NCBI GenBank assembly: GCA_001769655.1
Contig: MEPC01000034.1
Coordinates: forward strand, 45,599-109,598
From: Bacteroidetes bacterium RIFCSPLOWO2_12_FULL_37_12
Lineage (GTDB): Bacteria; Bacteroidota; Bacteroidia; 2-12-FULL-37-12
DNA length: 64,000 nt
Direction: 5' to 3'
The notes under the pieces are model-generated. The model searched no databases. It was given only the letters and a program-made list of their open reading frames with translations, and was not told the DNA's origin. Positions 1-64,000 of this stretch are shown here, one piece after another. Each line of letters starts with the position of its first letter. The first letter of the stretch is position 1. Position numbers and translations under genes: made by a program.

Positions 1-3
1 AAA

Positions 4-22
4 TGGTTAGATGGTTAGATTT
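4..22. repeat. 8-bp tandem repeat (TGGTTAGA type), left edge
   Basis: Two copies of the 8-mer TGGTTAGA at the window edge, just beyond the 3' end of the histidine kinase gene. The same unit forms longer arrays near 3.0, 6.65, 17.0 and 51.65 kb, so this belongs to a dispersed intergenic repeat family. Confidence 0.6.
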
Positions 23-1067
23 GTGCCAAGGTAAAGCCAAAGGTAGAGCCAACCCCTTCGGTGCTTCTTACATTAATGGTCTGGTGATGTGCTTCTATTA
101 TATGTTTGACAATAGCCAATCCAAGTCCGGTGCCACCTTGTTCCCTGGAACGATTTTTGTCCACCCTGTAAAAACGCTCAAATAATCTGGGCAAATGTTC
201 CTGCGCAATCCCGATACCGTTATCCGAGATTTCCACCAGCACATTTTCATCCATATCATAAATTCCCACGAGGGTTTCACCGCTGGTACTACCATATTTT
301 ATAGAATTGATAATTAAATTATTCAACACCTGGCGTATGCGTTCCTTGTCTGCTGATACCATAAATACAGTGTGACACCCGGGTTTAAAATTCAATTTTA
401 TTTTATTATTCTCCGCCATCCGCAGTAGTGATTCAAATACTTCTGAAACCAACCCTGTAATATTAAATACTTCTTTTTCCATCCGGAATTCATAACTCTC
501 TAACTGAGAAATCAATTCAAGGTCTTCAATGATGGCGTTAAGGCGGTCAATATTTTGTGATGCTTTTTTTAAATAATCAGTACTAATTTTTGCCTCATTC
601 CAGCCATGGTCAATCAGGGTTTCGATATAACCCTGGATATTAAAAACAGGGGTTTTCAATTCGTGAGAAACATTGCTAAGAAATTCTTTTCTGTATTTTT
701 CAAGTTTTTTCAATTGTACAAATTCCTGCTCCTGGCTGGAAGTCCAACGGAGCACTTCTTCTTCCATTTCGGAGATAATATCTTTATTCATAGCATCTTT
801 TTCAGGTGTATTGCTTTTCTGACTCTTCCGTTGATGAATTGTTTTATAGATTAATTTTATTTTCCTATAGATAAAACGATTCAGCGCTGTTGAAAAAATA
901 ATATAGGTTGCGATGAAAATTAAAAACGGAGTAGCAATAATGTATATGAGATAATAATTTTCATGGAAAAAATGATGAAGTATAAACAAAACAAGAAACA
1001 AAAAAGCGGCAGTAATAACCGAACCAAGGATGACGATTTCGGAAGGGGTTGGATTTTTGTTGTACAT
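15..1067 (-). CDS. PhoR-like sensor histidine kinase
   Basis: Membrane sensor kinase that should autophosphorylate on His and pass phosphate to the response regulator encoded immediately upstream. From the start chosen here there are two N-terminal transmembrane segments (about residues 11-32 and 39-58), a charged linker, a HisKA domain with phospho-acceptor His at about residue 135 in the motif SNVSHELKTP, and a HATPase domain with an N box, DNGIGI G1 motif and GGTGLGL G2 motif. No periplasmic sensor or PAS domain is obvious, so the input signal is unknown. An in-frame ATG at 1103 would add 12 residues encoded by a REP-like repeat; the ATG at 1067 (MYNKNPTPSE) gives the usual Bacteroidota PhoR N-terminus and is preferred. 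Known family members of this type often sense phosphate or envelope state; that role is inference. Confidence 0.9.
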   Translation of the reverse strand: MYNKNPTPSEIVILGSVITAAFLFLVLFILHHFFHENYYLIYIIATPFLIFIATYIIFSTALNRFIYRKIKLIYKTIHQRKSQKSNTPEKDAMNKDIISEMEEEVLRWTSSQEQEFVQLKKLEKYRKEFLSNVSHELKTPVFNIQGYIETLIDHGWNEAKISTDYLKKASQNIDRLNAIIEDLELISQLESYEFRMEKEVFNITGLVSEVFESLLRMAENNKIKLNFKPGCHTVFMVSADKERIRQVLNNLIINSIKYGSTSGETLVGIYDMDENVLVEISDNGIGIAQEHLPRLFERFYRVDKNRSREQGGTGLGLAIVKHIIEAHHQTINVRSTEGVGSTFGFTLAQI

Positions 1068-1094
1068 AGAGAGGGGTAATAAATTTATTATGAA

Positions 1095-1137
1095 AGACCT
1101 CACCCCAGCCCCTCTCCAAAATGGAGAAAGGGTTAGG
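1095..1137. repeat. REP-like hairpin (CCCCTCTCC...GGAGA)
   Basis: Copy of a dispersed element containing AGACCTCACCCC followed by an imperfect inverted repeat (CTCTCCA-AAA-TGGAGA). Related copies lie at 7375-7415 and, inverted, at 41258-41299. This copy sits between the response regulator and kinase genes and could modulate read-through or message stability between them. Confidence 0.7.
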
Positions 1138-1172
1138 ATTCCGTCATACCATATGTGCCATTTGCGGCACTA

Positions 1173-1853
1173 TCAGAAATCAAAACTGTATCCGGTGCCT
1201 TTGCTGGTTTTTATATTTTTTTCTCCGATTTTTTCACGAAGGTTTCTAACATGTACATCGAGGGTGCGGTCACCAACTACAATTTCATTTCCCCAAATCC
1301 TGGAATAAATTTCTTCACGGACAAAAACCTTCCCTGGTTTTGTCGCCAGCAACATGAGTAAATCAAATTCTTTTTTGGTTAGTTCCACTTCCGTACTTTT
1401 TTTAGTAACCTTTCTTTCTTCGGGAAATATTTTTAAATCTCCGAGTGAAATAGTTTGAGCCAAGCCGCCTTCTTTTCTTTTACGTTTCAACAGGGCATTA
1501 ATTCTTGCTGAAAGTACTCTTGGTCGTACCGGTTTTGTAATATAATCATCGGCACCAACATTAAATCCCGCAAGTTCGGAGTATTCCTCATTACGAGCTG
1601 TAAGAAAAATGATAAAGGTATCATCAAACTCTTTTTCTTCTCTCAATTTACGGCAAACTTCCACTCCATCCATTCCACTCATCATGATATCGAGTATGAT
1701 TAGCGCAGGATGAATGGTGTGTGCCACTTCGAGCGCTTTTTTTCCATCTGAAGCAGTAAAAATATTGTATCCTTCTTTCTTAAGATTGTAAGAAACAAAC
1801 TCAAGAATATCGGGTTCGTCGTCAACAATGAGTATTTTGGGTGTAGATATCAT
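1173..1853 (-). CDS. OmpR/PhoB-family response regulator
   Basis: Two-component transcription factor of 226 residues. The receiver domain (about 1-125) has the acidic pair D11/D12, phospho-acceptor D55 in LDIMMSGMDG, T85 and K107 in ITKPVRP. The DNA-binding domain (about 130-226) is an OmpR-type winged helix, with LTKKEFDLL in the first half and a recognition region around DRTLDVHVRNLREKIG. It lies between the rhomboid gene (one base between its ATG and the rhomboid stop) and the cognate kinase gene, in one minus-strand operon. All receiver catalytic residues are present, so it should be phosphorylation-controlled. Confidence 0.93.
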   Translation of the reverse strand: MISTPKILIVDDEPDILEFVSYNLKKEGYNIFTASDGKKALEVAHTIHPALIILDIMMSGMDGVEVCRKLREEKEFDDTFIIFLTARNEEYSELAGFNVGADDYITKPVRPRVLSARINALLKRKRKEGGLAQTISLGDLKIFPEERKVTKKSTEVELTKKEFDLLMLLATKPGKVFVREEIYSRIWGNEIVVGDRTLDVHVRNLREKIGEKNIKTSKGTGYSFDF

Positions 1854-1854
1854 G

Positions 1855-2481
1855 TTAAAAACACCAGGGACAAATAATGGTTAAAAAGTTATAACAAAAT
1901 TCCGGGAAAAAAATTAGCGTAAATACAATTCCGAATAAGGCGCCATACAAATGGGCATCATGGTTTATATTATCGGTTTTATTTTTTGCTGAATAAATGG
2001 TATATATCATATAGAGTACTCCAAATACTATAGCCGGTACCGGAAAGAAGAAAAAAATCCAGATTTTACTCATAGGGTCGTAAAGAATATTCATAAAAAT
2101 AACTGCAGAGACAGCACCGGAAGCGCCCAATGACGAATATCCCGATACGTTTTTATATTTAAGATATGTTGGGATTGATGAAACCACTATGGCAAGTAAA
2201 TAGAAAGCCATGTAAAAAACAGCTCCCAGAAAGACGTTGTCCTTGCATAAATATTCAAAAAATATTACGGTTCTCTCCCCAAAAAAATAGAGGGTAATCA
2301 TATTAAAAATAAGATGATTCAGATCGCCGTGTAAAAAACCGGAAGTTATAAACCGGAAATATTCTTTCCGGGTACGAATTTGCACCGGGTCGAAAATCAG
2401 TTTTTGCATCAATCCATAATTCTGAAGACACAAAAAACTGATGACACACGTAAGGAGAATGAGGACGGTGTTTATGGACAT
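1855..2481 (-). CDS. Rhomboid family intramembrane serine protease
   Basis: Predicted polytopic membrane protease of 208 residues that would cleave transmembrane substrates. The rhomboid signature is visible: HGDLNH at 51-56 in the early membrane region, the catalytic serine S121 in GASG (119-122), and catalytic histidine H177 in the last helices, so the Ser-His dyad looks intact. Length is typical for a bacterial six-helix rhomboid. It is the first gene of a minus-strand operon with the response regulator and kinase. The shared operon suggests membrane proteolysis feeding into or controlled by the two-component system, but that link is inference. Confidence 0.9.
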   Translation of the reverse strand: MSINTVLILLTCVISFLCLQNYGLMQKLIFDPVQIRTRKEYFRFITSGFLHGDLNHLIFNMITLYFFGERTVIFFEYLCKDNVFLGAVFYMAFYLLAIVVSSIPTYLKYKNVSGYSSLGASGAVSAVIFMNILYDPMSKIWIFFFFPVPAIVFGVLYMIYTIYSAKNKTDNINHDAHLYGALFGIVFTLIFFPEFCYNFLTIICPWCF

Positions 2482-2484
2482 GGG

Positions 2485-2580
2485 TTAGAAATTAGTCATT
2501 GGTCATTGGAAATTAGACATTGATCCTTGGTAATTGGATGTTGGATGTTAGTAATTTGAAATTAGTAATTGGATTTGAAT
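2485..2580. repeat. Degenerate intergenic repeat (ATTAGTAATTGGA type)
   Basis: AT-rich array of related short units (TTGGTCATTGG, TTGGTAATTGG, TTGGATGTTGGATGTTAG) upstream of the rhomboid operon. Similar strings recur upstream of the genes at 31231 and 33906. No promoter motif was identified inside it. Confidence 0.5.
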
Positions 2581-2732
2581 ACCCGAAATTAAATAATTAG
2601 TTACCGTAATAAAATTTTTCCAAAGATAATGGAAAGAAATCGAAATGTTGAACGTGTAAGAAATGTGACTTTTTGAAAAACTTATTCTACCGCTATCGCC
2701 TAATTTTATATCATAATTAAACCAAGAAAACC

Positions 2733-2951
2733 ATGAAAACACTATATACAATTACCAGAATAGAAAAAGCTGTTAGAAAGCAATTGGCAGACCGATTGGG
2801 AAATTTTTACCTGATTGCCTGGCTAATAACTTTGGTAACAGTTTTTGTAATGTCATGTTCTTCTTCGCATGACAAATTGATAGACCAACGATTCAAAAAA
2901 CACGCAAGCAATAAGTCGTTTAAGGCGTATTATAGTATTCAGATGAGGTAG
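2733..2951 (+). CDS. Small hypothetical membrane protein
   Basis: Open frame of 72 residues preceded by an A-rich leader. The protein has a basic N-terminus (EKAVRKQLADR), one hydrophobic segment (about residues 27-42) and a basic tail (QRFKKHASNKSFKAYYS). A cysteine follows the hydrophobic segment (VMSCSSS), resembling a lipobox, but the long N-terminal region makes a classical lipoprotein unlikely. It is the only gene on the plus strand in this part and stands alone. No family recognised. Coding status is uncertain because of its short length. Confidence 0.4.
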   Translation: MKTLYTITRIEKAVRKQLADRLGNFYLIAWLITLVTVFVMSCSSSHDKLIDQRFKKHASNKSFKAYYSIQMR

Positions 2952-2960
2952 GGGGAAGTA

Positions 2961-2999
2961 GTTGGGTGGTTAGATGGTTGGATGGTTGGATGGTTAGAT
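2961..2999. repeat. 8-bp tandem repeat array
   Basis: About four to five units of TGGTTGGA/TGGTTAGA immediately downstream of the stop of the DUF5606 gene (its stop codon is at 2999 on the minus strand). Same family as the 6618-6710 array. Confidence 0.7.
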
Positions 3000-3529
3000 T
3001 ACCCTCCTCTTTTTGGTGACATAAATACTCTTTTTACCTGAGGATCGTGGGTGCCTACTTTTGCAGTTTCTTTAACAAAGGACGTGTGAACTTTTTCTTC
3101 GGGTTTTTGAATTTCTACCGGTTTACCTTCTTCGGTAGAAACCGTTTCTTTTTTCACCCAGTATTCCGGTTCATTTTTCAGCATATTGAACCAATTGATA
3201 ACTTTTTTAATGTCAGAATCATGTACTCTCTCCTCATCATAATCAGGAACAACCGTTTTAAAAAAGTTTTTCAACGATGTAGAATCAGATTTAGGATCAA
3301 CCGGCTCGATTCCTTTTTCTTTAATTTGAGTCAATACTTCTGAAAGCAGTTTTTCATTTTCTTTGGTGAAAATGCTGACTTCTTCCAATAAAACTACACG
3401 GTGGCTGATGGAATAAAAATTCCTTTTTTTATCCACTAATGATTCAGCAACAAAACCGCCTTTTGCCTGGGAGATGACTTTAAAAAGTCCATTTACTCCG
3501 GGAATATAACAGATGCTTTTCAGATTCAT
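2999..3529 (-). CDS. DUF5606 domain-containing protein
   Basis: 176 residues. The N-terminal half matches the Bacteroidota DUF5606 pattern as I recall it: an opening MNLK..CYIPGVNGLFKVI, then a beta-rich stretch with SLVDKKRNFYSI, and a helical part with LKNFFKTVVPDYDEERVHDSDIKKVINWFNML. The C-terminal tail (about 125-176) is charged and probably disordered. No catalytic motif is visible; the fold and name come from family knowledge and the function is unknown. A -7 element (TACATTTG on the minus strand) lies five bases before the start codon, suggesting a leaderless or near-leaderless message. Confidence 0.85.
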   Translation of the reverse strand: MNLKSICYIPGVNGLFKVISQAKGGFVAESLVDKKRNFYSISHRVVLLEEVSIFTKENEKLLSEVLTQIKEKGIEPVDPKSDSTSLKNFFKTVVPDYDEERVHDSDIKKVINWFNMLKNEPEYWVKKETVSTEEGKPVEIQKPEEKVHTSFVKETAKVGTHDPQVKRVFMSPKRGG

Positions 3530-3534
3530 GGGTG

Positions 3535-3542
3535 CAAATGTA
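3535..3542 (-). promoter_or_regulatory. Bacteroidota -7 element, DUF5606 gene
   Basis: Minus-strand TACATTTG, a match to TAnnTTTG, ends five bases upstream of the ATG at 3529. No clear -33 TTTG was found. Confidence 0.45.
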
Positions 3543-3572
3543 CTAAAATAATTCAGGTATTAAAATAAAGTG

Positions 3573-3618
3573 AGGTGATGGGATGATGGAATGATGGAAT
3601 AATGGAATGATGGAATGA
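3573..3618. repeat. Tandem repeat GATGGAAT
   Basis: About five units of the 8-mer GATGGAAT with small variants between the asnS stop and the DUF5606 promoter region. Same period as the TGGTTAGA arrays but a different unit. Confidence 0.7.
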
Positions 3619-3659
3619 TTCGTAAAGCAGTTTCTGAAGGGTATTCATTATCAATTTTT

Positions 3660-5048
3660 TCAAAACGCTGCCTCTTTCGGCGCTCGTGGGAATGGAATAA
3701 CATCTCTGATATTACTCATACCGGTAGCAAACAAAACTAACCGTTCAAAGCCAAGTCCGAAGCCGGAATGAACACAGGTTCCAAACCGCCGTGTATCGAG
3801 ATACCATCCTAAATTTTTTTCGTCTATTTTCATTTCACGGATCCGGTTTACTAATTTCTCGTAATTCTCCTCCCGCTGTGAACCACCAATGATTTCACCG
3901 ATACCGGGAAAAAGAATATCCATGGCGCGAACTGTTTTTCCATCTTCGTTTTGTTTCATGTAAAATGCTTTGATATCTTTAGGATAGTCGGTAAGAATAA
4001 CCGGTGTTTTAAAATGTTCTTCTACCAAAAAGCGTTCGTGTTCTGATTGCAGGTCGGAGCCCCACTGAATTTGTAATTCAAATTTTTTTCCGGATTTCTG
4101 AATAATATCCATGCCTTCCGTATAGGTAAGATGCCTGAAATTATTTTGTGTCACGAACCTCAGTTTTTCAATCAGGGTTGAATCATACATTTTATTCAAA
4201 AATTCCAGGTCTTCTTTATTATTATCCAGCACAAACTGTATAAGATATTTCAAAAAATCTTCCGCCAATCTCATATTATCTTTCAGGTCATAGAATGCCA
4301 TTTCCGGTTCAATCATCCAGAATTCAGAAAGGTGGCGGGTGGTATTGGAATTTTCCGCCCGAAAAGTAGGACCAAAGGTGTAAATTTCAGAAAGCGCAAG
4401 TGCACCGAGTTCACCTTCCAACTGACCCGAAACGGTCAGATACGTTTCTTTCCCGAAAAAATCTTTTGCGAAATCAATATCCCCGTTGGGGGTTTTAAGA
4501 GGATTTTTCAAATCCATTGCGGTGACACGAAACATAGCGCCTGCTCCTTCACAATCAGAGCCGGTAATAATAGGAGTGTGCAAATAATAAAATCCGCGTT
4601 TATGAAAAAATTCATGAATGGCATACGCCAGGGAATGGCGTATGCGAAAAACGGCGCCGAACGTATTGGTACGGAAGCGCAAATGTGCAATTTCACGCAG
4701 AAACTCAAGGGAATGTCCTTTTTTCTGAAGGGGATAAACGGCGGGATCCGAAGCGCCAAGAATCTCAATGCTGTCTGCCTGAATTTCCACCGGTTGTCCG
4801 GAGCCCGTGGATGCCACTAACTTTCCAGTGACACTGATGCAGGCACCTGTTTGAGCCGACATTAATAATTCTTTGGGAAATTTTTGTGCATCCGCAACAA
4901 TTTGCAGGTTGGCAAGACAAGAGCCATCATTTAAGGCGATAAAACTTACATTTTTACCGGTACGGTTACTGCGAACCCAGCCCTTGGAAGTGACTTCCTG
5001 AGAAACGGGAGAGGTAGAGAGAAGGGATTTGATTTTGGAGTGGGGCAT
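3660..5048 (-). CDS. asnS: Asparagine--tRNA ligase
   Basis: Class II aminoacyl-tRNA synthetase that charges tRNA-Asn in the cytoplasm. At 462 residues it has the usual bacterial AsnRS length. The N-terminal OB-fold anticodon-binding domain covers about 1-115 ([21 protein letters not shown]). The catalytic domain carries motif 2 ([19 protein letters not shown]) and motif 3 ([15 protein letters not shown]), and ends with the typical DVIPFPRAP. The FWMIEPE context separates it from AspRS. It contains three copies of the GTGWCAC motif (4149, 4522, 4828). Divergent from rpoN. Confidence 0.96.
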
Positions 5049-5065
5049 GGGGGGTGGAGAAAAGC

Positions 5066-5096
5066 TATATGGTTATATGGTTAAATGGTTAAAAAA
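5066..5096. repeat. 8-bp tandem repeat array
   Basis: Three to four units of TATGGTTA/AATGGTTA between the divergent asnS and rpoN genes. Member of the TGGTTAGA family. Confidence 0.65.
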
Positions 5097-5125
5097 TAAG
5101 AGCGAAAGATATAAAAATTATTTCT

Positions 5126-5133
5126 TACCTTTG
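5126..5133 (+). promoter_or_regulatory. Bacteroidota -7 element, rpoN
   Basis: TACCTTTG matches TAnnTTTG and ends four bases before the rpoN ATG at 5138. Transcription starting about 7 bases downstream would give a leaderless message. Confidence 0.45.
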
Positions 5134-5137
5134 TTCT

Positions 5138-6613
5138 ATGCAAAAACTCGGCTTAAAACAATCACTTCTTCAGAAACTTACTCCTCAGCAAATTCAGTTT
5201 ATAAAGTTGCTACAGATTCCTACTATGTCACTTGAAACGCGTATTGAGCAGGAACTGGAAGAAAACCCTTTACTAGAGGCAACTCTTGATTCACCTACTG
5301 AAACGTCCGAAGAAGAAAATTCAGCCGAAGATTCATTTGATGATAATGGAAATGATGAAAGCGATGTAAAATCAAATGACGACGATGAGATTGATCTTGG
5401 AGATTATTTGAGGGACGATGACATAAGTGGATACAAGATGCAGGGAGATGGAAACTATTCGGAAGATGAGGATAGAGAAACCATGCCGATTCCGTTACAA
5501 CAAACCTTTCAGGATAGTTTGACTAACCAGCTTGGATTTTTGAGATTAAATGAAAAGGAAGATAAAATTGCTGAACAATTGCTGGGAAGCATAGAAGAAG
5601 ACGGATATATTCGCAGGCCTCTTTCCTCTATGGCTGATGACCTCGCTTTTTCTCAAAACATCAATGCCACTGTAGAGGATTTTGAAAAAGTCCTTGCCAA
5701 AATTCAGGGATTTGAGCCGGCAGGGATTGCGGCGAGGGATTTACGTGAATGTTTGCTATTGCAATTGAGACGAAAAGTAGAAGAAGAAACCATCATTATT
5801 GCCACTAAAATCGTTGAGAATTATTTTGATGAATTTACAAAAAAACACTACGAAAAAATTCAAAAAAATCTTACGATAAGCGATGAATTGCTAAAGGAAG
5901 CGCTCACCCAAATCACTCATTTGAATCCAAAACCCGGTGATTCCGGCTCAGGCAACCGTCTGCAAACCATCATTCCTGATTTTATTCTAATTAATAACGA
6001 TGGACAGCTTGAAATACATTTGAATTCCAAAAATGCTCCGCAACTGCGAATTTCAAATGCTTATTCCGATTTGATGGATACCTATAGCAAAAGTGACAAA
6101 AAAGACAAAAAGATGAAGGAAGCGGTTTTTTTTGTAAAGCAAAAATTAGATGCCGCCAAATGGTTTATTGATGCCATCAATCAACGCCAACAGACCTTAA
6201 TGAAAACCATGCAGGCAATTGTAAATTATCAACGATCCTATTTTCAAGAGGGTGATGAAACCAAGCTACGTCCCATGATATTAAAAAATATTGCTGATAT
6301 TATTCAAATGGATATATCTACCGTTTCACGGGTAGTAAACAGTAAGTTTGTTCAAACAGATTTTGGAATCATTCCACTGAAATATTTCTTTTCGGAAGGC
6401 ATCAGTACCGATGAAGGCGAAGACGCAAGTAGCCGGGAAGTTAAAAGCATTTTAGGGCAACTGATTTCAGAAGAAGATAAACACAAGCCGTTGCCTGATG
6501 ATGAGCTGGCAAAGTTGCTTAACCAGAAGGGATATAATATAGCGCGCAGGACTATTGCCAAATACAGGGAAAAATTGAATATTCCGGTGGCGAGATTGAG
6601 GAAGGAGATGTGA
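5138..6613 (+). CDS. rpoN: RNA polymerase sigma-54 factor
   Basis: Alternative sigma factor that recognises -24/-12 promoters and needs AAA+ activators. The 491-residue protein has the glutamine/leucine-rich region I (QKLTPQQIQFIKLLQIP at about 8-24), an acidic low-complexity region II (about 45-115), the core-binding domain, and a C-terminal DNA-binding part ending in the RpoN box ARRTIAKYREKLNIP. Length and order are normal for the family. No bEBP activator gene is in this window. Its ATG is four bases after a TAnnTTTG element. Confidence 0.96.
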   Translation: MQKLGLKQSLLQKLTPQQIQFIKLLQIPTMSLETRIEQELEENPLLEATLDSPTETSEEENSAEDSFDDNGNDESDVKSNDDDEIDLGDYLRDDDISGYKMQGDGNYSEDEDRETMPIPLQQTFQDSLTNQLGFLRLNEKEDKIAEQLLGSIEEDGYIRRPLSSMADDLAFSQNINATVEDFEKVLAKIQGFEPAGIAARDLRECLLLQLRRKVEEETIIIATKIVENYFDEFTKKHYEKIQKNLTISDELLKEALTQITHLNPKPGDSGSGNRLQTIIPDFILINNDGQLEIHLNSKNAPQLRISNAYSDLMDTYSKSDKKDKKMKEAVFFVKQKLDAAKWFIDAINQRQQTLMKTMQAIVNYQRSYFQEGDETKLRPMILKNIADIIQMDISTVSRVVNSKFVQTDFGIIPLKYFFSEGISTDEGEDASSREVKSILGQLISEEDKHKPLPDDELAKLLNQKGYNIARRTIAKYREKLNIPVARLRKEM

Positions 6614-6617
6614 GGGG

Positions 6618-6710
6618 GTGATTGGATGTTGGATGGTTAAATGGTTAGATGGTTAGATGGTTAAATGGTTAGATGGTTAAATGGTTAAATGGTTAGATGG
6701 TTAGATGGAG
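6618..6710. repeat. 8-bp tandem array (TGGTTAGA/TGGTTAAA) reaching into next ORF
   Basis: Longest copy of this family: about ten units of TGGTTAGA, TGGTTAAA and TTGGATGT variants. Units contain ATGG in register, and the apparent start codon of the downstream membrane protein (6689) is one of these ATGs, so the array encodes its first six residues (MVRWLD). Confidence 0.85.
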
Positions 6711-7363
6711 AACGTACAATAAATAACTATATCAATACACGTATTGCAAAAACTTTGTCGGTCGTTTTTCATCCTTTGCTGATGCCGACTTATCTATATG
6801 CCATTTTATCGGGTGTTATTCCGGGAATTTCTACTTCCGGTGGGATTACCGGTTTCATTCAAAGAGATGCTGTGTATATGATTTTGCTGCTGATGTTTTT
6901 GGTCACCTTCCTTCTGCCTTTGATTTGTGTCATTCTGCTTTTCAAAACCATCCGTTTTTCAAAACTCGAATTAGGCGATAAATCTCAACGCATTGTCCCT
7001 TTATTTTATACCACCCTTTTTTATATACTGAACTTATACATGTTTTCCAGGCAGTTTTCGTTCGGCGATATTTTTATCCGCATTCTTGCAGGAATCACCG
7101 CGGCGGTGATTGTAACGTTTATCCTTTCGTTTTTCAGTAAAATCAGTTTGCATTCTGTGGGGGCGGGAGGTCTTATGGGGTTTTTATTTTTCTTCCGATT
7201 TTATCTGCCGCATTTATTACCATTGTGGATTTTTTGTGTGGCAGTGTTACTTGCCGGTTTAATAGTTTCCGCGCGGCTTGCTTTGCAGTGTCACACTTTG
7301 AAGGAGGTAACGCTTGGGTTTTTGGTGGGGATGTGTGGGGGTGGGGCGTTGGGCTGGGGGTGA
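6689..7363 (+). CDS. PAP2-like integral membrane protein
   Basis: Predicted polytopic membrane protein of 224 residues with about five to six hydrophobic helices. The N-terminal SVVFHPLLMPTYLYAIL and the C-terminal ARLALQCHTLKEVTLGFLVG resemble the PAP2/undecaprenyl-diphosphatase-related family commonly found in Bacteroidota; the C-terminal His would correspond to the SR...H motif. The classical KXXXXXXRP first motif is not clear, so catalytic activity is doubtful. Homologues usually start a few residues before the FHPLLMPTY segment; here the only upstream ATG is inside the tandem repeat, giving an unusual MVRWLD leader. Separated from rpoN only by the repeat, so co-transcription is possible. 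Confidence 0.7.
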   Translation: MVRWLDGERTINNYINTRIAKTLSVVFHPLLMPTYLYAILSGVIPGISTSGGITGFIQRDAVYMILLLMFLVTFLLPLICVILLFKTIRFSKLELGDKSQRIVPLFYTTLFYILNLYMFSRQFSFGDIFIRILAGITAAVIVTFILSFFSKISLHSVGAGGLMGFLFFFRFYLPHLLPLWIFCVAVLLAGLIVSARLALQCHTLKEVTLGFLVGMCGGGALGWG

Positions 7364-7374
7364 GTAATACTAAA

Positions 7375-7415
7375 AGACCTCACCCCAACCCCTCTCCAAA
7401 AAAATGGAGAGGGGC
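7375..7415. terminator. REP-like hairpin between convergent genes
   Basis: AGACCTCACCCC followed by CCCCTCTCCA-7 nt loop-TGGAGAGGGG, a strong inverted repeat. It lies between the convergent PAP2-like and RlpA-like genes and probably terminates transcription from both sides. Same family as 1095-1137 and 41258-41299. Confidence 0.65.
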
Positions 7416-7444
7416 TATAAATTAGTTTTCAAAAAACAAAATAC

Positions 7445-7816
7445 CTATTTTCCTTTCTTATAATTCTCTACTGCCACAATTTTCACTTTGGCTGTTCCCG
7501 ATTTAATCAGTCCGATTTTTTTTGCGGCTTTTTTTGACAGGTCAATAATGCGACCCTTAACAAAAGGACCTCTGTCGTTGATTCTTACAACTACACTTTT
7601 GCCATTATCAAGATTCGTAACCTTTACCATGCAGTTAAAGTTTAGTGTTTTATGAGCGGCGGTAAGTTTGCGTTTGGAAAAGATTTCCCCGTTGGCAGTT
7701 TTTTTACCATGAAAATCATCGCCGTACCAGGAAGCCACACCGGTTTCGGTATAGAGAGACCTGGAGCAGGAGAAAAGGAAGAGGGTGAGAAAGGAGAAAA
7801 GGAGAAATGGTTTCAT
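7445..7816 (-). CDS. RlpA-like lipoprotein (double-psi beta-barrel)
   Basis: Secreted lipoprotein of 123 residues with a signal peptide and a lipobox ending in FLFSC (Cys about 17). The mature part is a single RlpA-like double-psi beta-barrel: [21 protein letters not shown], the central [10 protein letters not shown] and the conserved [18 protein letters not shown]. In characterised RlpA proteins this domain is a lytic transglycosylase acting on denuded glycan at the septum; here the D/H residues of the fold are retained. No SPOR domain is present, unlike E. coli RlpA. Convergent with the PAP2-like gene, divergent from the YwqK-like gene. Confidence 0.88.
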
Positions 7817-7840
7817 GTACCAAAAGTCAGAAATATTTTG

Positions 7841-7848
7841 TAATTTTG
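7841..7848 (+). promoter_or_regulatory. Bacteroidota -7 element, YwqK-like gene
   Basis: TAATTTTG matches TAnnTTTG and ends 19 bases before the ATG at 7868. No convincing -33 element. Confidence 0.45.
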
Positions 7849-7867
7849 TACGAAAGAAAAATATTTT

Positions 7868-8281
7868 ATGAAATCAAAATTATTCTTAGTATGCATTATA
7901 CTTTTTCCAGTCCTTTTAATGGCACAGGAAAATAGTTCATCATCCAAAATAAATAAAACCGACCGCAAAGGGCGCAAGACCGGTTGGTGGCAGTATTATC
8001 ACGCAAATTCAACGACAGTTGCCACGGAAGGAACATACATAAAAGGTATGCGGGATGGAGAGTGGAAAGAATACACGAAAGATGGAAAATTACAACAGGT
8101 TGGTTTTTTTAAAGAAGACAAGTTCAGTGGCACCTGGAAATATTTTGATGCGAATGGAAAAGTTGTTAATGAACGTTCCTATAAGGATGGTAAATTAGAT
8201 GGGGAGAACAGGTCGTATAGTCCGGATGGGAATTTGTTGAAGGTTACTGTATTTAAGGGTGGGAATGAGGTGAAGAAATGA
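7868..8281 (+). CDS. Secreted MORN/YwqK-type repeat protein
   Basis: 137 residues with a signal peptide (about 1-19, ending VLLMAQ). The mature protein has four to five MORN/YwqK-like units of about 23 residues with the W..Y....G....G.Y..G..DGEW pattern, for example [20 protein letters not shown] and [11 protein letters not shown]. Such repeats form extended beta-sheets; in Bacteroidota they are mostly periplasmic or surface proteins of unknown role, often labelled YwqK-family antitoxin by automatic annotation. No toxin partner is adjacent, so an antitoxin role is not supported here. Confidence 0.8.
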
Positions 8282-8424
8282 TTGGGCGTTGGTGTACCAA
8301 ACCAACTCAGGTTTTAGAAAAAAACATATAACACTAAACAAAAAATGAATAATAACCAAGTACTCACTTCCTTTGACATTAATTATTTTTTGTTATATGT
8401 TATTTATTTTTTCGAAAATCTGTT

Positions 8425-8432
8425 TATCTTTG
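8425..8432 (+). promoter_or_regulatory. Bacteroidota -7 element, deaminase gene
   Basis: TATCTTTG matches TAnnTTTG, 44 bases before the ATG at 8477. Confidence 0.5.
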
Positions 8433-8476
8433 GTATAGTGGGGATTGTTAGTTTGTAATTCCTAATTGTGTCCTAT

Positions 8477-8950
8477 ATGGCTCTCCATAAAAAGTTCATG
8501 TCCCATGCCATTCGGCTTTCCATCACAAAAATGGTGGAGGGGAAGGGGGGACCCTTTGGGGCTGTGGTTGTGAAAAATGGAAAAATAATTGCTGAGGGAT
8601 TTAATAAAGTGACGTCCACCAATGACCCGTCGGCACACGCAGAGGTAGTAGCCATTCGTAATGCCTGTAAAAAATTAAAATCCTTTCAACTAACGGGTTG
8701 CGAGATTTATACGAGCTGTGAACCCTGTCCCATGTGTCTGGGAGCCATTTATTGGGCGAGACCAGACAGGGTATATTTTGCTAACACCCGTGAAGATGCC
8801 GCTAACATTGGTTTTGATGACCAGTTTATCTATGAAGAAATTAACCGTTCCATCCAAAAGCGAAAATTTAAGATGAAGCAATTTATGCGGAAAGAGGCGA
8901 TGAGGGCATTTGATCTATGGAAAAAGAAGGGGGATAAGGTGGGTTATTAG
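8477..8950 (+). CDS. Cytidine-deaminase-fold nucleoside/guanine deaminase
   Basis: Zinc deaminase of 157 residues from the ATG chosen here. A GTG at 8468 is possible but less likely. The zinc site is complete: HAEV (His about 54, catalytic Glu about 56) and CEPCPMC (Cys about 84 and 87). The context STNDPSAHAEV and the C-terminal IGFDDQFIYEEI fit the Bacillus-type guanine deaminase (GuaD) branch better than tRNA adenosine deaminase TadA, so deamination of guanine to xanthine is the best guess. It is convergent with polA, with a gap of only three bases. Confidence 0.85.
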   Translation: MALHKKFMSHAIRLSITKMVEGKGGPFGAVVVKNGKIIAEGFNKVTSTNDPSAHAEVVAIRNACKKLKSFQLTGCEIYTSCEPCPMCLGAIYWARPDRVYFANTREDAANIGFDDQFIYEEINRSIQKRKFKMKQFMRKEAMRAFDLWKKKGDKVGY

Positions 8951-8953
8951 CGC

Positions 8954-11860
8954 CTAATGCGCCTCCAACCAATTTTTCCCCCAGCTAATTTCCACCTCAA
9001 GTGGCACTTTCAATACAAGTGCGTTCTTCATACCGTTTTCAACTAAGGGACGCAAAATATTAATTTCATCTTCCGGCACATCAAAAACCAATTCATCGTG
9101 TACTTGCAGAATCAGCCGTGATTGTAATTTAGTGTCACTGTTATTTTTTCCGTAATGCTGAATCTGAGTGTGAATCTGGATCATTGCCAGCTTAATCATA
9201 TCGGCGGCAGTTCCCTGTATGGGAGCGTTGATGGCATTGCGTTCGGCAAAACCCCGTTGCGTTTGATTGCGCGAATTAATATCCCTCAAATACCTTCTCC
9301 TTCCCAGCATGGTTTCCACGTACCCGAATGTGCGCGCTTTTTCAATGACGGCATCCATGTATTTCTTAATACCCGGATATTGCGCAAAATACGATTCAAT
9401 GATCATTCCTGCTTCTGTTTTCGGGATGCCAAGTCGCTGAGAAAGTCCAAAGGCAGAAATACCATAAATGATTCCGAAGTTCACCATCTTAGCCCTGCGC
9501 CTCATTTCTCCATCCACTTGCTCGGGAGCTACATTGAAAACTTTGGATGCCGTGGCAGTATGAATATCCTGCCCTTCACAAAATGCTTCAATCATGTTTT
9601 TATCTTCGCTCACCGATGCCATTATCCGCAATTCAATTTGTGAATAATCTGCTGACATCAACACCCATTTTTCCTTTCGGGGAATAAATGTTTTTCTCAC
9701 TTCCTTTCCTTTTTCGGTGCGAATGGGAATATTCTGAAGGTTCGGATTATTTGAACTTAATCTTCCGGTTGATGCCACTGCCTGATTGTATGTAGTATGA
9801 ATTCTTTTATCGTTTTTATTTACCATAAGCGGAAGCGTGTCAACGTAAGTTGATTTTAACTTCTGATATTGACGGTAGTCCAGAATTTTTTGCACGACTT
9901 CGTGTTTATAAGAAAGCCGCGTGAGTATTTCTTCTCCGGTGGCATATTGCCCTGTTTTTGTTTTTTTAAGATTTGATTCGAGCTTCATGACTTCAAACAA
10001 AACGTGGCCCAATTGTTTTGGGGAAGCAATATTAAACTTAACCCCTGCGTGTTTGTAAATTTCTTTTTCTGTCTTTTCACTTTCATTTTCCAGCCATTGG
10101 GAATATTCTTTTAATGCGGGAATATCAACGGCGGCGCCTTCTTCCTCCATGTCTGCCAACACTTTTATAAGTGGGATTTCCACTTCTTTAAATAATTTTT
10201 CCAAGTCGGATTCCTTCAGCAAGGGCTTAAAAATTTCTTTTAACTGAAAAGTGACATCGGCATCTTCGGCTGAATACTCTGCCACTTTTTCCAGGGGAAC
10301 GTCTTCCATTTTTCCCTGCGATTTTCCTTTTTTCCCAATGAGTTCTTCAATGGAAACGGGGGCATAGTTAAGATATTTTGCCGACAACGAATTCATGTTG
10401 TGCCGTTGGTCTGGTTCCAGCAAATAATGCGCAAGCATGGTATCAAAAAATTCTCCTTTTAACTCAATCCCATGATTCAGAAGAATCCGGTAATCGAATT
10501 TTATGTTTTGTCCGATTTTTCCGATATGTTCATTTTCTAATACAGGTTTTAATTCGTTCAATATCTCTTTTGTGTCACTGTTATCTTTAGAAAATGGAAG
10601 ATACCATGCTTCTCCTTTTTTCCAGCAAAACGACAACCCGATTAATCCGGCTGATTTCGGGTCTAAGGAAGTGGTTTCGGAATCCAGACAAAATTCTTTT
10701 TGCTTTGACAATAACTCCATCAGCTTATTTCGTTTCTCTTTGGTGTCACAGCAGGTGTAATTGTGGGGAGTGTTGTGGATGGTGGTTAGGAGCGGGGAAG
10801 GATCGGTATTTTGCCATGCGGAATCATCTTGTGCCATTTTTTCACCGTCGCTGACTGATGAGAATAATGTGTTTGTGTCACTATCTGATTGCTGGAAAAA
10901 AAGTGTTTGTACGGGTTTTGCCTGCTTAGCTGTTTCTGTTTTTTGAGCGCCACTAAATAAATCGCCCGAGGATTGTGTTTCAAAAAGTCGTTTGCTTAAG
11001 GTGCGAAATTCCAGTTGATTGAAAAGGTCTTTTACTTTCTGTTCGGAAATGTTTCTTAACTGTAAATTTTCGAGTGTCACTTTAATTTCCACATCGGTTT
11101 TAATGGTAGCAAGCCGTTTTGACAATAAACCCTGCTCTGCAAATTGCATGATATTGCTTTTCAGATTTTTCTTTCCTTCCAATTTGTCCACGTTTGCAAT
11201 TAGTTCTTCGAGGGAAGGAAACCGGTTTATTAACTCTTTGGCTGTTTTTTCTCCAATGCCGGGAATGCCGGGAATATTATCAGATGCATCACCTATCATG
11301 CCCAGCATGTCGGTCACTTGTGTTACCTTTTGTATTCCCCATTTTTCCAACACTTTTTTAGTATCCCATACGTCCACACCCGTTCCCAGATAGGATGGTT
11401 TGAATAAAAAAATATCCTCTTCAATTAATTGTCCATAATCCTTATCCATGGTCATGATGTACGTAATAAACCCTTCCGATTTTGCTTTTTTAGCAAGTGT
11501 TCCGAGGACATCGTCTGCTTCTACTCCGTCTATGGCGAGCAGTGTCACATTAAATGCTTCTGTTATTTTATGAATGAAAGGAATTGCTGAAATGATATCT
11601 TCGGGGGTTTCCTGCCGTTGGGCTTTGTATTCCTTATATTCCAGATGGCGGAATGTAGGGGCGGGGGTATCAATTGCCACTGCGATATGGGTAGGTTTTT
11701 GATTGTGGATGACGTCGAGGAGAGAATTGGTAAATCCGAAAATGGCGCCTGTGTTCAAGCCGTAGGAAGTGATGCGGGGGTTTTTCGAAAAGGCGAAATG
11801 GGCGCGGTAAACAAGCGCCATACCGTCGAGGAGGAAGAGCTTGGGGCGGGAGGATTGCAT
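8954..11860 (-). CDS. polA: DNA polymerase I
   Basis: Repair and Okazaki-fragment polymerase of 968 residues with all three domains. The 5'-3' exonuclease covers about 1-300 (GVEADDVLGTLA, GDASDNIPGIPGIGEKTA). A 3'-5' exonuclease has its acidic residues intact (FCLDSETTSLDP, GQNIKFDYRIL, YSAEDADVTF), so proofreading is expected. The polymerase domain has motif A SADYSQIELRIMA, the O-helix RRRAKMVNFGIIYGISAFG and motif C QVHDELVFDV. Six GTGWCAC motifs fall in this gene; three encode S-D-T and one C-D-T, several of them in variable linkers. Divergent from truB, with a -7 element at 11889-11896. Confidence 0.97.
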   Translation of the reverse strand: MQSSRPKLFLLDGMALVYRAHFAFSKNPRITSYGLNTGAIFGFTNSLLDVIHNQKPTHIAVAIDTPAPTFRHLEYKEYKAQRQETPEDIISAIPFIHKITEAFNVTLLAIDGVEADDVLGTLAKKAKSEGFITYIMTMDKDYGQLIEEDIFLFKPSYLGTGVDVWDTKKVLEKWGIQKVTQVTDMLGMIGDASDNIPGIPGIGEKTAKELINRFPSLEELIANVDKLEGKKNLKSNIMQFAEQGLLSKRLATIKTDVEIKVTLENLQLRNISEQKVKDLFNQLEFRTLSKRLFETQSSGDLFSGAQKTETAKQAKPVQTLFFQQSDSDTNTLFSSVSDGEKMAQDDSAWQNTDPSPLLTTIHNTPHNYTCCDTKEKRNKLMELLSKQKEFCLDSETTSLDPKSAGLIGLSFCWKKGEAWYLPFSKDNSDTKEILNELKPVLENEHIGKIGQNIKFDYRILLNHGIELKGEFFDTMLAHYLLEPDQRHNMNSLSAKYLNYAPVSIEELIGKKGKSQGKMEDVPLEKVAEYSAEDADVTFQLKEIFKPLLKESDLEKLFKEVEIPLIKVLADMEEEGAAVDIPALKEYSQWLENESEKTEKEIYKHAGVKFNIASPKQLGHVLFEVMKLESNLKKTKTGQYATGEEILTRLSYKHEVVQKILDYRQYQKLKSTYVDTLPLMVNKNDKRIHTTYNQAVASTGRLSSNNPNLQNIPIRTEKGKEVRKTFIPRKEKWVLMSADYSQIELRIMASVSEDKNMIEAFCEGQDIHTATASKVFNVAPEQVDGEMRRRAKMVNFGIIYGISAFGLSQRLGIPKTEAGMIIESYFAQYPGIKKYMDAVIEKARTFGYVETMLGRRRYLRDINSRNQTQRGFAERNAINAPIQGTAADMIKLAMIQIHTQIQHYGKNNSDTKLQSRLILQVHDELVFDVPEDEINILRPLVENGMKNALVLKVPLEVEISWGKNWLEAH

Positions 11861-11888
11861 GGTGGGGTGAGGGAGGTTTTGTTTTTAC

Positions 11889-11896
11889 CAAATGTA
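11889..11896 (-). promoter_or_regulatory. Bacteroidota -7 element, polA
   Basis: Minus-strand TACATTTG (TAnnTTTG) lies 28 bases upstream of the polA ATG, in the divergent polA-truB intergenic region. Confidence 0.5.
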
Positions 11897-11952
11897 TGGA
11901 GAATATTGGAAAAAAGAAATTTTCCTGTAAGTTTGACCTCTTGCTTTTTTCC

Positions 11953-12633
11953 ATGACCCTTCCTTTATACAACCCCGCGCTTCCCGATTCCGGCACAATG
12001 TTGCTTGTTGACAAACCCATCGGGTGGACTTCCTTCGATGTTGTCAATAAAATCAGATATGCCACAGGTTTTCCGAAAGTAGGGCATGCCGGGACACTAG
12101 ACCCCTTAGCGACAGGGTTACTGATAGTTTGTTGTGGAAAAATGACTAAAAAAATAAATGATTTTATGGGATTGGAAAAAGAATACACCGGCAGTTTCGT
12201 CCTTGGTAAAACAACCCCTTCATTAGACCGTGAGACAGCGTTTTCTGAAAATTTTCCAATCGCACATATTTCCAATGATATGATTAGTGACACTGTTAAA
12301 AAATTTACGGGAGAAATTGAACAAATACCTCCGGATTACTCTGCTATAAAAACCGGTGGCGCTCCTGCTTATAAGAAAGCACGAAAAGGAATAGCTTTAA
12401 ATCTTGCCCCGCGCAAAGTTTTTATTCATGAATTTGAAGTGATTGAAATATTGATGCCTGAAATCAAGTTTCGCGTTGTGTGTTCAAAAGGAACCTATAT
12501 CCGGAGTTTGGCGCGGGATTTTGGAAAAGCGCTTGGTTCGGGGGCTTATCTTGCGGAGTTGCGTAGAACGCGGATTGGAAAGTATCGGGTGGAGGATGCT
12601 ATTAGTATGGTGGACGTGGAGGGGAGAAAGTGA
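11953..12633 (+). CDS. truB: tRNA pseudouridine(55) synthase
   Basis: Converts U55 in the T-loop of tRNAs to pseudouridine. The catalytic Asp is D50 in VGHAGTLDPLATG, and the family motifs DKPIGWTSFDVV, KTGGAPAYKKAR and CSKGTYIRSLARDFG are present. Length is 226 residues from the ATG at 11953. An ATG at 11896 would add 19 residues that do not resemble family N-termini and would overlap the polA promoter element, so it was rejected. One GTGWCAC motif at 12287 encodes S-D-T. Confidence 0.95.
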   Translation: MTLPLYNPALPDSGTMLLVDKPIGWTSFDVVNKIRYATGFPKVGHAGTLDPLATGLLIVCCGKMTKKINDFMGLEKEYTGSFVLGKTTPSLDRETAFSENFPIAHISNDMISDTVKKFTGEIEQIPPDYSAIKTGGAPAYKKARKGIALNLAPRKVFIHEFEVIEILMPEIKFRVVCSKGTYIRSLARDFGKALGSGAYLAELRRTRIGKYRVEDAISMVDVEGRK

Positions 12634-12634
12634 A

Positions 12635-12675
12635 AAAGTGGGATGTTGGGATGTTGGATGTTGGGATGTTGTGGG
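12635..12675. repeat. Short tandem repeat (GGGATGTTGGATGTT)
   Basis: Four units of GGGATGTT/GGATGTT after the truB stop. Same class of intergenic 7-8-mer array as elsewhere in the window. Confidence 0.65.
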
Positions 12676-12693
12676 CGCTCTAATAAATTGGTT

Positions 12694-14724
12694 TTATACA
12701 CTCTTTTCTACAAAATACATTTCTATCTCCCCTTTATTTTTTGCAGGAATTTTTCCACGATAGGTGAATTGTAAAGGTGAAATATTTTTCGCCCCTACCA
12801 AAAATTTATACGTCTCACCCGAAATATTCACCTTCCCTGCCTCCCCACTGCTCTCCATCCTGCTCGCTGTATTTACCGCATCTCCCCAAATATCATACGC
12901 GAATTTTTTATCGCCCACTACTCCGGCTATGACGGGACCGGTGTGGATGCCGATGCGGACTTGGAAAAGAGGAAAGGGAGACGGGGAGAAAGGGAGACGG
13001 CTCTCACTCTCACATTCTCCTCTTTGTTTATTTTCCGGTTCTTCTTCTTTCAAATTCATCTTTTCTCCCCTTCCTCCCTTCTCACTTTCCCCCTTTCCCC
13101 CTTTCTCCCCTTCTCCCGCTCTCCCCCCCATCCACTCCTGAATCTCCAATCCTGCCATCACAACGTCCATCGGGTTGGTTGAATTGCCAACGGGAACGCC
13201 ACCGGCGCACATATAACTATCTCCTATTGTTTTTATTTTTTCTATAGGATATTTAGAAATGATCTCATCAAACTTTTTAAAAATGAAATCCAACTCACTG
13301 ACTAATTCTTCCGCACTCATTTTTTCAGCTATAGTGGTGAATCCTTTGAAATCGGTGAACATGACGGTGACTTGCTCGTAGAATTTTGGTTTAACGGAGT
13401 TGTTAAGTTTTAATTCATCGGCTGTTTCTTTGGGTAAAATATTTAAGAGGAGCTTTTCTGATGTTTCTCTCTCTGTTTCTATGACTTTCTTTTGCTTCTT
13501 AATTAACAGAAAACGATTGATAAGAACAAAAGAGAAAAATAAAACAAGCAGTAAGCCACCGGTCACCGCATTGCGAATTGTTTTTTGTCTCTGCAAATCT
13601 TTGGTTTGAATTTCTTTGTCTTTATTCAGCAGTTTGATTTGTTGCTCTTTTTTTTCGGTTTCGTATTTAGTGGACATTTCGTGGATTTGTTTGCTGGATT
13701 CTTCATTGAAGAGTGTATCTTTAATTGCAGAATAACGAAAATAATTTTCATAAGCTTTTTTATAATTACCTATTCCCACATACAATTCAGCTATTGCCTG
13801 ATAAACATCTCTTTCCCCATCTTTGATTATTGTTTCTTGAAAAAGCTTTAAGCTTTTATTCAGATAATTCAAAGCGTTTGGATAATTTTTTTGTTCAACA
13901 AATATCATCCCGACATTTAACAATGCAGTAGCAATTCCTTCCCGATAAGATATTACTTCAAACATTTTTAAAGCGGATAAATAATAAGACAAGGATTGTG
14001 GATAATTTTTTTGCTCTTTACAAACTGTTCCTATATTGTTAAGAATAATGGCTATAGCTTTTTTATCTCCTTGCTCTTCACGGATATTTAAACTTTGTTG
14101 ATAATATACTAAGGCCTTCGGGTAATCTTTTTGCAACCTGTATAAAATTCCCAAATTACTGAGGCAAGTTGAAATGTCCGTCTTATTTTCCAATTTTTCA
14201 TAAAGTGATATTGCTTCCAAGTAATAAGGTTCAGCTTTTTGAAAGTTATTCTGAACGCTATATACATTCCCTAACCAGTTCAAATTGCTGGCAATTTTAT
14301 TGCTGTCTTTTAGAGTTTCATTTATTCTTAATCCTCTGAAAAAATAATCTGTTGCCTTGTCATAATTCCCTTGATAATAATAAGCCACTCCTATATTAAC
14401 TACCGCCAATGCGGTTCCTTGTGTAAAATTAATTTTTTGCGATAAATCAAAAGATTCAGTTGCATATTGCAATGCTATGGAAGGATCTATAAATAGGTAT
14501 TTTTTAAACAAAGAATTTAATATAGTAACTCTTTGAGTTTCAGGTAAAGGATGATGTAATAAATTTTTTAAAGAATCAATACTATTATTCTGGGCATAAA
14601 GTAAGACATTAATCACCAGAAAAGCGAAAACAAGAAAAGCAATTAATTTCGGCCTTTCGAAATAAAAATTATTTTTTATTGGAAATCTCAAAATAAATAG
14701 TATTTTTGAGGCGAATTTAGTCAT
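12694..14724 (-). CDS. TPR-containing class III adenylate cyclase (copy 1)
   Basis: 676 residues: an N-terminal signal-anchor helix (about 27-44), six to seven TPR units (about 60-330), a transmembrane segment (VTGGLLLVLFFSFVLINRFLL, near 400), a short coiled coil, then a class III nucleotide cyclase domain. The metal-binding aspartates (VMFTDFKGFTTIAEK and GDSYMCAGG) and the transition-state region DIWGDAVNTASRMES are present. K in EKIKTIGD and D in YDIWGD fit ATP rather than GTP specificity. The TPRs are predicted outside the membrane as a sensor. An insert of about 54 residues rich in G, E and K interrupts the cyclase domain at 12969-13130. The paralogue at 15023-16969 is in the same orientation. 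Confidence 0.9.
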   Translation of the reverse strand: MTKFASKILFILRFPIKNNFYFERPKLIAFLVFAFLVINVLLYAQNNSIDSLKNLLHHPLPETQRVTILNSLFKKYLFIDPSIALQYATESFDLSQKINFTQGTALAVVNIGVAYYYQGNYDKATDYFFRGLRINETLKDSNKIASNLNWLGNVYSVQNNFQKAEPYYLEAISLYEKLENKTDISTCLSNLGILYRLQKDYPKALVYYQQSLNIREEQGDKKAIAIILNNIGTVCKEQKNYPQSLSYYLSALKMFEVISYREGIATALLNVGMIFVEQKNYPNALNYLNKSLKLFQETIIKDGERDVYQAIAELYVGIGNYKKAYENYFRYSAIKDTLFNEESSKQIHEMSTKYETEKKEQQIKLLNKDKEIQTKDLQRQKTIRNAVTGGLLLVLFFSFVLINRFLLIKKQKKVIETERETSEKLLLNILPKETADELKLNNSVKPKFYEQVTVMFTDFKGFTTIAEKMSAEELVSELDFIFKKFDEIISKYPIEKIKTIGDSYMCAGGVPVGNSTNPMDVVMAGLEIQEWMGGRAGEGEKGGKGESEKGGRGEKMNLKEEEPENKQRGECESESRLPFSPSPFPLFQVRIGIHTGPVIAGVVGDKKFAYDIWGDAVNTASRMESSGEAGKVNISGETYKFLVGAKNISPLQFTYRGKIPAKNKGEIEMYFVEKSV
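12905..13145. other. Low-complexity insert in cyclase domain, shared with copy 2
   Basis: A segment of about 240 bp encoding the glycine/glutamate/lysine-rich insert and its immediate flanks. I found only three mismatches against 15235-15475, while the coding sequence on either side differs at about 10-15% of positions. The insert falls between the EIQEW helix and FQVRIGIHTGP of the cyclase fold, where family members usually have a much shorter loop. Confidence 0.75.
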
Positions 14725-14754
14725 TATTAATTAAATACTTAAACTTTAAGATTT

Positions 14755-14997
14755 ATGAACCCAACAATTGTTAAAAAAGGAAAAATAGCTTTTTTAGACG
14801 CAGACCGAACTTCGGGAAGAGTGGAAGAACTGGATAGTAGTGCTAACTCCTATAATCCACCACTCATTTATGAATTTATAGAAGATAGACCACTTCCTAA
14901 CCCCATCGGAGTAGGTATATTGGTTAATTTCATACATGTTACAACTCCTACTATTCCAAAAATCGCTCGGGATATTAGGATGGGAAATATTGGATGA
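14755..14997 (+). CDS. Small hypothetical protein between the two cyclases
   Basis: 80 residues, plus strand, lying between the two minus-strand cyclase genes: divergent from copy 1 (30 bases between start codons) and convergent with copy 2. The N-terminal VKKGKIAFLDADRTSGRVEEL weakly resembles the first strands of an OB/cold-shock-like fold, followed by YEFIEDRPLPNPIGVGILVNFIHV, which looks like the closing strands. No signal peptide or membrane segment. No family assigned. Its position suggests it travels with the cyclases, perhaps as a nucleotide- or nucleic-acid-binding partner; that is inference. Confidence 0.55.
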   Translation: MNPTIVKKGKIAFLDADRTSGRVEELDSSANSYNPPLIYEFIEDRPLPNPIGVGILVNFIHVTTPTIPKIARDIRMGNIG

Positions 14998-15022
14998 AAA
15001 TAAAGGAAAAATTTCTTTGTTG

Positions 15023-16969
15023 TTAATTTTTTCGCTCTACAAAATACATTTCTATTACACCTTTATTCTTTGCGGGAATTTTTCCACGATAGGTGTATCT
15101 TAGGGGCGAAATATCTTTCGCCCCTACCAACAACTTATACGTTTCCCCCGAAATATTCACCTTCCCCACCTCCCCACTGCTTTCCATCCGGCTCGCTGTA
15201 TTTACCACATCTCCCCATATATCATAAGCGAATTTCTTATCTCCCACTACTCCGGCTATGACGGGACCGGTGTGGATGCCGATGCGGACTTGGAAAAGGG
15301 GAAAGGGAGACGGGGAGAAAGGTAGACGGCTCTCACTCTCACATTCTCCTCTTTGTTTATTTTCCGGTTCTTCTTCTTTCAAATTCATCTTTGCTCCCCT
15401 TCCTCCCTTCTCACTTTCCCCCTTTCCCCCTTTCTCCCCTTCTCCCGCTCTCCCCCCCATCCACTCCTGAATTTCCAACCCCGCCATCACAACATCCATC
15501 GGGTTGGTTGAATTGCCAACGGGAACCCCGCCGGCGCACATATAACTATCGCCAATTGTTTTGATTTTCTCAATAGGATATTTTGAAATGATTTCGTCAA
15601 ACTTTTTAAAAATGAAATCCAACTCACTGACTAATTCTTCGGCACTCATTTTTTCGGCAATGGTGGTGAATCCTTTGAAGTCGGTGAACATTACGGTTAC
15701 TTGTTCATAGAATTTTGGTTTAACGGAGTTGTTGAGTTTTAATTCATTGGCGGTTTCTTTAGGAAGAATGTTGAGAAGAAGTTTTTCCGATTTTTCTCTC
15801 TCTTTTTCTATGACTTTCTTTTGTTTTTTAATTAACAGAAAACGATTGACAAGAATAAAAGAGAAAAATAAAACGAGCAGTAAGCCGCCGGTCACCGCAT
15901 TGCGAATTGTTTTTTGACGTTGCAAATCTTTGGTTTGAATTTCTTTGTCTTTATTCAGCAGTTTGATTTGTTGCTCTTTTTTTTCGGTTTCGTATTTTGT
16001 GGTCATTTCGTGTACCTGTTTACTGCTTTCCTCATTAAAAATGGAGTCCTTTAGTTGGGAATAGAGTTGATGGTATTTGTATGCCATCTCATATTTATTT
16101 TCCGCCGCATACACCTCAGAAAAACCAAGATAACATGTTTGTATTTGTGTCTTAAGACCTACTTCCCTACTTATTTGTAATCCTTTGGTAAAATTATCTA
16201 TAGCTTTATCATAAAGGGCAAGGTGACGCTGGATGTCACCCAAATTTGTCAATGTTATCGCAATACCCTCTTTATATGAAATCTCCTCAAATGTTTTTAA
16301 CGCTAACGTATAGTAGGATTGCGCTTTAGGAATACTATCCTGCAAATAATAAACAGTCCCAATATTATTTAATGTTATTGCAACATTTTTCTTATCATGC
16401 GATGCCTCTTCTATTTTTAATTCCTGCAGATGAAAATCCAATGACTTTTGGTATTGACCTTGTGCGCGCATGATTATGCCAAGATTGCCAAGGCACTCTG
16501 ATAGCCCCTCTTTGCTTTCTAAGCCATCATAAATTTTCAATGCTCGTAAATAATATTCTTCCGCTTTAAGGTTATTACCCAGTTCACCATACGCATTTCC
16601 GAGCCAGTTTAAACAATTTGCAATTTCTGATTTACTACCTTTCTCTTCACTTAATTTCAACGATAGTAAAAAATATTTTACGGTTTCGTTGAAGTTTGCC
16701 AGATAATAATTGGCTACTCCCAAGCGCTGATAGGCAATATTGATTCCTTTTTCATAATTTAATTTTTGTGCGTACGACAATGCCTTGTGGGCATATTTAA
16801 TAGATAGTGCAGGATTGTCACCTAAATTTTTTCTTGCGTGCTCATTCCATAAATAAATGCGAGTGGTATCTTCACGTACTAATGTATCATTTATGTCTGC
16901 GAGGACAGATGAAATATTATATGGAAATATTAAAATTAAAAAAAAAGTGATAAAGCGATTTATGTGCAC
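15023..16969 (-). CDS. TPR-containing class III adenylate cyclase (copy 2)
   Basis: 648 residues with the same architecture as copy 1: signal peptide (about 1-25), TPR array (about 40-310), transmembrane helix, coiled coil and class III cyclase domain with intact metal-binding aspartates (VMFTDFKGFTTI, GDSYMCAGG) and DIWGDVVNTASRMES. The N-terminal TPR sensor is clearly diverged from copy 1, whereas the transmembrane and cyclase parts are nearly identical. This suggests duplication followed by sensor divergence, so that two inputs feed the same output. The same low-complexity insert is present at about 15299-15460. No cAMP-binding regulator is in this window. Confidence 0.9.
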   Translation of the reverse strand: MHINRFITFFLILIFPYNISSVLADINDTLVREDTTRIYLWNEHARKNLGDNPALSIKYAHKALSYAQKLNYEKGINIAYQRLGVANYYLANFNETVKYFLLSLKLSEEKGSKSEIANCLNWLGNAYGELGNNLKAEEYYLRALKIYDGLESKEGLSECLGNLGIIMRAQGQYQKSLDFHLQELKIEEASHDKKNVAITLNNIGTVYYLQDSIPKAQSYYTLALKTFEEISYKEGIAITLTNLGDIQRHLALYDKAIDNFTKGLQISREVGLKTQIQTCYLGFSEVYAAENKYEMAYKYHQLYSQLKDSIFNEESSKQVHEMTTKYETEKKEQQIKLLNKDKEIQTKDLQRQKTIRNAVTGGLLLVLFFSFILVNRFLLIKKQKKVIEKEREKSEKLLLNILPKETANELKLNNSVKPKFYEQVTVMFTDFKGFTTIAEKMSAEELVSELDFIFKKFDEIISKYPIEKIKTIGDSYMCAGGVPVGNSTNPMDVVMAGLEIQEWMGGRAGEGEKGGKGESEKGGRGAKMNLKEEEPENKQRGECESESRLPFSPSPFPLFQVRIGIHTGPVIAGVVGDKKFAYDIWGDVVNTASRMESSGEVGKVNISGETYKLLVGAKDISPLRYTYRGKIPAKNKGVIEMYFVERKN

Positions 16970-16978
16970 AAAATAAGA

Positions 16979-17025
16979 TGATGGTTATATGGTTAAATGG
17001 TTATATGGTTATATGGTTAAATGCT
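16979..17025. repeat. 8-bp tandem repeat array
   Basis: Five to six units of TATGGTTA/AATGGTTA directly upstream of cyclase copy 2. Member of the TGGTTAGA family. Confidence 0.75.
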
Positions 17026-17137
17026 TAATTGTAAAAGGAGTTTGTGTTTACAAAACTACATGAAATTATTCATTTACATATAAGGGCTTGTAAAGAAATA
17101 AGAGAAACCGGAATAGTACCGCCTTGCTAATACCGTA

Positions 17138-17203
17138 TTGCAACTGTTTTGCAACTGTTTTACAACCGTATTACAACTGTATTCCGACCGTATTACAACC
17201 ACG
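17138..17203. repeat. 11-bp period tandem array upstream of methyltransferase
   Basis: Six consecutive 11-mers: TTGCAACTGTT twice, TTACAACCGTA, TTACAACTGTA, TTCCGACCGTA and TTACAACCACG. A period of about one helical turn places every unit on the same DNA face. It ends 64 bases before the methyltransferase ATG. This array, the 8-mer array before it and AT-rich DNA fill the gap of about 300 bases between the divergent genes. Confidence 0.8.
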
Positions 17204-17267
17204 TATTCCCCGCACTTTTTTTTTGTTTGCAGATATTAAATAAATTCCACAAGTTTGTAATTCCATT

Positions 17268-18089
17268 ATGAGTTTCTTTCGCAAAATCATTCCCTTTCTT
17301 CGCTTTCATCTTCTAAGCATTAATCTGCGGAAATCAAAAAATCCCTTTCTCCGGTTCCTTTATCGGGAAATCATCTCGCAGGAAAAGGATTTTTATGATT
17401 TTATGAAAATTGAAAAATTATGCACTCAATTAGAAAATTCAAAAGCAGAACTATTGCCTTCTACTCATGGCGCCGGTTCCCTAACAATTAATCCTAATCA
17501 AAAAACAACAGTTGGTAAAATTGCCCGTGCCACTTCTATAAGCCGGAATGGAGGTAAAATTTTATTTCGGCTGAGAAATTATTTGCAACCGGATGTTACA
17601 TTTGAATTGGGTACTGGAACCGGTATTAGCACTTTATATCTTTATGCAGGATGTAAAAAAGGTAAATTGGTGACTTTTGATGGGCATAAGGAGCTGGTGG
17701 ATGTCGCTAAATCAGTATTAGGTTTAAGTCCACTCCCACATAACCACGCTACAGACCTAAGCCAGAGTTTGAAATCTCCTTTCCACGCTAATACTGTGTC
17801 ATTCAGAGATGGGGATATTTTTCAAAATCTTCCCGAAGAACTTTCAAAAATTTCTACATTGAATCTTTTATTTATAGATGCCGCTCACACTTGCGAATCC
17901 ACACTCTCCTTTTTTAATTTGTGCTTACCGAAAATCGACGAGAATTCTGTGTTTGTAATTCATGATATTCATTGGTCTAAGGGAATGGAAAAGGCGTGGG
18001 AAGAGATTACAAAGAATCCTGCAGTGTCACTCTCATTGGATTTGTTTGAGATGGGGTTGGTGTTTTTTGGGAATCACTCTTCCCGCTGA
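17268..18089 (+). CDS. Class I SAM-dependent methyltransferase
   Basis: 273 residues. After an N-terminal helical region, the Rossmann methyltransferase core has motif I FELGTGTGISTLYL, an acidic residue at the end of strand 2 (VTFDGHKELVDVA), a motif IV-like LLFIDAAHTCESTLSFF and VFVIHDIHWSKGMEKAWEEI. The ID-A-H and H-D-I-H pattern resembles metal-dependent O-methyltransferases (Methyltransf_24 type). The substrate is unknown. Its 3' end overlaps the convergent DUF2851 gene by 83 bases. A GTGWCAC motif lies in the overlap (18024). Confidence 0.85.
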   Translation: MSFFRKIIPFLRFHLLSINLRKSKNPFLRFLYREIISQEKDFYDFMKIEKLCTQLENSKAELLPSTHGAGSLTINPNQKTTVGKIARATSISRNGGKILFRLRNYLQPDVTFELGTGTGISTLYLYAGCKKGKLVTFDGHKELVDVAKSVLGLSPLPHNHATDLSQSLKSPFHANTVSFRDGDIFQNLPEELSKISTLNLLFIDAAHTCESTLSFFNLCLPKIDENSVFVIHDIHWSKGMEKAWEEITKNPAVSLSLDLFEMGLVFFGNHSSR

Positions 18090-19407
18090 CAATTTCATTC
18101 CCTATAGTACACTCCAGACATTTTCCATAATGACAATACTTCTTTACAAGCCCGATAACCGCCTGCGCCTGATGTGCATTGGTTATGGGAGTGGCACTGT
18201 CTTTCCATTTACGGGTGAGCACATTGTTTTCGGGTGGTAAATTTTCAAGCACCCCGATAACCCGCTCCATGTAGCGTTGCTCTTGTGTCACTTTTGAAAA
18301 ACATACCAACAAGGGGATGATGGCGTTAATAGTGAGATTGGCAATAGATTCTTCGCTGAATCCTGTTACTGATAATCCTGATAAATGCAGGTTGTTTTCA
18401 TCCGTGTCACTTTTTGCTTTTATTTTATACACTTGTGAAACATTTCCAGGTTCTCTCCAGAACAGAGCCGGTTCTATTTTCCAGAAATCACGTATCTTGC
18501 AAATAGTGTCACTCTCGAGCAGATCCGAAAAAACATGCTCGTGTCTGCCGATCAATGTTGCTAACTGCACGGCTCTTACGACCGGAAAATTTGAAGGTCT
18601 CATCCGCAAAAATTTCCAGGTATGAGGAGAGATGGGTTTAAGATTATATTTATATCTTAAAAATAAATATTCTTTTCTAAGTTCATTCAGGTAGGATGTT
18701 TTAAAAGTATTTTGCAACCATCCGGCTTGTCCCAGTATCAACGATTCAATCTGCCACGGGTTTGCGCTGTGCTTTTTTAATATTTTTAGTGGGATGGAAT
18801 CCGCCAGATTCAGGAAAGGATCTGAATTAACCGAAAAGCCCATGCTCTTTCCTATTACTTTCCAGGCAGTTTCTTCCCAGTCCCGTTGGTTTTTTAGCCA
18901 TGTCTGATAAACCCAATCCGCTTTTTCTTCCAGGCGTTCTACCAATGCTTTATCGAGCATGGCTATTTTAGAAACGGCAGTGACACCTGCCAGCAGGTTC
19001 GTGCAGGGCATTCCTTCCACCGGAAGTGAATTTTTTAAAAAATTATGATACCTCTCCATGAGTGGTTTTTCGAGACGGTTTTTTAATTCAAGGGTTGGAA
19101 TGTGTGTGCCATCCGTACGGAATGTATTTTCATCTTTTTCATAAACCACATGTAAAATTACATTATCATACGCTCTATCCAGATGATGTCCATGCTTTTT
19201 CCATTCAGAAGACCGCACATGGAGTTCCACCTGCCCAGACCATTGCAGTCCGTCTGTAATTATTCTGGCGTGAGAATAATCGGGACCTGAATTGGAATTT
19301 TTAATTCCGGCATTAAGAATAGTTAGTTCCTTGCCCTCAGTCGTTTTTAAATCATTTCTTGAAAAATTTTGATTTTTCCATAAGAAATTTATGAAGTCCT
19401 CTTTCAT
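18007..19407 (-). CDS. DUF2851 family protein
   Basis: 466 residues from the ATG at 19407 (MKEDFINFLWK). An upstream ATG at 19470 adds 21 residues but would include the likely promoter element at 19442-19449. The N-terminal part has the family pattern FINFLWKNQNF...TTEGKELTILNAGIKNSNSGPDYSHARI and VELHVRSSEWKKHGHHLDRAYDNVILHVVYE, which resembles a nuclease-like fold; the C-terminus ends with a four-Cys/His cluster around KKYCHYGKCLECTIG. The biochemical role of the family is unknown. It lies downstream of pyrF in one operon (66-base gap), overlaps the convergent methyltransferase, and carries five GTGWCAC motifs including the shared one. Confidence 0.88.
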   Translation of the reverse strand: MKEDFINFLWKNQNFSRNDLKTTEGKELTILNAGIKNSNSGPDYSHARIITDGLQWSGQVELHVRSSEWKKHGHHLDRAYDNVILHVVYEKDENTFRTDGTHIPTLELKNRLEKPLMERYHNFLKNSLPVEGMPCTNLLAGVTAVSKIAMLDKALVERLEEKADWVYQTWLKNQRDWEETAWKVIGKSMGFSVNSDPFLNLADSIPLKILKKHSANPWQIESLILGQAGWLQNTFKTSYLNELRKEYLFLRYKYNLKPISPHTWKFLRMRPSNFPVVRAVQLATLIGRHEHVFSDLLESDTICKIRDFWKIEPALFWREPGNVSQVYKIKAKSDTDENNLHLSGLSVTGFSEESIANLTINAIIPLLVCFSKVTQEQRYMERVIGVLENLPPENNVLTRKWKDSATPITNAHQAQAVIGLVKKYCHYGKCLECTIGNEIVSGKSDSQKTPTPSQTNPMRVTLQDSL

Positions 19408-19441
19408 TATGTTATAGATGTTAGGTAAAGGTAAATCGTTG

Positions 19442-19449
19442 CAAATATA
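19442..19449 (-). promoter_or_regulatory. Bacteroidota -7 element, DUF2851 gene
   Basis: Minus-strand TATATTTG (TAnnTTTG) lies 34 bases before the chosen ATG at 19407, in the pyrF-DUF2851 gap. It supports a downstream start and an extra promoter inside the operon. Confidence 0.45.
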
Positions 19450-19473
19450 TAAATATTTTAGCACAAACAACCC

Positions 19474-20274
19474 CTATAAAAACCTTTCCATTTGGATCCT
19501 ATACTCCTGCGCTTTTTCTCCGGCTTTTTCTGCAAAATCGGCTCCCGATCCAGCGTAGATGATTCCTCTCGAAATATTTATCAATAATCCCCCATGAGAA
19601 TTTTTTCCGGCTGACATAACTTTTTCCAAGTCACCGCCCTGCTCTCCTACCCCGGGCACTAACAAAAAATGTTCAGGAATAATTTTCCGGATTAATGCAA
19701 GGTGTTCCGGTTTTGTGGCACCCACTACATACATCGTATTTTCAGCAGTTCCCCATTGGCTGGAAATTTTTATTACTTTCTCAAATAAATATTCATTTTC
19801 AATTTTTAATAGTTGGAAATCTTTGCTTCCGGGATTCGAAGTTAGTCCCAATAAAATAGCCCATTTGCCCGGATATTCTAAAAAAGGTTTAATGGAATCT
19901 TCTCCCATGTAAGGCGAAAGTGTCACTGCATCGGCTCCAAGCCACTGAAAAAATGCTTTGGCATATTGTTTTGCTGTGTTTCCAATGTCGCCCCTTTTGG
20001 CATCGGCAATTTTAAAAATAGTGTTTGGAATATAATCAAAGGTCTTCTTTAAGATATCCCATCCTTTGCTTCCACCGGCTTCATAGAATGCTGTATTTAT
20101 TTTGTACGCCACGCAATGGTGATGAGTGGCATCAATTATTTTTTTATTGAACTGTAAAACAGCATCCTCTTCCTTTTTAAGAAAATCAGGAATTTTATCA
20201 ATAGCTGTGTCCAGACCAACGCAAAGGAAAGAGCACTTTTTTTGGATTTGATGAGAGAGTTCCTTGAGGTTCAT
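19474..20274 (-). CDS. pyrF: Orotidine-5'-phosphate decarboxylase
   Basis: Last step of de novo UMP synthesis, decarboxylating OMP. At 266 residues this is the longer type 2 form common in Bacteroidota. The catalytic tetrad region FKIADAKRGDIGNTA has D91, K93 and D96; the phosphate-binding end has LLVPGVGEQGGD and LLINISRGIIYA. Other pyrimidine genes in the window (carA at 38.4 kb, a dihydroorotase-like gene at 28.6 kb) are not linked in an operon with it. The -7 element lies seven bases before the ATG. Confidence 0.95.
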   Translation of the reverse strand: MNLKELSHQIQKKCSFLCVGLDTAIDKIPDFLKKEEDAVLQFNKKIIDATHHHCVAYKINTAFYEAGGSKGWDILKKTFDYIPNTIFKIADAKRGDIGNTAKQYAKAFFQWLGADAVTLSPYMGEDSIKPFLEYPGKWAILLGLTSNPGSKDFQLLKIENEYLFEKVIKISSQWGTAENTMYVVGATKPEHLALIRKIIPEHFLLVPGVGEQGGDLEKVMSAGKNSHGGLLINISRGIIYAGSGADFAEKAGEKAQEYRIQMERFL

Positions 20275-20281
20275 GGGAGGG

Positions 20282-20289
20282 CAAAGATA
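20282..20289 (-). promoter_or_regulatory. Bacteroidota -7 element, pyrF
   Basis: Minus-strand TATCTTTG (TAnnTTTG) ends seven bases before the pyrF ATG, implying an extremely short 5' leader. Confidence 0.45.
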
Positions 20290-20346
20290 GGAATTATAAA
20301 TTTAAGCTGAACAGACAGAACCAAACAAGAAATTACCGCAAACAAA

Positions 20347-21648
20347 CTAAAACCCCATCACCCACTGCACCACCAAAAATTTCTCTTCCGTTTCATATTC
20401 ATAAGAAAGCTTAAGACAGGAATTTTCCGAAAGCCAATACAAAAATCCACCGGTAAAGCGGGTTTTGTCTTTTCCCCACAAGGCAAAAACAGGCAAATTC
20501 AACACATCATACCGGAAAACATACTCAAAGTTTTTAAAGAATTTATTATCTGTTGTGGGACGAAAACCCAATGAAATAAAATACAATTCGCTTTTATTAT
20601 CAAACCGGTAGGTAGAATCCTTCAGGTTAACATCCTTTGCCGGAACGTTCAATGTAAGCAATGGATTGGCATTATAATATACATTGTCGAGAGAAATATA
20701 GGTATATTGAATTTTTAATTCCACCATTCCTTTTATAGAATTAAAATTTTTAGAAACTGAAATGTCTGCGCTCAGTAAACGGCTATCAACCCCTTCTAAC
20801 GCCGAGCCACTTTCACCAACCTTAGCCGACCGCGAAGACAGTCCAATTTCGAAAGTGCGATTATTCCATGGTAAAAATCCAATTCTTGCCGAGATGGCTT
20901 TATTAGAATTATTATCCGCCAGGTTTTCATAATCAAGCTGACCGGCATTAGTGCCACTCTCAATCAAGGCAGGTCCGTTTGAAATTCCAAGCGCATATTT
21001 TATTCCTGAACTTTTCAATTTTAAATTTCCTCGTACCTGTATTCCCAATTCTGTTTCAGGTGTTGATTGAAAATTGTAGCCAAAACCATAAGGAGCGCTT
21101 AAAAATTTATTGGTAAGTTCTGAATACAACTGCTCTGAATACATCCCAAAAGAAGATAAAAACAATCCTGCGGTGACACTTAAATTCGGGGTGCAGATAT
21201 AAGTGAGCGAAGAATATTTCAATAAGATATCAGCCGCAATTTGATTTGTGGTAGTTGTATTTTCCGAAACAGGGGTAGATTCATTACGAAGCAACGCGGA
21301 AAAAGAACGGGCAATCCGGTGTGAGTGACTTTTGGCAGTGTTGAATGTGGAGGTATTCGAAATTTTCCTGCCAACGCCTGCTGTAAAATTTAATTGTGAT
21401 TCAAAGGAAAACTTTGGGGATGGTCTCCATAAAAAAACCGGTTTGAATTCGGTTTCCATAACAGCGGAGTTAAATTTTATTCCATCGGTGAATATGCGAA
21501 CATGGGCTAAGCCGGAGAGTAGGAATTTTTGGTTATTCACTGAGTGTTGTGTGTGATGTGCAGTATCCGGAGCGGACAGACGCTTCTCTGATGCCAGGCA
21601 GAAATTTATGATACAAAAAAATATTACTGTTATAAAAACATGTTTCAT
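20347..21648 (-). CDS. Predicted outer-membrane beta-barrel protein
   Basis: 433 residues with a signal peptide (about 1-19, cleavage near CLASEK). The mature chain is built of alternating hydrophobic/polar stretches with aromatic girdles, such as KPVFLWRPSPKFSFESQLNFTAGVG, and ends in Phe (EEKFLVVQWVMGF), typical of a porin-like barrel. No plug or TonB box is seen. Function unknown. The gene lies just outside the left inverted repeat of the 21.65-23.89 kb cassette, so its upstream region contains that repeat. Confidence 0.7.
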   Translation of the reverse strand: MKHVFITVIFFCIINFCLASEKRLSAPDTAHHTQHSVNNQKFLLSGLAHVRIFTDGIKFNSAVMETEFKPVFLWRPSPKFSFESQLNFTAGVGRKISNTSTFNTAKSHSHRIARSFSALLRNESTPVSENTTTTNQIAADILLKYSSLTYICTPNLSVTAGLFLSSFGMYSEQLYSELTNKFLSAPYGFGYNFQSTPETELGIQVRGNLKLKSSGIKYALGISNGPALIESGTNAGQLDYENLADNNSNKAISARIGFLPWNNRTFEIGLSSRSAKVGESGSALEGVDSRLLSADISVSKNFNSIKGMVELKIQYTYISLDNVYYNANPLLTLNVPAKDVNLKDSTYRFDNKSELYFISLGFRPTTDNKFFKNFEYVFRYDVLNLPVFALWGKDKTRFTGGFLYWLSENSCLKLSYEYETEEKFLVVQWVMGF

Positions 21649-21653
21649 TATTC

Positions 21654-21772
21654 TGCAATCGGTATAAATTTTCGTGTAACTCTGTTCATTGTTCCATTGC
21701 TACATTGTTTCATTGTTGTGTTGAAATCATGGAGTCAATTAACAATGAAACAATAGAGCAATTTGTCAATAT
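21654..21772 (+). repeat. Left copy of ~120-bp inverted repeat
   Basis: About 119 bp whose reverse complement matches 23761-23887 with a handful of mismatches and one 8-9 bp indel. It starts TGCAATCGGTATAAATTT and includes several ATTGTTTCATTGTT units. It lies between the barrel gene and the lipoprotein gene. Confidence 0.85.
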
Positions 21773-21832
21773 AGACATTTGCTGAAATTTGTTCCGTTTA
21801 CGGTATAGAATAATGATCATGATGGGTATATT

Positions 21833-22222
21833 TCACTCCGTCACATACACAATTAATGTCAAATTATCTTTTCTATCTGACCAGCCGATTTTATACGATA
21901 CCCCACCAGTGACACGAGCAGGACCTGAGCTGTCAATTCCAACCGCATATACATAATATTGTCCGGCTTTCAATTTCTCACACCGTACAAAATCTTCGCG
22001 TGGAGTTCCTATAAAATAATGATCAAAGTCAGAAAGTTTTGTTCCGGGTAATTCATCAGCTTCAAATTTAAGAAAAACAGTATCAGGATAACCGATATGA
22101 TTTATAATGGCATTGTTGTGATGTTGCGGATACACCAAAATGGTTGCATCACCATTTAATCCGGCATCGGTACAGGAGGAAATGAACAGAATAACCGCGA
22201 ATAAAATAAAGATATGTTTCAT
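21833..22222 (-). CDS. Hypothetical lipoprotein
   Basis: 129 residues from the ATG at 22222 (MKHIFILFAVILFISSC), which gives a clean lipoprotein signal with Cys at about 17; the ATG at 22303 lies in repeat DNA and adds an implausible leader. The mature domain (about 110 residues) looks like an all-beta, Ig-like or transthyretin-like fold, with VYPQHHNNAIINHIGYPDTVFLKF and a C-terminal strand NLTLIVYVTE. It is downstream of the cytochrome/beta-propeller gene and inside the inverted-repeat-bounded cassette, so the two are probably co-expressed, perhaps as an outer-membrane or periplasmic pair. No family recognised. Confidence 0.65.
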   Translation of the reverse strand: MKHIFILFAVILFISSCTDAGLNGDATILVYPQHHNNAIINHIGYPDTVFLKFEADELPGTKLSDFDHYFIGTPREDFVRCEKLKAGQYYVYAVGIDSSGPARVTGGVSYKIGWSDRKDNLTLIVYVTE

Positions 22223-22239
22223 TGAACGTTGATATTTTG

Positions 22240-22312
22240 TAGAAACACGGTGCACCGTGTTTCTACATTGTACAAATACATTTTTCATTGAACCACCGTG
22301 CACCGTGTTTTA
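22240..22312. repeat. Direct repeat CGGTGCACCGTGTTT between cassette genes
   Basis: The palindromic string CGGTGCACCGTG(TTT) occurs in the gap between the lipoprotein and beta-propeller genes near 22246 and again near 22300 (CCGTGCACCGTGTTT), with TTTTTCATTGAA in between. The second copy reaches the stop codon of the beta-propeller gene. Confidence 0.6.
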
Positions 22313-23770
22313 ATGTTTGTGTCCCGTTATGGCACCAAAATAGGGATCCACGGAAATTTCCGGTTTTAACCCGGGAATCAGTTCCAGGGTTTTTAAATCT
22401 ATTGCCGTCATATATCCGTTTTTGCCTTTGCATCCACTTGAATGATGTGGCGCCGGTCCACCGGTAGTGACATTGCGGTGAATAACCCACATTCTTCCGT
22501 TATGAACATCGGGTACCAATCCATGGGGTTGCCAGCCGGTATGTATATTTTTTATAAAGGTATGAGTTTTTCCGTTTAGGATAGTGACAATTCCTGTTTT
22601 TCCCGGAATGGTTTTATTATCGTTCGGACAAGAAACAAATAAATAATCACCGGCATAGTGCGGTTCTTCGGGAGAGAAACCGGTAGAAACTTTTGCCAGT
22701 AACGAATCATTGCTTGCATTATAAAACCAAATTTCATTCAATCCATTGCAACTCAACGCATATTCAGTGCCGGTGGCATTAAAATGTATTTCGTGAACAT
22801 TCGCGCTGTCTGTTAACTGAATTTCTTCAAATTCCGGATTCATTAAATCAGTGACATTAATTTTATGCAGAATTTTTCCGGGTTGCTCCGTTACATAAAT
22901 ATAATTTCCTATCATCCCCAATCCATGAGAATAGGGCAGAAGACCTGAGCCCTGGTATTTTAACAATAACTTCATGTTTTCAACATCCACGACCGCCACT
23001 TCTCCTGATTCTCTCCAATTGGTTACAAAAGCGATTTTTCCGTTTTCTGAAAGCTGCAATGCACTCCATGCACCGGGTCCTAAAGTGGCACTGCCTATAA
23101 ATGCGCCGGTTTGTGCATCAAATTTTTTTAGCGCTGTTCCGGGAAAAAAACAGATATAAAAATAATTTCCATCCGGCGAAAGCTCGATGTAGTGTGGGGA
23201 TTCCGTTTTGGGGTCATCACTGCAATCAATCACACGTTTAGTTAAACCGGTCTGGCTGTCCATAATATATACGATTCCGCAACCTTGATTAATAATGTAC
23301 ATTGTCACTTCCGGTCTTTGTGTCACTGAAATTAATCCATTGTTTGCGGGTGCTCCGGAATTTATCCAGTCCATAATGGTTTTAACTTCCTGCCGGTTCA
23401 GTGGAGATTGATTTAAAGGCATAGTTGGTGGAATGACAGGTCCCAAATCGTTATAGGTATTTATAAAAAAAGTAAGAAAGCTCAAATCGGCTCGGTAAGG
23501 AATCACTGCGGAATTTCCATTCCTGCTTCCCTTAAATAATTCTTCCCATGACTGTAGTGATAGTCCGGCTGTTGCTGATTTGCTTTGGGTGGTGTGGCAT
23601 CCTTTTGTGGCACAGCGTTCAATAAATATTTTTCCGATTTCGGGTGGATACCCCTGGTAGTTGACTTCCGGATCGTGGATGCAGGAGGTGAAAAAAAAGA
23701 ATGTGAGAAAGAAAAGTATTGAGTAGTTCACAGAAATTAGTTCGCAATCAACAGTTCGATATATTGACAT
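22310..23770 (-). CDS. Lipoprotein with c-type heme motif and beta-propeller
   Basis: 486 residues from the ATG at 23770; a GTG at 23731 (VNYSILFFL) would give a better lipoprotein signal ending FFFFTSC. A cytochrome c-like domain follows (about 40-130) with the heme attachment site C53-ATKG-C58-H59, a CX4CH spacing instead of CXXCH, and a candidate axial Met in PPTMPLN (M117). The rest (about 145-480) is a YVTN/lactonase-like beta-propeller, with units such as SPDGNYFYICFFPGTALKKFDAQTGAFIG. The pairing suggests a periplasmic electron-transfer or redox-sensing protein; substrate unknown. Its start codon abuts the right inverted repeat. Confidence 0.75.
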   Translation of the reverse strand: MSIYRTVDCELISVNYSILFFLTFFFFTSCIHDPEVNYQGYPPEIGKIFIERCATKGCHTTQSKSATAGLSLQSWEELFKGSRNGNSAVIPYRADLSFLTFFINTYNDLGPVIPPTMPLNQSPLNRQEVKTIMDWINSGAPANNGLISVTQRPEVTMYIINQGCGIVYIMDSQTGLTKRVIDCSDDPKTESPHYIELSPDGNYFYICFFPGTALKKFDAQTGAFIGSATLGPGAWSALQLSENGKIAFVTNWRESGEVAVVDVENMKLLLKYQGSGLLPYSHGLGMIGNYIYVTEQPGKILHKINVTDLMNPEFEEIQLTDSANVHEIHFNATGTEYALSCNGLNEIWFYNASNDSLLAKVSTGFSPEEPHYAGDYLFVSCPNDNKTIPGKTGIVTILNGKTHTFIKNIHTGWQPHGLVPDVHNGRMWVIHRNVTTGGPAPHHSSGCKGKNGYMTAIDLKTLELIPGLKPEISVDPYFGAITGHKH

Positions 23771-23887
23771 ATTGTTCTATTGTTTCATTGTTTCATTGTT
23801 AATTGACTCCATGATTTCAGCACAACAATGAAACAATATAGCAAAGGAACAATGAACAGAGTTACACAAAAATTTATACCGATTGCA
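23761..23887 (-). repeat. Right copy of ~120-bp inverted repeat
   Basis: Reverse-complement partner of 21654-21772, with an extra ATTGTTTC unit. Its inner edge (ATATTGACAT) contains the start codon of the cytochrome/beta-propeller gene, so the repeat pair bounds the two-gene cassette tightly. Confidence 0.85.
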
Positions 23888-23919
23888 GTATAACTGATTG
23901 AAATATCATTGACAAGGCA

Positions 23920-24693
23920 CTAGTCAAATCTCAAATGCTTCACAGATTCTCCTTTGTTTTTTAACTCAAGTAATGCATCTACTCCAATGGTGAGGTGTTC
24001 TTCGGAAAATTCATCCGTAACTTTTTTATCGCTCACCGAAGTTTTAATTCCTTCGGGAATCATGGGTTGGTCTGTGACCAATAGCAATGCGCCTTTTGGA
24101 ATGCTGTTCACAAAACCCACAATAAAAATAGTGGCGGTTTCCATATCAATGCCCATTGCCCGTGTGCGGCGCAAATATTCTTTAAATTTCTCATCGTGTT
24201 CCCAAACTCTTCTGTTTGTGGTGTAAATAGTGCCTGTCCAATAATCTTTTCCTCTCCGTGTTATAACGTATGACACTGCCTTCTGCAGTTGAAAAGAGGG
24301 GAGCGCCGGTACATTTTTTTCAATATAATCATCGCTGGTGCCCTCTCCTCTGATTGCCGCAATAGGGAGAATTAAATCTCCCAGATTATTTTTTCTTTTT
24401 AATCCGCCGCATTTTCCAAGAAATAAAACGGCTTTGGGATGAATAGCGGAAAGCAAATCCATCACGGTTGCGGCATTGGCAGAACCCATTCCGAATTTTA
24501 TCAGGGTAATACCGTTTGCAGTGGCATTAGGCATGGGAAAATCTTTTCCTTCGATTTCTGTGTGATATATACGGGCAAAAAGATTTAGGTAGTGATCAAA
24601 ATTGGTAAGCAGGATGTATTCGCCGAATTTTTCAAGTGGTGTCCCTGTGTATCTTGGGAGCCAGTCGTTGACGATTTCTGATTTTTCGGGCAT
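23920..24693 (-). CDS. amn: AMP nucleosidase
   Basis: Hydrolyses AMP to adenine and ribose 5-phosphate. The 257-residue protein is the short Bacteroidota form of the nucleoside phosphorylase fold: FGMGSANAATVMDLLSAIHPKAVLFLGKCGGL around the phosphate/ribose site, AIRGEGTSDDYI, and the C-terminal base/ribose motif RAMGIDMETATIF with the catalytic acidic TDQPM.PEGIKT. The E. coli enzyme has an extra N-terminal regulatory domain that is absent here. A nucleosidase acting on another nucleotide is possible, but the MGIDMETAT/EGIKTS signature fits amn. Confidence 0.85.
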   Translation of the reverse strand: MPEKSEIVNDWLPRYTGTPLEKFGEYILLTNFDHYLNLFARIYHTEIEGKDFPMPNATANGITLIKFGMGSANAATVMDLLSAIHPKAVLFLGKCGGLKRKNNLGDLILPIAAIRGEGTSDDYIEKNVPALPSFQLQKAVSYVITRRGKDYWTGTIYTTNRRVWEHDEKFKEYLRRTRAMGIDMETATIFIVGFVNSIPKGALLLVTDQPMIPEGIKTSVSDKKVTDEFSEEHLTIGVDALLELKNKGESVKHLRFD

Positions 24694-24730
24694 GAGAGTG
24701 AAAAAGGATAATACAACTTTTCCTTTTTTC

Positions 24731-24738
24731 CAAAGTTA
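24731..24738 (-). promoter_or_regulatory. Bacteroidota -7 element, amn
   Basis: Minus-strand TAACTTTG (TAnnTTTG) lies 37 bases upstream of the amn ATG. Confidence 0.45.
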
Positions 24739-24799
24739 CAAAAATTTTTTTAAAACAATTACAAATGAATATCAATCATACACTTTCTTTAAAAAATAA

Positions 24800-24960
24800 C
24801 GCAGCTACTCATAAAAAAAAAGTTCTCACGCAAAGTCGCAGAGGGCGCAAAAAAAAATCATAAATGATTTTTTTTCTCTGCGTCCTTAATTCTTTGCGTA
24901 CTTCGCGCCTTTGCGTGACATAATATTTGCGAGAAATAATACCCGCCTGAGTAGTTACAA
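24800..24960. repeat. Dispersed inverted-repeat element (CGCAAAGGCGC family), copy A
   Basis: Arms TCACGCAAAGTCGCAGAGGGCGCAAA and its approximate complement TTTGCGTACTTCGCGCCTTTGCGTGA surround an AT-rich centre with ATCATAAATGAT. It is followed by ACCCGCCTGAGTAGTTAC, which is also found after copy C (56450-56580). It lies between amn and the M43 protease gene and may act as a terminator for the protease gene; no ORF. Confidence 0.8.
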
Positions 24961-24968
24961 AATAACAA

Positions 24969-27008
24969 TCATTGAACAATAAATTTCTTTACTATCACAG
25001 CATTATTATCAAAAATCTTCATAATGTATATTCCTTTTTTAAAATTTCTTTCCGGTATAAAAACATTAGATGCAATTTGAAAATAAAAATAATATACCTC
25101 TTTTCCAAAAATATCAAATATCCTCACTAATGTTTTTTCTTTGAAATTGCCGGTAAAATGTACAACTGTATTTCCGGTAAATGGATTGGGGTAAATTAAA
25201 ACAGAATTTTCGTTGGAAAAGTTATTACGTGATGTAATTGGATATTTACCTATATTAATACTATCAATATAAAGATTATTTCCACCATCGGTGACATTCA
25301 CGATTTTCAGAATTGCATTTTTAGAAAATGCGTAGGGCGTTAATTGAATTTTAGCAAATTTCCAGACGGTGCTGGAATCAGGTATGTATGGAGTGGTTTG
25401 TGTGGTACCGGTAGTAAGCTGTGAACCGGTTCGGTAAAAAATCTGCTTGAAAGTTGCACCGCAATCCGTTGATATCAGCACCATTAATTCATCCGAATAG
25501 TTCGCATCGGATCGGGCATACGCCCAGCGAAATGTCATTATCGGTGTCTCTGTAAATGTGGTAAGATCCATGTTTGGAAAAACCAGGGCATCTGCCTGTC
25601 CGTAATTGATATTGATCAGGTTATTGATTTTTGCGGAACCATAACCGGAAAATTTCACCGCCACTGTATCCAATTCCCAGGTAATCCCGTTATCTGGGTT
25701 CTCTAGGATAATACCTTGCGGTGGGAAAACTACTTCTTCAAAATTTTCAATGAATGGTACAGGTCTTCCGGTAGGCGGAATACTCACTGTTATGTAATTT
25801 TCAATAGTGACACTGTCCGTTCCGTTGCTGTTGGTTGCCTTCAGTGACACTTCATAGTTTCCGGTAGAATCATACTTTATCACAGGATTTAATTGAGTGG
25901 ATGTTTCAGGATTCCCTCCCGGAAAATTCCACTGAAATGTTGTACAGTTGTTCAGTGACTTATTTACGAATGACACTGAATTTCCAACGCAGATATTTTT
26001 TGCGTTAGAAGTAAAATCAGCCACAGCATTGCAAGGAGCGGAAACATATCCGCTGTCACAGCCGGTAGCGATAAGGTTTGATAGTTGCCAGACAGTAATC
26101 CTTTCCGTATTCAGAGTTGCATACATTCTTTCTTTTTGTCCTGAGGTGAACATGTTTTTGCAGTTATCGTCCGAGTAATCCATATAATTTTCAATCTGGT
26201 CTTTTACATCAGGGAAATCATTGGAACAGGAATTTATTACAGGGCAGAAATAATTCGGATTTGCCGCGGGTGGAGTGTCACAGACATAGTCACCTTCAGT
26301 GCAAGTGTCGGTTCCGCACCCGTTTTGAAACGTATGATATACACCTAACCAATGTCCTGCTTCGTGAGTAGGAGTTCTGCCCAATGAAGAAGAAGCGGTT
26401 CCTGTTCTTCCAAAATAGGTATGCATAACAACGATTCCGTCCTGGTCAGTAGGACCTCCTGGGAAAGATGCATAGCCGGCTGTTCCACCTGAAATTGTTT
26501 TAACAACATAGATATTCAGATAACGCGTAGCGTCCCAGCTACTAAGTTTTGCCAAGTCAGCTCTTTGATAATTCTGGTGACTTGTGAGTGTTGATTTTAT
26601 CCGTACAATTCCGTTGGTGCATCTTCCCTGCGGATCTTTTTTGGCGAGGCGAAATTCTATTTCGGTATCTGCACCCGCGCCATCCCCAGCAGTTCCCGGC
26701 ATTTTCCGGTAATCCTCGTTGAGCGCATCCATCTGGCTTTGAATCTGAGCATCGGAAATATTTTCGGTGCCACCGTTGTGAACGACATGAACCACTACCG
26801 GTATAATTTTTAACGATTGTGGCATTGCGGAATTTCTTTGACTTTTATTTTGCCTAAGATAGTTTTGAACCGTCCTCTCAAATTTTTCAACTGAAATATT
26901 GTTTTGTCTCAGGTAGTTGTCAAACCCACAGGATTCATGGATTTGAATTTGGGCATTTAAAAGTGAAAGGTGACCTGTGAAAAGTATGAGATACAGCGTT
27001 TTTTTCAT
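24969..27008 (-). CDS. Secreted M43 (pappalysin-type) metalloprotease with T9SS sorting domain
   Basis: 679 residues with a signal peptide (about 1-20). The catalytic domain has the extended zinc motif HEAGHWLGVYH (215-225) and a Met-turn region NYMDYSDDNC, as in the cytophagalysin/ulilysin family. A PKD-like domain follows (about 315-410: ADFTSNAKNICVGNSVSFVNKS). A jelly-roll/MAM-like region (about 415-590) precedes a type A T9SS C-terminal domain (LIYPNPFTGNTVVHF...GIYIMKIF). It would be secreted through the outer membrane by the type IX system. Three GTGWCAC motifs. Confidence 0.9.
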   Translation of the reverse strand: MKKTLYLILFTGHLSLLNAQIQIHESCGFDNYLRQNNISVEKFERTVQNYLRQNKSQRNSAMPQSLKIIPVVVHVVHNGGTENISDAQIQSQMDALNEDYRKMPGTAGDGAGADTEIEFRLAKKDPQGRCTNGIVRIKSTLTSHQNYQRADLAKLSSWDATRYLNIYVVKTISGGTAGYASFPGGPTDQDGIVVMHTYFGRTGTASSSLGRTPTHEAGHWLGVYHTFQNGCGTDTCTEGDYVCDTPPAANPNYFCPVINSCSNDFPDVKDQIENYMDYSDDNCKNMFTSGQKERMYATLNTERITVWQLSNLIATGCDSGYVSAPCNAVADFTSNAKNICVGNSVSFVNKSLNNCTTFQWNFPGGNPETSTQLNPVIKYDSTGNYEVSLKATNSNGTDSVTIENYITVSIPPTGRPVPFIENFEEVVFPPQGIILENPDNGITWELDTVAVKFSGYGSAKINNLININYGQADALVFPNMDLTTFTETPIMTFRWAYARSDANYSDELMVLISTDCGATFKQIFYRTGSQLTTGTTQTTPYIPDSSTVWKFAKIQLTPYAFSKNAILKIVNVTDGGNNLYIDSINIGKYPITSRNNFSNENSVLIYPNPFTGNTVVHFTGNFKEKTLVRIFDIFGKEVYYFYFQIASNVFIPERNFKKGIYIMKIFDNNAVIVKKFIVQ

Positions 27009-27012
27009 GTTG

Positions 27013-27020
27013 CAAATTTA
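27013..27020 (-). promoter_or_regulatory. Bacteroidota -7 element, M43 protease gene
   Basis: Minus-strand TAAATTTG (TAnnTTTG) ends four bases before the protease ATG. Confidence 0.4.
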
Positions 27021-27104
27021 GGTTATTACAATTTATTTATTCGCTTAAATTAGCGGTTAAATTTTTTCATTTTTTTTCTTCATCAATCTCAGTTTCATCA
27101 TAAG

Positions 27105-27310
27105 TATGTCACGCAAAGGCGCAGAGTACGCAAAGAATTAAGCCCGCAGTTAAATAAAATCATTAATGATTTTTTTCTTTGCGAACTCAGCGCCTTTGCG
27201 TGACATCTTAAATAGTGCTCGCTAATCTTCTTTTAAATATGTAAATATTGCAATTTATTCATTCGCGAAAATCCGCGCCCAATTCGCGTAAATTCGCAGT
27301 TAAATTTTTT
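27105..27310. repeat. Dispersed inverted-repeat element, copy B
   Basis: Arms TCACGCAAAGGCGCAGAGTACGCAAAGAA and TTCTTTGCGAACTCAGCGCCTTTGCGTGA around ATCATTAATGAT, then a tail (AGTGCTCGCTAATCTTC...CGCGAAAATCCGCG) that recurs at 53848-54030. It occupies most of the 365-base gap between the protease gene and the carboxynorspermidine-synthase-like gene; I see no gene there. Confidence 0.8.
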
Positions 27311-27373
27311 CCTTTTTGGTTTTGGCTCGCCCAGCTTAGTGTACTAAGAAAAATAAACACATTCCCCCGCCCC

Positions 27374-28573
27374 CTACTCCCCAAATCCCACTTTCGGGTT
27401 CTCCACCACATTCCAGGGTAATCCATAGATATTTAATTTTTCCATAAACGGATCCGGATCCATTTCTTCGGTGTTAAATACTCCTTTTCCCGACCACTTT
27501 CCGGTCAGCATCATCATTGCGCCAATCATCGCCGGTACGCCGGTGGTGTAGGAAATGGCTTGTGCGTAACACTCTTTATAAACTTCCGCATGGTCGCAGT
27601 TATTGTAAATGTAAATCGTTTTTTCTTCGCCGTTTTTAATTCCGCGAATGTAACAACCAATGGAGGTTTTTCCGGTGTAGCCCTCTCCCAGCGAAGAAGG
27701 GTCTGGTAATAATGCTTTGAGAAATTTTAGTGGCACTATGTTTTTTCCCTCGTATTTTATGGGTTTAATGCCGGTGATTCCCACATTTTCAAGCACACGA
27801 AGATGTGTGATGTAGTTCTGTGAAAAAGTCATCCAGAAGCGGGCGCGTTTCAGCGTGGGAAAGTTTTTCACAATGGATTCCAACTCTTCGTGGAATAATA
27901 AATAGGATTCTTTGGGTCCAATTCCCGGATAACTCACCGGCTTATGAACAGAGAGTGGGTCGGTCTCCACCCATTTTCCATTTTCCCAGTATTTGCCCCG
28001 CTGGGTGATTTCACGGATATTTATTTCGGGATTAAAATTAGTGGCAAACGATTTTCCATGATCCCCGGCGTTGCAGTCAACAATATCCAGATAATGTATT
28101 TCATCAAAATAATGTTTGAGTGCATACTTTGTAAAAATGTTAGTGACACCCGGGTCAAACCCGCAACCGAGCAGTGCCATTAATCCTGCTTTCTTAAAAC
28201 GGGAACGATACGCCCACTGCCATTTGTATTCAAATTTTGCTTTGTCAGGCGGTTCATAATTTGCCGTATCGAGGTAATGGACATTCGTCTTTAAGCAAGC
28301 ATCCATGATGGCTAAATCCTGATAAGGTAGCGCTACATTGAGGACCATGGCAGGTTTAAAAGAACGAATTAGTTTTACAACCTGCGTGGATTTATCGGCA
28401 TCCACTTGCGCGGTTCTGATTTTTTGCTTTTTGATTTGGGAAGCAATTTTCTTGCATTTCGACAAGGTGCGACTGGCGAGCATGATGTCTGAAAAAACTT
28501 CAGGAACGTCTGCGCATTTGTGTGTGACGACGGAACCTACTGAACCGGCGCCTATGATGAGGAGTTTGGACAT
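27374..28573 (-). CDS. Saccharopine dehydrogenase family, carboxynorspermidine synthase-like
   Basis: 399 residues. The N-terminal Rossmann fold has LLIIGAGSVGSVVTHKCA (about 4-20) followed by ASRTLSKCKKIASQIK, which suggests NADP(H) use. The body (HYLDTANYEPPDKAKFEYKWQWAYRSRFKKAGLMALLGCGFDPGVTNIF) and the C-terminal GVPAMIGAMMMLTGKW match carboxy(nor)spermidine dehydrogenase, which condenses putrescine or diaminopropane with aspartate semialdehyde in the alternative polyamine route. The partner decarboxylase is not in this window. A lysine-pathway saccharopine reductase is the main alternative. Confidence 0.88.
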   Translation of the reverse strand: MSKLLIIGAGSVGSVVTHKCADVPEVFSDIMLASRTLSKCKKIASQIKKQKIRTAQVDADKSTQVVKLIRSFKPAMVLNVALPYQDLAIMDACLKTNVHYLDTANYEPPDKAKFEYKWQWAYRSRFKKAGLMALLGCGFDPGVTNIFTKYALKHYFDEIHYLDIVDCNAGDHGKSFATNFNPEINIREITQRGKYWENGKWVETDPLSVHKPVSYPGIGPKESYLLFHEELESIVKNFPTLKRARFWMTFSQNYITHLRVLENVGITGIKPIKYEGKNIVPLKFLKALLPDPSSLGEGYTGKTSIGCYIRGIKNGEEKTIYIYNNCDHAEVYKECYAQAISYTTGVPAMIGAMMMLTGKWSGKGVFNTEEMDPDPFMEKLNIYGLPWNVVENPKVGFGE

Positions 28574-28627
28574 GGTGGGGGGTTGATTTTTTGTAAATGT
28601 TATTCATTTTTTTTAACCATTATACCT

Positions 28628-29941
28628 TTAGTTTAAACCATGCATCGTCCTTCCCACCTTCCCCTTATTCACACAAAACACCGGTGCACCTGTAAGCTCC
28701 TTCCCTTCAAAGGGCGAATATTTTGATTTTGACTTGAACATCGCAGGACTAACCACCCATTTCTTGTTTTGATTAAAAAATGTAAGATTCGCCGGATAAT
28801 TTTTATCAATTACCATTTCCGGCAATCGTACAATTTTTCTGGGAGCTGATGTAAAACATTTTATAATGGTTTCTATCTGAATTTTCCCTCTCAGCGCTGT
28901 AACCGCTGACGCAAACGCCGTTTCTATCGTACTCGCCCCATTCGCCGCATGCTCAAATTCCACTTCCTTTGCCTCCGTATCCTGTGGGCAATGATCACTC
29001 ACTATCGCATCAATCGTTTCATCCTTTATTCCTTCTATCAATGCGTGAATATCTTTTTGAGTTCTTAGCGGGGGATTAAATTTGAAACGGGTGTCAAATC
29101 CCACCAAACACGATTCATCTAACGAGAGTTGGTGAGCCGCTACATCGCAGGTAATTTGTAACCCTTCTTTTTTGGCTTTCCTGATCAACGATACCGCTTG
29201 TGCCGTTGATACATGTGAAATATGCAATCGTCCCTCTGCATATCTGAGTAAATCAATAAAACCGCTTACCGCTATTTCTTCCGACAACGATGGCTTCCCC
29301 TTTAAACCCAGTGAAACACTGACCGTTCCTTCATTTACCACTCCCATTCCGGATAACGATTCATCTTCGGCATGGACTATAACCAATCCATCAAAGGGGC
29401 GGCTGTACTGCAACGCTCTTACCAAAATTCCGGAATTGGAAACCGGAATATTCCCGTTCGAAAAACCAACTGCGCCGTGGTGGTGCAAATCCAGCATTTC
29501 GGTGAGCGTTTTATCTTTTCTGTTTTCTGTCAATGCGGCAATGCAATGAACACTTACGAGTTCATCTTTTGTTTTTGCATGAATGTACGCTAATGTATCT
29601 TTATTTTGTATGTTCGGTTCCGTTTCGGGGAGAATGGCAATTTCTGTAAATCCACCATTTATTGCGGCTTGACAACCGGAATGTAAGTCCTCTTTGTACT
29701 CGAAGCCGGGATCGGGTATGGTCACCCGCATATCCACCCAGCCGGGAGAAACAGAAAAACCCAGCGCAGAAATTTTTTCTTTGCATTTGCCAGCTAACGC
29801 AATAAATTCAGCAGAAGGAGATTTACCAATTGCTTTTTCAATAAAGGTGATGTTATTATTTTGAACGATGAAATTGATTTTTTTGCCATTGTACGGTGAG
29901 CAGGAATCAATTACTTCGGCTGAGGTGATGGCGAGGGACAT
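28628..29941 (-). CDS. Dihydroorotase-like protein lacking the HxH metal motif
   Basis: 437 residues from the ATG at 29941; the ATG at 29977 adds 12 residues of doubtful origin. Amidohydrolase fold of the Bacteroidota dihydroorotase group: SPGWVDMRVTIPDPGFEYKEDLHSGCQAAINGGFTEIAILPETEPN, LHISHVSTAQAVSLIRKAK, DAIVSDHCPQDTEAKEVEFE. Active dihydroorotases have DxHVHxR at the first site; here it is DMRVT, so the first two metal-binding His are missing, while the later His and Asp are kept. Such proteins resemble the inactive PyrC partner of aspartate transcarbamoylase. Pyrimidine synthesis, probably structural rather than catalytic; inference. Upstream is the zinc ribbon gene. Confidence 0.82.
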   Translation of the reverse strand: MSLAITSAEVIDSCSPYNGKKINFIVQNNNITFIEKAIGKSPSAEFIALAGKCKEKISALGFSVSPGWVDMRVTIPDPGFEYKEDLHSGCQAAINGGFTEIAILPETEPNIQNKDTLAYIHAKTKDELVSVHCIAALTENRKDKTLTEMLDLHHHGAVGFSNGNIPVSNSGILVRALQYSRPFDGLVIVHAEDESLSGMGVVNEGTVSVSLGLKGKPSLSEEIAVSGFIDLLRYAEGRLHISHVSTAQAVSLIRKAKKEGLQITCDVAAHQLSLDESCLVGFDTRFKFNPPLRTQKDIHALIEGIKDETIDAIVSDHCPQDTEAKEVEFEHAANGASTIETAFASAVTALRGKIQIETIIKCFTSAPRKIVRLPEMVIDKNYPANLTFFNQNKKWVVSPAMFKSKSKYSPFEGKELTGAPVFCVNKGKVGRTMHGLN

Positions 29942-29985
29942 GAGATTTTCGGCAAAAATAATGAAAATCCATGACACAATTCAGC

Positions 29986-30249
29986 TCACCTCCTCCACCT
30001 CTCCAACTTTGGTATTCCTTTGGTAAAAAATCCAGCGATAAATCCGGGAAAACCAAACTCTTTTAATTTTCCCTTGACTAATGCTTTCATTTCATCAACC
30101 GTCATGTCGGGAGTTGTGAACTTCCCATTTTCATAACATTTGGAACAATACAGGGTGTTCCGGGTGCCATCGGCGTTAGTACCACCGCCTTTTTCATCCC
30201 GCTTCATGGGCATTCCACAGGATTGACAATTTTTGTTGGGTTTTTGCAT
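29986..30249 (-). CDS. Small zinc ribbon protein
   Basis: 87 residues. N-terminal zinc ribbon with NCQSCGMPM (CxxC) and LYCSKCYENG (CxxC) separated by about 25 residues, matching the putative zinc ribbon family (PF12674 as I recall it), followed by a helical part TVDEMKALVKGKLKEFGFPGF. Such proteins are commonly annotated as transcription-associated but have no defined function. It lies between the hypothetical exported protein (9-base gap) and the dihydroorotase-like gene (about 45 bases), so the three may be co-transcribed. Confidence 0.82.
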   Translation of the reverse strand: MQKPNKNCQSCGMPMKRDEKGGGTNADGTRNTLYCSKCYENGKFTTPDMTVDEMKALVKGKLKEFGFPGFIAGFFTKGIPKLERWRR

Positions 30250-30257
30250 GGTTTTTT

Positions 30258-31058
30258 TTAATAATAAATTCCGTTGTTTTTTAAAAAATAAATTTTTCCA
30301 TTTGATAAAACAATCTTTTTTATGTTCTCTGAATGAACCTTCGTATCAATGGGTTTTTTGTATATAGAATAATCTACAAAGTTATAAAAAATAACGCTGT
30401 CATTTCTTAGGAAAATCAAACTGTCTCCGGTAAAACTAACGTTTCCGGAGATTGGTATTGAAAACCGCTTTCTTTTATTTCCCAGAAAATCAAATTCAAC
30501 AACCTCCTTGCCGGTATTATTCAAATAGAGATTATTCCGGTATTCTTTAAAATCAGAAATTTCTGATATGGGGTCAATGCCCTGAAGGGTCAGCCGGTTC
30601 CTTGAAACTACTTTCCGGTTATCAGGATCTATTTTGCAAATTGAATTTTCCAGCGCATCATAAAGCCAAAGTTTATTATCGGAACTCATACATATAGCAG
30701 AAACCTCCTGAAATCCAAGCTCCATGAATTTCAAAGAATTAGTTTCCGTCAGATAGTTGTCAAGAAAAACCGCCTCCGGAACCCCTTCATAAAAAAGCAG
30801 GAGTTTCAATGGATTGCTTGCATCCATAGAACGGATACGATTACGGTGCTGAGAGCGGTACGAAAACTTTAATTCCCCTTTTTTTGTATAACAACTTACT
30901 TCATTGCTTTTTTTCACTACATAAATATTTCCATGATAATCCACCGTAAAAAACGCTATTTGTTCAGTTGGAATAATTAAAGTTAACGAGTCACCGTTGC
31001 CCGAAAACAAAGTATTTGAATAAAAGAAAAGAAGAAAAATTATGAGTGGTCTTGCCAT
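30258..31058 (-). CDS. Hypothetical exported beta-propeller-like protein
   Basis: 266 residues with a signal peptide (about 1-19, cleavage near LFSGNG). The mature part shows repeated beta units with YHGNIYVVKKSNEVSCYTKKGELKFSY, SSDNKLWLYDALENSICKIDPD and EYRNNLYLNNTGKEVVEFDFLGN, consistent with five to six blades of a small propeller. No catalytic or ligand motif. Homologous exported propellers are frequent in Bacteroidota; function unknown. It is the first gene of a minus-strand group with the zinc ribbon and dihydroorotase-like genes. Confidence 0.7.
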   Translation of the reverse strand: MARPLIIFLLFFYSNTLFSGNGDSLTLIIPTEQIAFFTVDYHGNIYVVKKSNEVSCYTKKGELKFSYRSQHRNRIRSMDASNPLKLLLFYEGVPEAVFLDNYLTETNSLKFMELGFQEVSAICMSSDNKLWLYDALENSICKIDPDNRKVVSRNRLTLQGIDPISEISDFKEYRNNLYLNNTGKEVVEFDFLGNKRKRFSIPISGNVSFTGDSLIFLRNDSVIFYNFVDYSIYKKPIDTKVHSENIKKIVLSNGKIYFLKNNGIYY

Positions 31059-31109
31059 TTTTTCAAACGATTTAACAAAGTTCGCTTATTTTCCGTAATT
31101 TCGTATTCA

Positions 31110-31230
31110 TTTTTAAGATGTTGGATGTTCGCAATTGATTTTATCCAAACAATAGAAAATTTGATTATCATATAAAATTTGAACGAATCTCTAACATCTA
31201 ATATCAAACATCCAATATCTAATTCGAAAC
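31110..31230. repeat. Short intergenic repeats (AACATCTAATATC type)
   Basis: Divergent intergenic region containing GATGTTGGATGTT and, inverted, AACATCTAATATCAAACATCCAATATCTAATT directly before the ATG at 31231. The same string AACATCTAATATCCAATTACTTG occurs before the gene at 33906. Confidence 0.55.
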
Positions 31231-32493
31231 ATGAAAATCCGTTTTCTCCTTTTTATCTTATTCGCCATTCTATCAAAGGATATCTTTGCCTCCCGTATCC
31301 TCATTCCCCTCGATGAATCCCAGAAAAACCATCTCAAATCCTACGGCATTGCATATTGGATACTCGCAAAGGGTGAACATGTGGACTGGCTGTTGAATTA
31401 TCGCGGCGGTTCTTTTATGATGGAATATCATCAGTCCTTAGAAAATGAATTAATCGTCCGCGGAGTCAGTTATCTGGTAATTTCTGAGGCGCAGGTAACT
31501 TCTATTCTCAATGAAATTGCTGACCCGGAAGTAAACATGGATATCATGGGATTGGATAAAGCGCCAAAAATCGCTGTCTATTCACCCAAATCAAAACAAC
31601 CTTGGGATGATGCAGTGACACTCGTATTAACGTATGCTGAAATTCCTTACGATGTGATCTTTGATTATGAAGTGATGGACGGTTTACTTCCTAAATACGA
31701 TTGGCTGCACCTTCATCACGAGGACTTTTCCGGACAATATGGTAAATTTTACGCATCCTACCGTGGCGCTAATTGGTATAAAGAGCAACAAGCAGAGTTG
31801 GAACAGGTTGCATCTCATTACGGATTCACAAAAGTTTCAAAACTAAAAGCTACCATCGTAAACAGGATTCGTGAATATGTTGCCGGAGGGGGCTTTCTCT
31901 TCGCCATGTGTTCTGCCACCGATACTTACGACATTGCGCTTGCCGCTGATGGGTTAGATATTTGCGAGTCCATGTATGACGGAGACCCCGCCGACCCGCA
32001 GGCACAATCAAAACTTGATTTCTCTCGATGCTTTGCATTCGAAAAATTCCGGCTTGAGCGCGACCCTTTTAAATATGAATTTTCAAATATTGATAATTCT
32101 CCTTCCCGCAGAAAGGTAAACAGGAACTCAGATTATTTTCAACTTTCTGAATTTTCCGCCAAATGGGATCCAGTGCCGGCTATGCTGACACAAGACCACA
32201 CCCGAACCATTAAAGGATTTATGGGACAAACTACTGCTTTTACAAAATCAGTAATTAAGCCGGAAGTTCTGGTTATGGGAGAAAATATATCCGCAGGGGA
32301 AGCCCGTTATGTTCACGGTGAATATGGAAAAGGAACCTGGACATTTTATGGCGGGCATGACCCAGAAGATTATCAGCATTTTGTGGGCGAAGAACCCACT
32401 GATCTTAATCTGTATCCAAATTCACCAGGTTACAGATTGATTTTGAATAATGTGCTTTTTCCATCGGCTAAGAAGAAAAAGCAGAAGACATGA
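31231..32493 (+). CDS. Secreted 'asparagine synthetase B'-like family protein
   Basis: 420 residues with a signal peptide (about 1-21, ending IFAS). From memory, it belongs to a conserved Bacteroidota family carried in databases as asparagine synthetase B, recognisable by ILIPLDESQKNHLKSYGIAYW, DWLLNYRGGSFMMEY, YDWLHLHHEDFSGQYGKF, GGGFLFAMCSATDTYDIALAADG and TWTFYGGHDPEDYQHFVGE. It lacks an N-terminal Cys nucleophile and the synthetase ATP-binding motif and is exported, so the name is misleading. The GGGFLFAMCSATDT segment resembles a class I glutamine-amidotransferase-like nucleophile elbow. Function unknown. A strong terminator follows. Confidence 0.8.
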   Translation: MKIRFLLFILFAILSKDIFASRILIPLDESQKNHLKSYGIAYWILAKGEHVDWLLNYRGGSFMMEYHQSLENELIVRGVSYLVISEAQVTSILNEIADPEVNMDIMGLDKAPKIAVYSPKSKQPWDDAVTLVLTYAEIPYDVIFDYEVMDGLLPKYDWLHLHHEDFSGQYGKFYASYRGANWYKEQQAELEQVASHYGFTKVSKLKATIVNRIREYVAGGGFLFAMCSATDTYDIALAADGLDICESMYDGDPADPQAQSKLDFSRCFAFEKFRLERDPFKYEFSNIDNSPSRRKVNRNSDYFQLSEFSAKWDPVPAMLTQDHTRTIKGFMGQTTAFTKSVIKPEVLVMGENISAGEARYVHGEYGKGTWTFYGGHDPEDYQHFVGEEPTDLNLYPNSPGYRLILNNVLFPSAKKKKQKT

Positions 32494-32520
32494 GGGAAAT
32501 CTTGCATAATGCAGTTTTTT

Positions 32521-32589
32521 CAACACAAAGACACAAAGAGTTTACTTAGTGCTTCTTTGTGTCTTAGTGTTGAAAATTTCTTTTTTTTT
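32521..32589 (+). terminator. Rho-independent-type terminator
   Basis: Stem CAACACAAAGACACAAAGAG paired with CTTCTTTGTGTCTTAGTGTTG around an 11-base loop, followed shortly by a run of T. It lies 28 bases after the stop at 32493. The stem resembles the dispersed CAAAGACACAAAGAG repeats of this genome. Confidence 0.75.
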
Positions 32590-32621
32590 GGATAATGCAA
32601 GAGGTCTAATGTATTTTATTA

Positions 32622-32629
32622 TACATTTG
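32622..32629 (+). promoter_or_regulatory. Bacteroidota -7 element, porD
   Basis: TACATTTG (TAnnTTTG) lies 17 bases before the porD ATG. Confidence 0.5.
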
Positions 32630-32646
32630 TTATTAAACTGAATACT

Positions 32647-33549
32647 ATGAGATTTGTATTAACCCTTTTACTTTTTTGTCTGTCTGCCGGCACTTCCTCC
32701 CTGAAGGCACAAGAACTCAACTGCCGGGTTTCTATCAATTCCGCTTTAATTCAAACCTCAGACCGGCAGATTTTCAACAGCATGCAATCTTCCATTACCG
32801 AATTTATGAATAACCGCAAGTGGACGCCGGATGTTTTTAGCAATCAGGAAAGGATAAATTGCAACATCGCCATTACAATTAAAGAACGGATATCAATAAG
32901 CCAATACAAAGGATCGGCACAAATTCAATGCGAAAGACCGGTTTATGGCACTGCTTATAATTCGGTACTGATTAATCTGGTTGATAACGACTGGGAGTTT
33001 GAGTATAATGAATTCCAAACACTTGAATTTACTGAAAATACCAAACCACAGAATCTGGCGGGCTTGCTTGCTTATTATGCATATATTGTTCTAGGATTTG
33101 ATTATGATTCATTTTCCAAGTTTGGCGGCAATCCTTATTTTCAAAAAGCACAAAATCTCGTTAATTTGCACCAAAATGCTCCTGAGTCGGGATGGAAATC
33201 ATTTGAAGGAATTAAAAACCGATATTGGCTGGCTGAAAATCTCACCAACAAATCATTTATGCCATTCCGGGAGGCCTATTATCTTTTTCACCGGAAAGCC
33301 ATGGACGAATTTATCGGTAATGAAGATAATGGACGCGCCACTGTGCTGGAGTGTCTGAAAAAGATTCAAAAAGTAAATTATGATAAACCCGGTTCCATGC
33401 TAATCCGGATTTTCTTTGATGCCAAAGCAGACGAATTAGTGAACATTTTCAGCAAGTCAAACCCTGGGGATAAACAAACGGCTCTTAATATTCTGAATGA
33501 AATAGACCCGCCCAATGGCAGTAAATATGAGAAGATAATGAAGCAATAA
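32647..33549 (+). CDS. porD: PorD/DUF4835 type IX secretion component
   Basis: 300 residues with a signal peptide (about 1-21, ending SSLKAQ). The mature protein starts with the family pattern ELNCRVSINSALIQTSDRQIFNSMQSSITEFMNNRKWTPDVF and has the central FTENTKPQNLAGLLAYYAYIVLGFDYDSFSKFGGNPYFQKAQNLV, which I recognise as DUF4835/PorD. PorD is required for type IX secretion in Porphyromonas, though its exact place in the machine is unclear. Its presence agrees with the two T9SS-sorted proteins in this window. In many Bacteroidota porD follows coaBC and precedes recN; neither is here. Confidence 0.88.
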   Translation: MRFVLTLLLFCLSAGTSSLKAQELNCRVSINSALIQTSDRQIFNSMQSSITEFMNNRKWTPDVFSNQERINCNIAITIKERISISQYKGSAQIQCERPVYGTAYNSVLINLVDNDWEFEYNEFQTLEFTENTKPQNLAGLLAYYAYIVLGFDYDSFSKFGGNPYFQKAQNLVNLHQNAPESGWKSFEGIKNRYWLAENLTNKSFMPFREAYYLFHRKAMDEFIGNEDNGRATVLECLKKIQKVNYDKPGSMLIRIFFDAKADELVNIFSKSNPGDKQTALNILNEIDPPNGSKYEKIMKQ

Positions 33550-33652
33550 TGAATTTATAAGAATTTTAGTAACTACTCAGAAGTAAATTAGAGAAAAAAT
33601 GAACAATGTCAAATGTTCAATTTACAATGAACAAGTATAAAAAATTAAAAAA

Positions 33653-33880
33653 ATGGGAAAACGCCAACAACGCATAGCCGGCAGTGATCTAAAAATCAAA
33701 TCATCCGGGATGTTAAATCAGGAATGTAACCTTGTATTAAAAGACCAATCCGTATTGCATGGGTATGTATATGCGATAGAAGGAGAACAAATTTTTGTTG
33801 AAGATAACCGGAGACATCGGCATTCCGTGTCACTGCAAGAGGTGACAGAGGTAATTTTGGAAAAAGTTACACCAAATTAA
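33653..33880 (+). CDS. Small LSm-like protein
   Basis: 75 residues. The central stretch LVLKDQSVLHGYVYAIEGEQIFVEDNRRHRHSVSLQEVTEVILEK has the spacing of an Sm/LSm beta-barrel (G.V...G..I.VED...). It could therefore be a nucleic-acid-binding oligomer or simply a scaffold; Hfq-specific residues are not evident. It is 25 bases upstream of the outer-membrane protein gene at 33906 and probably co-transcribed. One GTGWCAC motif at 33827. No family name assigned. Confidence 0.65.
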   Translation: MGKRQQRIAGSDLKIKSSGMLNQECNLVLKDQSVLHGYVYAIEGEQIFVEDNRRHRHSVSLQEVTEVILEKVTPN

Positions 33881-33905
33881 CATCCAACATCTAATATCCA
33901 ATTAC

Positions 33906-34622
33906 TTGAGATTAAAATTAATTCTTCTGATTTCCCTTTCCATTGGAATACTCCTATCCTCCAATGCCATTGCTCAGAAAAAAGAAAAAAAATCGCCTCC
34001 TAAAAAATCCTCCTCCTCCGGCACAAAACCTTCACCCACCGCTTCTGCCTATTTCATCGGCGGATTTTCGGGTGTCACTTATAAAGGCGATTTGAGCAAT
34101 CGCCATTCCGATTGGACTCCTGAAGTCAGCGCAGGAATATTGAAAGAAGGGAGCGGCAGGGTTAGTTTCATGCTTCAATTCGGAGCAGGTAATGTTATTG
34201 GTGAAGATCGGGGATATATCTTTGCGGAAACAGCCACTCCAAACAAGTTTTTTTCTACCAATTATTATAAAGCATGGGGCGAACTTGTAATCAATATTTG
34301 GAGAATTTCATCCATAAAATTATTCAGTAGCGCTGGGTTGGGAGTAATGAAATTTACACCCGAAAACGAAAAAGGGGAGCCGCTGATTGATGATTTGTCA
34401 ACCCGTCCCAAAGAGGAAATTTACGGAGCCAATATGTTTTTCTTCCCGCTCTCCATCGGAACAATTTTTTATCTACCGAATGGATTTGCCGTTAACCTCA
34501 GCGCCAGTTATATTTTTAATGGAAATGATTATATAGATAATGTAGGGGAGTGGGGCGCCACTGCCGGCAAAGATAAATTGATAACCGTTAGTTTTAAAAT
34601 TTTGGTGCCTCCGGGGAAATAG
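33906..34622 (+). CDS. Predicted outer-membrane beta-barrel protein
   Basis: 238 residues with TTG as the likely start codon (no ATG in frame before the signal peptide). Signal peptide about 1-23 (ending AIAQ), then a basic Lys/Ser/Pro linker (KKEKKSPPKKSSSSGTKP), then a small beta-barrel with AYFIGGFSGVTYKGDLSNR, SFMLQFGAGNVIGEDRG and AVNLSASYIFNGNDYIDNVG, resembling OmpW/OprF-like eight-strand barrels. The C-terminal strand is LITVSFKILVPPGK. Function unknown. The AACATCTAATATC repeat string directly precedes the start. Confidence 0.7.
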   Translation: MRLKLILLISLSIGILLSSNAIAQKKEKKSPPKKSSSSGTKPSPTASAYFIGGFSGVTYKGDLSNRHSDWTPEVSAGILKEGSGRVSFMLQFGAGNVIGEDRGYIFAETATPNKFFSTNYYKAWGELVINIWRISSIKLFSSAGLGVMKFTPENEKGEPLIDDLSTRPKEEIYGANMFFFPLSIGTIFYLPNGFAVNLSASYIFNGNDYIDNVGEWGATAGKDKLITVSFKILVPPGK

Positions 34623-34701
34623 TAGGGACAAATCGGTGTGTTTGTTTGCTAAAACCACAACACTTTCTGAGTTCTGGCACTCTAAAAAAATCAAAAATAT
34701 T

Positions 34702-37050
34702 TTATGTTTTATTTTTTTTAGTGTTCTTGAGCATATCAATAATCTCATCCACGGTTTCTTTGATTTCGGAACCAGCTTTTTCATATTCACCGGGCATTTC
34801 GTTTTTCAGAAAATAGGCAATCACATAATAATGGGGTTTGGCATATTTCATTAATATGCTTTTTTCTTTTTGAAATTGCTTTAATAGAAAATGATATTGT
34901 TTGAAGTGTAATAATTCATTAACCATTCTTATTACATAATTCATCTCTTTGTAATATTGTTCTATTTCAAAAAGTTTTTCAGCCCATTTTAATGCTGAAT
35001 TCAAATCTTTTTTTACTCTCACATATAATAAGGTCAGATTATGCATTGCGTTGCTATCTCCAAGTTCTGATGCTTTGAGATAATACCGCTCTGCTTTGTC
35101 ATAGTCCTTCTTAACATCTTCATATAATAAAGCAAGATTATGCATAGCTTTGCTATTTCCAAGTTCTGATGCTTTGAGATAATACTGTTCTGCTTTGTCA
35201 TAGTCCTTCTTTACATCTTTATATAATAAAGCAAGATTATGCATTGCGTTGCTATTTCCAAGTTCCGATGCTTTGAGATAATACTGCTCTGCTTTGTCAT
35301 AGTCCTTCCTTACATCTTCATATAAATAGGCAAGATTATTCATAGCGTCGCTATCTTTAAGTTCAAATGCTTTGAGATAATACTGCTCTGCTTTGTCATA
35401 ATCTTTCTTTGCATTATTATATAATAAAGCAAGATTATACATTGCGTTGCTATTTCCAAGTTCTGATGCTTTGAGATAATATTGCTCTGCTTTGTCATAG
35501 TCCTTCTTTACATTTGCATATAAATAGGCAAGATTATTCATCGCCTTGCTATCTCCAAGTTCTGATGCTTTGAGAAAATACTGTTCTGCTTTGCCATAGT
35601 CCTTCTTTTTAAAATAAGATTTGGCGAGACCAAAAAAGGATTCACCCTCATATTTTATTATTTCATCAGCCCATTCAGGTTTATTCTTCTCTCTTAGAAA
35701 TTTCTCGGTTTCTTCAGCTAAATTAGATTTGATTTCATTGTCAATTCCTTCCATACTTTGAATGGCTTTTGTTTTATAATAAGCGCCACTTTGAGAAAAT
35801 GTGCCGGATTTCATTCCTTCAATTTGATAGCTCACCATCTCTTGAATGTCCTTAACGGTACACCATGCCTCCAGAAATTTTATCAGCCAAAGAACATCTT
35901 CCTTTTCATTTTTTCTTCCGTGACGCATCAGATACCAGATATTAAAAAACCGTTCCCTTATGAAGTATAAATTTTTTATACCCTTGGTTTCAATCATTTC
36001 CACCACTTGGTTTTCCATCAATTGTTTTAACTGAGAAGAAATCTGATTGGACCGGATGCCTTCTCTGAATAATTTACTTTTTTCTAATATCTGATTAGCC
36101 GAAATGGGCTCCCATGCGCGCGCCAATGCATCAATGATTTGTTGTTGCTGAGGTTTCAGTTCATCCATTCGTTGTTTATAGAGGGCGCTCACCTGGTCAA
36201 GCAATAAATGCAAATCATCAAATGCACTTCCGTTTTTACGATCAATAAAAATATCAAATAACAGAGCCATTGTCCTTGGTACTCCTCCGGTAATTCGCCT
36301 AAGCGTATCTATGCGTTGGGGGCTTTTCTCAATGATTGCATTGATTTCGTTTCTCTTGCCACCGGAATCACCCAATGCTTTCATTAATTCAAGGCAGTCC
36401 TTCTGAGTTATGGGTTTTAATTTTATTTCCATGAAAAATTCAAAAAATGGTTTGTCATAATGAAAAGTATGCTCAAGCACCTTTGATGAACATCCGATGA
36501 TCTGAATTTTTGAAGAAGCCATCAGAATTTCACGGAAACGATGATTTTGGATATCCGAAAATTTATCAAACAAATCGCCGATATTATCAATAAGAAGTAC
36601 CGCTCTTTGATTTTGTTCTTTTAATTTTTTTTCTAAAACCTCAAAACAGATTCGTTCATAATCGTCACTTTTTTCATGCGTCACCATTTCATCGTATAAA
36701 CCGGAATAGACAGGATTTTTATATCCGAGAAAATGTGCCGCTTCTTCCCATAATTGTTCTAATCGTCCGATGTTGTATTGCTCCTCACTGAAACGGAGTG
36801 GCATCAGAAATTTATTAAGTTTCTCATCATCTTGTATAGCATACATTACTCGTAGAAGCAGGGTGGTTTTTCCCATACCTCTCTGCCCTACAATCAAGTA
36901 ATGCTGTGGGGGTAATTCTCTATCAGAATCTATTAATTCACCAAACAATTTTTCAAATATTTCTTTTCTGATTACAAACTCAGCAATCAGTTGATCTTTT
37001 GGCTTTTCAGCCGGGTTATGTATAAAAGAAACAGGTTTCATTACTTCCAC
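34702..37050 (-). CDS. STAND-like ATPase with Sel1/TPR repeats (module gene 2)
   Basis: 782 residues. N-terminal P-loop ATPase with Walker A GQRGMGKTT (about 55-63), Walker B RAVLLIDNIGDLF (about 150) and a sensor-like QIIGCSS; then winged-helix segments (QQIIDALARAWEPISANQIL, NQVVEMIETKGIKNLYFIRERFFNIWYLMRHG). The C-terminal half has six near-identical 33-residue Sel1/TPR units (KDYDKAEQYYLKASELGNSN...), then a non-repetitive helical end. It overlaps the upstream ATPase gene (37041-38207) by ten bases, so the two are translationally coupled. No nuclease, TIR or membrane effector was seen. A role in defence or signalling is inference. Confidence 0.8.
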   Translation of the reverse strand: MEVMKPVSFIHNPAEKPKDQLIAEFVIRKEIFEKLFGELIDSDRELPPQHYLIVGQRGMGKTTLLLRVMYAIQDDEKLNKFLMPLRFSEEQYNIGRLEQLWEEAAHFLGYKNPVYSGLYDEMVTHEKSDDYERICFEVLEKKLKEQNQRAVLLIDNIGDLFDKFSDIQNHRFREILMASSKIQIIGCSSKVLEHTFHYDKPFFEFFMEIKLKPITQKDCLELMKALGDSGGKRNEINAIIEKSPQRIDTLRRITGGVPRTMALLFDIFIDRKNGSAFDDLHLLLDQVSALYKQRMDELKPQQQQIIDALARAWEPISANQILEKSKLFREGIRSNQISSQLKQLMENQVVEMIETKGIKNLYFIRERFFNIWYLMRHGRKNEKEDVLWLIKFLEAWCTVKDIQEMVSYQIEGMKSGTFSQSGAYYKTKAIQSMEGIDNEIKSNLAEETEKFLREKNKPEWADEIIKYEGESFFGLAKSYFKKKDYGKAEQYFLKASELGDSKAMNNLAYLYANVKKDYDKAEQYYLKASELGNSNAMYNLALLYNNAKKDYDKAEQYYLKAFELKDSDAMNNLAYLYEDVRKDYDKAEQYYLKASELGNSNAMHNLALLYKDVKKDYDKAEQYYLKASELGNSKAMHNLALLYEDVKKDYDKAERYYLKASELGDSNAMHNLTLLYVRVKKDLNSALKWAEKLFEIEQYYKEMNYVIRMVNELLHFKQYHFLLKQFQKEKSILMKYAKPHYYVIAYFLKNEMPGEYEKAGSEIKETVDEIIDMLKNTKKNKT
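35030..35623. repeat. 99-bp tandem repeats coding Sel1/TPR units
   Basis: Six consecutive 99-bp units within the ATPase gene encoding 33-residue helices-turn-helices. Units differ at only a few bases, for example in GGAAATAGCAACGC versus GGAGATAGCAACGC, which suggests recent expansion by unequal recombination. Confidence 0.85.
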
Positions 37051-38207
37051 CAGGTTTTTAAAATTGGAGAATAAAATTTGTAATATCCCTTCGATTCTGC
37101 AATATAGCCATCATGTTTTAATATCTCTAGCATATCATCAAGTTTATCATTTACACCAAATTTCACAGCTAAATTAAGAGCTAAGCTGAAGTCAATTTTT
37201 TCTTTCTTTTTTAATAATAGAAGAAATTCTGTTATGAATTCAATTTCATGTTTTGTAGTGAATGATTTTGATAATCTGGATTTAAAATGCTGAAAATACA
37301 CGTTACCTTTCTCACCCGTCATCTCTTTAAATGCTTTGTCTATCATCTTTTTACTTAAGGTTTTATCCATATTAAAATTTTCCAAATTAATTTCGCTTAC
37401 TAAAAATTGGAAGTAAAAAGGTATCCACCATTCTATTTTTTTCAGGATATAATCCATAATCTGCTTATCAGCAGTTTGCCCGGTTTTAGATTGTAGTAAT
37501 TCATTAATGAATTTTTCAGCGTCTTTTTTCTTTAATGCCCCGATCTTTATTTCTCTGAGATCATTTATTCTATCCGTCCCATTTATTTTTTTGATTGTAT
37601 TGAATACACCAATTGAACCCGTATAAATAAATTTGATTTTTTCATGGAATAGAGGATTTTGCCTAAGGGTTCTATTTTGACTTAAAAAATGCAACACGGC
37701 ATCCGTTCCAAGTTTCTTTTTGATATGTTCTAACATAAAAGGAAATTCATCAATCAATAATAAAATCATTTTCCCTTCAAGGTTTATAGTAGTTAGAAAA
37801 TTAACTAACTCTTCATAAAAATCAGGTTTTTCTCTTTGCCTGATACCTATACCTACTTCGCCAATAGTTATTTCATTTATGCGATTAGACCAATTAGCAA
37901 AAAATTCTTTTACCCTGTCGCTAAATCTTCCGAATCCATTTATTAAATCAGATTTAAGTATTTCTTTCAGCGCCAATTTGAAAAATTTTTCAGGATTGTC
38001 AAATTCTTCTGTATTCAAAAACACGGTGTATGTATTCAGCTCAGGGGTATCAATTAAGTCCATTAGAATAGATGTTTTACCCACTCTTCGTGGAGCAGAA
38101 ATTAGTAAATTTTCGCCATTTCCGACATTATCTACTATTTGCTTTCTGACATCGGGCCTTTTGAAGAATTTATCTTTCCGGGCTATTTGACCAACAGTTT
38201 GTTTCAT
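37041..38207 (-). CDS. Archaeal-type ATPase (module gene 1)
   Basis: 388 residues from the ATG at 38207; the ATG at 38234 would overlap a -7 element. P-loop NTPase with Walker A SAPRRVGKTS, Walker B MILLLIDEFPFML, a sensor IKFIYTGSIGVF, and a C-terminal winged helix ending YIAESKGYYKFYSPILKTWWK, the usual tail of archaeal ATPase/ATPase_2-type STAND proteins. A PD-(D/E)XK nuclease domain common in such proteins is absent. It is directly followed, with a ten-base overlap, by a second larger ATPase with Sel1 repeats, making a two-ATPase operon. It has none of the GTGWCAC motif found in neighbouring core genes, hinting at acquisition. Confidence 0.8.
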   Translation of the reverse strand: MKQTVGQIARKDKFFKRPDVRKQIVDNVGNGENLLISAPRRVGKTSILMDLIDTPELNTYTVFLNTEEFDNPEKFFKLALKEILKSDLINGFGRFSDRVKEFFANWSNRINEITIGEVGIGIRQREKPDFYEELVNFLTTINLEGKMILLLIDEFPFMLEHIKKKLGTDAVLHFLSQNRTLRQNPLFHEKIKFIYTGSIGVFNTIKKINGTDRINDLREIKIGALKKKDAEKFINELLQSKTGQTADKQIMDYILKKIEWWIPFYFQFLVSEINLENFNMDKTLSKKMIDKAFKEMTGEKGNVYFQHFKSRLSKSFTTKHEIEFITEFLLLLKKKEKIDFSLALNLAVKFGVNDKLDDMLEILKHDGYIAESKGYYKFYSPILKTWWK

Positions 38208-38223
38208 TGCAATAATTTTATTG

Positions 38224-38231
38224 CAAATATA
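38224..38231 (-). promoter_or_regulatory. Bacteroidota -7 element, ATPase module
   Basis: Minus-strand TATATTTG (TAnnTTTG) lies 16 bases upstream of the ATG at 38207. A second match (TAAATTTG) is at 38252-38259. Confidence 0.5.
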
Positions 38232-38359
38232 CATTGCAATTTTTAAATTGCCAAATTTATTTGCAATTATTTTAAAACCTTATATGTAAAAAAATCTATG
38301 TAAATGAATATCAAGCTATTGCAATATAACGTGGTATAGGTAAACATTACAAAATTCTA

Positions 38360-39463
38360 TCATCCCTCCCCCATCTCCCCCACAAACCTATCAAACAAAT
38401 ACCTCGAATCATGCGGTCCTGGTGACGACTCAGGATGATACTGTACCGAAAATGCCTTCCGGTCTTTAAGCTGTAATCCTTCAATGGTTTTGTCATTCAG
38501 ATTCAGGTGTGTCACTTCCACATTTTTGTTTTTCCGGATAGATTCTTCGCTCACTGAAAATCCGTGATTCTGCGAAGTGATTTCACAGCGTCCCGTTTGC
38601 AAGTTTTTTACCGGATGATTTAACCCGCGATGACCATGATGCATCTTATAAGTAGAAACGCCGGCGGCTAAGGCAAGTAACTGATGACCCAAACATATCC
38701 CAAATAACGGTTTCCCCGACTCAAGAATTTTTGTGACCGTTTCAACGGCATAAGGCATAGCCGCCGGATCGCCGGGTCCGTTGGAAAGAAAAAATCCATG
38801 TGGTTCAAACGATTTTAATTCTTCAAATTTTGTTTTTGCCGGGAATATTTTCACATAACATCCGCGTTCATCGAAATTTCGCAAAATGTTTTTCTTTATT
38901 CCGAAATCAAGCGCCGCCACCCTGAATTTTCCATTTTCATCTCCGTAAAAATAGGACTCTGTAGTACTAACCTTGCTCGATAATTCTAATCCCGCCATGG
39001 ATGGCACTGATTTCAGCATAACGTTCAATTCTTCCGTGTCTGTTTTTTCTGATGAAATGATAGCATTCATTGCGCCTTTACTGCGGATATGACGCACCAA
39101 TGCACGCGTATCTATTCCATCAATCGCTGTGATATTCTGAAGTAGAAAATATTCCTGCAATGAGAGGTCTCCATCGTTTCGTGAATACATTTCCTGAAAA
39201 GAGCGGCAAACGAGTCCTGCAATTTGCACTTTAGATGATTCGGCTTCCTCTTTATGAACCCCATAGTTTCCAATATGAACATGGGTGGTGGTCATTATTT
39301 GTCCTGAATACGAAGGGTCCGTAAATACTTCCTGGTATCCGGTCATACCGGTATTAAAGCAAATTTCACCGGTGGCAGTGCCGGGAGCACCCACGGAAAA
39401 TCCACGATAAAGTGTTCCGTCATCGAGCAGAAGAACAGCGGGTTTTTTTGTGGTGTAGGGCAT
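38360..39463 (-). CDS. carA: Carbamoyl-phosphate synthase small subunit
   Basis: Glutaminase subunit that supplies ammonia to CarB for pyrimidine and arginine synthesis. At 367 residues it has normal length: an N-terminal CarA-specific domain (LLLDDGTLYRGFSVGAPGTATGEICFNTGMTGYQEVFTDPSY) and a class I glutamine amidotransferase domain with nucleophile C257 in PLFGICLGHQ and the His/Glu of QYHPESSPGPHDS. carB is not adjacent. One GTGWCAC motif at 38509. Confidence 0.96.
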   Translation of the reverse strand: MPYTTKKPAVLLLDDGTLYRGFSVGAPGTATGEICFNTGMTGYQEVFTDPSYSGQIMTTTHVHIGNYGVHKEEAESSKVQIAGLVCRSFQEMYSRNDGDLSLQEYFLLQNITAIDGIDTRALVRHIRSKGAMNAIISSEKTDTEELNVMLKSVPSMAGLELSSKVSTTESYFYGDENGKFRVAALDFGIKKNILRNFDERGCYVKIFPAKTKFEELKSFEPHGFFLSNGPGDPAAMPYAVETVTKILESGKPLFGICLGHQLLALAAGVSTYKMHHGHRGLNHPVKNLQTGRCEITSQNHGFSVSEESIRKNKNVEVTHLNLNDKTIEGLQLKDRKAFSVQYHPESSPGPHDSRYLFDRFVGEMGEG

Positions 39464-39552
39464 GGAATACAGAATGATTTCTTACTGATTGTAAATCAGG
39501 TCGTAAATTTATATTTTTTCTTAGTATTATTGTAATAAAAAATATTATCCCC

Positions 39553-40212
39553 GTGAATTTCAGAATTCATCCCGCCTTGTTTACGTTCGATAAACGCCTT
39601 TTTTTCCTCGCTATTGTGTTGGGTAAAATCCTCATGGCTGTTTATGTCAATAACATGCTGATTGATAAAAATCTCTTTTTCGAAACATACAGCGAGCAGT
39701 TGGCTTATGAAAGAATCGAAGAAATGTTTAACCAGCGAGAACAATGGAAATGGATTGCCTTTTTATTTATTCCTGTGATTTTTTGCATTAAATTCAGTTT
39801 GGTGGCAGTGGCGCTGAACGTAGGTATTTTGCTTAACGGGCTGAAAACCACTTTCACAGATCTTTTTAAAATAGCCATGATCGCCGAACTTGTTTTTCTG
39901 TTTGGATTGTTTATCAAAATAATCTGGATGACGTTTTTTATGGAAATTCATTCGATGACCACCATTCAAACATTTAATCCTCTCGCTTTGATAAATCTGA
40001 TAAACATTGAAAAACTTCAGTCATGGATGGTTTATCCTTTGCAGGCATTAAGTGTATTTGAATTGGTTTACATTTTTGTGCTGGCGCTGGGCTTATCATT
40101 AAAATTACAAAAGTCATTTTTGAAAATGCTCGTGCTGGTTTTTTCTTCTTACGGATTGGGATTTTTGCTCTGGTTGGTAGTGATTATGTTTATAAGTTTA
40201 AATGCAGGGTGA
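39553..40212 (+). CDS. Hypothetical polytopic membrane protein (Yip1-like)
   Basis: 219 residues with about five hydrophobic helices. The pattern (N-terminal [22 protein letters not shown], conserved NPLALINL, then [19 protein letters not shown]) resembles Yip1-domain proteins, which have five membrane spans and unknown bacterial function; the match is by general character only. The stop overlaps a possible GTG start of queG. Preceded by an AT-rich gap after carA (divergent). Confidence 0.65.
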
Positions 40213-40286
40213 TTGTTTCCAATACAACGGTGGTCGGAGCTTTTTCTAAAAAAATGGCTTATCCGGGCACGTCCTTCATTTTCCTC

Positions 40287-41219
40287 ATGACGACACAATC
40301 CCTCTCCCAATTCATAAAATCTACAGCCAGAAATCTTGGCTTCCAATACTGTGGAATTTCAAAAGCCGGATTTCTCGCAGAAGAAGCGCCGCGCTTGGAG
40401 AATTGGCTGAAAAATAACATGCACGGTAAAATGAATTGGATGGAAGAGCATTTTGAAAAACGGTTAGACCCTTCAAAATTAGTAGTAAATGCGCAGTCCG
40501 TTATTTCGCTGTTGCTAAATTATTTTCCGGATGAAAAATTCAAACAACCGGAGAATGTCCCCAAGATTTCAAAATATGCTTTTGGAAATGATTATCACTT
40601 TGTTATAAAAGACAAGCTGATTAATTTATTAAATAAAATTCGTGAGTACGCGGGTGACATTCATGGAAGATGTTTTGTGGATTCCGCGCCTGTGATGGAT
40701 AAAGCATGGGCGGCGAAAAGCGGGTTGGGTTGGATTGGAAAAAATTCAAACCTTATTACGCGTGAGATGGGTTCTTTTTTATTTATAGCAGAATTAATTC
40801 TTGACATTCCCCTTGAATACGATGCTCCCATTAAAGATTATTGCGGGGACTGCCGTTTATGTTTGGATGCTTGTCCCACGAATGCTATTTCACAACCTTA
40901 CGTGGTAGATGGCAGTAAGTGCATTTCCTATTTTACCATCGAATTAAAATCCCACGAAAAAATTCCCGTTGAAATGAAAGGAAAATTTGAAAACTGGATT
41001 TTCGGCTGTGACATCTGCCAGGATGTGTGCCCCTGGAACCGTTTTTCGAAACCTACCCTCGAAAAAGATTTTCAACCGGATGATAAATTATTAGGAATGA
41101 CACAGAAGGATTGGGAGGAAATTACGGAAGATGTTTTTAATAAGGTTTTTAAGGGCTCCCCATTACAGCGGGCGAAATACGAGGGCGTGAAGAGAAATTT
41201 AAAATTTTTGTGTTCGTGA
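40287..41219 (+). CDS. queG: Epoxyqueuosine reductase
   Basis: Last step of queuosine biosynthesis in tRNA, reducing epoxyqueuosine with a cobalamin and two [4Fe-4S] clusters. Length 310 residues from the ATG at 40287; a GTG at 40209 would add 26 residues not seen in the family. The two cluster motifs are [16 protein letters not shown] and [11 protein letters not shown]. The catalytic region around [31 protein letters not shown] is complete. Short form without the C-terminal HEAT-like extension of some orthologues. Confidence 0.95.
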
Positions 41220-41257
41220 AAAATAAATTTTTATAGTTTAAGGCATTGAGAATCTTT

Positions 41258-41299
41258 ACCCCCTCTCCATTTTTTTGGAGAGGAGCTGGGGTGAGGTCT
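41258..41299. terminator. REP-like hairpin between convergent genes
   Basis: CCCCTCTCCATTTTTTTGGAGAGG followed by CTGGGGTGAGGTC. It is an inverted copy of the elements at 1095-1137 and 7375-7415 and lies between the convergent queG and ridA genes, the right place for a bidirectional terminator. Confidence 0.65.
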
Positions 41300-41307
41300 G
41301 TCCCCAC

Positions 41308-41688
41308 CTACCCCGCGCACGCCACCACCGAAATCTCCACTCCCGCATCTTTTGGCAATCGTGCCACTTCCACCGTTTCCCTTGCCGGTGGTTGTTCGGG
41401 AAAATAGGTTTCGTAAATTTCGTTTATCTCCTTAAATTGATTCATGTCTTTGATAAACAACGTGGATTTAACTACATGGCTGAAATTTAAACCTGCTGTT
41501 TCGAGAATGGCTTTAATATTCTCCAACACCTGCCGGGTTTCGCTTTTAATGTCACTGTTTATAAAATTTCCGGTGTTGGGTTCAATGGCAATTTGCCCTG
41601 AAATAAATAAAAAGCCGTTTGCTTTGACTGCCTGGGAATAAGGTCCGATGGGTTGCGGGGCGCGGGGTGAGTTGAGGATGGTTTTCAT
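41308..41688 (-). CDS. ridA: RidA family enamine/imine deaminase
   Basis: 126 residues, the full family length. Family motifs are present: SPRAPQPIGPYSQAVKANGFLFISGQIAI at the N-terminus, the central LENIKAILETAGLNFSHVVKSTLFI, and the C-terminal ARETVEVARLPKDAGVEISVVACAG, which carries the conserved arginine (R in PPARETVEV) that binds the substrate carboxylate. It hydrolyses reactive enamines/imines formed by PLP enzymes. Confidence 0.94.
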   Translation of the reverse strand: MKTILNSPRAPQPIGPYSQAVKANGFLFISGQIAIEPNTGNFINSDIKSETRQVLENIKAILETAGLNFSHVVKSTLFIKDMNQFKEINEIYETYFPEQPPARETVEVARLPKDAGVEISVVACAG

Positions 41689-41743
41689 GTGAGAAAGGTA
41701 AGAATTTTTATTTCAAATTATAGGTTGTATGAAACAAAATGAG

Positions 41744-42001
41744 TTACTGTTCACCACTATGTGTTTTACCTATGTAACTATGTGCCTATGCGGCAATGCG
41801 AAATTAAAATTATTGTTACTACTTACCACAGAGGCACAGAGAACACTAAGTTACATAGAGAAAAATTAGTAAGAAAAAAATTTGAGTTATTATCTCTGTG
41901 TTTCTTAGTGTTCTCCGTGTCTCTGTGGTATAGTATTTTTTTACTTTACTGAGTAGGTACAAATTATTACCACAGAGACACATAGAAATTCACATAGAAA
42001 G
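41744..42001. repeat. Intergenic inverted repeats (CCACAGAGGCACAGAG family)
   Basis: Nearly the whole 334-base gap between ridA and the 81-residue gene is repeat DNA: a GTTACTGTTCACC end-like string at 41744, a hairpin at 41824-41930 (arms CCACAGAGGCACAGAGAACACTAAG and CTTAGTGTTCTCCGTGTCTCTGTGG) and a further half element after 41968 (ACCACAGAGACACATAGAAA). No gene. Confidence 0.75.
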
Positions 42002-42022
42002 GTCTAAGCAGTGACAGAGTTT

Positions 42023-42268
42023 CTACTTTTTATTTTCAGGTTCTATTTTGTCAATATCCTTCACATTTAATGTTTCATTATCCTCAAACATCAGTAATTC
42101 GGAATTAAGTACTTTGTGCTGATGCAATACTTTACCACTTTTCAAAATCACCTTAACCATTTGGTAACCCATCCCTGTTTCGGGAAGATTTATCAAAATG
42201 TTTATGAAACTGTTTGGCAATTTTAAGGTTTGAGTTTCGTTTGATTTTTTTTTGATGGCTTGTGGCAT
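42023..42268 (-). CDS. Hypothetical protein downstream of DUF433-DUF5615 pair
   Basis: 81 residues, no signal peptide. Basic N-terminus (QAIKKKSNETQTLKLP), then NSFINILINLPETGMGYQMVKVILKSGKVLHQHKVLNSELLMFEDNETLNVKDIDKIEPE, which reads as a beta-rich small domain with a GxxxxxHKVLNSE turn. No family recognised. It starts four bases after the DUF5615 gene in the same direction, so it is probably a third member of that operon. Confidence 0.6.
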   Translation of the reverse strand: MPQAIKKKSNETQTLKLPNSFINILINLPETGMGYQMVKVILKSGKVLHQHKVLNSELLMFEDNETLNVKDIDKIEPENKK

Positions 42269-42272
42269 TTTT

Positions 42273-42632
42273 CTATTTGCTAATAAATGTAATAATCTCT
42301 TTATCTATTTCAACCAAGAAAAAGGGCTTAGAATTTAGATTTTTAATCGGAATAATATTTTCAGATAGAATTTTAATAAGGTCCTGATTAGAAATATTTC
42401 CCAAATTAATTTTTATAAGTTTTTTCGGCGTTTGTTTTATGAAAAAACTATCACGGAAATCTGAATCTTTTGTAATAACAATGCAATCATTTGAATCGGC
42501 ATAGGTACAAATATCTTGATCTCTGGTGTTCCACCTATCAAGAATCTCATTTACATGAATTGCTTCAAAACCCAACGAAACAAGATGTTTAATTATTTTA
42601 TAAGAGATATGTACATCGCCAAGGAACTTCAT
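42273..42632 (-). CDS. DUF5615 family PIN-like protein (toxin-like)
   Basis: 119 residues. The first residues MKFLGDVHISYKIIKHLVSLGFEAIHVNEI and the middle DQDICTYADSNDCIVITKDSDF have the DUF5615 (PIN-like) pattern: an early Asp (D6), a second acidic cluster (D54 in RDQDICTYA) and TKDSDFRD, forming a predicted Mg-dependent RNase site. Usually paired with a DUF433 antitoxin, as here (one-base overlap with the upstream gene). Likely toxin of a type II toxin-antitoxin pair; inferred from the family. Confidence 0.85.
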   Translation of the reverse strand: MKFLGDVHISYKIIKHLVSLGFEAIHVNEILDRWNTRDQDICTYADSNDCIVITKDSDFRDSFFIKQTPKKLIKINLGNISNQDLIKILSENIIPIKNLNSKPFFLVEIDKEIITFISK

Positions 42633-42859
42633 TAAGCCGCGGCTTTAATAGAATAACCCGATAAGTATAATTTTGCAAAATTTAAACTTGCCAGAATATC
42701 TTCTTTTTCCAATTCCTGGTGGTCCTCAATTATTTGTTCAGTGGTCATGCCAGATCCCAACATATCCATTATGACTTCCACTGGCCATCTCATATTACGG
42801 ATGCATGGTTTACCATGACATATATCCGGGTTAATAGTAATTCTATCTAAATTATTCAT
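42632..42859 (-). CDS. DUF433 antitoxin-like protein
   Basis: 75 residues. Classic DUF433 start ITINPDICHGKPCIRNMRWPVEVIMDMLGSGMTTEQIIEDHQELEKEDILASLNFA, a small helix-turn-helix-like domain. It overlaps the start of the DUF5615 gene by one base (translational coupling). It probably binds the toxin and represses its own promoter, whose -7 element is at 42874-42881. Confidence 0.88.
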   Translation of the reverse strand: MNNLDRITINPDICHGKPCIRNMRWPVEVIMDMLGSGMTTEQIIEDHQELEKEDILASLNFAKLYLSGYSIKAAA

Positions 42860-42873
42860 AGTGTTAATTATTA

Positions 42874-42881
42874 CAAAGATA
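42874..42881 (-). promoter_or_regulatory. Bacteroidota -7 element, DUF433-DUF5615 operon
   Basis: Minus-strand TATCTTTG (TAnnTTTG) lies 14 bases before the DUF433 ATG. Confidence 0.5.
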
Positions 42882-43014
42882 ATGATTTTTCTTTTAAATT
42901 ATACATAGCATTAAACAAAATGATTATTAATAATATATTCAACTTGTGATACACTTGGTTTGAAATACATAGTAGCGTGTTTATTTTATTGATACAAATA
43001 TAGAAAATTATTTC

Positions 43015-43392
43015 TTATCCACAAATTTTTTTTTCATCCGGCGGTAATCCATAAATTCGGTTATAAAACCAATCATAATTGTTTTTTATGACGATTTTTT
43101 CGTGAAAAGTAAATTTTTTTCCATTTCTTATTTTTTTCAGAATGGTATAATAATCATCAAAGTTATATAGACGAATCAATGAAGTGTTTACTTGATCTTT
43201 CCATAAATTTATCAACTCAATGTGGTTTACTATTTTATTGTGAACAGCAAATTCATATAATTTGTCAAAGCGTTTTAATAACCGCTCTAATTGTTTTTCT
43301 GTCTTGTTTTGACACAACCACTCTACATACTGCATTTTATTTTCCTTGCAGTCGTTTATTTTTTCTTGTATTTCGGAGTCGGGTTTAAGCAT
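43015..43392 (-). CDS. Hypothetical protein in restriction island
   Basis: 125 residues, predicted all-helical and lysine/asparagine-rich: KTEKQLERLLKRFDKLYEFAVHNKIVNHIELINLWKDQVNTSLIRLYNFDDYYTILKKIRNGKKFTFHEKIVIKNNYDWFYNRIYG. No known motif. It is 88 bases downstream of the HEPN-like gene, same strand, and is AT-rich like the whole 42-44.3 kb part. It may be a third gene of the restriction operon; unsure. Confidence 0.6.
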   Translation of the reverse strand: MLKPDSEIQEKINDCKENKMQYVEWLCQNKTEKQLERLLKRFDKLYEFAVHNKIVNHIELINLWKDQVNTSLIRLYNFDDYYTILKKIRNGKKFTFHEKIVIKNNYDWFYNRIYGLPPDEKKICG

Positions 43393-43480
43393 TTTTTATT
43401 ATTTTGCTTTTGTTTATTTCGTTATAAAAAAAATTCGTGCAAATGAAAAGTGCGTGTATTGGGGTGCTATGTTGATTTTC

Positions 43481-44287
43481 CTATTCCAGTTTCATTGTTG
43501 TTTTATTTTTAATTTCTATTGCTATATCCGTTCGTTTTGCTTTTATAACCTTGTCAAAAATATTTTGTATAAACGGAGCGACAAAATATTGAGAATCTTC
43601 ATCTGGTGTCATTCCCATTTCTAAACTGTCAGTGTAATCGGTTGACATCATATAATGTTGATTGAGATAAAAAAGATAAGATAAATGCTGAATGAAAATA
43701 TCTTCTAAATCCTTTGAAAAATTGTCTAATGCCATCTGTCGTTTTTTTTGTAAATACACAAAATTGTCGTTAAGAAGTAAGTTGTGATAATAGTTGTAAT
43801 GAGTATGGTCATTACAACGATTCCGAATATCTTTATAAGTATTGTCTTGGTTGAGCAAGTTGGTAATGGGCATTAATTTGGGTGATTCTCTGATATATTT
43901 TGACATAACTCTGTATTCAGGTAATTTTTCTTTCCCTTTACTCCAATTGTTAATATGGTGAACGATAAAATTGTCAATACTAAAATTGTCTGATAGGTAA
44001 AGGTTGGAATACACATTAATAATTGTTGAATCAAAATACTTTCTTAAAAGTGCATATGAATCATTGATACGACCTTTCAATAAAATATCTTTTATAGATT
44101 CAAGAGTTCCTTGAATAGATGAATAAACCCAAGTGTCAAGATTTAAAAATGAATTTGTGCCTTGAGTTATCCAGCCCGAAATATGAATTGATAAACTTTT
44201 ATAAAAATCAGCATATTCAGTTAATTCCCCGAACACTCTATGCTCTAAATATTCTTTACCTAAATTAGGTTGTAAATTAAATTTCAT
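43481..44287 (-). CDS. HEPN-like protein coupled to type IIG RM enzyme
   Basis: 268 residues, predicted mostly helical. Two stretches stand out: GRINDSYALLRKYFDSTIINVY (about 72-92), a helix pattern seen in HEPN/DUF5677-type proteins, and DIRNRCNDHTHYNYYHNLLLND (about 153-174), where R157-X5-H163 fits the HEPN R-X4-6-H RNase signature. The start overlaps the stop of the type IIG gene by four bases, so translation is coupled. It may be an RNase accessory triggered when restriction fails, or simply a structural partner; this is inference. No signal peptide or membrane segment. Confidence 0.65.
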   Translation of the reverse strand: MKFNLQPNLGKEYLEHRVFGELTEYADFYKSLSIHISGWITQGTNSFLNLDTWVYSSIQGTLESIKDILLKGRINDSYALLRKYFDSTIINVYSNLYLSDNFSIDNFIVHHINNWSKGKEKLPEYRVMSKYIRESPKLMPITNLLNQDNTYKDIRNRCNDHTHYNYYHNLLLNDNFVYLQKKRQMALDNFSKDLEDIFIQHLSYLFYLNQHYMMSTDYTDSLEMGMTPDEDSQYFVAPFIQNIFDKVIKAKRTDIAIEIKNKTTMKLE

Positions 44288-47268
44288 TTTCCCTCCACAA
44301 TTTTTATTTCTTCTTGTGTAATGTCGTAAAGTTGATAAACGATTTCATTTATTCTATCCTCGCAATAATCAATTTCCCCTTGAATTTCATTTATTTTTGA
44401 TTGCAATTTTGCTTCTGCTTTTTCTTCCTTCAGTTTTAGCAACTGCGTAACAAATTTTATCATGTCCTTTTGAGAGCTATCTCCTGCAATTTTCATGGGT
44501 AGTTTGGCAACATTTGCTTTCTTCACTTCTGCAAGTGCTTCTCCTTTTTCGGGGTTGAGTGTTTGATAATACCAATTCAATAGCTTTGAGTTGATAATTC
44601 CTAAAAAGTATTTTGTATCCGTTTTTGTAGTTTCTTTAGGAACTAACACATGCATGTTATTCAAACATAAATATTGTTTTGTATCCAATGCCCCGATTAA
44701 ACTATCCCCCGTTTGCCTCATGAATATTTTTATTTCTGCGTCAAAATTAGTGTTGAATCTTGGTGCTGCTATCCATTTTCCATACTTCAAAAATCTATTT
44801 TCCTTTGGCTCTATTGAATATCTTTTTATGTCTCTACCCATTAAATATTGTCGATGATATTTGGTTTCTTTTTTATTGCTATCAAAAATTCTTTTCGCAA
44901 TATCAGCTTTTGTTTGTTGTGGAATCCCTTTTCCGACTTCATACGGCTTAATTCCATTTGTGACAGTAAAATACTCTTCCAATGACTTTGTGCCAAGCAA
45001 TATTTTTTGAAATAGCGTTTTCTCAGCTTCTTCCAGAAAAATATTTATGACACCCCCATCTAAGTTATTCCATTCTCTTTGTTCATGAAAAATAAGTTTA
45101 TGCGTATCGCTTCGTAATTGCTTACCTTTTTCAACTATTGTAATTTTAACACGATTATTAGAAGGTTTCGTTTTGGTCAACAGAACAATTTCGGTATCTA
45201 CTGTTACTTTTGCAAATACCCTCTGCTTAAAATGTACAATCTCATCAACAGTTGCGTTTTCAAAAATGAATCTTCTTAAATTTTTCTGAAGTAAGTTAGT
45301 AAGCCATGGGTTCGGTATAATCATTCCAAATTTTCCTCCAGATTTCAAAATTGCTTTTACTGCTTGCTCAAGAAAAATCATATAACTATCAAGCTGATAA
45401 TTTTGACTACTGAACTTTGTAATCAGATAATTTTTTATCTCATCTGTAAATTCAGCTCCGTAAGGTGGGTTCCCAATCACTACATCAAATCCCCCCTGCA
45501 AACCATAATCTTCTTTTGATTCTTCCACCTTTCTTGAATATTTTTTGATTAATTCGTTTATTCTTTTATCCGTTTCTACTGTTTGCCTTTTAATATTTTG
45601 AAAGTGGAGTTTAAATTCTTCATTTTTTTCAAAGTTTCTGCCTAAAAATATTTCCGGAAATTCCTTTAACCAATTAAATGGTTTAACCTTCTTCACGTCC
45701 CCGAAATTAAATTGATTCTCATAAATATCTGTACTTACCAAACTATTCCCACTCTTCACATTTCCATCAATATCCGGCAAAACCCTCTCGTGAAACAATT
45801 TTAACTGATTATCAATGCTCGCTTCCGTTTCTCCTTCCATGCATTTCAAAAGCAAACTCAATTTGGTTACTTCCACCGCATTTACATCTATGTCCACTCC
45901 GAAAATATTGTTTAGCAAAATCCGTTTCTTCTCGGATGGGTTTAAATTTCCTTCGGGCGTAAGCGGATTATCTTTCTTCCCTTTGGATGGTTTTCCGTTT
46001 TCAGAATAATAATTTTTATGGTAGTCCAGTAAATACTGATATGCCCCCAATAAAAAACTTCCACTACCACACGCAGGGTCAACAATTTTTAGTTTGCTGA
46101 TTTCTTTCGGCGCTTTTCCGTCAATGAGTTTTCCCACCGTGTTTTTTACAATGTATTCAACAATGTATTGAGGCGTGTAATAAACCCCTCCCGCCTTGCG
46201 GACCTCGGGCTTCTCCTCAATCTTTGCGTGATGCGCCGGCGTAATGCGGATTACTTTTCCCAAAAACTGCTCGTAAGCCGTTCCCAATATCTCCACCGGC
46301 ATTACGTCAAATGCATAAGGACTTGGGTAATACAAATCGGTAATGATATTCCTGATTACCTTGTTATCAATGTCGAGGCGTTCGCTGATTTTGTCTTTGG
46401 AAAAATCAAAAATTCCCGAATTGTATTTTTCATCTGCCTTGTGGAATAACTCAAACAGGTTTTTGTAATAGTCCCCTTGTCGTTCTGTCGCGGATTTTAA
46501 ATTTCCATACGGTTCAACTTTTCTGTCCTCCGCTATCCGTAAAAAAATAATTCTGTCTATCGTTTGCTGAACGGCAAAATTAATTTCGTCCTCTGCAAGA
46601 TTTTTATTGTTGATGGCAATGTTGGTAGCAAGGTAAGTCCGCCAACTGTCAAGCGATTGTAAAAATTCTTCGTCAACCGTTGTCGTGCCTTTTTTGTACG
46701 TGTCGGCTTGCACATACTTATCAAGCCCGCCTTTTAAAACCCGCTCTTTGCTGAATGTGTTCCAGAGGAAATCAAATTCACTGAGATAATCCCGGAATGT
46801 GAGATACTTTATTCTCGCAGTTGACGCTTTGTCTGTCGGGTTCGGTTTTTTGGTACAATCGTAAATTGAAAACTCCTCAAAGTCAGTGATGATGGAAATA
46901 GGAAGTTTCGCACTCCAGCCGTATCTGCGAATCTGATAAGCGGGTGGAATTTCATCTTTAACTACTATATATGGCTTTTTTGCTTCAACAAAAAACAGTC
47001 GCTTTCCACCTACCAAGCGAAAAGAGTAATCGGGCGCTTTGGTCACTCCACTGACTTTTACCCTGTCCTCGTGAATTACTTCTCTGTACGATTCAGCGTA
47101 GCCCTGCTCGTTGTCAATATCCCAACCCAACGCCTTGAAAAACGGGTCAATGAAATCCCGCCTCGTGAGTGTCTCGTTATAGTCAGACCTTTTGTAAGAG
47201 TCAATTTGGTCGGAAAATCTGTCAACCAGTTCCGAAATTTTCTTGTATGCTGTTTCTTTGTCTATCAT
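44284..47268 (-). CDS. Type IIG restriction-modification enzyme (Eco57I-like)
   Basis: 994 residues combining nuclease, methylase and specificity domains. The N-terminal nuclease has a PD-(D/E)XK site: P79-D80 in TKAPDYSFRL and E95-A-K97 in FFVEAKKP. A helical connector follows. The N6-adenine methylase core carries motif X/I (YYTPQYIVEYIV, DPACGSGSFLLGAYQYL at 397-411) and motif IV NPPYG (600-604). The C-terminal 330 residues (TaqI-like specificity domain; GIINSKLLNWYYQTLNPEKGEALAEVKKANVAKLPM) should read the DNA. All catalytic residues are intact; the target sequence cannot be predicted by eye. Confidence 0.93.
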   Translation of the reverse strand: MIDKETAYKKISELVDRFSDQIDSYKRSDYNETLTRRDFIDPFFKALGWDIDNEQGYAESYREVIHEDRVKVSGVTKAPDYSFRLVGGKRLFFVEAKKPYIVVKDEIPPAYQIRRYGWSAKLPISIITDFEEFSIYDCTKKPNPTDKASTARIKYLTFRDYLSEFDFLWNTFSKERVLKGGLDKYVQADTYKKGTTTVDEEFLQSLDSWRTYLATNIAINNKNLAEDEINFAVQQTIDRIIFLRIAEDRKVEPYGNLKSATERQGDYYKNLFELFHKADEKYNSGIFDFSKDKISERLDIDNKVIRNIITDLYYPSPYAFDVMPVEILGTAYEQFLGKVIRITPAHHAKIEEKPEVRKAGGVYYTPQYIVEYIVKNTVGKLIDGKAPKEISKLKIVDPACGSGSFLLGAYQYLLDYHKNYYSENGKPSKGKKDNPLTPEGNLNPSEKKRILLNNIFGVDIDVNAVEVTKLSLLLKCMEGETEASIDNQLKLFHERVLPDIDGNVKSGNSLVSTDIYENQFNFGDVKKVKPFNWLKEFPEIFLGRNFEKNEEFKLHFQNIKRQTVETDKRINELIKKYSRKVEESKEDYGLQGGFDVVIGNPPYGAEFTDEIKNYLITKFSSQNYQLDSYMIFLEQAVKAILKSGGKFGMIIPNPWLTNLLQKNLRRFIFENATVDEIVHFKQRVFAKVTVDTEIVLLTKTKPSNNRVKITIVEKGKQLRSDTHKLIFHEQREWNNLDGGVINIFLEEAEKTLFQKILLGTKSLEEYFTVTNGIKPYEVGKGIPQQTKADIAKRIFDSNKKETKYHRQYLMGRDIKRYSIEPKENRFLKYGKWIAAPRFNTNFDAEIKIFMRQTGDSLIGALDTKQYLCLNNMHVLVPKETTKTDTKYFLGIINSKLLNWYYQTLNPEKGEALAEVKKANVAKLPMKIAGDSSQKDMIKFVTQLLKLKEEKAEAKLQSKINEIQGEIDYCEDRINEIVYQLYDITQEEIKIVEGK

Positions 47269-47285
47269 TTATGGTAAAATAATGG

Positions 47286-47443
47286 TAACTGTTCAGTCCA
47301 AGATGAAAAAATTCAATTTAGCCACAGATTACACGGATTAATGTTACATAAAATCTTAAAACCATTTTTAATCAGTGTAATCAGTGGCTAAAATTTTTTT
47401 TTATTCAATTTATGGTTTAATTGCGTGGGTACTGAACAGTAAC
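47286..47443. repeat. MITE-like element with GTTACTGTTCAGT ends
   Basis: About 158 bp beginning GTAACTGTTCAGTCC and ending GTACTGAACAGTAAC, with an inner inverted repeat (GCCACAGATTACACGGATTA / TAATCAGTGTAATCAGTGGC). A related copy in opposite orientation is at 49668-49771, on the other side of the TMTC-like gene. It fills most of the gap between the type IIG gene and TMTC-like protein 1. Confidence 0.8.
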
Positions 47444-47503
47444 AAATAATGTTGCTAAAATACGGTTTTCTGTTCGAAATTTTTTTACGCGTGGGAATAT
47501 AGA

Positions 47504-49609
47504 TTAATCTGAAATAGTTTTGCGAAAATAAAATCCCGCTTTCGCAGTATCCCCAAGCGTTTTGTATAACTGATATGCATTGTTTATAATATTTCTGTCT
47601 GTAGGATTAAACCGGTGCGCCTCCTCGTATTGTTCCGCCGCTTTGAAATATTCTTTTCGCTGATGATAAACAACCGCCAGATTTCCGTGTGCCATTCCGT
47701 TTTGTGGAGTTAGCGCTATCACTTTTTCAAAATATTTCTGCGCCTGCTCAAGGTTTCCACTATTTAATGAAATAACGCCAAGATTATTATACGCATTCGC
47801 ATAATCCGGTTTTAGCTGTATCGCTGAATTAAAATCAGCTAATGCGGAATCAGTGACACCAACCTCATGGTAGCAACATCCCCGGTTATATAATGCTAAT
47901 TCAAGTTTGGAATCTAATTCCAGCGCTCTCGTGAAATCAGAAATCGCCTTGCGATAGTGCTTTGTTTTGTAATAAACATCTCCGCGATTATTCCATGCGC
48001 TGGCATAATCCGGTTGCATGGTAATGGCTTTGTCGAAATCATTTACCGCATTTTCAAATTCGCCCAATGCAGAAAAAGCCAGTCCGCGGTTATAATAACT
48101 CATCATGTTATCAGGATTTAATTTCAAAGCAACTTTAAATTCTTCCACCGACTCTTTATAAAATCCCAGACGGTAATGCGCATTACCGCAGTTCTCCCAG
48201 GCAAGTGCATAATCGGGTTTTAGCTGTACCGTTTTTAAAAAATCTTTCAGCGCCAATTCATAATTTTCCATTCGGTAATATTCATCTCCGCGGTTATTAT
48301 AGCTATCCGGAAAATCCGGAAACCTTTCCATGACATGATTCCACAATGTAAAACTTGTTTTCCAGATTTTACATTGTTCGCGGGTAAGAAAAATAAAATA
48401 ACCTGTATAAATGATTAAACCGCAAAAAACCAATATCCAAAAACTTTTATTCTTTTTCAGAAATAGTTGTGTCCTGTCATACAGCCACGGTCCTACCGCT
48501 ATAAAAAAACCAAGCGAGGGAAGATAGGAATATCTGTCACTCATGATGGCGCCGCCTACGGGTAAGAATTGAAGAACCGGTAACAAGGCAACAATAAATA
48601 ATACCAATCCTCCGGTTACAAGTACGGGTATTTTTTTTCTAAAAAAAATAATGCATGCAACACACGAAATAATCAATACCGGAAATAACCAGAAATAATA
48701 GGGTAACTGTTCGCCGGTTTTAGTAGGATATGGGTAAAATGCCGATAATTCCCACGGAAATATTAATTTGATCATATATTGCAGAATGGAATACGAGGCA
48801 AGACATCCCCGTTCCAAAATTGTAAAATCAGGCATAATAAATAATGCTTTCGCAGATTCCTGCGCTTTAATGGCTACAATCCCTATGATGACAGATACAA
48901 GCAGGAATGGGATTTTATTTAACAGCAACGTAGCATAATTTAACTTTTTCTTTTTGGGTTCATTGCGCACTTGTGTGCCACTATTCTTCTTTGAGTGTAT
49001 TTGCAAAAAATCAAATACGAATAATATTAATGGTATGGTCATCGCCATTGCCTTGCTTAAACAGGATAAAATAAACCATACAAACGCTATAAAATAATAT
49101 AACTTTTTTTCCGATTTCATAAATTTTAAATAGAAAATAAACGTCAGAATAGCAAACATCATAAACAAAACATCTTTCCGTGACGAAATCCATGCCACTG
49201 ACTCCACATGAAAAGGATGAATTCCAAAAAACAACCCACCGCATATACTGAGTGGAAAGTTTCCCGTAAGCAGATTAATTAAAATAACAATCAACAAGGT
49301 GTTAATAAGATGAAAGAGCAGATTATTAAAATGATAGGGAAATGGATTTTCATCAAAAAAATGATATTCAACCATATAAGAAAAAGAAGTGACCGGATGA
49401 TAATTTCCAAAATAAATTTTTGAAAACAAGGTAGTGACACTTTCAACGTTCAGCGATTTAATATAGGGGTTCCGTTGAATATAATGATTATCGTCCCAGT
49501 TGGTAAAACCGTTTTTCAGGCAGGGTCCGTACGAAATCAATACGGTAATCACAAGAACTATGAACCAGATGGGTTTATTGATATTTCTTTTTTTGGCTGG
49601 GGTTTCCAT
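47504..49609 (-). CDS. TMTC-like membrane protein with C-terminal TPRs (1 of 3)
   Basis: 701 residues from the ATG at 49609 (METPAKKRNINKPIW); the ATG at 49672 lies in repeat DNA. The N-terminal half has about ten membrane helices with the GT-C pattern: FTNWDDNHYIQRNPYI (the WDD in the first periplasmic loop is the acidic catalytic-type motif) and a FGIHPFHVESVAWISSRKDVLF stretch as in TMTC/PMT proteins. The C-terminal half has seven to eight TPRs (about 445-701). GT-C enzymes of this kind transfer mannose or other sugars from lipid carriers to proteins; activity here is inference. First of three paralogues in a row. Confidence 0.85.
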   Translation of the reverse strand: METPAKKRNINKPIWFIVLVITVLISYGPCLKNGFTNWDDNHYIQRNPYIKSLNVESVTTLFSKIYFGNYHPVTSFSYMVEYHFFDENPFPYHFNNLLFHLINTLLIVILINLLTGNFPLSICGGLFFGIHPFHVESVAWISSRKDVLFMMFAILTFIFYLKFMKSEKKLYYFIAFVWFILSCLSKAMAMTIPLILFVFDFLQIHSKKNSGTQVRNEPKKKKLNYATLLLNKIPFLLVSVIIGIVAIKAQESAKALFIMPDFTILERGCLASYSILQYMIKLIFPWELSAFYPYPTKTGEQLPYYFWLFPVLIISCVACIIFFRKKIPVLVTGGLVLFIVALLPVLQFLPVGGAIMSDRYSYLPSLGFFIAVGPWLYDRTQLFLKKNKSFWILVFCGLIIYTGYFIFLTREQCKIWKTSFTLWNHVMERFPDFPDSYNNRGDEYYRMENYELALKDFLKTVQLKPDYALAWENCGNAHYRLGFYKESVEEFKVALKLNPDNMMSYYNRGLAFSALGEFENAVNDFDKAITMQPDYASAWNNRGDVYYKTKHYRKAISDFTRALELDSKLELALYNRGCCYHEVGVTDSALADFNSAIQLKPDYANAYNNLGVISLNSGNLEQAQKYFEKVIALTPQNGMAHGNLAVVYHQRKEYFKAAEQYEEAHRFNPTDRNIINNAYQLYKTLGDTAKAGFYFRKTISD

Positions 49610-49667
49610 GGAAATCTGTTGGGTATCCAAATTACTTAAACCACTAATTGAACAAGAAAAAAAGTTA

Positions 49668-49771
49668 GCCACTGATTACACTGATTAAACACGATTTTAA
49701 GATTTTTTATAACATTAATCCGTGTAATCTGTGGCAAAATTTTATTTTTCATTTTGGACTGAACAGTAACG
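49668..49771. repeat. MITE-like element, inverted copy
   Basis: Reverse-complement relative of 47286-47443: GCCACTGATTACACTGATTAA, then TTAATCCGTGTAATCTGTGGC, ending TTTTGGACTGAACAGTAAC. It lies between TMTC-like genes 1 and 2; its orientation opposite to the left copy means the pair encloses TMTC-like gene 1. Confidence 0.75.
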
Positions 49772-49810
49772 TAAAATTTTAAATTGTTTTCGCGCTGTTA
49801 TTTTACCCTT

Positions 49811-51604
49811 TCAGCCACCCACCAACGATTTTAATTGCGAAATATACATCAGAATGTTCTTATCATCCGGATAAAATTTCAATGCCTTTTCATAATAGAT
49901 GATTGCGTTTTTGAAATCATTCATATTATAGTAAACCGCTCCTATGTTTTTATACAATTCTCCGTATTCAGGCGCCAACTCCAGCCCCTTCTTAAAATAA
50001 AAAATAGCGCTGTCCGGCTTGCCAAGCTGAAAACAAACGACCCCCAGATTATTCAGCGGGTCCGAATACGAAGGGTCTATTTCAACAGCACGTTTTAAAT
50101 CCGGATACGCCTCCTTGTTTTTTCCCAACAGATGAAGGCAATATCCCCGGTTATTCAATGCGTGTGCGTAATTTGGTTTTGAATTAATTGCTTTATCCAG
50201 ATCGGCAATGGCTAAATCAAACTGACCCCGTTGTATATATTCGTTTGAACGGTTATAATAACCCAGTGCAAATGTTGGGAATTGTTTCAAGGCAACCGTC
50301 CAGAGAGTGACACTGTCTTTCCATAGTGTGCAGTAATAACGGCTATATAAACTGAATCCTAAAAGGTAAATCGAGAAAACCGTAAATATAACTTTTTGCG
50401 TGAACTTATTTTTGTAATTGTCCGCAAATTTTTCTACTCCATAAGCGAAAATAAAAAAAATTCCCAGCGAAGGAAGGTACGAATATCTTTCCGCTACAAT
50501 GGCTTCACCCACTTGCACAACCTGTATCACAGGAAGAATGGTAACCAGATAAAAAAACATACAAAACAAACCGAGACGAAAGTTTTTCCTGTACATCACA
50601 AAAATTATACTGAACAAAAGAATGGTAAGCAATGGATACATCCAATAATGAAATGGTAACACGCCCGCTGTTTTATCAGGATATGGATAATAGGGAGAAA
50701 GATTAAATGGCGCTAATAATTTCATCGGATAAAATACCAATCCATAAGATACAAAAATAATTCTGTCCCACAAGGTATGATCTGAAAAAATATTCACTGC
50801 CGCCGCCGATTTCTGTGCCATTAAAGCAAGTATTCCAAATAATAGAGTGATAACAATGAAAGGTAATTTATTTATCCAAAAACTAAAACTAAATTTCTTA
50901 CTGTCCCACACCTCGCTTTCGCTCTGCACTCGCTTTCCCGATCTCTCAATTTCCCTTCCCACTCTCAAATAATCCAATAACACCAACACCGCAGGAAAAC
51001 TCACCGCCATAGCTTTAAAAAGACAGGAAAAAACAAACGCCACCACCGCTATGAACAAAAAACTTGTTTTATGTTCTTCCCGAAAACGAAGGTAATTGAG
51101 CAATCCCAGCAGATAAAAAAACATAAACATCACATCTTTTCTTTCCGAAACCCATACTACCGATTCCACATGCAGGGGATGAACGGCAAATAAAAAACCA
51201 CACAGTACGCTTATCCGGAAATTTTGACTCAGTTTTTGAATGAAAAAAATTACGAGTATGGAATTAACGATATGAACTATAAGATTAATTACATGATATG
51301 GGAAGGGATCTAATTTAAAAAAATGATAATCTATGGCGTAAGCCAGCATCGTAAAAGGATGGTAATTGCCTATGTAAAACGTGGTGAAATAATGTTTCAG
51401 GTTTTCGAAATTCAGAGGCGCGATGTGCTTATTCTGGTTAATATAATGGTTATCATCCCAATTGGTGAGCTGGTTGTGTAAACCGGGAAAAAACACCCAG
51501 ATGGTCAGTGCAATCAGCGCCAAAATCCAAAGCCAGTGGTTGTTACTTTTCCGACTTTGAATATCCCTGCTGTGGTTTGATTTTTTGATTTCTGCTTTTT
51601 TCAT
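49811..51604 (-). CDS. TMTC-like membrane protein with C-terminal TPRs (2 of 3)
   Basis: 597 residues from the ATG at 51604 (MKKAEIKKSN); an upstream ATG at 51634 lies inside a TGGTTAGA-type repeat. About ten membrane helices with the same landmarks as its paralogues, LTNWDDNHYINQNKHI and FAVHPLHVESVVWVSERKDVMF, then four to five TPR units (about 440-595). A short charged loop GREIERSGKRVQSESEVWDSKK (about 230) interrupts the membrane part. Fewer TPRs than copy 1. Predicted sugar transferase of the GT-C fold; substrate unknown. Confidence 0.83.
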   Translation of the reverse strand: MKKAEIKKSNHSRDIQSRKSNNHWLWILALIALTIWVFFPGLHNQLTNWDDNHYINQNKHIAPLNFENLKHYFTTFYIGNYHPFTMLAYAIDYHFFKLDPFPYHVINLIVHIVNSILVIFFIQKLSQNFRISVLCGFLFAVHPLHVESVVWVSERKDVMFMFFYLLGLLNYLRFREEHKTSFLFIAVVAFVFSCLFKAMAVSFPAVLVLLDYLRVGREIERSGKRVQSESEVWDSKKFSFSFWINKLPFIVITLLFGILALMAQKSAAAVNIFSDHTLWDRIIFVSYGLVFYPMKLLAPFNLSPYYPYPDKTAGVLPFHYWMYPLLTILLFSIIFVMYRKNFRLGLFCMFFYLVTILPVIQVVQVGEAIVAERYSYLPSLGIFFIFAYGVEKFADNYKNKFTQKVIFTVFSIYLLGFSLYSRYYCTLWKDSVTLWTVALKQFPTFALGYYNRSNEYIQRGQFDLAIADLDKAINSKPNYAHALNNRGYCLHLLGKNKEAYPDLKRAVEIDPSYSDPLNNLGVVCFQLGKPDSAIFYFKKGLELAPEYGELYKNIGAVYYNMNDFKNAIIYYEKALKFYPDDKNILMYISQLKSLVGG

Positions 51605-51685
51605 GCGTATGTAACTATTTAACCATCTAACCATTTTATCCCACTAACCATTTTAACAATTTAACCATTCTAACCATCTAACCAT
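51605..51685. repeat. 8-bp tandem repeat array (AACCATCT/AACCATTT)
   Basis: About eight units of the complement of TGGTTAGA/TGGTTAAA between TMTC-like genes 2 and 3, just upstream of the chosen start of gene 2. Confidence 0.8.
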
Positions 51686-51694
51686 TTCCCCCCC

Positions 51695-53767
51695 CTACCT
51701 CCCCAACGCCGCTCTCAATTTCTCCAAATTCTCCCTCACATTTTTATTATCAGGCAATAGTTCCAGCGACTTCATGTAATGCTCAAGTGCCAATTCATAT
51801 TTCCCAAGATTATGCTCTACCGCGCCAAGATTTCCATAAGCCGCCCCATGCCTTGGATCTAATGACACTACTTTTTCAAAACATTCCTGCGCTTCTGCAA
51901 ATTGTCTTTTCTCAAAATAGATAACTCCCAGATTATTCAGCGCATCTTTATGGCTTGCCTCAAGTGCAATGGTTTTTTTATATGCATTCTTTGCATTTTC
52001 TTTCTCGTCTATCATATAATAACAAACCCCCAGGTTGTACCAGTTTGGGGGAGTATCTTCCAAAATGGCAATGCTTTTTTTGTATTCCTCAATGGCAATC
52101 ACTAAATATCTTTTCCGCAACTCAGGATTTCTCTCCACTTCTCCTTTTACGCGGAATTGGTCTGCATATCCTGCATGCGTCCGGAAACTATTTGGCGAAT
52201 TCTTCACTCCTGCCGCAAACAAGGTAACGTTATTTTTCCAATCAGGATTACGCGAAATAGTCATTGTAGAAAATATCATTACGATTACTGAAATGATTAG
52301 AATAAAAAATATGTTACCACTCTTTTTTATATTGTTTCCTGTTTCATTCTTTTTAAAATCCTTTCCTGCTTCATTCTTTTTTATATCGCTTCCTGTTTCA
52401 TTCTTTTTTATATCCTTTCCTGTTTCATTCTTTTTTATATCCTTTCCTGTTCCGTCACTTTTGCCCCGTTGAAAAATAAGTTGTTTCGCTCTTTCCAGCA
52501 ATAGTGGAAGTCCTATACAAAATCCCACCGAGGGTAAAAATAAAAACCGTTCGGCAAAAGACGCTGAAATAAGAAAGAATAAATTGGAGACCGGCGATAG
52601 TGTCACTAAGAAAAAAATCACACAATAGAGAAGTGCATCTTTTTTCAATAAAAAAAACATTCCATAGAGGAAAAGAGTCAAAATGCCTGTAAAATTAATA
52701 ATGGTAACCGCATCGCCCCAACCTCTTGCGGGAATCTGATTGAATGAATAATCATGCGATAAGGGATGAGGATAAAAAAGCATGCTCAGGTATTTTCCAA
52801 GCAAACATATTTTTGAGGGAATCATCACTGATAAACTTTTTGCCGCCACCAGGGAATTATTGATAAGCTTCATTTCATTCCCGCGGGATTTGTCAAGCAC
52901 TTCTGCGCGGAGCAACAAATACACCAGAACCACAACGCCCAACCCGGCTATAACTTTAATCAATGACAAATACTTTTTTCCCCTAAAAAACAAAAGTGTC
53001 ACCGGAATCATCACAGAAAAAGTAATACCGGTTTCTTTCGTAAGTACTGCCATAAAAAAAAACACCATCATCATCAGGTATGAACTGATTTTCTCCTTGT
53101 CAAAATAATGCAATGCAGATGATAAACTCAGTATCGCAAACATAAAACAAAGAATTTCATCCCGGCTTTTAATATTGGCGACCACCTCCGTATGTATGGG
53201 GTGCGTAATAAAAAGAAAAACCATGGAAAGTATAATGATTAATGTTGATTGGTTGCCCGCATGGGATTGTGAAAGGAAATTTTTCTTTTCAATGGGAGAA
53301 GTGTTTGTCTTGCGTGAAATCTGGGCAAATTCCTTTCTTAAACCACCTCCTGAACTCAATGCAAATAAGTTCAACAACATCCAATAAAACAACACACAGG
53401 AGAATCCATAAAGTAGTACATTAATCAAATGATGTGTCTTCGGAGAATTTCCAACTATTCCAACCTCTACCGCCATCATGGCAATGATCAACGGACGATA
53501 TACACTGCTATTATCGCGATCAAAACCATACGTGTAACTATGTTGAAAAATTTCTGAAATGCCACCGGTTCCTTTTTGAACCAGATAATTCTTTTTGGTA
53601 ATCACATCATCATCAAACGCATATTCATGGTTGAGTGTGTTTGAATAAATCAAAAAAGCCGTTATGAAAATGATGATTTCCGGAAGAAAAAATCTCGTTG
53701 TTTTTTGGGAAGTCCGTAAAGATGCTTCCGTTGGTATTATTTTTTTATCTTTTTTGTTTGCCTTCAT
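51695..53767 (-). CDS. TMTC-like membrane protein with C-terminal TPRs (3 of 3)
   Basis: 690 residues. Membrane half with FDDDVITKKNYLV (FDDD instead of WDD, so the acidic motif is retained) and FITHPIHTEVVANIKSRDEILCF; the latter is the TMTC-type conserved loop. A run of 9-residue repeats (NETGKDIKK and variants, five units, about 440-485) is inserted between the last membrane segments. Four TPRs end the protein. This is the most diverged of the three. Two GTGWCAC motifs. Function as for copies 1 and 2, inferred. Confidence 0.83.
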   Translation of the reverse strand: MKANKKDKKIIPTEASLRTSQKTTRFFLPEIIIFITAFLIYSNTLNHEYAFDDDVITKKNYLVQKGTGGISEIFQHSYTYGFDRDNSSVYRPLIIAMMAVEVGIVGNSPKTHHLINVLLYGFSCVLFYWMLLNLFALSSGGGLRKEFAQISRKTNTSPIEKKNFLSQSHAGNQSTLIIILSMVFLFITHPIHTEVVANIKSRDEILCFMFAILSLSSALHYFDKEKISSYLMMMVFFFMAVLTKETGITFSVMIPVTLLFFRGKKYLSLIKVIAGLGVVVLVYLLLRAEVLDKSRGNEMKLINNSLVAAKSLSVMIPSKICLLGKYLSMLFYPHPLSHDYSFNQIPARGWGDAVTIINFTGILTLFLYGMFFLLKKDALLYCVIFFLVTLSPVSNLFFLISASFAERFLFLPSVGFCIGLPLLLERAKQLIFQRGKSDGTGKDIKKNETGKDIKKNETGSDIKKNEAGKDFKKNETGNNIKKSGNIFFILIISVIVMIFSTMTISRNPDWKNNVTLFAAGVKNSPNSFRTHAGYADQFRVKGEVERNPELRKRYLVIAIEEYKKSIAILEDTPPNWYNLGVCYYMIDEKENAKNAYKKTIALEASHKDALNNLGVIYFEKRQFAEAQECFEKVVSLDPRHGAAYGNLGAVEHNLGKYELALEHYMKSLELLPDNKNVRENLEKLRAALGR
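52330..52455. repeat. In-frame 27-bp tandem repeat
   Basis: Five units of about 27 bp (consensus CCTGTTTCATTCTTTTTTATATC on the plus strand) inside TMTC-like gene 3, encoding Asn-Glu-Thr-Gly-Lys-Asp-Ile-Lys-Lys variants. In-frame and therefore able to expand or contract without breaking the gene. Confidence 0.85.
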
Positions 53768-53847
53768 TTCAAATTTTATCGTTCAGGCGTATGTAAGGAT
53801 TTGAGACGAAATCGGGTGACTTTAGCTCATACTACAAACTTACATGA

Positions 53848-54035
53848 AATTTTTTTCTTTGCGAACTTAGCGTCTTTGCGAGACATCTTTAAATGTACTC
53901 TTTGATCGTCTTTTATATACGTAACAATTACAATTTTTTTATTCACGAAAATCCGCGGTTAAATTTTTTACATCGCGAACTTTGCGCCTTTGTGTGACAT
54001 CTTAAATACTGCTCGCCAATCTTTTTTTAAATAAT
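53848..54035. repeat. Dispersed repeat, copy D (tail of copy B type)
   Basis: TTTTTTCTTTGCGAACTTAGCG...GACATCTTTAAATG resembles 27170-27305; after CGAAAATCCGCGGTT a second tail GCGAACTTTGCGCCTTTGTGTGACATC follows. The right end runs into the TPR gene and encodes its last eight residues (KKRLASSI) and stop. This and AT-rich DNA fill the 234-base gap after TMTC-like gene 3. Confidence 0.75.
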
Positions 54036-55798
54036 CGCCTCTTTATAAACCTCTCAAAAAACCCATGCACCGGAAATATCGCCCCCGCCAACAACGCATT
54101 GATGATTAATTTCAATATCGGCATGCTTCCGGTTAGTGTGTCTATCTGCGGGTCAAGAAACACAAGCAAAAATTCAAACAATAACAGGAATGACATGAAC
54201 ACCGAAAACTCCACCACGCGTACAGGTACGTGAAATCTCCCAAGCATAAATACAATTCCAAATAGCAAAAGTATTCCTATAAAGATGGCGGAATACTGCA
54301 ATCTATTTCTTCTCTTCACCCTTTCTCCCTCTCTCCCCTTCTCCTCTTTCTCTTTCTGTTCCTTAATAATCATCGCTTTCTCAAACTCATACTTCATCTG
54401 TTGACGAATTGCTGCTCTCTCGTTCTCTTTGTTTTTGATGCTGTCTCTATAGATAATGTACTGTTTGTAATGCGCTAGCGAGCTGAAAGCAAGTTCCACT
54501 CTATTAGGAAATGATGTTTGGGGTAGGTTTCCTTGGGCAAAATCAATTTCTCCAAGTAGCTTCTCCGCATCTCGTAAATTCTCTATAAAACCGATTTTTT
54601 TTGCAATGGCAAGAGAGCTATCTGTATAAGACCGGGCTATTACATACTTTTTTTCTTTCAGGTAAATACTTCCGATGTTATTGAGCGAGTAGGCGATTCC
54701 CATTTTGTCCCCGATTTCTTCCAATATTTTCAAACTTCTTCCGTAAGAGACAAGTGCCTCTTTTAGTCGTAATTGCTTTTCGTAGATAGCACCGATGTTG
54801 TTGAGCGATTTGGCAATTCCTGCTTTGTCCCCGATTTCTTCCAGTATTTTCAAACTTCTCCCGTAATAATCCAGCGCTGATTTTATTTGTCCCTGATTAT
54901 CAAAGATGCTACCGATGTTGTTGAGCGAGTTGGCAATTCCTGTTTTATCCCCGGTTTCTTCCTTTATTTTCAAACTCTTGCCGAAGTAGTCCAGTGATTC
55001 TTTTAATAGACCTTGATTCTTGTAGATGAGGCCGATGTTGTTAAGCGAGTAGGCGATTCCCATTTTGTCCCCGATTTCTTCCATTATTTTCAAACTTTTG
55101 CCGTAATAATCTAGTGCTGTTTTGATTTGACCTTGATTATTGTATATGTAGCCAATGTTGGTGAGCGAGACAGCGATTCCTGCTTTGTCCCCAATTTCTT
55201 TACGGATTTTCAAACTTCTGCCGTAATAACTCAGTGCTGTTTTGATTTGACCTTGATTGTCGTAGATGTAGCCGATGTTGTTGAGGGTCGTGGCGATTCC
55301 CATTTTGTCCCCGAATTCTTCCTGTATTTTCAAACTTCTGCTGTAGTAATCCAGCGCCAATTTGATTTGACCTTGATTATTGTAGATGTAGCCGATGTTT
55401 GTGAGTGAGTTAGCGATTCCAGCTTTGTCCCCGATTTCTTCCTTTATTTTCAAACTTCTGCTATAATAGACAAGTGCTGATTTTATTTGACCTTGATTAT
55501 CGTAGATGTAGCCAGTGTTATTGAGCGCATCCGCTAGCCCCTTTTTCCCTTTTAATTTAATTTCCTTATTGTTGCTTTGGATAAGTTTTTCAGAAAGGAT
55601 TTTCATTTGTTCATTAACCGGTTGCCAAATTTTTTCGTCATTTTCATTTTCAATAAATGTATTTAAAATAGTGAGCCGGGTGGTATCATGCCTTGCGTTT
55701 TTGAGAGCGAGTTGGAGGGAGTCAATGGGATTTTGCTGTGCAAAACTCAATGGGGGAGAAACAAGAAAGGATATTAAAAAGAAAAAGAGAAAGGTCAT
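54002..55798 (-). CDS. Secreted or membrane TPR repeat protein
   Basis: 598 residues from the ATG at 55798, which starts a good signal peptide (MTFLFFFLISFLVSPPLSFAQ). About nine near-identical 40-residue TPRs (GQIKSALDYYGRSLKIKEEIGDKAGIANSLNNIGYIYDNQ) occupy about 80-440, then a coiled coil (IRQQMKYEFEKAMIIKEQKEKEEKGREGE) and a C-terminal membrane domain with three helices (YSAIFIGILLLFGIVFML; VVEFSVFMSFLLLFEFLLVF; LKLIINALLAGAIFPVHGFF). The domain order is like the cyclases but ends in a membrane domain rather than an enzyme. The C-terminal residues derive from repeat DNA. Function unknown. Confidence 0.8.
   Translation of the reverse strand: MTFLFFFLISFLVSPPLSFAQQNPIDSLQLALKNARHDTTRLTILNTFIENENDEKIWQPVNEQMKILSEKLIQSNNKEIKLKGKKGLADALNNTGYIYDNQGQIKSALVYYSRSLKIKEEIGDKAGIANSLTNIGYIYNNQGQIKLALDYYSRSLKIQEEFGDKMGIATTLNNIGYIYDNQGQIKTALSYYGRSLKIRKEIGDKAGIAVSLTNIGYIYNNQGQIKTALDYYGKSLKIMEEIGDKMGIAYSLNNIGLIYKNQGLLKESLDYFGKSLKIKEETGDKTGIANSLNNIGSIFDNQGQIKSALDYYGRSLKILEEIGDKAGIAKSLNNIGAIYEKQLRLKEALVSYGRSLKILEEIGDKMGIAYSLNNIGSIYLKEKKYVIARSYTDSSLAIAKKIGFIENLRDAEKLLGEIDFAQGNLPQTSFPNRVELAFSSLAHYKQYIIYRDSIKNKENERAAIRQQMKYEFEKAMIIKEQKEKEEKGREGERVKRRNRLQYSAIFIGILLLFGIVFMLGRFHVPVRVVEFSVFMSFLLLFEFLLVFLDPQIDTLTGSMPILKLIINALLAGAIFPVHGFFERFIKRRLFKKRLASSI
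54640..55560. repeat. 120-bp tandem repeats coding TPRs
   Basis: About eight units of 120 bp (40 codons) with recurring strings such as CCGATGTTGTTGAGCGA and TTGTCCCCGATTTCTTCC, nearly identical between units, within the TPR gene. Suggests recent internal duplication. Confidence 0.85.
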
Positions 55799-56449
55799 TG
55801 TTTCTTTTATTGGTACGTTGTCAATTATTTCTTCGCACTTTTTGGAATAAAACAATATATATCAAATAAAAAATTAACCGCGAATTTACGCGAATAATTA
55901 ACGTTCACTATTGTTTAATTTTTTAATTTCTTTGTTCGTGAATATTCACGAATAATTAGCGTAAATTAGCGGTAATATTTTTTTCTTTATTATTTATTCC
56001 GATTTAATCCTTTTGTTTACTTTAACACGGCGATCTCACGAACACTTTTAAAATAAACTATAATAAGTAAATTTAGTATTTTAGTTTTTTGGTGGAATGA
56101 AAATATTGCAACTGAGCAGTTAAAAAAATTTCCTAAAAACATTATAACTTGCTCATAATCAATTATTTATGATTAATTTTTAAATAAAGCCTGCATTTTC
56201 GCAATGAACCCCTTTTTTTAAATCTTTATTCGGACAATGCTGCTTGGATATATAGTGTCTGTCTGAAAAGTCAATATTTCCAGCAGATTGTACATATTGA
56301 CGCAGATTATAAAATTAGCTATCTACAAAAATCTGCGGGATTTGCGGGTCAATTTTCGGTGGGATTTTACAATGGGATTTTGCATTGAGCGGGTAAATTA
56401 AAAAAAAATAACCTATAAGGTATATGCTAAGCATCTATAAAAGTTGTCA

Positions 56450-56580
56450 CGCAAAGGCGCAAAGTACGCAAAGAAAAAAATCATTTATGATTTTTTTTCT
56501 CTGCGGTCTTAATTCTTTGCGTACTTTGCGTCTTTTCGTGACATTATATTTTTAAGTAAAAATACCCGCCTGAGTAGTTA
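56450..56580. repeat. Dispersed inverted-repeat element, copy C
   Basis: GTCACGCAAAGGCGCAAAGTACGCAAAG ... CTTTGCGTACTTTGCGTCTTTTCGTGAC around TCATTTATGA, followed by ACCCGCCTGAGTAGTTA as in copy A (24800-24960). Confidence 0.8.
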
Positions 56581-56985
56581 TTGTATATGTTTTATTAAGG
56601 TATACGGAACATGATGATTTTTCAGAAATCATGAAACAATTATAAAAGCCCTCCCCATCACTGACCTTCTTAATTTTATAAAGAACCTAAAAAAACAGGT
56701 TTTTAGGGTAGCACTATAAAACTGTTAATGAACTCAATTTATAGATTTCGTTTGACGTACCCCTTGCCACCACCGTACTTTCTCGCTCAATTAGCCACTG
56801 GCGGATTGACTTACTTTAGGTAGTTGGTTGGGGGGAGGTCTAAAAAATATATCCTTAAGTCGATGTGTTTTGGTGTTCGGGTGAAGTTTTTAGGCCTTGT
56901 TAAAATTTATCATTATAACAACTGCAATTAGTAGGGATTCTCAGAAGCCCTCAGCTACTTCCTGACTAGTTAGATCGTTTTTATA

Positions 56986-57001
56986 TGTTTCACGTGAAAC
57001 A
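56986..57001. promoter_or_regulatory. parS site 1 (ParB-binding)
   Basis: TGTTTCACGTGAAACA, a perfect 16-bp palindrome identical to the widely conserved chromosomal parS consensus (TGTTNCACGTGAAACA). Centre-to-centre distance to site 2 is 113 bp. Confidence 0.93.
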
Positions 57002-57098
57002 ATTTAATGTTTGGGTGTTTTTGGTGGAATAACATAGTAGGTAGTTCAGCATTAACAATCCTTTCACCAACATTCCGTAACTTTGCCTTGTTTTTCAG

Positions 57099-57114
57099 TG
57101 TTTCACGTGAAACA
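57099..57114. promoter_or_regulatory. parS site 2 (ParB-binding)
   Basis: Second perfect TGTTTCACGTGAAACA, 109 bases before the mnmG start codon. parS sites cluster near the replication origin in most bacteria, and mnmG is often origin-proximal, so this supports an origin-proximal location. Confidence 0.93.
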
Positions 57115-57118
57115 GGGT

Positions 57119-57225
57119 TAATAGGGTATAGGGGTATAGGGAAATAGGGGAAATACAATAATTACGCCCTTATACCTTATACCTTATACCTTATACCTTA
57201 TACCCTTATACCCTTATACCCTATG
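57119..57225. repeat. Tandem repeats (TATACCTTA / ATAGGG) reaching the mnmG start
   Basis: AATAGGGTATAGGGG units followed by about six TATACCTTA/TATACCCTTA units, the last of which ends in CTATG, where ATG is the mnmG start codon. Confidence 0.8.
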
Positions 57226-59091
57226 TTCCCCAAATACGATATCATAGTAGTAGGCGCCGGTCACGCAGGATGTGAAGCCGCCGCGGCTTCGGCAAACATG
57301 GGTGCAAAGACACTGCTCATTACTATGAATATGACCGCAATCGCCCAAATGTCCTGCAACCCAGCTATGGGTGGAGTAGCTAAGGGACAACTTGTAAGGG
57401 AAATTGATGCGTTGGGTGGATTTTCAGGGATTATCACTGATAAAACTATGATCCAGTTTAAAATGCTCAATCTATCAAAAGGTCCTGCTATGTGGAGCCC
57501 AAGAGCACAAAATGACCGCTGGAGATTCTCTGAAACCTGGAGATTGCAACTTGAAAAAATACCAAATATTGACTTTTGGCAGGATAGCGTTGTTGGTTTA
57601 ATTATTAAAGATGGAAGAGCAATTGGAGTAAAAACTGAAAATGAACACCATATATATAGCAAAGCAGTAGTTCTTACTAATGGTACTTTTCTGAATGGCT
57701 TAATTCATATTGGTGAAAAACAAATAACAGGTGGCAGGGTCGCAGAAAGGGCTTCTTCTGGTATAACCGAACAGTTGGTTGAATTTAGTTTTAAAACAGG
57801 TAGAATGAAAACAGGTACTCCACCAAGAATTGATGGAAGAACCATTAATTATTCTTCTATGGAACCACAGGAAGGAGATGAAAATCCCTCTCAATTTTCC
57901 TATACCGATACTCCTAAATTAACTAAACAAAAACCCTGTTGGCTCACTTATACCAACAAAGAAGTTCATGAAATATTAAAAACCGGATTCGATAAATCAC
58001 CCATGTTTACCGGTAGGATAAAAGGATTGGGACCAAGGTATTGTCCTTCTATTGAAGATAAAATAAACAGATTTTCTCATAGAGAACGCCATATTTTATT
58101 CATTGAGCCGGAGGGGTGGGATACCGTGGAGGTTTATTTGAACGGATTCTCAACAAGTTTACCAGCAGAAGTTCAGGATAAAGCGCTGAAAAAAATTCCT
58201 GGATTTGAGAATTGTAAAATGTTTCGTCCTGGATACGCCATTGAGTATGATTACTTCCCTCCCGATCAATTAGATTATACTCTTGAAACAAAATTGATTG
58301 AAAATTTATTTTTTGCAGGACAAATAAATGGTACAACCGGTTATGAAGAAGCCGCGAGCCAGGGTTTGATGGCAGGAATAAATGCCGTATTAAAAATCAG
58401 AGAGAAAAATAAATTTTTGTTGGGGCGCGATACAGCATATATAGGAGTTCTTATTGATGATTTGATAAATAAAGGCACCGAAGAACCTTACCGGATGTTT
58501 ACTTCAAGAGCAGAGTTTCGAATGTCACTCCGGCAGGATAATGCGGATATTCGTTTGAGCGAAAAAGGTCATGCTCTTGGATTAATCAGCGATGAACGAT
58601 TAGAAAAAGTTAATAGAAAAATTACGGAAACAGAAAGAATTATTACTTATTTAAAATCACAAAGCATTGATTATCAATTACTTATAGAAAATGTTGCTAT
58701 TCCTGAAATTCCAATCGGTTCGGGTAATATTTCTTTGCTAAAATTAATTTCCATGCCACAAGTTAATTTGAAATCACTTGCGAGCGCCGATAAAAATCTG
58801 AATGATATACTGATAAATTCTACTAAGGATTCCGTAGAGCAGGCAGAAATTCAAATTAAATATGAATTCTACATAAATCGAGAAAAAATCCTGATTGATA
58901 AATTAAAAAAACTTGAAAATCTTTATCTTAAAAACGATTTGGATTATTCAAGCATGAAAGCGCTTTCTTCTGAAGGAAAAGAAAAATTGTTAAAAATAAA
59001 ACCATCCACCCTTGGGCAAGCATCGCGCATCAGTGGAGTTACGCCATCCGATATTTCAATTCTATTGATGTATATGAATGCGGGTGAGTAA
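57223..59091 (+). CDS. mnmG: tRNA uridine-5-carboxymethylaminomethyl modification enzyme
   Basis: FAD-dependent partner of MnmE that modifies U34 of tRNAs. 622 residues, typical length. The N-terminal FAD-binding Rossmann motif is VVGAGHAGCEAAAASA (about 10-25); conserved MSCNPAMGGVAKGQLVREIDALGG, GRMKTGTPPRIDGRTI, RPGYAIEYDYFPPDQL and GLMAGINA follow. The C-terminal MnmE-binding helical domain includes RAEFRMSLRQDNADIRLSEKGH. The start codon lies at the end of a tandem repeat array. Neighbouring parS sites suggest proximity to the origin. Confidence 0.97.
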   Translation: MFPKYDIIVVGAGHAGCEAAAASANMGAKTLLITMNMTAIAQMSCNPAMGGVAKGQLVREIDALGGFSGIITDKTMIQFKMLNLSKGPAMWSPRAQNDRWRFSETWRLQLEKIPNIDFWQDSVVGLIIKDGRAIGVKTENEHHIYSKAVVLTNGTFLNGLIHIGEKQITGGRVAERASSGITEQLVEFSFKTGRMKTGTPPRIDGRTINYSSMEPQEGDENPSQFSYTDTPKLTKQKPCWLTYTNKEVHEILKTGFDKSPMFTGRIKGLGPRYCPSIEDKINRFSHRERHILFIEPEGWDTVEVYLNGFSTSLPAEVQDKALKKIPGFENCKMFRPGYAIEYDYFPPDQLDYTLETKLIENLFFAGQINGTTGYEEAASQGLMAGINAVLKIREKNKFLLGRDTAYIGVLIDDLINKGTEEPYRMFTSRAEFRMSLRQDNADIRLSEKGHALGLISDERLEKVNRKITETERIITYLKSQSIDYQLLIENVAIPEIPIGSGNISLLKLISMPQVNLKSLASADKNLNDILINSTKDSVEQAEIQIKYEFYINREKILIDKLKKLENLYLKNDLDYSSMKALSSEGKEKLLKIKPSTLGQASRISGVTPSDISILLMYMNAGE

Positions 59092-59099
59092 CGAATTAA

Positions 59100-59158
59100 A
59101 CCTTCAAGGTTTTGCCAGGCCCTGTGCTGTAGAAAAACCTTGAAGATTTTGGCAGATG
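59100..59158. repeat. AACCTTGAAGGTTTT repeat element, copy 1
   Basis: CCTTCAAGGTTTTGCC...GTAGAAAAACCTTGAAGATTTT after mnmG; related strings at 60780-60870 lie beside the transposase remnant. Possibly debris of the same mobile element. Confidence 0.6.
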
Positions 59159-59195
59159 CATGCATATAAAAAAACCTGTGTATTTAAAATTTATG

Positions 59196-59203
59196 TATAT
59201 TTG
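59196..59203 (+). promoter_or_regulatory. Bacteroidota -7 element, outer-membrane protein gene
   Basis: TATATTTG (TAnnTTTG), 69 bases before the ATG at 59273. Confidence 0.45.
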
Positions 59204-59272
59204 TTGTGCCGGATAAAATTACAACGTTTGCCATAGTGGTAAACTGGAAAAAATAAACTTTTTTCAAACGAC

Positions 59273-60259
59273 ATGAAAAAAATAATTATTTTTCTTCCTG
59301 TGCTTTTCTTATTAACTAATCCGGTTTCAGCACAACTGGATTTGTTTTACCTGGTACCCCAACTTCCCACTACCGGATACCCTGATCTTCAAAATGGAAA
59401 CATAATTCAGTTTAATTTATTCTATGACAATTTTTTTGGAAAGGATTTTATTTTAAACGGTGGGGGTGCTTCTTTTGGCTGGAGAATTTCGTCTGAAAAA
59501 ATTTCTGCTGACATTGGGTTGGGTTTAATGATGCATGGTGGCACTATTCCGCATTATGATATTTCGTTAGGCAAAGAGATTGTTTCATCGTCAGGAACAC
59601 CTATTTCCATTCTGGAAAAACAAACTTCCCGCGGAACTATTTCTATTTTCTCATTAGTACCCATTCATTTGACGGGTACTTATTCCCTTGTTAAAAAAAG
59701 AAATTCTAATTTATTTTTATTAACGGGCGGTAGTGTTTTTTTACCGTTCGGAAGTGGAAATTTCCAACTTTCCGATACATCTGAAAAATCGTATAATTAT
59801 TTAATCACCACAGGTCCTCCTCCTGGTAGCGGTGGAAGCATAATGGGTTTTCTTTTAGCTGATGTGGGAACTCAATATGCATATCATTTTGGAAGTGCGG
59901 GCAGGGGATCATCCAACATAACTATTGCCCCTTATGTATTATTTTCATTGACCAAAAATTTTAATAAAGAAACCGGCTTAAGTGCAGAATTAAAATATTC
60001 TCAGGGAACTTCTTCGGTGCGTGATGGAGATTTTATCCGCATTTTTTCAGAATCATTAAACACAACTTTCACTTATGGCGTAGATATAATGTTTACTGAG
60101 AAATTTGGTATTGGATTAAACTTTTCACCTGGTTCATCTAAAAACGCAACGCTGACTGGGGGTCTAGGCACGCCCTCAGAAGGAGTGCAATTCAAAACAC
60201 TATCGTATGACAAGTTTATGGTTGTAATCCGATTTTATGGGGACTATATTGAGAGATAG
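59273..60259 (+). CDS. Hypothetical secreted/outer-membrane protein
   Basis: 328 residues with a signal peptide (about 1-20, ending NPVSAQ). The mature protein is beta-rich with alternating patterns (GNIIQFNLFYDNFFGKDFILNGGGASFGWRI, DIGLGLMMHGG, GVDIMFTEKFGIGLNFSPGSS) and ends KFMVVIRFYGDYIER, consistent with an outer-membrane barrel. No known family. Stand-alone gene between mnmG and a transposase remnant. Confidence 0.7.
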   Translation: MKKIIIFLPVLFLLTNPVSAQLDLFYLVPQLPTTGYPDLQNGNIIQFNLFYDNFFGKDFILNGGGASFGWRISSEKISADIGLGLMMHGGTIPHYDISLGKEIVSSSGTPISILEKQTSRGTISIFSLVPIHLTGTYSLVKKRNSNLFLLTGGSVFLPFGSGNFQLSDTSEKSYNYLITTGPPPGSGGSIMGFLLADVGTQYAYHFGSAGRGSSNITIAPYVLFSLTKNFNKETGLSAELKYSQGTSSVRDGDFIRIFSESLNTTFTYGVDIMFTEKFGIGLNFSPGSSKNATLTGGLGTPSEGVQFKTLSYDKFMVVIRFYGDYIER

Positions 60260-60395
60260 TTTTTTGAAAATCAGTGAATATTTATCAATTTTCGCCTGGT
60301 GGTAATACTCAACCAAAAACAAGTAAATTTTCTCAAATCTGTTTCGGATAGTTATAAATCATAAAGGATTTTTCCTGACTTCCTCGCTGGGACAC

Positions 60396-60839
60396 CTAAA
60401 GCAGATCAAACATTTTTAACAGATTACCCTGCTCTCGGTTTTTGATTAATAGTCGTGTGTGCTTTGTATTGGAGAATGGTGTACGTATCGTGATTGAATA
60501 AATTGTTTTAAGGATATTGATAGCTTGTTCCGGGCTTACGGTTGTTTTTTTTACATAGAGCTGACGTTCCAATTCTTTATACACCTTACAAGCGGCAAAG
60601 GATATACAGATGTGTGCCTCTATCCTTCTTAGTCGGTAATGATATATGGGACGAATAAGTAAGTCGGATTTTGAAATCCGGAAAGTTTTTTCAATGAACC
60701 ATAACTGTTTGTAATTCTCAATCACTTCTTCTTTTGTCATCTCAGTATTGGTGAGGTATCCTTTTAAGCAGTAGTATAACCTTGAAGGTTTTTTTTCGAA
60801 GTACGAAGGTGAATAACCTTGAAGGTTTTTTTTCGGCAT
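60396..60839 (-). pseudogene. Transposase remnant (IS1634-type C-terminus)
   Basis: 147-residue fragment. The part LYYCLKGYLTNTEMTKEEVIENYKQLWFIEKTFRISKSDLLIRPIYHYRLRRIEAHICISFAACKVYKELERQL is the C-terminal end of a DDE transposase of the IS1634/IS4 type, with the W..IEK.FR...D...RPIYH signature including the catalytic Glu. A full enzyme would be about 500 residues, so the N-terminus and most of the catalytic domain are lost; its first codons are encoded by the AACCTTGAAGGTTTT repeat. No intact terminal repeats were identified. Confidence 0.8.
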
Positions 60840-60870
60840 GCGCCGTTGAAAAACCTTGAAGATTATTTTT
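60780..60870. repeat. AACCTTGAAGGTTTT repeat element, copy 2
   Basis: Three copies of ACCTTGAAG(G/A)TT in about 90 bases (AACCTTGAAGGTTTTTTTTCG twice, then AAAAACCTTGAAGATT) adjacent to the transposase remnant. Confidence 0.65.
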
Positions 60871-61053
60871 CAAAGTAATTCGGAAAAGTTATTTTTGCCT
60901 GACTTTTCCAAATCAGGTCAACAAATTCTATAAAAAGATGTATTTACTTTTTTCTTGAATATGTTTTTCAGAAAATAACCAACTTTTATACACAAATTAT
61001 AAAAAATGGTGGATATTTGTGGGGGAATAGTTTTCTCTAAATTAATTGCAATT

Positions 61054-62226
61054 ATGAAACACTTTATTTTGATTTTGACCTTACTTTCGTTTGAAACCGC
61101 TTTAGGACAAGGTTCATGGGTAAAAAAAGCTGACTTTCCGGGAGGGGCAAGGAGTGAAGCGGCTGGTTTCGCCATTGGTTCTAAAGGATACATTGGAACT
61201 GGAAGGGATGCTAATATTGCCTATAAAGATTTTTGGGAATACAATCCGACGAATGATTCATGGACAAAAAAGGCTGATTTTGGAGGTTCTGAAAGGTTCA
61301 GTGCGGCAGCTTTTGCTCTGAAATCTATGGGAGTTCTCGGAACCGGAATAAAAACCACTGGTGCCGCTTTGTTCGATTGTTGGATATATGATCCCTCTAA
61401 TGACACCTGGAAAGGTACGGCTAATGTTGCTCAGGGTATCATCGGTGCCGCTTCTGCCTCCAATGGAGAAAAAGGATTTTTTGTTACAGGTATGGTGGGA
61501 ACCCAAAGTGATCAATTATGGATTTATGATACAACCACAACCTGGCTTTGGGACAGTTGGAAAAATTTCCCCGGTAATGCTAGGAATAGTTCCGCGGCAT
61601 TCGCCATCGGTTCAAAACTGTATGTGGGTACAGGTGCCGGGGGCGGTAGTGTCTATTTTAAAGATTTTTGGGAGTATGACATTCCCTCAGACACCTGGAC
61701 CCGAAAGGCAGATTTTCCGGGCGTGGCAAGGTATGGTGCCAGTGCATTTGCAATAGGGGAGAGGGGCTACATTGGGTTAGGATCTTCAGGCACTTTTCCT
61801 TATCAGAAGGACTTTTGGGAATATGATCCCAAAACAGATAAATGGAGACAGGTGGCTGACTTTGCCATCAATGGCAGATATTACTCAGTTTCATTTGTCA
61901 TCAATGGAAAGGCCTATGTAGGTACTGGTGCGTTCAGTGTTGATTTTTATGAGTTTACGCCCCCGGCGCCCGACGTCGGATTTGAAGAATTATCAACTTC
62001 AAGGATTCAACTGTATCCTGTACCTGCCATTGATAAGGTCTATTTTGATTTAAACAGCTATTACCATAACTCTTCATTCAGGTTAAGTAATGCATTGGGT
62101 CAGGTGTGTAAATCCGGGGTTATTACCGATCTTACCATAGACATTTCAGACCTGAAAGCAGGATTTTATTATATGCAGATTATGAGTGAGTCCGATAGAT
62201 ATCGGGGAATTGTAATCAAAAAATAA
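61054..62226 (+). CDS. Kelch-repeat protein with T9SS sorting domain
   Basis: 390 residues from the ATG at 61054 (MKHFILILTLLSFETALGQG), which starts a signal peptide; the ATG at 61006 adds 16 residues and is rejected. Six kelch-like units of about 50 residues (WVKKADFPGGARSEAAGFAIGSKGYIGTGRD..., FKDFWEYDIPSDTWTRKADFPGVARYGASAFAIGERGYIGLG) form a predicted beta-propeller. The C-terminal about 75 residues (LYPVPAIDKVYFDL...GFYYMQIMSESDRYRGIVIKK) form a type A T9SS sorting domain, so it is secreted or surface-anchored. Likely binding or adhesion role; no catalytic residues identified. Confidence 0.88.
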   Translation: MKHFILILTLLSFETALGQGSWVKKADFPGGARSEAAGFAIGSKGYIGTGRDANIAYKDFWEYNPTNDSWTKKADFGGSERFSAAAFALKSMGVLGTGIKTTGAALFDCWIYDPSNDTWKGTANVAQGIIGAASASNGEKGFFVTGMVGTQSDQLWIYDTTTTWLWDSWKNFPGNARNSSAAFAIGSKLYVGTGAGGGSVYFKDFWEYDIPSDTWTRKADFPGVARYGASAFAIGERGYIGLGSSGTFPYQKDFWEYDPKTDKWRQVADFAINGRYYSVSFVINGKAYVGTGAFSVDFYEFTPPAPDVGFEELSTSRIQLYPVPAIDKVYFDLNSYYHNSSFRLSNALGQVCKSGVITDLTIDISDLKAGFYYMQIMSESDRYRGIVIKK

Positions 62227-62431
62227 TTTTGTAATTCCGCTGAATCTGCGGTGCATTCAATGAGGTCGGAAAAGATAGTTCCTCTAGTGTTGTCTACGAC
62301 CCGATAATAGACAAATGTGGTGACACTACCCAGTTTAATCCGCTTAATTTTGGTCTTCTTTACTCCGATACCCCGACACTCCCATACCCCGATACTTTTT
62401 TATCGCATTTACGTGTAATTAAAAATTCATG

Positions 62432-62439
62432 TATCTTTG
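62432..62439 (+). promoter_or_regulatory. Bacteroidota -7 element, AbiEii-like module
   Basis: TATCTTTG (TAnnTTTG) lies 20 bases before the ATG at 62460. The rest of the preceding gap (62227-62431) holds a short minus-strand open stretch without a start codon and one GTGWCAC motif at 62320; no gene is accepted there. Confidence 0.5.
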
Positions 62440-62459
62440 TTTGTTAACTGCAAATTGCT

Positions 62460-62678
62460 ATGTATAACTGGAGCGTTGACGAAAAATTATTTAAAAAAGA
62501 AGATCCCGAAGGTTACAAGATTTGGCGAATAGAGCAACTTATCAACTACGGATTGGATGGCGAAAAATTAGATGAAAAAATTGTGAAAAAGTACTGGAAA
62601 AAATTTTATCTCGATCCTATTTATTCCAATTACTTATATTTTCTATTATGGGGAAAGAAAAGAAAAACAACATCCTGA
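62460..62678 (+). CDS. Small putative antitoxin
   Basis: 72 residues, charged and probably helical: MYNWSVDEKLFKKEDPEGYKIWRIEQLINYGLDGEKLDEKIVKKYWKKF. It overlaps the AbiEii-like gene start by 31 bases, a gene order in which the small upstream protein is usually the antitoxin. It does not resemble the canonical AbiEi winged-helix antitoxin, so this would be a minimal one; inference. Confidence 0.65.
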   Translation: MYNWSVDEKLFKKEDPEGYKIWRIEQLINYGLDGEKLDEKIVKKYWKKFYLDPIYSNYLYFLLWGKKRKTTS

Positions 62679-63325
62679 CTCCAGCGCAATTAAACTTTCT
62701 TAATTTAGTTGCTGAGAATTCTTACCTTACAAAAAAATACTATTTTACAGGAGGTACTCCATTAGCTCATTTTTATCTGAAACATCGTTTATCCGAAGAT
62801 ATTGATCTTTTCATAGAGGATAGTGAAGTAGAATTATTGCCAATAAACAATTTTTTATCATACGCAAAGGAAAAGCTGAATATAAAAAAAATTGATTACA
62901 GACAAATTTATGGTCTTCATACTTTTAATTTACATTATGCCGACCATAGTGTTTTAAAAGTTGATTTTAATTATTATCCATTCCCCAGAATTGAAAAGGG
63001 TTTAAATTTTAACGGGATTAAGGTAGATAGTATTTATGATATTGCCGTAAACAAAATTCACACCATCGCCCAACGACCGAGAGCTAAGGATTTTATAGAT
63101 ATTTATTTTATTCTAAAAGAAAAAAATTTTGCAATAGCTGACTTAGTTATGAAAGCAAAAAGTAAATTTGACTGGCATATTGACCCCTTGCACCTGGGTT
63201 CACGTTTCCTAATGGCATCTGATGCAAGCGATTACCCACGAATGTTAAAACCCATTAAACATGAAAAATGGAAATCTTTTTTTGTGGAGGAGGCGAGGAA
63301 ATTAAAAAAAGATATTTTTTTGTAA
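62648..63325 (+). CDS. AbiEii/AbiGii-type nucleotidyltransferase toxin-like protein
   Basis: 225 residues. The nucleotidyltransferase signature is clear: FTGGTPLAHFYLKHRLSEDIDLFIED (about 36-61), with the GG(S/T)-loop and the DxD metal motif D-I-D, and a further acidic site at KVDFNYYP. The C-terminal RAKDFIDIYFILKEKNF is the usual DUF1814/AbiEii helix. AbiEii proteins transfer nucleotides to tRNA to halt growth during phage infection; here the role is inferred. Coupled to the small upstream gene by a 31-base overlap. Confidence 0.88.
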   Translation: MGKEKKNNILTPAQLNFLNLVAENSYLTKKYYFTGGTPLAHFYLKHRLSEDIDLFIEDSEVELLPINNFLSYAKEKLNIKKIDYRQIYGLHTFNLHYADHSVLKVDFNYYPFPRIEKGLNFNGIKVDSIYDIAVNKIHTIAQRPRAKDFIDIYFILKEKNFAIADLVMKAKSKFDWHIDPLHLGSRFLMASDASDYPRMLKPIKHEKWKSFFVEEARKLKKDIFL

Positions 63326-63365
63326 TACAAGGCAGCTTTGACATTTATTTCAACATTCAAATAAC

Positions 63366-64000
63366 TCATTGGGGTTTTGAAGAAACAAATTCCAGAAAAT
63401 TTTCCTTGTTAACACATTGAAATTGAGAATTTTTATATGCCATTGACCAGGATGCAGGAGGCCGCTCAACTGTCTTTGAATATTTTATTTCATATCCGAA
63501 TAATCCCCCATCATATTCTTCTATATAGTCAATTTCTGCACCGGTCTGCAAACGCCAGAAATAAGAGGAATATCTTTTACCTGTGCAAGAAAGAAACTTC
63601 ATTCTTTCTGCGATGATAAAGTTTTCCCATAAATGACCGGTATCGTTTCGGTGTTCTAATGGTTTAAAATTATCAATGAGCAGATTTCTTATTCCGAGGT
63701 CGTAAAAATAAAATTTAATTGTTTTTTTCACTTCTCTTCTCAGGTTATTGCTAAACCCGGTAAGCCGGAAAATCACAAATGACTTTTCTAACAAATCCAG
63801 ATACCGTTCAACAGTTTCCCGGCTGATGGAAAGTGTATTGCTTAGTTCATTTATAGAAACCTCTTGCCCGATCTGGAATGAAAGCAGTTTTAATAGTTCC
63901 TGGACTTTCCTCTGATATTTGATAGTTGAAATTTGAAAAACATCTTTATAAAGGTATGAAAGTCCAATTTCTTCAAGCAGTTTTTGTTTTTCCTGTGTGT
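63366..64000 (-). CDS. DUF4143 ATP-binding protein, C-terminal part (runs off window)
   Basis: Open from the right edge to the stop at 63366; the gene start lies beyond 64000. Reading the minus strand in from the right edge gives QEKQKLLEEIGLSYLYKDVF, then QELLKLLSFQIGQEVSINEL and SNTLSISRETVERYLDLLEK (a winged-helix part), then SFVIFRLTGF. The rest is the DUF4143 domain: KFYFYDLGIRNLLIDNF, HLWENFIIAERMKFL, YFWRLQTGAEIDYIEE and YEIKYS, where D-Y and E-I-K look like a PD-(D/E)XK-type fold remnant. The Walker ATPase part is outside the window. Family proteins are common in Bacteroidota genomes, often multicopy, function unclear. Confidence 0.88.
   Translation of the reverse strand, partial: TQEKQKLLEEIGLSYLYKDVFQISTIKYQRKVQELLKLLSFQIGQEVSINELSNTLSISRETVERYLDLLEKSFVIFRLTGFSNNLRREVKKTIKFYFYDLGIRNLLIDNFKPLEHRNDTGHLWENFIIAERMKFLSCTGKRYSSYFWRLQTGAEIDYIEEYDGGLFGYEIKYSKTVERPPASWSMAYKNSQFQCVNKENFLEFVSSKPQ

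Follow-up and report, generated by a model that had tools for sequence, protein, structure and literature searches.

GTGNCAC, an interrupted palindrome strongly over-represented across a Bacteroidota genome, is possibly a highly iterated palindrome

The stretch of DNA analysed here (the window, 64,000 nucleotides) carries polA, a DUF2851 gene, a T9SS metalloprotease gene and a carA-like gene, together with the copies of a short palindrome listed below in window coordinates. All are exact matches, no strand is assigned to any of them, and their genic or intergenic status was taken from our own gene calls.

372..378, GTGWCAC
4148..4154, GTGWCAC
4522..4528, GTGWCAC
4827..4835, AGTGWCACT full site
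7288..7294, GTGWCAC
9131..9139, AGTGWCACT full site, in polA
10572..10578, GTGWCAC, in polA
10743..10749, GTGWCAC, in polA
10875..10881, GTGWCAC, in polA
11073..11081, AGTGWCACT full site, in polA
11542..11548, GTGWCAC, in polA
12286..12294, AGTGWCACT full site
18023..18031, AGTGWCACT full site, DUF2851 gene
18285..18291, GTGWCAC, DUF2851 gene
18404..18410, GTGWCAC, DUF2851 gene
18505..18513, AGTGWCACT full site, DUF2851 gene
18980..18986, GTGWCAC, DUF2851 gene
19919..19927, AGTGWCACT full site
21173..21179, GTGWCAC
21909..21915, GTGWCAC
23320..23326, GTGWCAC
25806..25814, AGTGWCACT full site, T9SS metalloprotease gene
25843..25851, AGTGWCACT full site, T9SS metalloprotease gene
26275..26281, GTGWCAC
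28143..28149, GTGWCAC
31614..31622, AGTGWCACT full site
33827..33833, GTGWCAC, intergenic
34072..34078, GTGWCAC
38509..38515, GTGWCAC, carA-like gene
47853..47859, GTGWCAC
49433..49441, AGTGWCACT full site
50306..50314, AGTGWCACT full site
52599..52607, AGTGWCACT full site
52996..53002, GTGWCAC
62320..62326, GTGWCAC, intergenic
130..136, GTGSCAC, absent from the initial annotation
1721..1727, GTGSCAC
8127..8133, GTGSCAC
9000..9008, AGTGSCACT full site, in polA
17527..17533, GTGSCAC, called intergenic
18190..18198, AGTGSCACT full site, DUF2851 gene
19715..19721, GTGSCAC
20950..20958, AGTGSCACT full site
23084..23092, AGTGSCACT full site
23607..23613, GTGSCAC
26767..26773, GTGSCAC
27729..27737, AGTGSCACT full site
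41361..41367, GTGSCAC
48975..48981, GTGSCAC
59538..59544, GTGSCAC

The initial annotation had counted 35 GTGWCAC and 13 AGTGWCACT sites in the window; all were found, at the positions given there except for one, placed at 4149 and really at 4148. Dinucleotide shuffles yielded 2.5 ± 1.7 and 0.11 expected sites, respectively, lower than the approximately 5 and 0.5 that had been estimated. All sites but one had been placed in genes; most are indeed genic (33/35), but two (33827 and 62320) lie outside. The centre of the word had been read as W. The window contains 15 further sites of the form GTGSCAC, bringing GTGNCAC to a total of 50, and this form is over-represented too (about 9-fold). The centre is N and not A/T only: the core is GTGNCAC, which reads alike on both strands except at its free central base, and the extended, best form is AGTGNCACT.

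We searched the whole genome (a 3.94-Mb Bacteroidota assembly in 43 contigs) with the reversed word as a control, i.e. CACNGTG for GTGNCAC. GTGWCAC was present 1753 times (189 for the reversed control), GTGNCAC 2993 times (429) and AGTGNCACT 943 times (38), which for GTGNCAC amounts to 760 per Mb, or one site per approximately 1.3 kb. Relative to a second-order Markov expectation in a 1.2-Mb genome sample, GTGNCAC was enriched 10.75-fold and AGTGNCACT 52-fold; barring palindromes that contain GTGNCAC, none of those with at least 20 expected occurrences exceeded 3.8-fold in that sample. The over-representation is confirmed as genuine, extends genome-wide and is larger than first stated.

We considered the possibility that the enrichment was a compositional or coding artefact, arising from codon usage, from repetition in secreted proteins or from contamination of the assembly. 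Copies are indeed numerous in genes for giant repeat-rich secreted proteins, one 10-kb gene having 32 sites, and G+C-rich genes contain more of them. Yet, dropping repetitive proteins left the enrichment unchanged, and in a synonymous-codon shuffle from which repeat proteins were left out GTGNCAC still exceeded the shuffles 5.8-fold and the extended form 18-fold. Intergenic DNA was enriched as well (7.7-fold and 37-fold, respectively), with the reversed control at 1.0- to 1.4-fold in these tests, and the other Bacteroidota genomes searched did not display the enrichment. In genes, all three reading frames are occupied, where at least two had been claimed, and a single codon pair in one frame is thus not the explanation. 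Furthermore, 31% of all eligible tripeptides are encoded as the motif; for the two main tripeptide classes, codon usage would predict about 4.5%. Because of the shuffle excess, the use of all frames, the intergenic enrichment and this occupancy, protein sequence does not account for the enrichment, as the initial annotation had argued; its proposed genome-wide checks against Markov and codon-shuffled expectations left the claim standing. The synonymous-shuffle and intergenic tests rule out an artefact, which we regard as hardly conceivable. We also rejected the idea that the motif displaces conserved residues, since ortholog identity did not differ between motif-coded and other eligible tripeptides (0.36 versus 0.38, p 0.57).

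The shape of the word was then read from its half-sites, flanks and near-misses. Both half-sites are needed: the pairing AGTG+AGTG was enriched 52-fold, while GTGNNCAC and CACNGTG stood at 0.44-fold and 0.86-fold. A/T is favoured in the flanks, an outer-flank A giving 52-fold and a C about 8-fold when the other half is perfect. With motif codons fixed, near-misses at outer bases were in excess (ATGNCAC 2.1-fold, z 22; GCGNCAC 1.6-fold), whereas those at inner bases were not (GTANCAC 0.75-fold, GTTNCAC 1.0-fold; controls 0.92–1.11). Tolerance is therefore graded at the outer bases and small at the inner G-N-C, and a near-miss excess limited to outer positions is, judged from the sequence, the graded pattern of a putative binding site. 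GGGNCAC was depleted, largely because of GGCC avoidance. Very-short-patch repair is not indicated, as no Vsr homologue was found in the genome and the inner C-to-T near-miss to be expected from it shows only mild depletion.

An enrichment of about 10-fold over chance, with approximately one third of the permissive gene positions filled, indicates that the palindrome very probably serves as a signal to some cellular protein. A palindromic 7-mer with a central N, in a genome where type II systems are plentiful, could be recognised by an active restriction-modification system. However, sites of this kind are avoided here (AGNCT 0.08-fold, GGCC 0.09-fold, CATATG 0.07-fold, AAGCTT 0.30-fold) and many other palindromes are depleted, whereas GTGNCAC is enriched; it shares palindromy with type II sites but not their avoidance in the host genome, and we consider this explanation very improbable. 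Chi hotspots are likewise short, over-represented and mostly within genes, but known Chi sites are asymmetric and oriented, unlike a palindrome with a free centre.

The palindrome might also be bound by an abundant protein of chromosome organisation, segregation or repair that requires dense sites and does not itself modify the DNA. Its interrupted, dimer-type shape with graded half-sites and its presence chromosome-wide, within and between genes, are consistent with this. On the other hand, known segregation proteins have tens of binding sites rather than thousands, the sites here are distributed according to synonymous opportunity and G+C, not at even intervals, and no candidate protein was found. 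We regard this explanation as unlikely.

GTGNCAC enrichment was found in none of about 400 genomes of the class and about 400 of the phylum (none of the same family or order), and among the genomes sampled the palindrome is restricted to this lineage. A literature search for the exact word returned nothing relevant. CACNGTG, our reversed control, is abundant in a single G+C-rich genus of this class (2400–4500 per genome); the samples being 63–68% G+C and the excess at most 2.4-fold, we dropped the idea of a sister phenomenon.

Restriction to a single lineage is also seen with DNA-uptake sequences, which provide the main rival to a highly iterated palindrome. A type IV pilus or pseudopilus serving competence would prefer DNA with AGTGNCACT, and recombination would then result in molecular drive; we consider this possible, though rather improbable. 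Molecular drive by recombination of preferred fragments is known for the DUS of Neisseria and the USS of Haemophilus, the words being GCCGTCTGAA and its dialects in Neisseriaceae and the AAGTGCGGT core in Pasteurellaceae. As in those genomes, there is about one site per kb (one per 1.3 kb here) and a graded halo of near-misses. A prepilin-PilB-PilC cluster (L139) lies on the same contig and the genome has ComEC (L113) and DprA (L140), a likeness of gene presence alone. The L139 prepilin matches the ComP DUS-receptor family just below threshold (E 1e-5, 26.7 bits for a cut-off of 27.3), and its structure model is of low confidence (pLDDT 67, pTM 0.37).

Yet, the word is palindromic and requires both half-sites, and we know of no DUS or USS that is a palindrome. 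Sites do not accumulate in core genes (6.6-fold in conserved genes, a small set of 106, versus 6.1-fold in the others), are sparser in intergenic DNA (0.54 per kb) than in genes (0.89 per kb) and show no excess of gaps below 20 bases, unlike the inverted pairs of DUS terminators. In the class, pilus genes are moreover frequent even where no word is iterated: about one fifth of its genomes encode a full-length PilB-type ATPase, and three of these, sampled over 20 kb each, contained no such word. PilT was not found, and the genome has one T2SSE-family match. That a pilus receptor, perhaps the ComP-like L139 prepilin acting as a symmetric pair, selects AGTGNCACT DNA as a palindromic uptake signal in Bacteroidota is, in our estimation, quite unlikely; if true, it would mean sequence-specific natural transformation, of which a limited literature search found no report in this phylum, and with a two-fold symmetric signal.

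The best reading is that of a word of the highly iterated palindrome (HIP) type known from cyanobacteria, of odd length and in a new phylum. We tentatively place at somewhat below an even chance the proposal that AGTGNCACT, with its core GTGNCAC, is such a HIP, a genome-wide mark accumulated through a resident protein reading it. This protein would recognise AGTGNCACT as an interrupted palindrome, with copies accumulating across the genome. In line with reports on cyanobacterial HIPs, GTGNCAC would probably be read by a methyltransferase, or else by another dimeric DNA-binding protein. Copies might be kept by selection for the mark (in self or strand marking, repair or chromosome upkeep) or, alternatively, by mark-directed repair favouring mutations that create the site. 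The genome contains at least nine methyltransferase genes, none with an assignable GTGNCAC specificity, and several type II endonuclease families; the A/T flank preference is softer than at a typical methyltransferase site, which counts against a methyltransferase reader.

Iterated palindromes of the HIP kind are best known from cyanobacteria. Their reported density is 500–2500 per Mb, a range that includes the present value. HIP1 is GCGATCGC, alternate cyanobacterial HIPs are GGCGCC, RCCGGY and GCSGC, and near-misses of HIP1 are tolerant at outer positions and intolerant at central ones (Elhai 2015, PMC4390886). The word here is GTGNCAC and the HIP1 core CGATCG is depleted (0.26-fold), so that only an alternate HIP is possible. 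It resembles the cyanobacterial words in being a palindrome located in genes, independent of protein sequence, G+C-richer than its genome and sporadic by lineage, with the same tolerance of outer and intolerance of central positions, in a genome rich in methyltransferases and avoiding restriction sites. It differs in its Bacteroidota host, its odd-length, interrupted form with a free centre and its soft flank preference. The comparison with HIP1 made in the initial annotation was thus apt as to density, palindromy and outer near-misses; among the roles that it listed unranked (HIP, uptake, methylation, segregation or repair), the HIP kind is favoured and uptake is a live rival, while nothing specific supports segregation. 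As an independent case whose word has another shape and whose near-miss spectrum is clean, the palindrome could help to test methyltransferase, repair and DNA uptake against each other, and would offer a way to study self-DNA marking in a lineage that avoids restriction sites to an unusual degree.

Site density remained somewhat over-dispersed (1.7) after control for opportunity and G+C, which counts against the HIP reading, as sites should be evenly spaced under a spacing-saturation model. Apparent motif deserts extend over tens of kb, with restriction-site avoidance fully kept in them. We do not rely on these deserts as functional patterning, since eligible tripeptides and gene G+C absorb most of the variation, leaving the residual dispersion of 1.7.

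All 35 GTGWCAC and 13 AGTGWCACT sites reported for the window in the initial annotation were recovered, one with a coordinate wrong by one base; dinucleotide shuffles of the window gave expectations of 2.5 and 0.1, respectively. Genome-wide, GTGWCAC was present 1753 times, versus 189 for the reversed control. The proposed restriction of the central base to A or T was not borne out. In a 1.2-Mb genome sample (60 stretches together with the window), GTGACAC/GTGTCAC and GTGCCAC/GTGGCAC outranked every other 7-mer under third- and fourth-order Markov models, and the centre of the motif is therefore N. GTGNCAC occurred 2993 times in the genome (reversed control CACNGTG, 429) and the extended form AGTGNCACT 943 times (reversed, 38). 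In the 1.2-Mb sample, their excesses over a second-order Markov model were 10.75-fold and 52-fold. The next-highest palindrome not containing the motif (arms of 2–4 bases, gaps of 0–6, at least 20 expected) had a ratio of 3.8.

Protein sequence is insufficient as a cause, as had been claimed. When synonymous codons were shuffled within each gene, GTGNCAC was still 6.2-fold and AGTGNCACT 19-fold enriched (reversed word, 1.04), and 5.8-fold and 18-fold without repetitive secreted proteins. Intergenic DNA, compared with its own second-order model, displayed 7.7-fold and 37-fold excesses, and the motif was found in all three reading frames. It occupied 31% of the tripeptides able to carry GTGNCAC by synonymous choice, the two main classes being filled to 33% and 29%, versus about 4.5% expected from codon usage. 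Ortholog conservation did not differ between residues under the motif and other eligible tripeptides, indicating that the drive acts mainly via synonymous change.

Sites are spread over the genome, at 0.89 per kb in genes and 0.54 per kb in intergenic DNA. Their spacing initially looked over-dispersed, with a gap CV of 1.5. G+C-poor genes carried fewer sites, the occupied fraction being 9% in the poorest fifth and 38% in the richest; after control for opportunity and G+C, and with three small contigs left out, the dispersion between 20-kb stretches was 1.7. In these contigs (C7, C15 and C43; stretches L007, L015 and L057), GTGNCAC was absent or nearly so, and restriction-site avoidance was nearly all missing in C7 and C43 and partly missing in C15; they are therefore probably mis-binned or recently acquired, foreign DNA. 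Enrichment was no different in conserved and non-conserved genes (6.6-fold vs 6.1-fold), so the drive looks genome-wide. Within the window, the gene of an Eco57I/PglX-like DNA methyltransferase (44284-47268; 994 aa) contains no GTGNCAC site; it lies, with two ATPase/TPR genes (34702-38234), in the site-poor half.

The window (contig C34, 45599-109598; G+C 37%; T9SS sorting domain, DUF2851, sigma-54, asnS and polA identified) belongs to a Bacteroidota genome of 3.94 Mb in 43 contigs, 97.9% complete, and among the genomes searched the iterated motif is confined to it. Of 394 further genomes from the class, none had GTGNCAC clearly above control, the highest ratio with substantial counts being about 2.5, versus 7.0 here. 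In a phylum sample overlapping the class sample, none of 395 others held more than 92 copies of AGTGNCACT, versus 943. The second-highest count was that of G517, another Bacteroidota genome (4.6 Mb; 92, with 15 of the reversed form). The relatives listed included no member of the same order or family, and the nearest named PolA relatives found (Crocinitomicaceae and other Bacteroidia) were about 50% identical.

The half-sites are graded. When one side was a perfect AGTG, enrichment of the opposite side was 52-fold for AGTG, 18-fold for GGTG, 10-fold for TGTG, 8-fold for CGTG, 6.5-fold for ACTG and 6-fold for AATG. GTGCAC (0.46-fold) and GTGNNCAC (0.44-fold) were depleted, and the one-base spacer is therefore strict. 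If sites simply decayed by mutation, each of the three transitions would be expected to gain equally. Yet, once motif codons were fixed, enrichment was 2.1-fold for the outer transition ATGNCAC (z 22) and 1.6-fold for GCGNCAC, whereas the inner transition GTANCAC had a ratio of 0.75; neighbours of the reversed control stayed at 0.92-1.11. This asymmetry indicates a recognition that would accept outer changes and reject inner ones, from which we infer a putative resident palindrome-reading protein.

Other palindromes are strongly avoided: AGNCT (0.08-fold; 177 observed vs 2142 expected in the 1.2-Mb sample), GGCC (0.09-fold; 159 vs 1743), CATATG and GTATAC (both 0.07-fold; 27 vs 365 and 19 vs 270), CTAG (0.19-fold) and AAGCTT (0.30-fold). 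CAGCTG and CACGTG, and also GCWGC, were further avoided words in this sample. We know of no restriction specificity matching AGNCT. PF01555 or PF00145 domains mark at least nine methyltransferase genes in the genome (L098-L112), several of them adjoining endonucleases of the HindIII, EcoO109I-like, BanI, MjaI and MvaI/BcnI families.

GTGNCAC is enriched against the genome's palindrome avoidance, as are the highly iterated palindromes (HIPs) of cyanobacteria. For these, Elhai (PMC4390886) reports a density of about 500–2500 per Mb, one-off words that differ at the ends, not the centre, and, in genomes with highly over-represented words, one or more putative methyltransferases capable of modifying such words. 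The comparison with HIP1 made in the initial annotation therefore stands: the motif is a genuine and strongly iterated palindrome, specific to this lineage, that resembles HIPs in its enrichment amid avoidance, its outer near-misses and its density, and a HIP-type mark is the favoured reading. Speculatively, the putative reader could be a methyltransferase, and copies might be maintained by selection or mark-directed repair.

We considered the competing possibility that the motif is a DNA uptake sequence (DUS). In its favour are the presence of ComEC and DprA and a pilus cluster about 40 kb past the window's end, whose prepilin has a weak, sub-threshold match to the ComP DUS-receptor family (ComP_DUS) that may reflect only the general pilin fold:

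L139:185-3392 (window's contig C34, about 149-153 kb), type IV pilus-like cluster: prepilin, PilB/GspE ATPase, PilC/GspF

PilB-type ATPases are, however, common in the class, which weakens the uptake reading. The strict palindromy of the motif and the absence of core-gene and terminator patterns also argue against uptake.

The genome contains other repeats. Short tandem arrays with a unit like CTATACCC or CTATACCT are dispersed over six stretches (L001, L008, L048, L063, L064 and L067) and lie for the most part outside called genes; the 1.2-Mb sample has 169 copies of CCCTATAC. L060 holds a local array of CCTAATCCGTAAA-like repeats, with CCTAATCCG in 25 copies. A REP-like dispersed element with an inverted repeat, CCTCACCCCAGCCCCTCTCCAAAA...TGGAGAGG, was found in the window and in L003, L005, L041, L053 and L067, mainly outside called genes.
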